In this document: positions 1-31,290 of the stretch, in pieces
Position numbering within the stretch: the first letter of the stretch is position 1
Layout: each line of letters opens with the position of its first letter
Translations under genes and position numbers: made by a program
The notes under the pieces: generated by a model
What the model was told of the DNA's origin: nothing
What the model saw: the letters and a program-made list of their open reading frames with translations, nothing else
Database searches by the model: none
From: a virus
Virus record (IMG/VR): IMGVR_UViG_3300005537_000051
Span: 1-31,290 of that record
DNA length: 31,290 nucleotides
Strand: one strand, 5' to 3'

Positions 1-2
1 CG

Positions 3-113
3 GCCAGTGCCTTGTCTGCCGGGCTTACCGAGCTTTCGGGCGCGCAGGCGCAATACCGTTCGGCCTTTGCGTCGGAGCTTGCATCCAATCCGAATTTGGG
101 CGCGAATATCTAA
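3..113 (+). CDS. C-terminal end of an unknown protein (5' truncated by window edge)
   Basis: One frame is open from the window edge to a TAA at 111-113 and encodes 36 residues ending NPNLGANI. The piece is rich in alanine, serine, leucine and glutamine with few charged residues, like the C-terminus of a helical structural or membrane-associated protein. The base composition matches the genes that follow and it lies on the same strand, which supports it being real, but the fragment is too short to assign. A competing 67-residue reading in another frame is rich in Arg, Pro and Cys and looks like a shadow. After the stop, an inverted repeat (AGCGCC, 3-nt loop, GGCGCT, 140-154) without a T-tract lies before the next gene. 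Confidence 0.5.
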   Translation, partial: ASALSAGLTELSGAQAQYRSAFASELASNPNLGANI

Positions 114-157
114 GGGCCAAAAATCCTGCCGGAAAAGGCAGCGCCTTCGGCGCTTGC

Positions 158-346
158 TTGAAACCGGCGAAAGGCGGCCTTGTGGTAAAGGTTGCCAATA
201 CATCGGCTAAGATTTCCAATCCCGCGCCGGTTGGTTTACAATCCGGCCAGTGGGAGCGGAAGTGCCCCAACTGCAACGCGGCACTTAAGAAAGCGGGCCG
301 GACGGTTGAGCCGGTTACGTGCCAATGCGGTTGGATATGGCGCTAA
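158..346 (+). CDS. Small zinc-ribbon-like protein
   Basis: This encodes about 62 residues if it starts at the TTG at 158, or 54 if it starts at the GTG at 182; the latter has a purine-rich AAAGGCGG stretch about 5 nt upstream and is a reasonable alternative. The C-terminal half has a CPNC pair and, some 16 residues later, a CQCGW pair, a pattern expected for a single zinc-binding ribbon. The C-terminus is Trp-Ile-Trp-Arg. Short zinc-ribbon proteins are common in phages upstream of terminase genes and are often thought to bind DNA or RNA, but no specific role can be read here. The gene is co-directional with its neighbours and followed by a small membrane protein gene after about 50 bases. Confidence 0.55.
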   Translation: MKPAKGGLVVKVANTSAKISNPAPVGLQSGQWERKCPNCNAALKKAGRTVEPVTCQCGWIWR

Positions 347-398
347 CCCGTCACAGCGTAACGGTAAATTTTGGTCCTGTGAATCCAAGGAGGACGGC

Positions 399-728
399 AT
401 GGCAGCTATCGTAATCGTTGGGGGCGTGATTTCGGCTATCGTGGCAGTGGTTGCATACCTCGACCGGAAATCACTTAAAGCAAAGCTGGGCGCAGCCGAG
501 CTGAGGCTTTCGGCAACGGTAAAGCATGACGCCAGCGGGGTTATTGCGGCGGTAGAGGCGCGGGAACGTCTTGTGCGCGCCGAGGCCGTGGCGTACTTTC
601 GTGGAGCGATAATCGCGGCGGAACAGGAAGCCGAAAAGGTTAAGGCGGATTCCAAAGCCGACGTGCTCAAAGTTATCGGCATAATCAAAGCCGGGCTGGA
701 ACGTTTCGGCGGCGTGGTAAGGTCGTAA
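399..728 (+). CDS. Small membrane-anchored helical protein (unknown function)
   Basis: This encodes a 109-residue protein. The ATG at 399 is chosen because a strong ribosome-binding site (AAGGAGGAC) lies just upstream; longer in-frame readings begin without one. Residues 2-23 form one hydrophobic segment (AAIVIVGGVISAIVAVVAYL), followed by a positively charged patch and a long Ala/Glu/Lys-rich helix that could form a coiled coil. The layout, one N-terminal membrane segment plus a charged helix, resembles small phage inner-membrane proteins such as spanin or holin-associated components, but there is no diagnostic motif. It lies directly upstream of the small terminase gene. Function is unknown. 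Confidence 0.7.
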   Translation: MAAIVIVGGVISAIVAVVAYLDRKSLKAKLGAAELRLSATVKHDASGVIAAVEARERLVRAEAVAYFRGAIIAAEQEAEKVKADSKADVLKVIGIIKAGLERFGGVVRS

Positions 729-742
729 ATCCGGCACGCCGG
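726..742. repeat. Copy 1 of a stop-codon-associated palindromic element
   Basis: The sequence TAAATCCGGCACGCCGG begins with the stop codon of the preceding gene and has one near-copy elsewhere, at 12228-12244, which differs at a single base and likewise starts at a stop codon. The core CCGGCACGCCGG is nearly palindromic. Confidence 0.5.
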
Positions 743-754
743 TTTTAGCGTGCC
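733..754 (+). promoter_or_regulatory. Hairpin just upstream of the small terminase ribosome-binding site
   Basis: A perfect 7-bp stem, GGCACGC (733-739) with GCGTGCC (748-754), encloses an 8-nt loop. The terminase small-subunit ribosome-binding site (AAAGG) follows within 2-6 nt. There is no T-tract on the + strand, so this is more likely an RNA-processing, mRNA-stability or translation element than a terminator. The role is inferred only. Confidence 0.45.
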
Positions 755-766
755 TAAAGGTGCACT

Positions 767-1381
767 ATGGCTGGGCGCAGACCACTGCCGACGGCAATCA
801 AAGTCTTAACGGGCAATCCGGGGCACAGGCCGTTGAACGAAGACGAGCCCAAGCCTGCAATTGAAATGCCCGAAATGCCAAAGTCGCTTTCGCGCGCCGC
901 GCGCCGTGAGTGGCACTACATTACATGGGCACTGCTTAAGATTGGCTTGCTATCCGGGATGGATGGCAAAGCGCTGGCTGCGTACTGTGAGGCTTACGCC
1001 GAATGGGAGCAGGCAAGCCGCGATGTGCGCAAGTATGGCCAGCTAATTGAAGAGCCGGTTGTGGATAAGCTGGGCCACGCGGTTATGCTCGAAACTATGG
1101 GCGGTACGGAATCCGCGCCACTGCTTGTAATGAAACCGCTTGTACGTTTGAAAGAAAACCCGGCAGTGCGTACCCGGAATAATGCGGCCAAGACTATGAA
1201 GGCGTTTCTGACTGAATTCGGGCTTACGCCAGCCAGCCGCGCGAAACTCAAGATTGGTAAGAAAAACGACGAGGACCCCGGCGAAGATTTTTTCAACCGG
1301 GAACGTAAGATTGCAAAAACCGGCCCGCTGCTGGTACCGCAAGGCTCCCGTCACACAGAAGCCGTAATTTTTAGCACGTAA
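767..1381 (+). CDS. terS: Terminase small subunit (P27 family)
   Basis: This encodes a 204-residue protein that resembles the P27 family of phage terminase small subunits: the N-terminal GRRPLPTAIKVLTGNPGHRPLN, the helical PKSLSRAARREWHYI region, and a C-terminal RTRNNAAKTMKAFLTEFGLTPASRAKL segment all fit. Small terminase subunits form rings that recognise phage DNA and bring it to the large subunit for cutting and packaging. Position supports the call, since the large terminase gene is the next gene. An AAAGG lies 6 nt before the ATG. The region around residues 94-125 (DKLGHAVMLETMGGTESAPL) is slightly longer than in compact P27 proteins. Confidence 0.9.
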   Translation: MAGRRPLPTAIKVLTGNPGHRPLNEDEPKPAIEMPEMPKSLSRAARREWHYITWALLKIGLLSGMDGKALAAYCEAYAEWEQASRDVRKYGQLIEEPVVDKLGHAVMLETMGGTESAPLLVMKPLVRLKENPAVRTRNNAAKTMKAFLTEFGLTPASRAKLKIGKKNDEDPGEDFFNRERKIAKTGPLLVPQGSRHTEAVIFST

Positions 1382-1571
1382 GGATGCGGCGTTTAATAGC
1401 TACGCAGTGCGCGTAGCCGTTTCCGCGCCCCAAGTGCTTGCGTGTGCGCCGGACTGCGCGCATCTGTGCGCGTTATGCTTCGCGGGCTATCGCGCACGGT
1501 GAAAACCGGCGCACACAAAGATTTTTGCTTCGCAGTTCCGCTAACAAGCGGTAGAAACTGAGAATGCGTAA
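1382..1571 (+). other. Structured non-coding gap between the two terminase genes
   Basis: This 190-base stretch holds no convincing gene but has three compact hairpins: GCTACGC/GCGTAGC at 1399-1417 (5-nt loop), CGCGCA/TGCGCG at 1457-1472 (4-nt loop), and a bulged 8-bp stem GCGC-A-CGGT/ACCG-GCGC closed by a GAAA loop at 1492-1512. A run of five T follows the last one, but about 9 nt away, so it is not a canonical terminator. Most gaps in this genome are under 60 bases, so the gap itself is unusual. It could be a packaging (cos/pac) site, a structured RNA, or the remains of a lost gene; sequence alone cannot decide. Confidence 0.5.
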
Positions 1572-3431
1572 ATGTCGAAGAAAAAACTGGCAGTTTGGAC
1601 CCCCCAGCCAAAGGCGCTGGAAACGGCCCTAAAGTACGCTAAAGACGTGGATTCCGGCGCTATAGTAGCCGGTAAGTACGTTAAACTAGCGGCGAAACGA
1701 TTTATTGACGATTTGGAGCGCGCGCACTTGCGCGGCATCTTTTTTGACGAAGAAGATGCGCAGCACGCGGTAGATTTTTTCGGATATCTGCGCCACAGTA
1801 AAGGCGAATGGGGCAAGGGCGGCGGCCAGCCTTTCATTTTGGAGCCGTGGCAAGTATTCGTTATTGCGAATTTGTTTGGCTGGAAGATGGGGCGCGAGGA
1901 AAATCCGGAAGCGCCCGGCGAATGGATTTACGGCCCGCGCAGATTCATTGAAGGCTACGTTGAGGTGGCGCGGAAAAACGGAAAGTCGACGCTAGAAGCT
2001 GGCGTTGGCCTGTACATGCTAGTGGGCGATGGCGAGCCCGGCGCTGAAATTTATAGCGCGGCTACCACTAAGGACCAAGCCAAGATTATTTTTGATGAAG
2101 CGGACCGCATGGTGACGAAGTCACCAAAGCTAAAGTCCCTCATTCAACAATCGGCGCGTGCGGAAAAGTACCGCACGAATATGAGCGTGCTGGCAACGGC
2201 AAGTAAGTTTGAGCCGCTATCCAGTGAAGACGATACGCTTGATGGATTGAATATCCACTGCGCGCTTGTTGATGAATTGCACGCGCATCCGGACCGTAAG
2301 CTGTATGACGTGCTGCACGAAGCCACAATGGCGCGGCGGCAAGCCCTTGTGCTGGCGATTACAACGGCGGGTTACAACCGGCAGGGTATCGGGTACGCCC
2401 AGCACTTGCGTTGCGAAAGAATTCTTGAGGGCGTTACAGGATTTGAAAACGGCGACAGGCTGTTTGCTTTTATCGCCGCCGTTGACCAAGGCGACCGTTG
2501 GGATGACGAAAAGGTTTGGATTAAAGCGAATCCTAACCTTGGCGTTTCCGTAAGCCTTGATAAGCTGCGCGCAAAGTGTTCTGCCGCTAAAGAAGATGCA
2601 ACGGCAGTAAACAGTTTTCTTTGCAAGCATCTTAACCGCTGGACCAGTCAGGAAGTACGCGCAATCAACCCGGAAAAGTGGGCGTTGTGCTGCACGGCTG
2701 GAAAGCATGCGGACCCGAAAGCGCTTAGGGAACAGGCGATTATTGCGCTACGCGGGCGCGTGTGCATGGGCGCGCTAGACCTTTCGTCCAAGATTGACTT
2801 GTCGTGCTTTTTGCTTTTGTTTCCGCCTGTACCGCCGCGCACGATGCGCGATGGCGACGGTAAGCTGGTCGATATTCCGGGCGACCCGCTGTATCGAATT
2901 CTGCCGTGGTTTTGGGTACCGGAAGATAACGTGCAAGAGCGCGTTAGCAAAGACCGCGTGGAATATGACGTATGGGTCCGCGAGGGCTTCCTGCAAACCA
3001 CGCCGGGCAACGTTGTAGACCAAGATTTTATTCGCGCTGAAATTCTTAAGGCGCGGGCGTACTTTCGGATTGCTGAAGTGGGTTTCGATTCATGGAACAA
3101 CACGCAGCTTTCTTTGCAGCTTAAGCAATCCGGCATGACGATGGTTGACGTGCGGCAGGGATTCCGCACACTTAGCGAGCCGTTCAAAGAAGTGCTGGCG
3201 CTGATTCTTAGCGCACGCTTCGAGCACTACAACAATCCCGTGCTGCGTTGGAATATGAACAACTTGGCGTCGACCCAAGACCCGGCTGGCAATATCAAGC
3301 CGGATAAGGATAAGTCGAAAGAAAAGATTGACGGCGCGGTTGCGCTGATTATGGCCATGAGTAGATTCGTGGCCAACCCAACCGTGCCGAATACAAACGA
3401 CCCGAATCGGGGCACGATTCGCTTTGTTTAG
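1572..3431 (+). CDS. terL: Terminase large subunit (ATPase and nuclease)
   Basis: This encodes a 619-residue DNA-packaging motor of the Terminase_1/HK97-like type. The adenine-binding LEPWQ is at residues 90-94, the Walker A-like loop ARKNGKST at 133-140, the Walker B ALVDEL at 231-236 with acidic pair D234/E235, and the coupling motif AITTAG at 262-267. In the C-terminal RNase H-fold nuclease, candidate metal-binding acids are D403 (GALDLSSK), D506 (VGFDSWNN) and D587 (KIDGAVALI). The protein docks on the portal, translocates DNA into the prohead with ATP and cuts the concatemer. Length is near the upper end for the family. The ATG at 1572 follows a weak GAGAATGCGTAA leader; there is no strong ribosome-binding site. 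Confidence 0.96.
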   Translation: MSKKKLAVWTPQPKALETALKYAKDVDSGAIVAGKYVKLAAKRFIDDLERAHLRGIFFDEEDAQHAVDFFGYLRHSKGEWGKGGGQPFILEPWQVFVIANLFGWKMGREENPEAPGEWIYGPRRFIEGYVEVARKNGKSTLEAGVGLYMLVGDGEPGAEIYSAATTKDQAKIIFDEADRMVTKSPKLKSLIQQSARAEKYRTNMSVLATASKFEPLSSEDDTLDGLNIHCALVDELHAHPDRKLYDVLHEATMARRQALVLAITTAGYNRQGIGYAQHLRCERILEGVTGFENGDRLFAFIAAVDQGDRWDDEKVWIKANPNLGVSVSLDKLRAKCSAAKEDATAVNSFLCKHLNRWTSQEVRAINPEKWALCCTAGKHADPKALREQAIIALRGRVCMGALDLSSKIDLSCFLLLFPPVPPRTMRDGDGKLVDIPGDPLYRILPWFWVPEDNVQERVSKDRVEYDVWVREGFLQTTPGNVVDQDFIRAEILKARAYFRIAEVGFDSWNNTQLSLQLKQSGMTMVDVRQGFRTLSEPFKEVLALILSARFEHYNNPVLRWNMNNLASTQDPAGNIKPDKDKSKEKIDGAVALIMAMSRFVANPTVPNTNDPNRGTIRFV

Positions 3432-3458
3432 GGTCGTCACACGCTGGCGAAAAATTGC

Positions 3459-5600
3459 ATGGCGAGCCGCGCAAAAATAGCTGACCGAATGCTTAGCCGC
3501 ATGGGGCTTGAGCGGAGAACCGTTCTAACTCAAGCGATACGCGAAATCCGGTCCAGCCTTGAAAATCCGCAAACCCCACTAAGCTATCCGGCTGAGTGGT
3601 TGCTGGACCTTTTCAACGGCGGACGCACAAATTCTGGAATTCGCATCAGCGAAATGACAGCGCTGCAAGTAAGCACAGTGCTGGCTTGCGTCAACATTAT
3701 TTCAAACGGGATTTCTTCGCTGCCGCTGCATGTTTTTGAGCGCATGTTTATAAATGATAGGCCGGGCAAGAAGCTCGCCTACAATCACACGCTGTACGAC
3801 TTTCTGCACAGCGAGCCAAACGCGGAAATGTCCAGCCCCACGTGGCGCAAAACAATGTCCGTCCACGACCTGTTGTGGGGCAACGCGTATTCTGAGATTC
3901 AGCGCAGCAAGTCCGATAATTCGATTACTGCGATATGGCCACGCAACCCGGCGCGCACGCGCCCGGTACGCTTGACAAAGCCCGCAAAGATTGAGGGCGA
4001 CCTGCTTCCAATCGGCACGTTGGTTTATGAAACCAACGAAACGATGGGGGATTCGCCAGTGCACTTTACAGATTCCTTGGATGAAAGCAGCCCGATGCGC
4101 CGCATTGTGCTGGCCGAGGATATGCTGCACGTGCCGGGGCTTTCGCTTGACGGCCGGTTGGGGCAAGGGATTGTTTATCTGGCGCGCGAAGTTATGGGCT
4201 TGGCGCTGGCCACAGAAAAGTACGGCGGCAAGTTTTTTGGTAATGGCGCGCGCCCGGCTGGGATATTGACGCTGCCCGGCACGATGGATGACGTGGCACT
4301 GGAAAATGCCCGGCGCTCGTGGACTGAGGCTTACGGCGGCGAAAACGCGCACAGAACAGCAATTCTTGAGCCCGGCATGAAGTATGAAAAGGTCGGGGCC
4401 AGTCCTAACGAAGCGCAGTTTCTTGAAACGCGCAAGTATCAGCGCAACGATATTGCCGCGATATTCAACGTGCCGCCGCACATGATTGGCGACCTTGAAA
4501 AATCGGCGCGCAGCAACATTGAACAGTCCGCGATTGAATTTGTTTTGTTTACGCTTACGCCGTGGTTGACGCTGTATGAAGCGGAATTCGAGCGCAAGCT
4601 GTTTCCAAAGCAAGGCCGTAGCGCCAACAAGTTTTTCCCGATGTTCGATACGCGCCGGTTGCTGTATCCAGATTCGGAATCGCGCTCAAAGTTTTACGCA
4701 GCCGGTAAGCAGTGGGGATTCCTCAACACGAATGACATTCGTGAAATGGAAAACCTAAACCCGGTTACGGATGGTAGCGGCGAAGTTTTTTGGATGCCAT
4801 TCAACATGCAGGATTCCGCATTGCTGGCCAAGCAGTCTGCACATGCGCAGAAAGCGCTTAAGGCTGGCGACCAAGAAGCGGTACTGCCGGGTATGCAGAA
4901 AACCGAACCACAGCTACCCACGCCGCCCGCTGCCCCGCAATTGCCAGCGCCAAAAGGTAACAAGCCCGCTAAGAAGCGGTCTGCTGACGGCGCAGAAGAA
5001 AATGTATTGTATGGCATGCGCCACGGGGAAACAGAACTTAATCGTGACAACAAGTACCGTGGCTGGTCTACAACGCCGCTTTCTGAAGAAGGAAAGAAAG
5101 CCATTGTTAAGGCTGCCCAAGTTATCAAGGATAAGGGCATCACACGGATTGTATCTAGTGACCTTGTACGCGCGCGCGAATCAGCCGCTATTATCGCTGT
5201 TGAATTAGGCATAACGGATATTCAATTTTTGTCCGGCCTGCGCACGTGGAATCTTGGCGACTTTACCGGCAAGGATAAGGACGCGTATTCGGATAAGGTC
5301 CAGCACTACATTGACAATCCGGATGAAGTAGTGCCGGGCGGGGAAAGCCTTAACGATTTTCAGGCGCGGTCACGTAAAGCAGTTGAGCTGATACATCAGC
5401 TAAATGGTACGACGGGGCCAATCCTGATTGTGGCCAGTCTATCCAACTTTGCCGCGCAGGATGAGGATACAGGAAAGCATCTTGCATCCAAGAAGGAATT
5501 GATTAGACCGGGCGGCCTTGTAATCGTGGATTTTGAAGCGCACACGGTAACGCCGATTTATGGCGGCCCGACAACTGGCGCAGATGCGTCGGGGTCATAA
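3459..5600 (+). CDS. HK97-family portal protein fused to a histidine-phosphatase-like domain
   Basis: This encodes 713 residues. Residues about 1-460 are a typical HK97 portal: TVLACVNIISNGISSLPLHVF near the N-terminus, HDLLWGNAYSEI, LHVPGLSLDG and ARSNIEQSAIEFVLFTL. A Pro/Ala/Lys-rich linker (about 485-515) leads to a histidine phosphatase (phosphoglycerate-mutase-like) domain: RHG at 521-523, then GWSTTPLSEEG, SSDLVRARESA and GGESLNDFQ (E629). The second catalytic histidine, expected in a V-T/S-H-G-like strand, is replaced: the matching strand reads ILIVASLSNF with serine at about 660. So the domain may bind phosphorylated ligands without normal catalysis. Portal proteins form the dodecameric DNA gateway of the capsid. 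The start has no strong ribosome-binding site. The next gene starts 2 nt after the stop. Confidence 0.93.
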   Translation: MASRAKIADRMLSRMGLERRTVLTQAIREIRSSLENPQTPLSYPAEWLLDLFNGGRTNSGIRISEMTALQVSTVLACVNIISNGISSLPLHVFERMFINDRPGKKLAYNHTLYDFLHSEPNAEMSSPTWRKTMSVHDLLWGNAYSEIQRSKSDNSITAIWPRNPARTRPVRLTKPAKIEGDLLPIGTLVYETNETMGDSPVHFTDSLDESSPMRRIVLAEDMLHVPGLSLDGRLGQGIVYLAREVMGLALATEKYGGKFFGNGARPAGILTLPGTMDDVALENARRSWTEAYGGENAHRTAILEPGMKYEKVGASPNEAQFLETRKYQRNDIAAIFNVPPHMIGDLEKSARSNIEQSAIEFVLFTLTPWLTLYEAEFERKLFPKQGRSANKFFPMFDTRRLLYPDSESRSKFYAAGKQWGFLNTNDIREMENLNPVTDGSGEVFWMPFNMQDSALLAKQSAHAQKALKAGDQEAVLPGMQKTEPQLPTPPAAPQLPAPKGNKPAKKRSADGAEENVLYGMRHGETELNRDNKYRGWSTTPLSEEGKKAIVKAAQVIKDKGITRIVSSDLVRARESAAIIAVELGITDIQFLSGLRTWNLGDFTGKDKDAYSDKVQHYIDNPDEVVPGGESLNDFQARSRKAVELIHQLNGTTGPILIVASLSNFAAQDEDTGKHLASKKELIRPGGLVIVDFEAHTVTPIYGGPTTGADASGS

Positions 5601-5601
5601 C

Positions 5602-7341
5602 ATGCCATACGCTAATGTGAGTGAAGTGCCGGATTACGTTCCAAAGAAAAAGCGCAAGCAGTGGCTTGAAATCTGGAACAAGGTTTACAAGGAAAAGATT
5701 GACGCCGGGGAAAGCAAAGAGGCCGCCGAGAAATCGGCGTACGCCCAAGCAACCGGCGTAGCTAATAAGGAAAGCAAGGGGGCCGTTATGGACCGGGAAG
5801 TACGCTTTGTTTCTGGCGAACTACGCGCAACGCTGGGTGCGGCAAAGGACGAGGTTGGTATCGCGCCGCTGATGCTGGAAGGCTATGCGGCTACGTTTAA
5901 CAGCCTTAGCCACGACCTTAACGGATTCCGCGAAAAGATTATGCCCGGCGCGTTTTCCCGCACGCTTAAGGAAAACGCTGACGTGCGCGCGTTGAAAAAT
6001 CACGACCCAAACTTTGTGCTGGGCCGTAGTAAATCTGGCACGTTGAAACTTGAACAGGATTCGCGCGGCCTGCGCTTTCAGGTTGAGTTGCCGAATACGC
6101 AGTACGCAAAGGACCTGCACGAATCAATCAAGCGCGGCGATATGGACCAGTGCAGCTTTGCTTTCAAAGCTGTTGGGCAAAAGTGGAGTGAGGAACAGGA
6201 CGGGAACGGCGATTGGTACGCCATGCGCGAATTGCATGACGTTGACCTGTTCGATGTTAGCGCCGTAACATACCCGGCCTATGAGGACACGTCAATTGCT
6301 GCACGAGGTGATATTGTGCCTGCCGAAATCCGCAGTAGCATTGCTGCAAAGAAAACCGGGGCTGCCCCGGAAGTTCGCGACGAGGACTGCGCTTACGAGG
6401 ATTTGATTTCCGAAGTGTGCAGCGCCCTTGCGGAAAAATTCCCCTCAACTTATGGGGATGGCGCGGCCACGCCGTACAACAATGGCAAGTATTACGTGAT
6501 TGAAACCCACGACAATTACGTTATCGTTTGCGATTGGCAAGCGCAGGAATACTACAAGATTTCTTACGTGGAAGATGCGGCTGCCGAAAGCTATACGTTT
6601 GGCACGCCCCAGCCGGTAGAAAAGGCTTGGGTCCCAGCCGAAAGGGCCGTCAAGCGTTTTGCAGAGTTGCGCAAGAGCTACATGGACATGCTTGCCGATA
6701 AGCACATGGCCTCAGCGCTGGAAACCTACGCTGCCGCCGCTGCGCTGAAAAAGAATGCAGATGATGACGCGGCTGCTGCCACTGCTTTGCAGGCAAAGGC
6801 TGACGCCGCCCGGCTTGCGGATTTTACCGATGACCCGGATGACGGCGATTCGGAAAATGAAGGGCCGTGGCAAAATCGGATTGTTGACGAACAAGATGTT
6901 TGGGACGAAACCCAACAGGACGATACCGACGGCGCAAACGATAACGGCGATGACGATGACCGAAAGGTTAAGCGTGCGGCTGCCCGTAAAGCGGCTGGCG
7001 TTGAAACCCGCGCCGACGGCAAGGTACGCACAAAGCGTGTTGGCGGAAAGAATTTGACCAAGGATAAATTCGCTTACGTGGGCGACCCGGAGCGTACGGA
7101 AACTTGGAAGTTGCCGATTCATGATGCAGCGCACGTGCGCAATGCCCTTGCACGCTTCAACCAAACGCAGGGTATCCCGTCGGGAAAACGCGCGGGCGTG
7201 TACCGCAAGATTGTTGCGGCTGCGAAGAAATTCGGCATTGAGGTTTCGGCTGAGGAAAACAGCCGGGCATTGGCAACGTGCGATGCCGATGAATCCGAAG
7301 TGCTTTTGCTGCGCGCTACATTGCAGCGGGCAAGCTGGTAA
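5602..7341 (+). CDS. Multi-domain HK97-family prohead protease with ChaB-like and DUF6582-like ends
   Basis: The ATG at 5602 (579 residues) is preferred over an in-frame one at 5560 because it starts just after the portal stop and begins a recognisable domain. Residues 1-55 are ChaB-like (VPDYVPKKKRKQWLEIWNKVY). Residues about 60-240 are a prohead protease with ALKNHDPNFVLGRSKSGTL (catalytic-type H134), MDQCSFAF (S185) and FDVSAVTYPAYEDTSIAA. A helical, Ala-rich part and a very acidic stretch follow, then a C-terminal region (about 495-570: FAYVGDPERTETWKLPI, RNALARFNQTQGIP, AAAKKFGIEV) that resembles DUF6582. The protease trims capsid protein N-termini during head maturation; the long helical/acidic part could act as scaffold. 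The family core is normally only about 180-250 residues, so this is a large fusion. Confidence 0.9.
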   Translation: MPYANVSEVPDYVPKKKRKQWLEIWNKVYKEKIDAGESKEAAEKSAYAQATGVANKESKGAVMDREVRFVSGELRATLGAAKDEVGIAPLMLEGYAATFNSLSHDLNGFREKIMPGAFSRTLKENADVRALKNHDPNFVLGRSKSGTLKLEQDSRGLRFQVELPNTQYAKDLHESIKRGDMDQCSFAFKAVGQKWSEEQDGNGDWYAMRELHDVDLFDVSAVTYPAYEDTSIAARGDIVPAEIRSSIAAKKTGAAPEVRDEDCAYEDLISEVCSALAEKFPSTYGDGAATPYNNGKYYVIETHDNYVIVCDWQAQEYYKISYVEDAAAESYTFGTPQPVEKAWVPAERAVKRFAELRKSYMDMLADKHMASALETYAAAAALKKNADDDAAAATALQAKADAARLADFTDDPDDGDSENEGPWQNRIVDEQDVWDETQQDDTDGANDNGDDDDRKVKRAAARKAAGVETRADGKVRTKRVGGKNLTKDKFAYVGDPERTETWKLPIHDAAHVRNALARFNQTQGIPSGKRAGVYRKIVAAAKKFGIEVSAEENSRALATCDADESEVLLLRATLQRASW

Positions 7342-7350
7342 GGAGCGGCC

Positions 7351-8493
7351 ATGAGCGTAAAGATTAGTCCCGCAATGACTGAATTGCGGGAAGCGATACA
7401 GGCAGCGGAAACGCTAGCCGCTAAGGACGTCCTCACGAAAGCTGAGGAAGCCCGAATCAACGTACTGCTGGCAAAGATTGCAGCGCTGCGCCAGAATCCT
7501 GCCGGGCCGGACACGCGCGAACTGCGCAAGCGATTTTGGCGTGCAATGGAAGCCGGGCGTGAACTGCGCGGCGATTTGCTGGCCGGTACCCAATCAATTT
7601 CTTACACGCAGGGCGCAAGTGGCGGCTTTGCCGTACCGCAAGAATTTGCGGACGAAATTCTGATTGGCGCTGCACAGGTTGACCCTTTGCTGGACAAGAA
7701 TGTCGTTGGTCTTACAAAAAGCAAAGGCTTTTCGCTTAACCCTTATCCTGTGCCCGCTTGGGATTTGTCGCAGTTTGCTGCTTCGCGCCAAGGTGAGGCG
7801 CAGCAGCACTTGTCCGATACTGTGCCCCCTGCCGCAACCCGGCAGCTAGAGGGCTACACGTACGCGGCATCACTTGGGGCTAGCTTCGAGCTCGAGGACG
7901 ACCATTTCGATGACCTGATGGACCAGATTCAAACCGCTTTTTCTATCGGATTCGCGCGCGGTATCGGCGTGGATTTGGTAGGAGGCACAGGCGTTGGCCA
8001 GCCGTCGGGCTTGATTACCGGCGCGCACAACAGCGGCGTTACCACAGCCATACAGGCGCAGATTACGTTTCAGGACGTAACTGCAATTTACAACAGCGTC
8101 AACCGGATTTACCGTACCTCGAAAAAGTGCGCGTGGGTTATGAGCGATACCACGTATCAGCACGTGCGCAACGCTGTGGATAACGCAGGCCGCCCCTTGC
8201 TTGATATGCGCAAGGATAAGGAGGAATTGCTCAGCAAGCCTGTGCTGATTTCCCCCAGCATGCCTTCGAATTCTGGCACTAAGGGCATTATCTTTGGTGA
8301 CCTTTCGTATTACAGGGTCCGCGTATCGGGTATGTGGATTCAGCGCAACGTCGAAACGCCGGGCTACGTGGAAAATGGCAAGGCGCTTTATACGGCGCGT
8401 ATGCGCGCAGACGGGGCCGTGGTTGACCCAACGGCGAATAATTCCTCGCCGCTTGTATCGGCAAGCCCGATTGTGTACGCAACACTGAAGTAA
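7351..8493 (+). CDS. Major capsid protein 1 (HK97 fold)
   Basis: This encodes 380 residues. The N-terminal 70 or so are a charged helical delta-type domain that would act as internal scaffold and be removed by the protease. The junction motif AGTQSISYTQGASGGFAVP (78-96) is typical of HK97-family capsid proteins where the mature shell domain begins. Further hallmarks are VDLVGGTGVGQPSGLI, the WVMSDTTYQHVRNAVDNAGRPLL segment and IIFGDLSYYRVRVSGMWIQR near the end. The ATG follows a strong TAAGGAG. A second, different capsid gene follows, so this protein may form the hexamers or be a minor shell component. Which of the two dominates in virions cannot be told. Confidence 0.92.
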   Translation: MSVKISPAMTELREAIQAAETLAAKDVLTKAEEARINVLLAKIAALRQNPAGPDTRELRKRFWRAMEAGRELRGDLLAGTQSISYTQGASGGFAVPQEFADEILIGAAQVDPLLDKNVVGLTKSKGFSLNPYPVPAWDLSQFAASRQGEAQQHLSDTVPPAATRQLEGYTYAASLGASFELEDDHFDDLMDQIQTAFSIGFARGIGVDLVGGTGVGQPSGLITGAHNSGVTTAIQAQITFQDVTAIYNSVNRIYRTSKKCAWVMSDTTYQHVRNAVDNAGRPLLDMRKDKEELLSKPVLISPSMPSNSGTKGIIFGDLSYYRVRVSGMWIQRNVETPGYVENGKALYTARMRADGAVVDPTANNSSPLVSASPIVYATLK

Positions 8494-8598
8494 AAACGAT
8501 TTTGTAACTCGCAACCTTCGCGGGGCGCGGGAAAAAACCAAGCAAGGCCGCATAGCTGGGGCGGGGAATCTGGCAGCAAGCAGCTTTGGAGAAATGAA

Positions 8599-9978
8599 AT
8601 GAGCAGGCTTAAGGACCTCCGCGAAAAGCGCGCGAAAGTGCACGCGGACGCGGTTGAAATTCTGAAAAAGGAAGCGGCCACTTCCGAGGAACGCGCAAAG
8701 GCCAAGGGTATGATTGCCGAGGTCGATACCATGACCGAGGAAATCAACCTGATTATCCGCGCCGAAGAGCAGGAGCGGGAAATCGCCGGGGAAGTTCGCA
8801 CTGCGCCAATTACCCCGGACCCGAATGCGCAGAAAACCAATGAAGTTCGCGCGAAGGAATATCGCGAGGCCTTCAAAGCGTATCTGCGTTGGGGCACGCC
8901 GGGCAATCGTTATCAGCGCGGCGCGAAGGAAGAGGAAATGCGGTTGCTGGCCAGTACCCGCGACCGGATGAATTCTCTTTCGATGGAACAGCGTGACCAA
9001 GAAGCGGGCACGCAATCCATTACCTATACACAGGGTATTAGCGGCGGCTTTTTCGTGCCCGCTGGCTTTGTGTATGACGTCGAAGTGGCGACCAAGTATT
9101 TTGCGCCGCTGCTTGACGGAACTTGTATCGACGTTTTCGATACGGCGACCGGCCAGATTTTGCCGTACCCGACGAACAACGATACCAACGAAGCGTGGAC
9201 TGTGCTGCCCGAAGCGGCGCAGGTTTCCGATTCGCCAACGCCAAACTATCCCGGAGGCTCCGCGCCCGTCGCTAACCCCGGAAACGTTACGTTGGGGCAG
9301 GTCAACTTTGGGGCGTGGAAAGGCACAACTGGCCTTATCCGCGTATCGCTCGAGTTGCTTCAGGATTCCGCCTTCAATTTCGAGGCTTTCCTGACCAGCA
9401 AGTTTGCCGAGCGCTTGGGCCGTGGCTATGAGTGGTATCTCACGAATGGCACCGGCGTCAGCCAACCCAAGGGAATTCTCGCGTCCATTTCCGCGTCCGG
9501 CGCTGTGCCGGTTGTGGCAAAAGGCTCCAGCGCGAATGATGGGTCCAGCAATACCGGCGCGAACAGCATCGGCTATCAGGACCTCGTCAACCTGCAACAC
9601 AGCGTTGACCCCACTTACCGCCGTGGCGCGAAGTATATGTTCCACGACCAAACCCTTGCATTCCTGAAAACCCTTGTGGACAAGTTCGGCCGTCCGCTGT
9701 GGGTTCCCAGCGTGCGTGATGGCGAGCCCGACCGCGTTTGCGGATATGAGTACGTCATCAATCAGGCGTTTCCGCAAATCGCGCCCAGCGCGAATACGGT
9801 TGCATTCGGCGCATTCAAGAAATTCAAGGCGCGCCGGGTCAAGGACCTGCAAGTCCTGCGTTTGGAAGAGCGCTTTGCCGATTTCGGGCAGATTGCCTAC
9901 GTGGCTTTCTCCCGTATTGACTCACAATTGGTTGATGCGGGAACTCACCCACTCAACGTCCTGCAACAGCACTCCTAA
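8599..9978 (+). CDS. Major capsid protein 2 (HK97 fold, paralogue)
   Basis: This encodes 459 residues with a longer charged coiled-coil delta domain (about 1-130: KDLREKRAKVHADAVEILKK) than its upstream neighbour. The junction motif AGTQSITYTQGISGGFFVP (136-154) is nearly identical to that of capsid protein 1, so both could be cut by the same protease. The body contains YEWYLTNGTGVSQPKGIL, YMFHDQTLAFLKTLVDKFGRPLW and TVAFGAFKKFKARRVKDL, all classic HK97-fold landmarks. A GGAG lies 7 nt before the ATG. The 105-base leader between the two capsid genes contains no clear terminator. Outside the junction the two proteins are clearly diverged, so this is not a recent duplication. Confidence 0.92.
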   Translation: MSRLKDLREKRAKVHADAVEILKKEAATSEERAKAKGMIAEVDTMTEEINLIIRAEEQEREIAGEVRTAPITPDPNAQKTNEVRAKEYREAFKAYLRWGTPGNRYQRGAKEEEMRLLASTRDRMNSLSMEQRDQEAGTQSITYTQGISGGFFVPAGFVYDVEVATKYFAPLLDGTCIDVFDTATGQILPYPTNNDTNEAWTVLPEAAQVSDSPTPNYPGGSAPVANPGNVTLGQVNFGAWKGTTGLIRVSLELLQDSAFNFEAFLTSKFAERLGRGYEWYLTNGTGVSQPKGILASISASGAVPVVAKGSSANDGSSNTGANSIGYQDLVNLQHSVDPTYRRGAKYMFHDQTLAFLKTLVDKFGRPLWVPSVRDGEPDRVCGYEYVINQAFPQIAPSANTVAFGAFKKFKARRVKDLQVLRLEERFADFGQIAYVAFSRIDSQLVDAGTHPLNVLQQHS

Positions 9979-9981
9979 GTT

Positions 9982-10509
9982 TTAGGGGCGCTTTTGCACT
10001 AAGTTTTGGAAGCGGGGCGGTAGCAAGGCTATCGCCCCATTTTCCAAAATGAACGCATTTCGGCTAGCGGCTAACTTTGTGGACCATTTACAACCGCGTG
10101 CCCTGAAAGTTTCTTTCTGTTTGTTGTGGCCGCCGCATAGCACTTGTAGTGCACGCCGGGCGGCTAACGGATTTTTGCGGCAGAATTTTAGGATAACGCG
10201 CAGATAGATTGTAGGATTGTACTTGTAGAGTGCGCGCCATTTACTGCCGCCGTGTTTCTTGTGGTCAATTTCAAGCATTAGTGGGTCACAGATTGAGCAA
10301 CCCGGTACGGCGCAGCGGATACCGCCAAGTAACAGCATGATTTCCATGCGGCGGCGCAGCCGGTCTGTAATCCCCTTTTCGCGCTCATGTGCCAAGCACT
10401 TACGGCAGTATTTAAGCCCCGGCGCAGGCGGATTATGGCATCCGGAGCGGCGACAGTAGTGAGCTTTCTTGACGTATCGGTTTCCGACTTTTTCGTGAAT
10501 TAGGCCCAC
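9982..10509 (-). CDS. HNH homing-type endonuclease, the only minus-strand gene
   Basis: This encodes 175 residues read from a GTG start at 10509; no convincing ribosome-binding site is seen. An N-terminal Cys cluster (C19, C24, C35, C38) looks like a treble-clef or zinc-finger element. The core is an HNH/zinc-finger nuclease: IRCAVPGCSICDPLMLEIDHKKH (IDH at 81-83) and LQVLCGGHNKQKE (C125, H128, N129). Such free-standing HNH enzymes nick or cut DNA at specific sites and spread by gene conversion. It faces opposite to all other genes and ends 3 nt from the capsid protein 2 stop, which suggests insertion beside a conserved capsid gene. Its promoter is not identified. Confidence 0.82.
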   Translation of the reverse strand: MGLIHEKVGNRYVKKAHYCRRSGCHNPPAPGLKYCRKCLAHEREKGITDRLRRRMEIMLLLGGIRCAVPGCSICDPLMLEIDHKKHGGSKWRALYKYNPTIYLRVILKFCRKNPLAARRALQVLCGGHNKQKETFRARGCKWSTKLAASRNAFILENGAIALLPPRFQNLVQKRP

Positions 10510-10529
10510 AAGTTAGCATAGCACAATAA

Positions 10530-10561
10530 GTTACGGTTTGAAAGAGCCGTAACATTTTTTT
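10530..10561 (+). terminator. Rho-independent terminator downstream of the capsid block
   Basis: A perfect 7-bp stem, GTTACGG (10530-10536) with CCGTAAC (10547-10553), has a 10-nt loop and is followed one base later by seven consecutive T. It would end + strand transcripts from the capsid genes. A second short T-run (10582-10586) follows a weak GTGA/TCAC repeat. Placement beyond the minus-strand HNH gene suggests that gene was inserted between the capsid gene and its terminator. Downstream genes then need read-through or a promoter, which was not recognised. Confidence 0.7.
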
Positions 10562-10607
10562 GTGAGCTCGAAACTCGTCACATTTTTCTAGTTATGGGGT
10601 CTCAAAA

Positions 10608-10904
10608 ATGCTGATTAAACTACTGGCAAGCGGACAAGTAATTGATATGTACGAAATAGCGGCGCTGGCGAAAATCGACGCGGGCATGGCAGTGCGCGTT
10701 GAAGCCCAGCGGGAAACTACCGCGATTGACCGCGCTTTGGAAACTGGCGCGAAGTTGCTGAAAGAAACCTTTCGCAAACCAACAGGACAACCGGGCACGC
10801 CTACACGGAAAGAGCCCAATCAGGTTGTCAAGGATATTCAGGATGACGAAGCGCTTGGGGCACGTACGCCAAAGCGCCGTGTGCTAAACGTCATTCCAGT
10901 TTAA
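10608..10904 (+). CDS. Small head-region protein of unknown function
   Basis: This encodes 98 residues starting at an ATG with GGGGT about 10 nt upstream. The first half is amphipathic helix (LIKLLASGQVIDMYEIAALA, then AIDRALETGAKLLKETF); the second half is Pro/Lys-rich and probably disordered. No family is recognised. Its position between the capsid genes and the head-tail connector, 9 nt before the connector ATG, suggests a head-completion or accessory head role, but this is inference from location only. It is the first gene after the terminator. Confidence 0.7.
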   Translation: MLIKLLASGQVIDMYEIAALAKIDAGMAVRVEAQRETTAIDRALETGAKLLKETFRKPTGQPGTPTRKEPNQVVKDIQDDEALGARTPKRRVLNVIPV

Positions 10905-10913
10905 GGAGCCCAA

Positions 10914-11822
10914 ATGGCCGGGCTGATTATTGAAGCGCCCCCAAAGGTTGAGCCTGTACTGCTCGACGACATGAAGAATTTCTTGCGCGTTGATATTTCT
11001 GACGACGACGCAATGATTGAGGGCATGATTACCGCCGCGCGTGAAATGTGCGAAAGTTTCACGCGGCGCAGCTTTGTTCAGAAGGGCTACAAGCAGGTAC
11101 TTGATTCGTTTCCGTATTTCGTTGATACGGTTATGAGCCAGTTGGCATATCCGCCCAGCTATTACAGCCTGCCGCGTTACAGCACAACGCTGTGGAACTA
11201 TTCGCAGATGATTAAGCTGTTCCGCCCGCCCCTCGTTTCTGTGAATCGCATTACGTACGTTTCGGCTGGCAGCCAGCAAAAGCAAGATATGCTGCCGATT
11301 GCGCCGCCGTGGTCGCCGGATACGGCGTACACGGCTGGCCAGCAGATTACTGACCCAAATGACAACGTACAGCAGTGCACTACGCCCGGCACAACGTTTC
11401 GCACGATACCCAACAACTTTGCAACCCGCGCTGGCGGAACAACTACTGAGCAAGGCAGCACGATTGTTTGGACGAATCAAGGGCCAAACCCAGCCGACCT
11501 TTCCGGTACAAGCAGCTACGGTTTGTTTTTGTACGACGCCGTCAGTGAGCCGGGCCGCGTTTTCCCCGGCCCTCCGGGCCAATTTTGGCCAAGCGTGCTG
11601 TACATTCCCAACGCTGTGGAAATCCATTTTACCGCTGGATACAGCGCGGATTCCGGGCTGGTGCCCCAGCGCGCCAAGCTGGCTATCAAGCAGCTTGTGA
11701 ACCACTGGTACGAAAACCGCGACTTTGTTTTGCCGGGCAGTGCGCCCACCGAGTTGCCGTGGCACGTAAAGGCGATTCTGTGGTCACTGCGTATTGAGGA
11801 TTATCAGCCGACACGGGGCTAA
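10914..11822 (+). CDS. Head-tail connector protein (gp6-like) with an inserted beta-rich domain
   Basis: This encodes 302 residues. The N-terminus (VLLDDMKNFLRVDISDDD, then MIEGMITAAREMCESFT, about 16-50) and the C-terminus (AKLAIKQLVNHWYENRD, with PTELPWHVKAILWSLR near the end) match the DNA-packaging/connector family of HK97 gp6 type, whose ring sits below the portal. The family is usually about 100-200 residues; the extra length includes a compact insert at about 132-192 (WSPDTAYTAGQQITDPNDN to TIVWTNQGPN). This W-x-x-x-T-A-Y-x-x-G-Q-x-I pattern with a closing V-W-T-N-x-G resembles small carbohydrate-binding or Ig-like repeats seen in tail and surface proteins. A strong TTAAGGAG precedes the ATG. 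Confidence 0.85.
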   Translation: MAGLIIEAPPKVEPVLLDDMKNFLRVDISDDDAMIEGMITAAREMCESFTRRSFVQKGYKQVLDSFPYFVDTVMSQLAYPPSYYSLPRYSTTLWNYSQMIKLFRPPLVSVNRITYVSAGSQQKQDMLPIAPPWSPDTAYTAGQQITDPNDNVQQCTTPGTTFRTIPNNFATRAGGTTTEQGSTIVWTNQGPNPADLSGTSSYGLFLYDAVSEPGRVFPGPPGQFWPSVLYIPNAVEIHFTAGYSADSGLVPQRAKLAIKQLVNHWYENRDFVLPGSAPTELPWHVKAILWSLRIEDYQPTRG

Positions 11823-11825
11823 CTG

Positions 11826-12230
11826 ATGGCGTTAACAGCGGCACTATCAAGTAGGCTGCAAGCCGGTAAGCTGCGCCACCGCATTCAGATTGTGGCCCCG
11901 GCAGCAGGCGGCCAAGATACCTTTGGCGGCGTGCCGGGCGGCAACATGACCGTGGTAAAGACCACGTGGGCCGCTATTGATGGGATTTCGGCTAGGGACG
12001 CGCTGGCAGCCGGGCAATTTATTACCACGGCCACGCACAAGATTACTGTGCGCTACGACAAGGCGATAAGCATTAACGCCAGCCAAAGTATTTGGTTTAA
12101 GGGCCGCACGTTTCAGATTCAGGGCGTGCTTAATCCAGACGAGCGCACAAAGCTGCTGTACATTTTTTGCTTGGAAGTGAACGATAGCCGGGAACAGGTT
12201 GCATCGCCAAACGACGGCACGACGGGATAA
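11826..12230 (+). CDS. Head-tail adaptor (stopper/joining protein family)
   Basis: This encodes 134 residues that fit the phage head-tail joining family (SPP1 gp16/HK97 gp7-like): LRHRIQIVAPAAGGQDTFGG, then TTWAAIDGISARDALAAGQF, ITTATHKITVRYDKAI, GRTFQIQGVLNPDERTKLLYIFCLEV. Members close the connector after packaging and give the platform for tail joining. It starts 3 nt after the connector stop. The following intergenic stretch has the perfect 16-nt palindrome described separately. Confidence 0.88.
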   Translation: MALTAALSSRLQAGKLRHRIQIVAPAAGGQDTFGGVPGGNMTVVKTTWAAIDGISARDALAAGQFITTATHKITVRYDKAISINASQSIWFKGRTFQIQGVLNPDERTKLLYIFCLEVNDSREQVASPNDGTTG

Positions 12231-12246
12231 ATCCGGCATGCCGGAT
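12228..12246. repeat. Copy 2 of the palindromic element, with a perfect 16-nt palindrome
   Basis: TAAATCCGGCATGCCGG starts at the adaptor stop codon and matches copy 1 at 726-742 except for one base. Here that change makes ATCCGGCATGCCGGAT (12231-12246) fully self-complementary. It lies 11 nt before the next ATG, where a normal ribosome-binding site would be expected. It could be a protein-binding site or a small RNA hairpin acting on translation of the next gene. Confidence 0.5.
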
Positions 12247-12257
12247 TAGAGTTTACT

Positions 12258-12740
12258 ATGTCGGATACCGTAACCGTTGAGATAAAAGGCTTGGACGATT
12301 TACAACGCCGGTTGGCGGCATTACCGGCAGAAGTAGCGCGCCCCATTCTTCGGGATGTACTGCGCGAGGCGGGCAACGAAGTAAAAGAAGCTTTTGTGGC
12401 AGCCGCCCCGCGTGACACAGGATTTTTGGCGGAACATTTTCGTGTACGTGTTTCAATAAGGAAAGAAGACGTGCAGGGCGCAGCCTTTATTGGCACACAG
12501 CCGCACGCGGACTATCCCGACCGAGACGGCGGCTTTCGGGCAAAGCTAAGCAAGGCGCTTGGCAAAGTATCCGTGGGCCGTATCAGCGTTTCGTCAGTAG
12601 CACGGTACTTGGAATTCGGTACGCGGAAAATGGCGGCCAATCCATTTATGTCGCGCGCGTGGGAAAGCGTTAAGGACAACGTGCTGGACAAGATTGTTAA
12701 TGGGATTCGCGATGCCTTGCAACGGGTAGGGGCGCAATAA
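12258..12740 (+). CDS. HK97 gp10-like neck/tail-completion protein
   Basis: This encodes 160 residues: GLDDLQRRLAALPAEVARPI, LREAGNEVKEAFVAAAPRDTGFL, SVARYLEFGTRKMAANPFMSRA. The pattern of helix, A-A-P-x-D-T-G-x-L and Y-L-E-F-G-T-x-x-x-x-A-N-P-F identifies the HK97 gp10 family, small proteins that complete the neck or the head-proximal end of the tail. No clear ribosome-binding site is seen; a palindrome occupies the upstream region. Its TAA overlaps the ATG of the next gene (TAATG), implying translational coupling. Confidence 0.88.
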   Translation: MSDTVTVEIKGLDDLQRRLAALPAEVARPILRDVLREAGNEVKEAFVAAAPRDTGFLAEHFRVRVSIRKEDVQGAAFIGTQPHADYPDRDGGFRAKLSKALGKVSVGRISVSSVARYLEFGTRKMAANPFMSRAWESVKDNVLDKIVNGIRDALQRVGAQ

Positions 12741-12946
12741 TGGAAGAGATTACGCGTCTAAAGCAAAGGCTGGCGCAAAAGCGAGCTGAGCGTCGGAAGA
12801 TTGTTACGGAAAATGAGCGCTTGGACACTTTTGTTCAAGCCACACTTGAGCGCTTGGACTTTGAGATTGCTGAATTAAGAAAAGAAATTCGCGCCCTTGA
12901 GGGCGGAATAGGATTTCATAATTTCCAATGTTTGCCGAAGGCTTAG
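12740..12946 (+). CDS. Short coiled-coil protein
   Basis: This encodes 68 residues, almost all one highly charged heptad-type helix (ITRLKQRLAQKRAERRKIVT, then LERLDFEIAELRKEIRALEG). It is overlapped at both ends: the upstream gene by one base (TAATG) and the downstream gene by 19 bases. The overlaps argue for a real, coupled gene rather than chance reading. Function is unknown; it may be an assembly factor for the neck or tail terminator. Confidence 0.65.
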   Translation: MEEITRLKQRLAQKRAERRKIVTENERLDTFVQATLERLDFEIAELRKEIRALEGGIGFHNFQCLPKA

Positions 12947-13371
12947 TTGCGTTTCTGGCGGCGGATTCCGGCGTAAGCGGAATACTTGGCACGCCCGCAT
13001 CCCGTGGCGATAAAACGAATGGGGTTTTCCCCAACATCGCCATTAAAGAAGCAACGATGCCGTACATCGTGTACTTGCAGATATCGGCGCGCCCTGTGAT
13101 TTCGTTTGCCGGGCCGAATCGGCTGACGTACGCGCGCTGGCGGCTTTCATGCTACGGCGCGTCGTATGGGTCGGCCAAAACGCTTGCGCAAAAAGTTAAG
13201 CGGGCGCTAAACGGATTTCAGGGACCGTGGACAGATTCTTCGCCGTCAGTAACGTATGTGGGCAGCACGTGGCTGCTATCGGAAAGCGATACAGCCGAAC
13301 CGATTCCCCACGGCACGATTTGGGCGGTACACGTTGACTTTGAATTTTGGTTCAATGATAACACGCCGTAA
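12928..13371 (+). CDS. Tail completion/terminator protein (DUF3168-like)
   Basis: This encodes 147 residues with the features of the DUF3168 tail-terminator group: N-terminal FAEGLVAFLAADSGVSGILG, a central FPNIAIKEATMPYIVYLQIS, RLTYARWRLSCYGASYGSAK and a C-terminal HVDFEFWFND strand. These proteins cap the tail tube and fix its final length. It starts inside the preceding coiled-coil gene, consistent with coupled translation, and is followed by the tail tube gene in the usual order. Confidence 0.8.
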   Translation: MFAEGLVAFLAADSGVSGILGTPASRGDKTNGVFPNIAIKEATMPYIVYLQISARPVISFAGPNRLTYARWRLSCYGASYGSAKTLAQKVKRALNGFQGPWTDSSPSVTYVGSTWLLSESDTAEPIPHGTIWAVHVDFEFWFNDNTP

Positions 13372-13387
13372 CAGGTTTTCTGGTAGT

Positions 13388-13414
13388 TTGCAGTAGCAGC
13401 AATAGGTTGCAGTA
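13388..13414 (+). repeat. Short direct repeat upstream of the tail tube gene
   Basis: TTGCAGTA occurs twice, at 13388-13395 and 13407-13414, in the 70-base gap before the tail tube gene, whose product is needed in many copies. The second copy runs into TAAAAT, and the first gives a TTGCAG, so a weak promoter is possible, but the 19-nt spacer is long. No firm call. Confidence 0.25.
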
Positions 13415-13441
13415 AAATTTAGCAAAGGTGGTTCCTTCATC

Positions 13442-13897
13442 ATGGGTCAATACACATCCTCACAAGCATTTTCCCCTCGCGGCACACAGTTGCTCTTCCA
13501 AACTTCGCCGTCGGTTGGATTCCAGTTGCTTGCAGAAATCAAGCAGGCCGATTTCAGCGGGCAAAAGCTGGACCTTGCCGACGTCACGAACTTTCAATCG
13601 GGGGCCTTCAAAGAATGGCTGGCTACCCTGCTTGATTCCGGCGAGCTATCTTTCAAAGGAAACTTCATTCCCGGTGACGTTTCACAAGCTTCGCTGCTTG
13701 GCTTTTTCAACAGCGCGCAGCTTGTGGCGTACAAGGTCATCCTGCCCACTAACCCGGCCACTGGCCAGCCTTTCGGGCATTTCACATTCAACGCCTTTGT
13801 TTCGACGTACGAATGGGGATTGCCAATTGACAAAGAGGCGACCATTTCCGGGAAGCTGAAAATCACGGGCGCGATTACCTACATCGCTGGCTCCTAA
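13442..13897 (+). CDS. Major tail tube protein
   Basis: This encodes 151 residues. Beta-rich sequence with FSGQKLDLADVTNFQSGAFK, EWLATLLDSGELSFKGNFIP and a C-terminal EATISGKLKITGAITY fits the tail tube family shared by many siphoviruses (lambda gpV N-domain-like), where SGxLKITG is the typical last strand. Hexamers of this protein stack around the tape measure. An AAAGGTGG lies about 10 nt upstream of the ATG. Gene order (tail terminator, tube, chaperones, tape measure) supports the call. Confidence 0.87.
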   Translation: MGQYTSSQAFSPRGTQLLFQTSPSVGFQLLAEIKQADFSGQKLDLADVTNFQSGAFKEWLATLLDSGELSFKGNFIPGDVSQASLLGFFNSAQLVAYKVILPTNPATGQPFGHFTFNAFVSTYEWGLPIDKEATISGKLKITGAITYIAGS

Positions 13898-13931
13898 TCG
13901 GGCTGGCGCTGGGGATTTGAAATAAATCGCC

Positions 13932-13957
13932 GGGCGTAGCGCGGACGACCTACGCCC
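13932..13957 (+). promoter_or_regulatory. Hairpin after the tail tube gene
   Basis: A perfect 8-bp stem GGGCGTAG (13932-13939)/CTACGCCC (13950-13957) with a 10-nt loop is not followed by a T-tract. It sits between the abundant tail tube gene and the chaperone genes, where partial termination or an mRNA 3'-end stabiliser would lower expression downstream. The role is inferred. Confidence 0.45.
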
Positions 13958-13991
13958 TGCTTAAAGTGTGCACAAAAAGGGGAAAAGCGAA

Positions 13992-14459
13992 ATGCAGAAA
14001 ACAAAACTAGCAAAGCTGCTGGCACCAACCGTACCGCTTAAGCTGGAAGTTGACGCGGATAAAAACGGCGTGCTTGAATTAAAGCTTGCGTGGACGATGC
14101 GCGCAGTTATCCTTATTGAAGCTAAGCTGCGTGAATTGGGCCTTGCAGTAAACGTTATCCAAAATCCGGCGTCGTTTTGGACTGATTTGAATGCAACTAC
14201 GCTGGCCGTTGCTGTGTGGGCGCTATCGCATCAAGAGCACGCGGATTTGCGGGATGAGGAAGGGTTTGACTATGTCATCTCCTATCTTGTTCCGGAAAAC
14301 TGGCTGCTGGCAGCCGATGGAATTAAAAACGCGTTTTGGGAATCGCTGTCTCAAAAGCGCCGCGATGAAATTGAGGCGGGAATACGCGCGGCAGCCGAAG
14401 CGGTGAAAGCTGGCGCTGAGGCACCGGCAAACCCTACGCCAGCCCCGGCCCAGCAGTAA
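13992..14459 (+). CDS. Tail assembly chaperone, upstream part (gpG-like)
   Basis: This encodes 155 residues from the ATG at 13992, chosen because AAAAGGGG lies 8-14 nt upstream; an in-frame GTG at 13968 lacks this. The protein has a central helical part (AVILIEAKLRELGLAV, LAVAVWALSHQEHADLRDEE) and a low-complexity Ala/Pro/Gln tail. Position directly before a second short gene and the tape measure is that of the lambda gpG/gpGT chaperone pair, which holds the tape measure soluble while the tube polymerises around it. A heptamer suited to -1 frameshifting lies close to its stop. Confidence 0.78.
   Translation: MQKTKLAKLLAPTVPLKLEVDADKNGVLELKLAWTMRAVILIEAKLRELGLAVNVIQNPASFWTDLNATTLAVAVWALSHQEHADLRDEEGFDYVISYLVPENWLLAADGIKNAFWESLSQKRRDEIEAGIRAAAEAVKAGAEAPANPTPAPAQQ
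14429..14435 (+). promoter_or_regulatory. Candidate -1 frameshift site in the tail chaperone gene
   Basis: AAACCCT fits X-XXY-YYZ in the reading frame (A AAC CCT). It lies in the only window (14420-14459) where the upstream frame and the -1 frame are both open. A -1 slip here would join the first chaperone to the downstream 99-residue frame as a gpGT-like fusion. The C-rich form is less common than AAAAAAG or GGGAAAG types, so confidence is moderate. Confidence 0.4.
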
Positions 14460-14479
14460 CAGCGCTGGACCTGTGGGCC

Positions 14480-14779
14480 TTGGCCCGGTTTGATTTGGGC
14501 CTTTCAAGTGAGGAATTTGGCGACCTATCGTACGCGCAGTTTGAGGCGCTACTTGATAGGAAGAAGCGCCACGACCGCGTGCAGTGGTTTCATACAGCCA
14601 CGCTGGCGGTTACCATTGGCAACACTAGCGGCAATTTGGAGAAGCCGCTTAAGGTTGAGGATTTCCTGCCCCCGGATGAAAACGATGAGGCTGAAGTGGA
14701 TTTAACAAAGCTATCGCCGGAGCAGCAGGCGCTTCACTTTATGAATATGTTTTCGAAGAAAACTGTAACGCGGCACTAA
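14480..14779 (+). CDS. Tail assembly chaperone, downstream part (gpT-like)
   Basis: This encodes 99 residues if begun at the TTG at 14480, but that start has no convincing ribosome-binding site and the frame stays open back to 14420, with plausible protein (ALDLWALARFDLGLSSEEFG) crossing the TTG. This suggests it is normally made as a -1 frameshift extension of the preceding chaperone. It is helical and acidic, with DLSYAQFEALLDRKKRHD and KLSPEQQALHFMNMFSKK. The stop is 3 nt before the tape measure ATG. An alternative is an independently translated second chaperone. Confidence 0.72.
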   Translation: MARFDLGLSSEEFGDLSYAQFEALLDRKKRHDRVQWFHTATLAVTIGNTSGNLEKPLKVEDFLPPDENDEAEVDLTKLSPEQQALHFMNMFSKKTVTRH

Positions 14780-14782
14780 CAT

Positions 14783-17479
14783 ATGGCTATAGGCTCACTT
14801 TTCGTTGAATTAGGCGTAAACACCGCCGCATTTTCGGCGGGCCTAGATAAAGCCACGTACGCGGCCAAGGCCGCCACGCAGCAAATCGGGTCGTCGCTGC
14901 GCGGTATCGGCGGCGTGCTATCCGAATTGGGCGGCGAATTCGGAGCCTTTGGAAACATTGCCGGGGCTGCAATTGGCAGCGCTGGCAGCGCCATTAGGGA
15001 ATTTGGCGGCGAACTGTCTAAGGTATTCGGCTCGAGCGGCGTGGGTAAAGGCCTCACGTACGCCAGTGTTGGTATCTTGGGCGTTGGCGCTGCCGCTGCT
15101 ACAGCGGCGGGTGCTGTGATTGGTATTGCCATACACGCGTCTGAAGCTGCCGCGCGCATCCATGAGCTTTCACAGATTACCGGCGTTTCCGTGCAGCAGC
15201 TTTCCGGGCTTAGCATTGTTGCAAAAGTTGTTGGCGTTGATACTGATACGCTGGCAAAGGGCCTCGAGCGCATGGACAAGTCAGCGCTTATGGCTGCGCA
15301 AGGCTTCGGGGCGGCGGCTGGCGGCTGGAAAACGTTAGGAATATCCGTTACTGATTCCCAAGGTAAGCTTAAATCCACAACTGACCTCTTCACTGAACTT
15401 TCCACAAAGTTTTCCGGCATGGAAGACGGGGCGCTGAAAACTGGCCTTGCCATGCAACTTTTGGGCAAGGCGGGCGCTAACCTTATTCCGGTATTGAATC
15501 AAGGACCGGAAGCCATCAAATATTGGATTGATTACGGCACGCGTGTTGGCGCTGTGCTTACCGGCCCGGCTGCTGAAGGCGCGCATAACTTTCAACAGGA
15601 GCTTGATAAGCTTGGCCTGATTTCTACCGGCGTGCAGAATCAAGTAATGAATGCGCTGCTCCCTGCACTTGACCATATCGTTCAGGCGTTTTCGGCGTTT
15701 GCCCAGCACGGCGACACAATTAAAAATTTCGGCGTTACAGTCGGCAACGTTTTGGTTGGCATCACTAAAATTGTCTTTGAAGCCGCGTACGCGTGGGAAT
15801 GGTGGGGCAATAAGCTGGACATTTGGAAAGCCAAGTTTGATAAGGCCAAGCTTACGCTCGAGTCCAAAATAACGGGCGTTAAGATAGATACCACGCCAGA
15901 AGATGAGTACATAAAGGACCGCGAAAAAAAGATTCAGTCGGCCAACGACCGTCTTGCCGTGGAGTTGGCGGACTTAAGCTTCAAAGGCGTAACCCCTGCC
16001 GCGCCTGAAGGAAAGCACCCACACGAAGGCGCTGCTCCAGCCGTTAAGGGCGGCGAAACAGCCCATCCCGTAGAGGATTACGCTGGTAAGTTAATTGGAA
16101 ATGCTACGGCGGCGCGTGATGCCGAACTGGCCTTGGCCGATGCTATTGGTAAGGGCACGGGCGCGCTGATTCTACAAGCAGCGGCCAGTGACGCGGATAG
16201 AAAGCTTACTGATACGCTGTTGCAAGTTCAAGGCAAGCTCAAACAGTTGGGCGAAGAGGCAGCGGCAGCGCACGCCGCTGGGAATGCAAATAAAGAAGCA
16301 AGTGATAAGGCCGCGATTGCCAACCTGCATGCCCAGCAACTTGAGCTTGTTGGAATCAAGGATAAGCTAGAGGATATTGCTAAAGTTACGGCGCTTACAA
16401 AGTTTACGGTCGAAATGGCCAAGGGTTTTGAAACCGCCAACGATAAGCTCAAGGAAACAATCGCTGGAATGAACGCGCTTGCTGCTGCCGCAAACAAAGG
16501 CGGGCAGGCGCTTCTTAACGCACAGATTGAATCAAAGCTTGCGGATGACAAAGCAAAAGTTGACGCAGCGACGGCCGCGTACAATGAGCTAAATAGCGCT
16601 GCTAATAAGGACCAAGGGCAGCTAGACCTTTTGGCACGCGCCCTTGCTGCCGCCAATGCACAGTTGGATGAGCACAGAAAGCTGCTTGCTGATGAGCAAG
16701 AAAAAGCCTTTGCAGTTAGAGCCGCCCATAGCAACCTTGCGGCCCAGCTTGCCACAGAAAATACGGAATTTGCAAAACTATCTGCTAACGCAGCAGATGC
16801 GGACACAAAGCTTGTCTTGCTCGCACAACATCAAGCCAACCTAAACAAGATTACATCAGAATGGGACAACGCCGCGCTGGCCGTAGGTACATTTGGCCAG
16901 AAAGTTAAAGCCGTTATGGACCAGTTGGACATAGAAAGCCAACAGAGCGGTAAAAAGATGGCTGAGGCTTTCAAGACCGCAATTGATGGCGTGGCGCAGA
17001 ATTTCGCAGACCTTGTTGTAAAGGGCAAGGCCAATTGGGCGCAGTTATTTGATTCGCTCGAATCCGCGATTGTGAAGCAGCTTGCTTCGCAAGCGCTGAA
17101 CCAATTGATTAAGAAACTTTCCACCCTCGGTAATTCCGACAGCAGCGGGGATAACAGCGGGGATAACAGCGGTGGGGGAGGATTTTTTAGCAGCTTGATT
17201 GGTGGGCTATTCGGGGGCGGCAAAGCAAGTGGCGGCCCCGTTGCGCCCGGCGTTTCTTATCTTGTTGGCGAACAAGGGCCGGAAACGTTTGTTCCGGGCA
17301 CAGCGGGTACCATTATACCGAATCCCGGCAGCAGTTCGCCACAAGTTAACGCCAACTTTACAATGAACATTCATGGGGCAACTGACCCCGATACTTTCCG
17401 AAAGGCAGCGCCCCAAGTACAAGCGCAGATTTACCGTAGCTTGCAGATTGCAGCGGCGCGCGCCGGGCAGGATAGCTAA
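14783..17479 (+). CDS. Tail tape measure protein
   Basis: This encodes 898 residues. The N-terminus (GSLFVELGVNTAAFSAGLDK, then KAATQQIGSSLRGIGG) is that of lambda-like tape measures. A hydrophobic stretch at about 91-117 (LTYASVGILGVGAAAATAAG) could insert into the host membrane. A long Ala/Lys/Glu/Gln-rich coiled-coil region (about 420-680) follows, and the C-terminus (about 790-850) has FFSSLIGGLFGGGKASGGPV and SYLVGEQGPETFVPG, the standard ending of this family. It sets tail length and is ejected with the DNA. By the usual relation of about 1.5 angstrom per residue the tail would be near 130 nm. The TAA overlaps the next ATG (TAATG). Confidence 0.94.
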   Translation: MAIGSLFVELGVNTAAFSAGLDKATYAAKAATQQIGSSLRGIGGVLSELGGEFGAFGNIAGAAIGSAGSAIREFGGELSKVFGSSGVGKGLTYASVGILGVGAAAATAAGAVIGIAIHASEAAARIHELSQITGVSVQQLSGLSIVAKVVGVDTDTLAKGLERMDKSALMAAQGFGAAAGGWKTLGISVTDSQGKLKSTTDLFTELSTKFSGMEDGALKTGLAMQLLGKAGANLIPVLNQGPEAIKYWIDYGTRVGAVLTGPAAEGAHNFQQELDKLGLISTGVQNQVMNALLPALDHIVQAFSAFAQHGDTIKNFGVTVGNVLVGITKIVFEAAYAWEWWGNKLDIWKAKFDKAKLTLESKITGVKIDTTPEDEYIKDREKKIQSANDRLAVELADLSFKGVTPAAPEGKHPHEGAAPAVKGGETAHPVEDYAGKLIGNATAARDAELALADAIGKGTGALILQAAASDADRKLTDTLLQVQGKLKQLGEEAAAAHAAGNANKEASDKAAIANLHAQQLELVGIKDKLEDIAKVTALTKFTVEMAKGFETANDKLKETIAGMNALAAAANKGGQALLNAQIESKLADDKAKVDAATAAYNELNSAANKDQGQLDLLARALAAANAQLDEHRKLLADEQEKAFAVRAAHSNLAAQLATENTEFAKLSANAADADTKLVLLAQHQANLNKITSEWDNAALAVGTFGQKVKAVMDQLDIESQQSGKKMAEAFKTAIDGVAQNFADLVVKGKANWAQLFDSLESAIVKQLASQALNQLIKKLSTLGNSDSSGDNSGDNSGGGGFFSSLIGGLFGGGKASGGPVAPGVSYLVGEQGPETFVPGTAGTIIPNPGSSSPQVNANFTMNIHGATDPDTFRKAAPQVQAQIYRSLQIAAARAGQDS
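17144..17170 (+). repeat. 12-nt tandem repeat inside the tape measure gene
   Basis: The unit AGCGGGGATAAC occurs twice head to tail (17144-17155, 17156-17167) and begins a third time, encoding Ser-Gly-Asp-Asn repeats before a Gly-rich hinge. The linker length could vary between relatives by slippage. Confidence 0.7.
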
Positions 17480-18255
17480 TGTCATTCTTTGAATGTGAGT
17501 TCCCCAAAAAGATTGGGTACAACGGGCAGACTGGTGGCCCGATAGGCGGCCCCGGATTTAGCACGGTTGTTAATAAGGGTTTTTCTGGATTTGAGGCGCG
17601 TAACCGAAACTGGTCTAAAACGCGGCACAAGTACCAGCTTGACCTTGTTGGACGTCCCTACGCTGAATACCTAACGGTTATGAGCTTTTTCCTTGCCGTG
17701 GCCGGTATGGCGGATTCGTTTCGCTTTCTGGATATTACGGATTATCAAACGCCCGGTTTAACCGGCGTGGCGTGCAGTCCCGCAGTAGGCGACGGCGTTA
17801 ACAAAGTGTTTCAGCTTCAGCAGGTATACACTGTTGGCTCTGGCGCAGCGGCGCGGCAGTACGTACGCACAATCAACAAGCCAGTAATGAGCCATCAGAA
17901 TACGACCGTGACGAATATCGGCGCATTCAATTACAACAGCTCTGCGCCTATTACTGACTTCCAAGGTCAGCTCCTTGCTGATACGGTCGCCATGTTTCTT
18001 AGCGGCATTAACACGCCCAGCTTAAACAATTACACGGTTGATGCAACCACGGGCCTAGTTACCTTTGCCGCCGCGCCGGGCGCTGGCGTTCCTGTAACCG
18101 GCGCGTGCCAATTTCATACGCCGGTACGCTTTGATAGTGACGATTGGCCAGCGCAAGTGCGGCCGTCTAACCTGCAAGGCGGCAGCGGAATCATAGACGT
18201 CACAGGAATCAATCTAATTGAAGTGCTGATTACGCCGGGGCAATCCCAAGGGTAA
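17479..18255 (+). CDS. Distal tail protein (DUF2460, GTA gp12-like)
   Basis: This encodes 258 residues. The opening FFECEFPKKIGYNGQTGGPI, followed by FSTVVNKGFSGFEARNRNWS, matches the DUF2460/TIGR02217 family, which in the Rhodobacter capsulatus GTA is the distal tail protein gp12. The central GDGVNKVFQLQQVYT, the FRFLDITDY segment and the C-terminal HTPVRFDSDDWP also fit. It forms the ring between tail tube and baseplate hub. It is the first of four genes in the same order as GTA g12-g15, which makes the assignments of the others more secure. Confidence 0.88.
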   Translation: MSFFECEFPKKIGYNGQTGGPIGGPGFSTVVNKGFSGFEARNRNWSKTRHKYQLDLVGRPYAEYLTVMSFFLAVAGMADSFRFLDITDYQTPGLTGVACSPAVGDGVNKVFQLQQVYTVGSGAAARQYVRTINKPVMSHQNTTVTNIGAFNYNSSAPITDFQGQLLADTVAMFLSGINTPSLNNYTVDATTGLVTFAAAPGAGVPVTGACQFHTPVRFDSDDWPAQVRPSNLQGGSGIIDVTGINLIEVLITPGQSQG

Positions 18256-18258
18256 CGC

Positions 18259-19215
18259 ATGAAATCGGTCTCTGCCGCGCTGCAAACGCATCTTGGACAG
18301 GTAGTTACCACGCTTGCCGTGTTGTGGAAAGTTACGCTGCAAAACGGCACCGTGCTGGCTTTCACTTCATTTGACCAGCCTATAACCTACCTTGGCATAA
18401 CCTACACGCCAACTAACGGCGTACTTCCTTCCGCCAACAACACAAATTCAGATATGAGCGTGGATTCGCTGACGCTTACCGGCTTCCTTGACGGCACAGT
18501 TGTTAAGGACACCGATATCCGCAACGGCCTTTACGACTACGCCCGCGTTGAACAGCATATTGTGAATTGGAGTGACCTTACGCAAGGCGACTTGCTTTTG
18601 CGTACGGGAATTCTTGGCACAGTTAAAATGGTCAATGGTTTGTTTGACGCCGAAGTGCGGGGGCTAACGCAGTACCTTTCCACACTTATTGGTTCACTTT
18701 TCGGCCCTATTTGTCGTGCGGAATTGTTTTCTGACCAGTCGAATACTATTGACCCCGGTTCCAAGTATCTGTGCCACGTTAAGCAAAGTGATTACCAGCA
18801 ATCGGGCACGCTCAGCTTTGCAACTGACGCGAATCACCTTACTCCCACGCCGGGCCAGCTTAAAATGGTAGGGTCTGTAACGCCGGGGGCTGTCGCCCCT
18901 GCTGGCTGGTTCAATGACGGCGTGCTTACTTTTACAAGCGGCGCTAACAATGGCTTTAGCTTTGAAATTGAATCATGGGACGGCGCAACGCTAACAATGC
19001 TGTTACCTATGCCCAATCAACCGACAGGCGGTGATACCTTTACTATCGTGCCGGGTTGCGATAAATCCGCAACTGGAACGGGCTGTCAAAAGTTTCAGGG
19101 CTACAGCTCAGACGGCCTGCAAGTCCTTGTGGCGGCAACTAACATTCTAAACTTTCGTGGCGAAAATCAAATTCCCGGTATGGATGGCATTCTGGATTAT
19201 CCAATACCAAAGTAA
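18259..19215 (+). CDS. Baseplate hub protein (DUF2163/GTA gp13-like)
   Basis: This encodes 318 residues of the TIGR02218 type: VTTLAVLWKVTLQNGTVLAF near the N-terminus, YARVEQHIVNWSDLTQGDLL, EVRGLTQYLSTLIGSLFGPI, and the hallmark C-terminus GCDKSATGTGCQKF then NILNFRGENQIPGMDGILDY. In the GTA the homologue forms the hub trimer at the tail tip; several cysteines in the C-terminal part (C in GCDKS and GCQKF) may be metal-binding or structural. It starts 3 nt after gp12-like and ends 1 nt before the peptidase start. Confidence 0.87.
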   Translation: MKSVSAALQTHLGQVVTTLAVLWKVTLQNGTVLAFTSFDQPITYLGITYTPTNGVLPSANNTNSDMSVDSLTLTGFLDGTVVKDTDIRNGLYDYARVEQHIVNWSDLTQGDLLLRTGILGTVKMVNGLFDAEVRGLTQYLSTLIGSLFGPICRAELFSDQSNTIDPGSKYLCHVKQSDYQQSGTLSFATDANHLTPTPGQLKMVGSVTPGAVAPAGWFNDGVLTFTSGANNGFSFEIESWDGATLTMLLPMPNQPTGGDTFTIVPGCDKSATGTGCQKFQGYSSDGLQVLVAATNILNFRGENQIPGMDGILDYPIPK

Positions 19216-19216
19216 A

Positions 19217-19651
19217 ATGACGAAGCGAGCTGACATTATCGCGTGCGCGCGTACCTATCTTGGGACGCCGTTTCAGCATCAAGGACGCCTTAAGGGGCGC
19301 GGCCTTGACTGCATTGGCCTTGTCATCTGCGTAGCAAAAGAGCTTGGGCTGGCTGTGCCGAATTACGCGAATTACGGCCCAGAGCCAACGGATGACACTG
19401 TGCGTCGTGAATGCCGCAAGCACTTGCGCGAAATATCCGCATCGCAAATGCGCCCCGGAGATATTGTTTGCATGGACGTTGGCGGTAGAAGCTCTATGCC
19501 ATCACACTTGGCTGTTGTTTCGGAGCTACCCCCGTCTATCGGAATGATTCACGCTTATTCATGGGCCGGTAAAGTTGTTGAGCACGATATGGACAGCGCG
19601 TGGGTAAATCGTATTGCTGCCGTCTTTCAGTTCCCGGACATTGAGGATTAA
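19217..19651 (+). CDS. NlpC/P60-type tail-tip cell-wall peptidase (GTA gp14-like)
   Basis: This encodes 144 residues from the ATG at 19217; a longer in-frame reading would overlap the hub gene by 59 bases. The catalytic cysteine lies in GRGLDCIGL (C32), the histidine in SHLAVV (H97) and a third polar residue in HAYSWAG (H112), the papain-like triad of NlpC/P60 peptidases. YLGTPFQHQGR just before the cysteine is also typical. The enzyme cuts peptide stems of the host cell wall from the tail tip so DNA can enter. Its TAA is directly followed by the next ATG. Confidence 0.9.
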   Translation: MTKRADIIACARTYLGTPFQHQGRLKGRGLDCIGLVICVAKELGLAVPNYANYGPEPTDDTVRRECRKHLREISASQMRPGDIVCMDVGGRSSMPSHLAVVSELPPSIGMIHAYSWAGKVVEHDMDSAWVNRIAAVFQFPDIED

Positions 19652-22600
19652 ATGGCGCGGCTTGGGTTCGCAATTGCTGGTGCTGTGGTTGGCTCTTTCT
19701 TCGGGCCGCTTGGCACACAGATTGGCTTCGCTGTTGGCGGGCTGGTCGGCAGCATGTTGTTCCCAGCCAAGCTGCCTTCCGGGCCACGGCTTAATGACTT
19801 AATCATTTCCACGGCCACAGATGGCGCGCCAATTCCCTTTGGATACAATCAGCAGCGTATCGCGGGAAACATTATTTGGGCACCGCCCATTGTTGAAACC
19901 ACCCAAACCACGTCCGCTAAAGGCGGTCCTAAGCAAACCAACTACGTGTATACAGCCAACTTTGCTGTTGCTTTTTGCGAAGGTCCGGCATCGATTGGAC
20001 GTATTTGGTTTGATTCAAAAGTCGTTTACGATTCGCGCGCCACGCTACAGAATCCCGGCCACACGCCCCCTATTTACGCTTTCAGCGCACCGATAACAGG
20101 CAGCTCCGCTATTGGTAATCAGATTCAAGTTGCCAGTACGCTTCAGCCGCCAGCGGGTACGGAAGTAACGATTTCAGGCGCGCCACAGGGTAACGGCACG
20201 TTCCAAGTTATCGCAACCGCCCCGACACAATTTTCGTACTACAATCCCAACGGCGTAGCGCCCGGTTCAAGCGGTACCGCTGCTATGCCCCCGATTAAGT
20301 ACCCCGCGCCGGTTATTTATCCGGGCACGGAAGCTCAGACTGCGGACCCAACAATCCAAGGCGCGGTTGGGGCGGCTAACTGCTCCGCGTTTCGCGGTCT
20401 GTGTTACGCGGTTTGGACGAATTTTCCGCTTAACGATTTCGGCAACCGCATACCTAACGTGCGTGCGGAGGTAAACTTTTCTACGCCCCTTCCTGTAGGC
20501 GTCAGGCTGGTTCAAGAAGCAGGCAACACGCAAGACCAAAATATCTCCCCCAATATTTCTGTGGGCATGACGAATACGCAGGGAAACTTCCTTTTTGCTG
20601 TCCATTTGCAAGATACGTCCTCTTCGACATCAACGATTGGCGATATACTCGGCAATACGTGGGTTAAAATAACGTCGCTGGTAAACCCCGGCAATCAATG
20701 GACGAACCTTTGGTACTGCGCAAGCTGTAAGGGCGGCACTAACAGCATTACTGCGCACATCGGTAGCGGCATAAGTAACGGAGCCGCACTGCAAGTATTT
20801 GAATTTTCCGGCGTTAACGCCTCAAATCCACTCGGTCCAACAGGCTTTGGCGGGGTAAGTTCTGTCAACGGGAATAACACGACCCCTTCGATAACAACCA
20901 ATGCCCCAAGCCAATTTGTCATTGCGGGTTATTCAGCAGAAGGAGCGGCGATACCTTACACGGCTGGAACGGGCTGGACGGCCGGTGGCTTTAATCAAGG
21001 CGTTGTTAATCACACAATTGGCATTACCGGAACGCAGTTCCTTGAATTCCAGACTGTGCCTAACTCTGGAACGGCAATTTCCGGCTCCGCTACAAGTAGC
21101 GCCGGGGCGAATGTAGGCATTTACACTATTGCGCTTAATTCCGCGTCAACTGCGTTTACGACCTCACCAACACTGGCCAATATAGTTTCGGATATTTGCC
21201 TAAGGTCCGGCCTTTTGGCCACAGATATTGACGTAACGCAGTTAGCGTTGCTGCCGGGTTCTTCGCCTGCTGTGCCCGTACCAGCGCCGGGCGGCTATAC
21301 GATAAGTCGGCCCACAACTGCACAGAACGCACTTAAGCCGTTGGCCGAAGCTTTCTTTTTTGATGCTGTAGAATCGGGCGGGGTAATTCGCTTTGTACCG
21401 CGCGGTAATCTGCCGATAACAGCGGTAACGATTCCAGAAACCGACCTTGGGCTTGTAAAAGACAACTTCAAGCTGGCAGAACAGCTCCAGATGGCGCAGG
21501 AACTACCGCGTGAAGTAGCCGTTTTGTTCCAAGATAAAAACTTGGATTACCAGCAAAACAAAACACACAAGCGGCGCGCAACGCGCATTGTAAAAACAAA
21601 GAACCAAACGGTGTACGAGCTGGCTATGGTTCTTGACCCCAACACTGCGCGGCAGATTGCGGAAAAGGCCGTATACATTGCTTACTTAGAGCGCCATCCG
21701 TACGATTTCAACCTGTGGCGGCCTTTGTACATGCTTTTTGACCCAACCGATGTAATTCAGTTTACATATGAGGGGTTGAATTTCGTCGCCCGCATCGTTA
21801 GGTCAGATATCGGCGTGGATTTTTCTTCCGCATTATCGCTGGTAAGCGAGGATACAGCTACCTATCAGTCTACTATTCAAGGCAGTTCTGGTACGGGGGT
21901 TACGCCCGCGCAGGCCAAGGTACTGCCAGATACTACCCTGTTTTTGTTTGACGTGCCGCTTATGCAGGATACGGACAGTAATCCGGGCGGTACGGGTAAA
22001 TACTTTGCAATGTCGTCGCTGGACCCTACGCATTGGCCGGGCGGCTCCCTACAGAAAAGTAGTGATAACGTTAACTTTGCGCAGGAAAACACAAGTGTTA
22101 AAGCGGCGCACTACGGCGCTGCGACAACCGTGTTGCCGCCGCCGCCCACACGTGGTGCACTTGGCGGCGTAAGCCCGTGGGTTTGGGATACAGTTAGCAC
22201 GTTAACGGTTTTCATGCAAAATGGCGTGTTGACCGGCACGGCTGACATAAGCGTATTGAACGGCCAAAACGCGCTGCTTGTTGGCAGTCCAACTAACGGC
22301 TGGGAACTTATTCAGTACGGAAACAGCGTTCAGAATGCCGATGGCTCGTTCACAATTAGCCGCTTTCTGCGCGGCAGGCGCGGCACTGAAAGTCAATGTG
22401 CCCTGCATGGCCCCGGCGAGTTTGTTATCGACGTTATTGCCGCTGGCGTTGTGCGGCAGCCCAATGCAACGTCTGACTTGCAAGTGCTGCGCTACTACAA
22501 TGCGGTTACGTCCGGGAACACGCTTAACCCGGCGCAGTCACAAACGCTTAATCTGCGCGGCCTTGACGTTTTCCCCTACGCTGTTACAAGCGTTGCTGGG

Positions 22601-22906
22601 GCGCGTGACCAGAGCGGAAACCTCACAGTTAGCTGGATTAGGCGTACGCGTATCGGCGGCGACTGGCTTGCGGGAATCGGTACCGTGCAGCTTGGTGAGA
22701 CCACGGAATCGTACGATATTGACATACTGACCGGTCCTAATGGTACAGTAGTGAGGACGTTTTCGGCCCAGCCCACGCCAGCATTGGCGTATTCGGCTGC
22801 GCAGCAAACCACGGATTTTGGCGGCCCACAGGTTGCGATTTCCATGAACATTTATCAGAATTCGAGCATTATCGGACGCGGATTCGTTAAGAGTGTGACC
22901 CTGTAA
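19652..22906 (+). CDS. Large tail-tip hub/fibre protein (GTA gp15-like) with beta-rich insertions
   Basis: This encodes 1084 residues. The N-terminal Gly-rich, hydrophobic stretch (FAIAGAVVGSFFGPLGTQIG) and the following IPFGYNQQRIAGNIIW are typical of the megatron-type tail-tip protein gp15 of GTA. The core (about 590-740: REVAVLFQDKNLDYQQNKTH, ARQIAEKAVYIAYLERHPYD, DVIQFTYEGLNFVARIVRSD) is the hub platform. Two segments look inserted: about 150-215, and a larger one at about 283-500 with NTWVKITSLVNPGNQWTNLW and SITAHIGSGISNGAALQVFE, Gly/Ser/Thr-rich beta structure resembling surface adhesion domains. These are the best candidates for receptor contact. The protein ends 39 nt before the next ATG. 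Confidence 0.87.
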   Translation: MARLGFAIAGAVVGSFFGPLGTQIGFAVGGLVGSMLFPAKLPSGPRLNDLIISTATDGAPIPFGYNQQRIAGNIIWAPPIVETTQTTSAKGGPKQTNYVYTANFAVAFCEGPASIGRIWFDSKVVYDSRATLQNPGHTPPIYAFSAPITGSSAIGNQIQVASTLQPPAGTEVTISGAPQGNGTFQVIATAPTQFSYYNPNGVAPGSSGTAAMPPIKYPAPVIYPGTEAQTADPTIQGAVGAANCSAFRGLCYAVWTNFPLNDFGNRIPNVRAEVNFSTPLPVGVRLVQEAGNTQDQNISPNISVGMTNTQGNFLFAVHLQDTSSSTSTIGDILGNTWVKITSLVNPGNQWTNLWYCASCKGGTNSITAHIGSGISNGAALQVFEFSGVNASNPLGPTGFGGVSSVNGNNTTPSITTNAPSQFVIAGYSAEGAAIPYTAGTGWTAGGFNQGVVNHTIGITGTQFLEFQTVPNSGTAISGSATSSAGANVGIYTIALNSASTAFTTSPTLANIVSDICLRSGLLATDIDVTQLALLPGSSPAVPVPAPGGYTISRPTTAQNALKPLAEAFFFDAVESGGVIRFVPRGNLPITAVTIPETDLGLVKDNFKLAEQLQMAQELPREVAVLFQDKNLDYQQNKTHKRRATRIVKTKNQTVYELAMVLDPNTARQIAEKAVYIAYLERHPYDFNLWRPLYMLFDPTDVIQFTYEGLNFVARIVRSDIGVDFSSALSLVSEDTATYQSTIQGSSGTGVTPAQAKVLPDTTLFLFDVPLMQDTDSNPGGTGKYFAMSSLDPTHWPGGSLQKSSDNVNFAQENTSVKAAHYGAATTVLPPPPTRGALGGVSPWVWDTVSTLTVFMQNGVLTGTADISVLNGQNALLVGSPTNGWELIQYGNSVQNADGSFTISRFLRGRRGTESQCALHGPGEFVIDVIAAGVVRQPNATSDLQVLRYYNAVTSGNTLNPAQSQTLNLRGLDVFPYAVTSVAGARDQSGNLTVSWIRRTRIGGDWLAGIGTVQLGETTESYDIDILTGPNGTVVRTFSAQPTPALAYSAAQQTTDFGGPQVAISMNIYQNSSIIGRGFVKSVTL

Positions 22907-22945
22907 CATGGCTGCTGGAAAATGTGAGCAGTAGCCGAGGAAAAA

Positions 22946-23536
22946 ATGGCAACTCCAAATCTAGCGCTTGTGCATATTGCGGCGGCACAAAATCAAAAAG
23001 AAGTAACAGCCAACACGGCCTTTGATGGGCTGGATGTTGCGCTTACAAATTGGATTCAGGAAGTGGTTGGCGACCAGCATTTCACACTGCCGCTAGCTGA
23101 TGCGCTGGGCAACATGGTTTTCTATTTCGTTGGCCTGTTAACCGCGCCGCGCGGCGTTACGCTGCCCGCCACACGAAAGCTGTACATTGTTCAGAACGGC
23201 ACAGGCGGCGGCGGCAGTCCGGCAGGGCAGGGATTCTCGCTTACCTTTGGCACGGCGTCATCCCCAAGCGGGCGCATTGCAAGCGTGGAATCAAACAACA
23301 CAGAGTACGCCATTCTGTATTGCGACGGCGTAAACGTGGACCGCTTGACGGCCGAACCTGAATTACAAAATTTCTATGTTTCAACGCTGCCGAATAATCC
23401 GCGCTCCGGCACAGTTGTTTTCTGCTTGGATGGCCGAAAGGTTGGCGAAGGGCCGGGCGCTGGCACGGGCGTACCTGTGTATTGGTCCGCTGGTAGGTGG
23501 CGTGTATTTTCGACTGACATTCCTGTGCAGGCGTAA
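22946..23536 (+). CDS. Tail fibre-base protein (DUF2793-like)
   Basis: This encodes 196 residues. NLALVHIAAAQNQKEVTANT then AFDGLDVAL resembles the start of DUF2793 fibre proteins, which normally read pro-x-Q-x-Q-K-E-V-T-x-N-x-A. The C-terminus SGTVVFCLDGRKVGEGPGAG then GVPVYWSAGRWRVFST is the usual beta-rich ending with a Tyr/Trp cluster. Such proteins sit at the tail tip and carry or form short fibres. CCGAGG lies a few nt before the ATG. Its TAA overlaps the next ATG (TAATG), linking it to the glycosyltransferase that follows. Confidence 0.75.
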   Translation: MATPNLALVHIAAAQNQKEVTANTAFDGLDVALTNWIQEVVGDQHFTLPLADALGNMVFYFVGLLTAPRGVTLPATRKLYIVQNGTGGGGSPAGQGFSLTFGTASSPSGRIASVESNNTEYAILYCDGVNVDRLTAEPELQNFYVSTLPNNPRSGTVVFCLDGRKVGEGPGAGTGVPVYWSAGRWRVFSTDIPVQA

Positions 23537-24237
23537 TGCACCCGCTAATCGCGGTTATCACGTGCGGCAAATTCCGTGAGCGCGCCTACGCGCAGCGGCG
23601 CACGTGGGTAAAGGATGCCCACGGATTTGACGTACGCTTCTTTCTAGGGCAAGGTAATGAGGCCGCGTACGACGATGAAGTGCTGCTGGATTGCCCGGAC
23701 GATTACAAAAGCCTGCGTTTGAAAACGCAGCTTATGTTTCGTTGGGCTGCCGACGCCGGGTATCAACAGATTCTTAAAACGGATGACGATGTTCTGGTCA
23801 TTCCAGAAAGATTGCGCCATGCGTTTTGCGGCGATGATTACCGGGGCCGCGTACGTGGGCCAAGCCAAGAGAATGACGCGCCGCGTATTTACGGCGCTAA
23901 GGAAACGCACTTTTGTAGCGGCTTTGGCTATATCCTCAGCCAGCGCGCCGCCCGAATCGTTGCCGAAGCGCCAGATAACGGCGATTGGGCTGAAGATAGA
24001 TTTGCAGGCAACGCGCTTGTGCGCGCGGGAATCGTGCCGGTACACGACATTAGATTCCTGCTGTGGCCCCCGCTAGGCGGCCACGCGTGCGGCGTGCCAA
24101 ACGTTAACTGTGGAGCATGCCGGGCGCAGTATGCGTACGCCGCTGTTATCTGCCCGTATGCAAGGCCGAATGTGCCGGAAATTCTGTATGGCTTCTATAA
24201 GAATCACGGCGGGTTTATTCCGACATGGCTTCAGTAG
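23536..24237 (+). CDS. GT31-like (galactosyltransferase family) glycosyltransferase
   Basis: This encodes 233 residues. AYAQRRTWVKDAHGFDVRFF then LGQ (17-39), DDYKSLRLKTQLMFRWA (55-71), the metal-binding triple aspartate in ILKTDDDVLVIP (DDD 83-85), HFCSGFGYILS (125-135) and WAEDRFAGNAL (151-161, acidic pair ED 153-154) follow the order of motifs in the beta-1,3-galactosyltransferase (GT31) superfamily. The expected role is transfer of a sugar from a nucleotide sugar to an acceptor, which could be a host glycan (receptor masking), phage DNA bases or virion protein; the sequence does not say which. The gene overlaps both neighbours by 1 and 13 bases. Confidence 0.8.
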   Translation: MHPLIAVITCGKFRERAYAQRRTWVKDAHGFDVRFFLGQGNEAAYDDEVLLDCPDDYKSLRLKTQLMFRWAADAGYQQILKTDDDVLVIPERLRHAFCGDDYRGRVRGPSQENDAPRIYGAKETHFCSGFGYILSQRAARIVAEAPDNGDWAEDRFAGNALVRAGIVPVHDIRFLLWPPLGGHACGVPNVNCGACRAQYAYAAVICPYARPNVPEILYGFYKNHGGFIPTWLQ

Positions 24238-24755
24238 GCTGCATTTACTTTTATCCAGCCGGTTACGTTGGCTCAACCGTGAATCTGGAACAGCGGCACA
24301 AAGGCCATTTGCGGAAGCATCCTACATGGTCAAAGCCTGTTGTACTTGAGCGTTGCGCCAAAGAAGATTTGTTATTTCAAGAAGTTATTTGGATGTTCAA
24401 GCTGCATACGTATCAACGGATTTGGCCGCAAGGTCTCAACAAAGTAATTCCGTTTACGAATGACTACCGCCAGTACGTTACGCAAGAAAATTGCGCACGT
24501 GGCGGTAGAAAGGGCGGCGGTAAGCACGAAATGTCGGCAGCCGCAAAAGCCCGGCAGCTTGCGGCCTGTGTACGTGCAGGTCAAAATGGCGGCGGCAAGC
24601 ACACGATGTCAGAGGAAGCAAAAGAACGCCAACGCGCAGGCGTGCGTGAAGCTAATAAGCTAAGGAAAGGCGCTAGCTTTACAGAATCGCATCGCAAGAA
24701 TTTAAGCGCCGCAATTTCCCTAAGTTGGCAGGTAAGGAAAGCAGCATGCTTGTAA
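24225..24755 (+). CDS. GIY-YIG homing-type endonuclease with NUMOD3 motifs
   Basis: This encodes 176 residues. The N-terminal GCIYFYPAGYVGSTVNLEQR then HKGHL is a GIY-YIG nuclease core (Y8, Y14, R24 region), with a candidate catalytic glutamate in LLFQEVIWMFKL. The C-terminus holds repeated Gly/Lys-rich motifs with M-S-x-x-A-K-x-R (GGGKHEMSAAAKARQLAA; GGGKHTMSEEAKERQRAG; then FTESHRKNLSAAIS), the NUMOD3 DNA-binding motif of homing enzymes. Start and end overlap the flanking glycosyltransferase genes by 13 and 10 bases, so it is fully woven into the operon. Confidence 0.88.
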   Translation: MASVGCIYFYPAGYVGSTVNLEQRHKGHLRKHPTWSKPVVLERCAKEDLLFQEVIWMFKLHTYQRIWPQGLNKVIPFTNDYRQYVTQENCARGGRKGGGKHEMSAAAKARQLAACVRAGQNGGGKHTMSEEAKERQRAGVREANKLRKGASFTESHRKNLSAAISLSWQVRKAACL

Positions 24756-25423
24756 GCGCTGTTGTTCCTACCACCGAAGAGCGCCGTAGCTATCTAGACA
24801 CAACATTGCAGTGCTTTGCAGCGCAAACGTTTAAGGATTCTGAACTTTTTATTTTGGAGGAAGCTGCTGCGCCGCTGGAACGGTCTTGGCCTGAACGTGT
24901 TAGATATGAGTGGATGCCCCGCGCAGGCTTGAATGCTGGGCAAAAGCGAAACCTCATAAACAGCAAGGCCGAAAGTCAGATTATTATACATTTTGATTCG
25001 GACGACTGGTATCATCCGGCACGAATTGCCACGCAGGTTAAGCACCTTGCTGAAAGTGGCAAGCAGGTTGTTGGCTATCACGACTTGCTTTATTTTCGGG
25101 CAACCGACAGCAGCTTTTGGCAGTATCGCTTTACAGGCAGGCCGCCATACGCGCCGGGCACAAGCATGTGCTATTACCGGGCGTGGTGGGAATTCAATCG
25201 CTTTAGCGCGCTGACGGTTGGCGAAGATTCTTTCTTTTCCGCATACGCCGCGCGCATGGGCGCACTAGCCTCGCTGCCGCTAAGCAACTTGATTGTGGCT
25301 GTTGCGCACGACCGCAACACGTTTAAGATTCCGTTTGGCAACGCGCCGTTTCTTTCAGCCACGCGCGATATGTTTCCGCAAGAATTTTTAACCGTCACAG
25401 AGGGCGGGGATTTCAGCAACTAG
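24746..25423 (+). CDS. Family 2 (GT-A) glycosyltransferase
   Basis: This encodes 225 residues from the ATG at 24746, which has TAAGGA 8-13 nt upstream; an in-frame ATG at 24725 lies further inside the endonuclease gene. LVSAVVPTTEERRSYLDTTL then QCFAAQTF is the typical nucleotide-binding start, LNAGQKRNLI and IIIHFDSDDWYHPARI (DSDD 84-87) give the D-x-D metal site, and EDSFFSAYAARMG is the usual downstream acidic segment. It probably acts with the GT31-like enzyme on the same glycan. The acceptor is unknown. It ends 11 nt before the next gene. Confidence 0.86.
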   Translation: MLVSAVVPTTEERRSYLDTTLQCFAAQTFKDSELFILEEAAAPLERSWPERVRYEWMPRAGLNAGQKRNLINSKAESQIIIHFDSDDWYHPARIATQVKHLAESGKQVVGYHDLLYFRATDSSFWQYRFTGRPPYAPGTSMCYYRAWWEFNRFSALTVGEDSFFSAYAARMGALASLPLSNLIVAVAHDRNTFKIPFGNAPFLSATRDMFPQEFLTVTEGGDFSN

Positions 25424-25434
25424 GGTGCACTCCA

Positions 25435-25782
25435 ATGGCCGTCGATGAAACGCATCTAAACCAAATTTACAACGCACTTGATGACCTGCGCACGATAAGC
25501 AGGACGCAAGGCGAAACGCTGGCCGCAATGGCACAGCACAAAATCGACCAAGATATCCGCCTGTTTGGGGGTAATGGTCAACCTGTGGGGATTATCCAGT
25601 ACCTTTCAAACGTTGACAAGCTAAACGCTGACGAAATTAAGGCAGTTAAGGACGCTTTCATTGCTGATAAATCCGCGCGCGGCCAAAAGACCGCGTACGT
25701 GGTTGGCTACGCTGCCGGAGCTGGATTCGTGGGCGGCCTGCTGCTTAAGGCGGTTTCTTTCCTAAAGACTGGACATTTCTAA
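25435..25782 (+). CDS. Small protein with C-terminal membrane segment (possible holin-like)
   Basis: This encodes 115 residues. The N-terminal 50 form a charged helix (HLNQIYNALDDLRTISRTQG); the C-terminus has one Gly/Ala-rich hydrophobic segment (TAYVVGYAAGAGFVGGLLLK) followed by a short basic end. This layout resembles XhlA-like or other small lysis-associated membrane proteins, but there is no diagnostic motif and no lysin gene nearby. AGGGTG lies 8-13 nt before the ATG. Confidence 0.65.
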   Translation: MAVDETHLNQIYNALDDLRTISRTQGETLAAMAQHKIDQDIRLFGGNGQPVGIIQYLSNVDKLNADEIKAVKDAFIADKSARGQKTAYVVGYAAGAGFVGGLLLKAVSFLKTGHF

Positions 25783-25813
25783 GCAGGCGTTGTAAGCTGG
25801 GGGAATTACCCGC

Positions 25814-26347
25814 ATGCCGCCACAAAGAATAGTCGGATTGGATTTGAGCCTAGTGGCTACCGGCTATTACGTTGTGGACGCGGGCGTGGAAAAAGGCGGA
25901 CTGATTGCGCCGGGCAAGCTATCTGGCGTGCGCCGCCTAGACCATATCCTTACCGCCGTACGTGCCTTACTTGTTGCCCCATACGAAACACTCGCCGTAG
26001 TTGAAGACTTTTCCTTTGGTAGTAAAGGCCAAGCCGTATTTCAAATTGCGGGCCTTGGCTATCTTGTGCGGCACTTCCTTTGGCAGTCCAAAATTCCTAC
26101 GCTGCTTGTGCCGCCTGCGCTGCTGAAAAAGTATGTTACTGGCAGCGGCAACGCTGATAAGACCGTAATGCTGAAAGAAATTTACAAACGCTGGGGCGCT
26201 GATATCAACGACGATAATGTCGGTGACGCCTACGCGTTGGCCCGTATTGGCACGGCGCACGTAGTTGGCGCAACCGGGCTTACTGCTTTTCAGGTCGACG
26301 TGCTTAAGAAAGTACGCGAACTGAATTCCACAGGAGACCTGCCATGA
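25814..26347 (+). CDS. RuvC-like Holliday-junction resolvase
   Basis: This encodes 177 residues with an RNase H-like fold signature: VGLDLSLVATGYYVVD (D10), AVVEDFSFG (E64) and DDNVGDAYALARIG (D134, D138), with the NADKTVMLKEIYKRWG helix region between. These acids fit the RuvC catalytic set. In phages such enzymes trim branched DNA before packaging. The gene is isolated from replication genes here, sitting among accessory genes. Its stop overlaps the start of the protease gene (ATGA). Confidence 0.85.
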   Translation: MPPQRIVGLDLSLVATGYYVVDAGVEKGGLIAPGKLSGVRRLDHILTAVRALLVAPYETLAVVEDFSFGSKGQAVFQIAGLGYLVRHFLWQSKIPTLLVPPALLKKYVTGSGNADKTVMLKEIYKRWGADINDDNVGDAYALARIGTAHVVGATGLTAFQVDVLKKVRELNSTGDLP

Positions 26348-27117
26348 ACCGTTTATTTTCCTTCCTAGCTATTGCCTTGCTGTTTGTTTTGCCTAGTTGC
26401 GCTGGAAACAGCGCCGTAATAAAGGCCGCCCACAAAACCACGCATAAAATCCGTCAACAGACGATTGTTGAGGGGGCTTCGTGTTCGGCCACGGCGATAG
26501 GCGTTAACGCGCTGCTTACTGCAAGCCATTGCGAATTGCCCACAGATACGATTGTGGTTGACGGCAACCTTGCGCATGTGCTTGGAATCATCCGTGACGG
26601 AAATGACCACACGATTTACCTGCTTGACATTGCGTTTACCGACTACGCTAGCTTTGCAAAAGCGCTGCCGGAAATTGGCGATGACATTTTTGCGTTTGGA
26701 AATCCGAGCGGTTTCACCGACCTATTTCGGCGCGGCACTGTGGCGGGCATTACAAACGCCGACGGGAACTTTCTTGAAGAATTGCTTGGCGATGACGGCG
26801 ACGGCGTGCCGCAAGCGAAAAAGTATTACTTTGACTTCAACGGATGGCCGGGGGATTCTGGCGCGGCGCTTTTCAATCAAGCCGGGGAAATCCTCGGCGT
26901 TATCAGCGTTGGCAAGTTGATTCAGCCAAAGAGTGATGACAGCCCGTGGCCTGTGTTTAAGATTATGGGCGGTTTTTCTTTTGGTTTTACGCCCGTACAG
27001 CTTGCGCAGGCTGCTGCTTTCCGCGCGCCGGTAAAGCCGAAACCGCCAGTAGCCCTTGGAAATTTCGGTCGCTTTCTTAGACAGCCTCCGCAAGGCGGCG
27101 CGCCGTGGAAGAGGTAA
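26344..27117 (+). CDS. Secreted trypsin-like serine protease, predicted lipoprotein
   Basis: This encodes 257 residues. A signal peptide (LFSFLAIALLFVLPSC) ends in a lipobox with C19 followed by alanine, which would send the mature protein to the outer membrane of a Gram-negative host. The chymotrypsin-fold triad is visible: H62 in LLTASHCE, D95 in IYLLDIAF and S172 in GWPGDSGAAL. The C-terminus is Pro/Lys-rich and probably disordered. Such host-type proteases are unusual in phages; the probable site is the envelope, so roles in superinfection exclusion, defence against other phages, lysis or receptor processing can be imagined. It starts with a 4-base overlap (ATGA) with the resolvase. Confidence 0.85.
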   Translation: MNRLFSFLAIALLFVLPSCAGNSAVIKAAHKTTHKIRQQTIVEGASCSATAIGVNALLTASHCELPTDTIVVDGNLAHVLGIIRDGNDHTIYLLDIAFTDYASFAKALPEIGDDIFAFGNPSGFTDLFRRGTVAGITNADGNFLEELLGDDGDGVPQAKKYYFDFNGWPGDSGAALFNQAGEILGVISVGKLIQPKSDDSPWPVFKIMGGFSFGFTPVQLAQAAAFRAPVKPKPPVALGNFGRFLRQPPQGGAPWKR

Positions 27118-27344
27118 CGTGGAATTGCCCGGCGTGCAGCGGCGTTTGCCGTGGGCTTGGGCCAGCTACGTTGCAGCTTGATATCATTTCCCATATTTTC
27201 GGGCACGAAAGGATAGGCTTTGAGCGGGCGCTGGCTGGAATAACGACCGGCAGCACAGCCCTTCTATCGGCCTATGACCGTGGATTTTTGCGCAGTATGC
27301 GCGTGGCTTGGGACGCCCCGCCCAATCTATTGACAGCCGGGTAG
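27105..27344 (+). CDS. Small protein with an N-terminal CPAC motif
   Basis: This encodes 79 residues from a GTG at 27105, overlapping the protease end by 13 bases; AAGGCGG lies about 8 nt upstream. NCPACSGVCRGLGPATLQLD gives three closely spaced cysteines that could form half of a zinc site, with H residues (ISHIFGHER) nearby. The rest is helical. No family is recognised. It could be a small regulator. The overlap and ribosome-binding site support it being real; length and unusual composition are cautions. Confidence 0.5.
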   Translation: MEEVTWNCPACSGVCRGLGPATLQLDIISHIFGHERIGFERALAGITTGSTALLSAYDRGFLRSMRVAWDAPPNLLTAG

Positions 27345-27372
27345 GGACGATGGTACTATTGAAACTGTGCCA
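27343..27372 (+). promoter_or_regulatory. Hairpin covering the start codon of the HNH gene
   Basis: TGGTAC (27351-27356) pairs with GTGCCA (27367-27372), one G-T wobble included, over a 10-nt loop. The 3' arm contains the GTG start codon of the following gene; an AGGGA lies upstream at 27343-27347. Folding would hide the start codon. The 5' part (GGAC-N-ATGGTACT) recurs before the LAGLIDADG gene. Confidence 0.35.
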
Positions 27373-27792
27373 GTAACGCGTGCGAATTCGACGGTTGAAA
27401 AATGTAGGGAAATTGCAAACCGTTCCTTTCACAAACGCTATGCCGAAAATCCTCAGCCATTTATTGATGCAGCTAAGAAAAAGGCGCGCACGATACGCGG
27501 GCGATTTTGGTCGCTCAGAGGCGTGGCGCGTAAAACCGGTCGCCAGCTTGAAATTTCTTTTGAACAGTATCAAGCGTTGGTTTCCATGCCCTGTCATTAT
27601 TGCGGCGCGCCCCTTTCCGCAACAGGCTACGGATTGGATAGGCTAGATAATCGCTTTGGGTACACGCTTGGAAACGTCGCGCCTTGCTGCTGGGATTGTA
27701 ACTCGCGCAAAGGCCACTTGGAACAGATTGGTTTTATCTATCCACGCACGACCGAACTTTTGCTGGAATTGATTTCAACGGAGAAAAAGTAA
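27367..27792 (+). CDS. HNH endonuclease
   Basis: This encodes 141 residues starting at a GTG at 27367. A basic N-terminal half (KKKARTIRGRFWSLRGVARK) leads to an HNH core with zinc cysteines: MPCHYCGAPL (C76, C79), GYGLDRLDNRFGYTLGNVAP (DRLDN 91-95, N103) and CCWDCNSRKG (C108, C111, N112). This arrangement is found in many free-standing phage HNH enzymes. The position among accessory genes, 22 bases after its neighbour, fits a mobile endonuclease. Its TAA is directly followed by the next ATG. Confidence 0.85.
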   Translation: MPVTRANSTVEKCREIANRSFHKRYAENPQPFIDAAKKKARTIRGRFWSLRGVARKTGRQLEISFEQYQALVSMPCHYCGAPLSATGYGLDRLDNRFGYTLGNVAPCCWDCNSRKGHLEQIGFIYPRTTELLLELISTEKK

Positions 27793-28575
27793 ATGGCAAC
27801 GCAACCGACCGTAGCAACTGAATTAGCAGCGATAGAGAAGAAAGTTGGTTTGTTTTTCGACCCGGCCCACTTGATTCTTACCGGGCTGTTGGCAATCGCA
27901 ATCATCTTTGGCGTGTACCATTTCGTTTCGCGCCGCGCCGACCAAGCTGACGGGCGCGCCGCTGTGGCGCAGGCCGTGGCAAAACAGGCGGCTGACGACG
28001 CTGCTGCCAGCGCGAAAACCAATACGGAATTTCAGGCGGTAACAGCCACGCAGCTTGCCGAATTGCAGCAAGCGCGTGTTGCCTTGCAGCAACAGAATGC
28101 GCAACTTGCCAAGGCGCTTGCCGATAGTGCGGCGGCCTTGAAATCCGCGCAGACCGCCAATGTTGCGCGTAATCCAAATGAGCGCGCCGCGCGCTGGGGC
28201 GTGCTTGTGCCCGGCGCTACAGTTTCGCCGGTTGCAAGCGGCGGTTATACATTGGACGAAAGCAGCGGCTTGGCAACACTCAACGCGCTGGAAAACCTAC
28301 CGATTTTTACGCAGAAAGTTGCCACGTTGTCACAGCAGTTGGCGATTTCCCAGCAGATTAGTGACAGCTACGCCGCCTCCTTGAAAAAGGAACAGGACGC
28401 GCACAAATCGGATAATGATAACAACGCCAAGCAGCTTGATGCCGCCAATAAAAAGACGGGCGAGGTACAGGCCAACTACGACAAGCTCAAGAACGATTGC
28501 CGTAAAAGTAAGTTCAAGATAGCCGCCATTGCCTACGCGGCGGGTTTTGCCACGCGCAAATTTCTTGGCTTCTAA
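27793..28575 (+). CDS. Membrane-anchored coiled-coil protein (spanin-like layout)
   Basis: This encodes 260 residues. One N-terminal hydrophobic segment (LILTGLLAIAIIFGVYHFV, about 27-45) is followed by a basic patch (SRRADQADGR) and a long Ala/Gln-rich coiled coil (about 55-125 and 175-240). A second short hydrophobic, Ala-rich stretch lies at the C-terminus (FKIAAIAYAAGF). The topology resembles inner-membrane spanins or Rz-like proteins, but these are usually shorter and no outer-membrane partner overlaps the gene. A role in lysis or membrane-associated assembly is only inferred from layout. Confidence 0.72.
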   Translation: MATQPTVATELAAIEKKVGLFFDPAHLILTGLLAIAIIFGVYHFVSRRADQADGRAAVAQAVAKQAADDAAASAKTNTEFQAVTATQLAELQQARVALQQQNAQLAKALADSAAALKSAQTANVARNPNERAARWGVLVPGATVSPVASGGYTLDESSGLATLNALENLPIFTQKVATLSQQLAISQQISDSYAASLKKEQDAHKSDNDNNAKQLDAANKKTGEVQANYDKLKNDCRKSKFKIAAIAYAAGFATRKFLGF

Positions 28576-28617
28576 AAGTTTTCTTGCAGTGATTCCCCAC
28601 AGAAAAAAAGGAAACCA

Positions 28618-30336
28618 ATGTCCACGCCTCTAAGCAAGCACGAATCCGAATTGCTTCAGAAAGCCACAGACTACGTAAAGGAAACAATCAAAGAAAAACA
28701 AAAGCTTCCGTCCCGCTGGGACCTACGCTGCCATCTTGAATGCAAAGAGGAAAGTGCGGGCCGCCTCCTACACCACATCATCGACAGCGGCCTAGTTGAA
28801 TTGCCGCCCGCTGAATCCGTGCCAGTAATCCCGCCGCCCGCTGAGCGAGAATCCGATGCGATTGATAAGGAAAAGCGTGTAATAACGCTGCCGAAAACAC
28901 GCATCCACACGCTTGAGGCGCTGATTGCTTTTTTTGAAATCGACGAAACGGTTTGGAAATGTGAGCGTTTCATCGCTAATAAGTGGGAGGTTGCGGCGAT
29001 ACCGCGTGCAATTTCCTCCCAAGAACGAAACAAAAAGGGCAACCGCGTTTGGGAACGCGAAAGCACAACGCCTATTGTTGAACCGCTTTATCAGGTTAAG
29101 GCGTATTTCAAACGCAACTATACGCAGACCGAAGCTGACGTGCTGGCTGATGAAAATGCCACGCTGCTACGGCAGGTTGCCAAGCTACGCCTAGACGTGG
29201 GCGTACAAAAGCGATATTCAAAGCGGCTGGCTGTGGGCCACGCTGGCTACGATGATTTGCTGACCGACGTAAAGCAGTTTGTTTCCACACTGGAAGGCAC
29301 GCTGGGCGGCTTTTCATTACCCACAGAGCATGTGGCGGCGGCCAACCCGGCAAGCGTGCCGCCTGTGCGCGAGGGCCACAGCGAAGATGCCGTGCTGCTG
29401 CTTTCTGATACGCACTTTGGCGACGTGATTCGCCGTGAGGATACAAGCGGATTCCCTGAATTCGACCTTGTAATCGCCGGGAATCGCTTTGGCTATGTGA
29501 TTCGCAAGGCAAAGCAATGTCTTTCCCTGCACCGCGCCATGTACCCGATTAAGCGGCTGTACGTGTGGTTGGGCGGCGATATCGGCAACGGCGTGCTGCA
29601 CGATTCCCCCAACAGCAACGCTTTGTTTCCCCCGGCGCAGGTCCATTTCAGCTACAACATGCTCAAGTTTGCGCTGGATGACCTGCTAACACTTACCGAG
29701 CCGGACGCTACCGGCAACCGCGTCATTGAGGAAATCGTCCTGCTTTGCACTGTGGGCAATCACATGCGAATGGACGAAAAGATGCCGCACAAGTACCAAG
29801 CGCAGCGTACGCTTGATTGGCTTATCTATCAGTCGATTATCGAGCGGTACAGCACACACCCGAAAGTGAAAGTACGCGCGGAAATGTCGCCGTACATTTT
29901 TGAAACAATCCGCAACCACCGCTATCTGTTTGCCCACGGCATGCAGGTTGGCTACCGCAACAGCCCGGATGCGCAGTGTAAGTCAATGAATTCCTTCATC
30001 GACAAAGTGCGCGCCCTGTTTGATTCGCCGGAATGGCGGCGCAGCAACGGCTTACAAGGAGAAACATTCGCGCGAATCTGCATCGGGGATATCCACGTCC
30101 CGGTACAGTTTCCGCGCCTGATTTCCAACGGCAGCCTTAACGGCCAAAATGAGCTGGGGGTAAACTGGACAATGGAGCCTATCCCTGCCGGGCAGCAGCT
30201 ATTTGGCGTGGCTGACAACCACATCCAAACGTGGAATTACTTCTTAAGCTGCTCACACGTGCAGCGCCGGGCCGAGGATTTCAATAGCTACGGCGTGTTT
30301 GCTGCCGAATATGCCAAGCGGATTGGCCGCTGCTAG
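28618..30336 (+). CDS. Calcineurin-like metallophosphoesterase with N-terminal helix-turn-helix-like domain
   Basis: This encodes 572 residues. Residues about 10-60 (KLPSRWDLRCHLECKEESAG then RLLHHIIDSGLVELP) look like a winged helix or HTH domain. A middle domain has HTLEALIAFFEIDETVWKCE then PLYQVKAYFKRNY, a coiled coil follows, and the C-terminal half is a metallophosphoesterase: SDTHFGD (D264, H266), GGDIGN (D321), GNHM (N381, H382), AHGMQ (H440) and GDIHVP (H493). Related domain combinations occur in other phages. The enzyme may cut phosphodiester bonds in nucleic acid or nucleotides; its substrate is not evident. AAAAAGGAAACC precedes the ATG. Confidence 0.86.
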   Translation: MSTPLSKHESELLQKATDYVKETIKEKQKLPSRWDLRCHLECKEESAGRLLHHIIDSGLVELPPAESVPVIPPPAERESDAIDKEKRVITLPKTRIHTLEALIAFFEIDETVWKCERFIANKWEVAAIPRAISSQERNKKGNRVWERESTTPIVEPLYQVKAYFKRNYTQTEADVLADENATLLRQVAKLRLDVGVQKRYSKRLAVGHAGYDDLLTDVKQFVSTLEGTLGGFSLPTEHVAAANPASVPPVREGHSEDAVLLLSDTHFGDVIRREDTSGFPEFDLVIAGNRFGYVIRKAKQCLSLHRAMYPIKRLYVWLGGDIGNGVLHDSPNSNALFPPAQVHFSYNMLKFALDDLLTLTEPDATGNRVIEEIVLLCTVGNHMRMDEKMPHKYQAQRTLDWLIYQSIIERYSTHPKVKVRAEMSPYIFETIRNHRYLFAHGMQVGYRNSPDAQCKSMNSFIDKVRALFDSPEWRRSNGLQGETFARICIGDIHVPVQFPRLISNGSLNGQNELGVNWTMEPIPAGQQLFGVADNHIQTWNYFLSCSHVQRRAEDFNSYGVFAAEYAKRIGRC

Positions 30337-30379
30337 AAAGCTTATCGCTGCGCCACGTTTGCTGCGTGAAGGGCAAGCC

Positions 30380-30511
30380 ATGTTAGACGGCACGCAGATT
30401 GTAACAAAGGCCAACAGCGGACTGGGGGCAGCGTCGGACGGCGCAAAACTATTTTTTGTGGCGCGGCTGCCCCACACTATTGACTCCGTAACAAGGACTA
30501 TGGTACTTTAG
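30380..30511 (+). CDS. Possible short protein between phosphoesterase and LAGLIDADG genes
   Basis: This encodes 43 residues from the ATG at 30380, with GAAGGG about 6 nt upstream. The sequence (MLDGTQIVTKANSGLGAASD then FFVARLPHTIDS) has no known motif. A longer in-frame reading from a TTG at 30299 overlaps the phosphoesterase gene. The stop (30509-30511) falls inside the hairpin that precedes the next gene, so ribosomes finishing here would melt it. It may be a real small gene or a leader peptide; evidence is weak. Confidence 0.4.
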   Translation: MLDGTQIVTKANSGLGAASDGAKLFFVARLPHTIDSVTRTMVL

Positions 30512-30518
30512 TACCACG
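30493..30518 (+). promoter_or_regulatory. Hairpin between ribosome-binding site and start codon of the LAGLIDADG gene
   Basis: AAGGA (30493-30497) is 21 nt from the ATG at 30519, too far for normal initiation. Between them TGGTAC (30501-30506) and GTACCA (30511-30516) form a perfect 6-bp stem with a TTTA loop. Folding removes 16 nt and leaves 5 nt of spacing, as described for some T4 genes (for example gene 25). Translation would then depend on the fold. Confidence 0.45.
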
Positions 30519-30959
30519 ATGGGACTGCCTAAAACAGCCGCAGCGTATTTGGCCGGAATTCTTGACGGTGAAGGTTGTGTCGCCGTAAGGAAATCCGGCT
30601 ACCTTCAGCGGCGCACAGGTAAACGTGTTTACTATCTTCATGCCAGCGTTGTAATCGTTAATACCTATCGACCTGTGTTGGCGCTATTCAGGAAATTTTT
30701 TGGCGGGCACCTACGACCGCGTACCAAAATCGCGGGCAGGCAGCAAACCTATTCACTGACGGTTGCCGATTTTAAGGCAGCCACGCTGCTTACTTCGCTT
30801 CTTCCCTACCTACGCATAAAGAAACGACAGGCCGTACTAACCCTACGCTGCCAGCAGATGAATACCCGCCGTGCAACCCAAAAAAGCAAAGTTGCTGTAC
30901 GCCGAAAACAGACTGAGCTTTTCTATGCCGTCAAGCGGTTAAAGAAGGGAAGAGTATGA
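30519..30959 (+). CDS. LAGLIDADG homing endonuclease
   Basis: This encodes 146 residues with one LAGLIDADG-type helix, AYLAGILDGEGCVAV (9-23; E18 is the metal-binding acid), and a second conserved element LLPYLRIKKRQAVLTL (about 99-114). One motif per chain means it should act as a homodimer on a near-palindromic site. A basic C-terminus (RRKQTELFYAVKRLKKGRV) may contact DNA. It is free-standing; no flanking intron is evident. The stop overlaps the ATG of the next gene (ATGA). Confidence 0.88.
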   Translation: MGLPKTAAAYLAGILDGEGCVAVRKSGYLQRRTGKRVYYLHASVVIVNTYRPVLALFRKFFGGHLRPRTKIAGRQQTYSLTVADFKAATLLTSLLPYLRIKKRQAVLTLRCQQMNTRRATQKSKVAVRRKQTELFYAVKRLKKGRV

Positions 30960-31290
30960 ACTTTTTGTCTTGGATTTATTGGGCACTCATTCTGCTATCG
31001 CAGAATTTTGCTTTTACGTATGTGTCGCGCGCGCGCAGCAGCGGCTCCCTCATTCGCCACTTAAAGGCTTCCATCTTTAGCAACGGCATCTGGATTTTCT
31101 CCCAAATGCTTATGCTAGGGCCGATGTTTGACTATCTTACCGGCAAGCACGGGCACGCCGCGCAAATCGGCGCAGGTACCGTGTACACGCTTTCCACCGT
31201 TACCGGCTCAATCCTTGCGCACTATTGGGCGCTGCGCACGGAAAAAGGAAAGAATGCGGTAGGGGCTAACAAGCGGTATGCGCAAATTCC
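30956..31290 (+). CDS. Multi-pass membrane protein (3' end beyond the window)
   Basis: An ATG at 30956 with GAAGGGAAGAG just upstream opens a frame that runs to the window end (111 complete codons). The product has hydrophobic segments around residues 2-22 (NFLSWIYWALILLSQNFAFT), 40-60 (SIFSNGIWIFSQMLMLGPMF) and 75-95 (IGAGTVYTLSTVTGSILAHY), then a basic tail with KNAVGANKRYA. Three membrane segments and small size fit a holin or similar phage membrane protein, but no family-specific motif is seen. The 4-base overlap (ATGA) with the endonuclease suggests coupled translation. Confidence 0.75.
   Translation, partial: MNFLSWIYWALILLSQNFAFTYVSRARSSGSLIRHLKASIFSNGIWIFSQMLMLGPMFDYLTGKHGHAAQIGAGTVYTLSTVTGSILAHYWALRTEKGKNAVGANKRYAQI

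Follow-up and report, generated by a model that had tools for sequence, protein, structure and literature searches.

Restriction sites, mostly those of orthodox Type II enzymes, have been found eliminated from roughly one in ten viral genomes (Rusinov et al. 2018, PMC6286503). The DNA analyzed here (the window, a complete IMG/VR virus record of 31,290 bases) resembles the dsDNA phages of that survey in that its palindromic Type II sites reach an observed/expected ratio below 0.1, which is the definition of elimination used there. However, those phages were matched to host enzymes, whereas the sites of the window are read from phage DNA alone, and in the window at least seven sites are eliminated together, with a status that changes between sister lineages. 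Phage phiX174 (PMC5014478) shares with the window a GATC count of zero, but it is a 5.4-kb genome with a Dam+ MutH+ host in which mismatch repair was tested, whereas the window is 31 kb of tailed-phage DNA from which several unrelated sites are also gone. The E. coli phages of the BASEL collection (PMC8594841) display the same two strategies that are considered below, site scarcity and DNA modification (including 7-deazaguanine); there, the strategies are traits of taxonomic groups, whereas here a single capsid clade contains close members of either GATC state. Finally, the 7-deazaguanine pathway protects phage DNA from restriction (Hutinet et al. 2019, PMC6884629), and one relative of the window, L114, likewise has neighboring dpdA-like, folE, queE-like, and queD genes, a putative modification cassette that belongs to the relative and not to the window. 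Site elimination by phages is already established; what is new is the multi-site fingerprint and its repeated switching, and the window is a new, extreme case of the known phenomenon in an uncultured phage family.

The window corresponds to the late module of an uncultured siphophage, which serves packaging, head, and tail; all called genes are on the + strand (Table 1). After the GTA-like tail tip come two glycosyltransferases, a RuvC-like resolvase, a trypsin-like protease, an exonuclease-like protein, and an HNH-type nuclease. Because early genes are missing, the record is most likely a fragment of a phage genome. Among 50,697 phage records, none closely matched the first 25 kb of the window at the DNA level. 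The two capsid-family genes adjoin each other, and counterparts of the first (41–46% identical) lie upstream of the capsid gene in L134, L135, L137, L139, L143, L144, L148, and L151. Domains related to the histidine phosphatase of the portal protein are also encoded within or close to the portal region in L107, L134, L137, L139, L145, and L150–L152. L114 has glycosyltransferase and sugar-nucleotide genes in a long operon-like series (L124 7557–19889), with four Galactosyl_T matches among them.

Table 1. Annotated features of the window and of the putative modification cassette in the record that holds L114
Feature	Coordinates	Strand	Matches
Terminase small subunit	767..1381	+	PF05119 8.7e-24, phrog_83
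Terminase large subunit	1572..3431	+	PF20441, PF03354; phrog_9 4.8e-168
Portal protein with C-terminal histidine-phosphatase domain (RHG at residue 521)	3459..5600	+	PF04860 9e-97, PF00300 1.2e-29
Prohead protease	5560..7341	+	PF04586
First capsid-family gene	7351..8493	+	PF05065 1.1e-34
Second capsid-family gene (query for family scan and tree)	8599..9978	+	PF05065 7e-42
Head-tail connector	10914..11822	+	PF05135
Tail tube protein	13442..13897	+	PF16461, PF06199
Tape measure protein	14783..17479	+	PF09718, phrog_8462
GTA-like distal tail module: DUF2460, Gp84-type hub, gene 19157-19651, tail protein	17479..22906	+	PF09343, PF09931, PF09356; PF13550, PF23666
Two glycosyltransferase genes (23536-24237, 24725-25423) with one gene in between	23536..25423	+	PF01762, PF00535
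RuvC-like resolvase	25814..26347	+	phrog_159 1e-33
Exonuclease-like protein	28618..30336	+	phrog_284
HNH-type nuclease (candidate solely for self-avoidance)	30519..30959	+	phrog_5046 2.9e-24
DpdA-like protein, L114 record	L123:14468-15970		phrog_887
FolE, L114 record	L123:16764-17339		
Radical-SAM QueE-like protein, L114 record	L123:17355-18149		
QueD, L114 record	L123:18422-18826		

The first-pass annotation of this DNA had claimed that GATC is wholly missing, and the count is indeed 0 in 31,290 bases; of the 256 tetramers, GATC alone is absent. Tetramer counts against Markov backgrounds placed this far below expectation (62 under an order-1 model, 102–106 under order 2, and 120 from base composition). 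When synonymous codons were shuffled 200 times with every protein and the codon usage preserved, the coding part contained a mean of 90.6 GATC (minimum 66) against none observed (z = −11), and GATC was the most depleted tetramer in this comparison. Avoidance had also been proposed to act at the codon level, which agrees with the codon choices found: Asp before a C-starting codon is written GAC in 87 of 87 cases (elsewhere, GAT 256 and GAC 181), ATC is never used for Ile when the preceding codon ends in G (0/150, vs 126/335 elsewhere), and NGA-TCN codon pairs number zero in the window. The tetramers GATA, GATT, AATC, and TATC, which substitute for GATC, are in excess. Other four-base palindromes are common, as had been noted, with GGCC, GTAC, GCGC, and CATG near expectation, AATT at 0.79, and TTAA at 0.90. 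TATA is low in the window (21 vs 55 expected). GAAC/GTTC stands at about half of expectation (126/238), with CGAACG at 1/25, and L114 is low in CGAACG (15/45) and GAACCA (6/44).

Observed and expected counts were compared for 613 restriction-enzyme sites and all short words, and GATC turned out to be one member of a multi-site set that the first reading of the sequence had not seen. CCWGG is absent from the window (50–63 expected, 40 after tetramer fitting), as are GCCGGC (26–45 expected), GGCGCC (26–38), CCGCGG (19–24), CAGCTG (9–23), CTGCAG (9–11), and, with weaker support, CCCGGG (8–9) and GGGCCC (8–11); the CYGCRG class is reduced to 4 occurrences against 59–68 expected. GATC, CCWGG, GCCGGC, GGCGCC, and CCGCGG are all eliminated in the sense applied here (observed/expected <0.1 with at least 15 expected sites). 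Avoidance was not seen for GGCC, CCGG, GCGC, and CGCG, which are normal or high, or for CCSGG (124/77 observed/expected), GANTC (108/66), and GAATTC (19/7). Non-palindromic neighbors of the lost hexamers persist or are enriched (GCCGGG, 79 vs 33–40 expected), and therefore the avoidance is specific to palindromes. For the same reason, namely the enrichment of non-palindromic intermediates such as GCCGGG, we consider it unlikely that one enzyme lies behind all the lost G/C hexamers. Fully absent words are Type II sites of the enzyme list or contain one, with the exception of GAGAG/CTCTC; this word has zero occurrences on both strands, which is near chance (3–6 expected). Several of the co-eliminated sites (CCWGG, GCCGGC, GGCGCC, CCGCGG, and CCCGGG) are presumably targets of Type IIE enzymes, which need two sites for cutting, and this may be a coincidence. 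One partial depletion lies outside what Type II restriction explains: the non-palindromic GGTG/CACC occurs 55 times against 171 expected, on both strands and in all flanking contexts, and is also low in L136 (8/27) and L140 (14/31) and normal in other relatives. The signal of the window is real and strong, and a multi-site restriction-avoidance fingerprint describes it better than the absence of GATC.

Relatives of the window were reached in IMG/VR by terminase and capsid scans; the capsid-protein scans yielded about 80, the closest of them syntenic with the window, while scans of the same database with tail proteins, the portal, and the hub retrieved none. The non-GATC part of the fingerprint is common to related phages. 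Eleven contigs totaling 115 kb (the window, L105, L134, L135, L136, L140, L146, L148, L181, L016, and L045) were selected for loss of CCWGG and three hexamers, and because the contigs were chosen on those sites, the pooled counts of CCWGG (1/208 observed/expected), GCCGGC (0/114), CCGCGG (0/77), and GGCGCC (1/76) describe the group and are no test of it. CCATGG (0/27), CCCGGG (0/30), GGGCCC (1/30), and CGGCCG (6/107, all six within the window) were not selection criteria and are also depleted in the pool, where GCGCGC (135/116) and CGCGCG (103/107) are untouched. In the set used for the tree, the three hexamers are missing from 8/8 CCWGG-free members and from 3/62 others (Fisher P = 2e-8, ignoring kinship), and L181, which belongs to the other major clade, carries the same lost-site set. 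GATC varies inside this group, being absent from the window, L105, L140, and L181, reduced in L134, L135, and L148, and near normal in L136 and L146.

The tree built from 75 capsid proteins requires a minimum of eight changes in GATC elimination and of six in CCWGG elimination, so that GATC status has repeatedly switched between close relatives. GATC is missing or nearly so (observed/expected) in L105 (0/20), L140 (0/12), L181 (0/36), L138 (3/53), L160 (0/65), L161 (0/41), L172 (1/49), L109 (0/68 across a 25-kb record), and L110 (3/125 across 31 kb), as well as in L016 and L045, which were found by terminase and have only about 4 sites expected each. It is normal in L107 (126/152), L112 (347/358), L114 (697/681), L163 (71/51), and most others. 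The sister pair L163 and L172 (SH-aLRT 98) has one GATC-normal and one GATC-poor member, and the GATC-rich L114 clusters with the GATC-poor L109 and L110 (support 96 in the capsid tree and 100 in the portal tree). At 44 places where L114, L107, and L112 use GATC to write an amino-acid pair that they share with the window, the window has GATC in none (0/44); at comparable shared sites for control words, it keeps GGCC in 16/40 and GCGC in 21/35. Avoided sites of their own were found in L109 (RGGNCCY, 0/20; CACGTG, 0/10) and L110 (CAGCTG, CTGCAG, AGCGCT, and AAGCTT, about 0/10 each).

We consider it probable, at roughly 0.87, that the window was purged of several orthodox Type II restriction sites through selection by host enzymes, since many palindromic Type II sites are lost at synonymous positions and their status switches between sister phages. 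Host Type II restriction systems met by the phage would have selected against GATC, CCWGG, and a set of 6-bp palindromes; the purging would have proceeded almost wholly via synonymous changes, and the resulting site-free DNA would be uncuttable by the matching enzyme. The partial depletion of GGTG/CACC counts against this reading. From these patterns we infer that restriction endonucleases are the agent, and any host carrying them is likewise deduced. The first-pass annotation had suggested restriction selection on GATC, which stands as the best-supported reading, although GATC is merely one member of the set.

Its alternative, Dam-type recognition, is weakened because CCWGG and the G/C hexamers vanish too. 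In this scenario, GATC would be lost through host methyl-directed mismatch repair or the action of Dam/MutH on phage DNA, a process considered for phiX174, which lacks GATC and whose mutation rate in E. coli is lowered by restored sites (PMC5014478). L109, L160, L161, and L172, which are without GATC and yet have CCWGG, would fit such a process; under it, CCWGG and the G/C hexamers would not be expected to disappear from the window, nor the other sites from L109 and L110. MutH-type repair is, moreover, limited to some gammaproteobacteria. We regard this explanation as very unlikely, and mismatch-repair avoidance can at most be a contributor. There is likewise only a very small chance that the selection on GATC came from a DpnI-like, modification-dependent enzyme that cuts methylated GATC where the host methylates phage DNA; GATC is reported to be under-represented in 46/46 phages of hosts that encode a Type IIM enzyme for GATC (Rusinov et al., PMC6286503), but such an enzyme covers GATC alone, and the remaining lost sites need conventional Type II enzymes regardless. 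A composition effect or an assembly or cloning artifact (for example, GATC-specific cutting before sequencing), for which we found no supporting point, has a negligible probability given the order-2 Markov and codon-shuffle controls, the loss of CCWGG and hexamers, and the origin of GATC-free relatives in several different metagenomes; syntenic relatives of similar G+C are normal, and as the depletion switches on and off among relatives of similar G+C, it is not a composition effect. Equally implausible is that the phage purged its own genome of sites at which its nucleases cut host DNA: the window encodes HNH-type and exonuclease-like proteins, but many different specificities would be required, nothing connects these proteins with any lost site, and close relatives differ in their avoided sets.

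Selection by host restriction enzymes raises the question of the host. The tail proteins of the window resemble those of alphaproteobacterial phages and of one Microcystis phage. Microcystis phage Mwe-JY26 is the best tail-protein match among cultured phages (38%), and because its GATC count is normal (202/196), it provides no host clue. The uptake words of Neisseria and Pasteurellaceae and the cyanobacterial HIP1 (GCGATCGC) are not enriched in the window. Capsid relatives occur in 10/398 genomes of one phylum, with normal GATC around the match in the eight examined, and offer no host clue.

DNA modification may offer a second route of protection. In the window, a fragment without early genes, searches with PF02086, PF01555, PF00145, PF01242, and phrog_887 revealed no DNA-modification gene; those with the first three agree with the earlier remark that no DNA methyltransferase is visible. 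In contrast, the 93-kb record holding L114, with GATC at full expectation, has neighboring genes for DpdA-like, FolE, QueE-like, and QueD proteins. QueF was not counted in L114, as its signal came from a weak secondary match of the FolE protein. The record of L112 encodes a D12-class adenine methyltransferase, and its C5-type match is below the cut-off. Modification genes over the cut-off, or the deazaguanine set, are present in 6/26 GATC-normal vs 0/10 GATC-free records, a contrast that is not significant (Fisher P = 0.16; 1.3 expected by length; the GATC-free records are short). A strict rule by which phages show either site loss or modification genes is thus not significantly supported, and several large GATC-normal records (L151, L171, and L137) show neither. 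The cassette in the GATC-rich L114 suggests DNA modification as a possible alternative strategy, which we treat only as a lead. It is quite unlikely that one phage family repeatedly alternates between site elimination and DNA modification and, at the same time, that the co-lost block (CCWGG and all hexamer palindromes made of G and C only that contain a GG or CC step) reflects one defense, either broad or tightly co-inherited, shared by the hosts of two distant clades of phages.

The sites that a phage has eliminated record, in readable form, the restriction enzymes that it meets, and they can therefore help predict the hosts of uncultured phages. The fingerprint is also useful for comparing anti-restriction strategies, and close sisters of unlike GATC status, of which one carries a deazaguanine cassette, constitute a natural experiment on the trade-off between site loss and modification.
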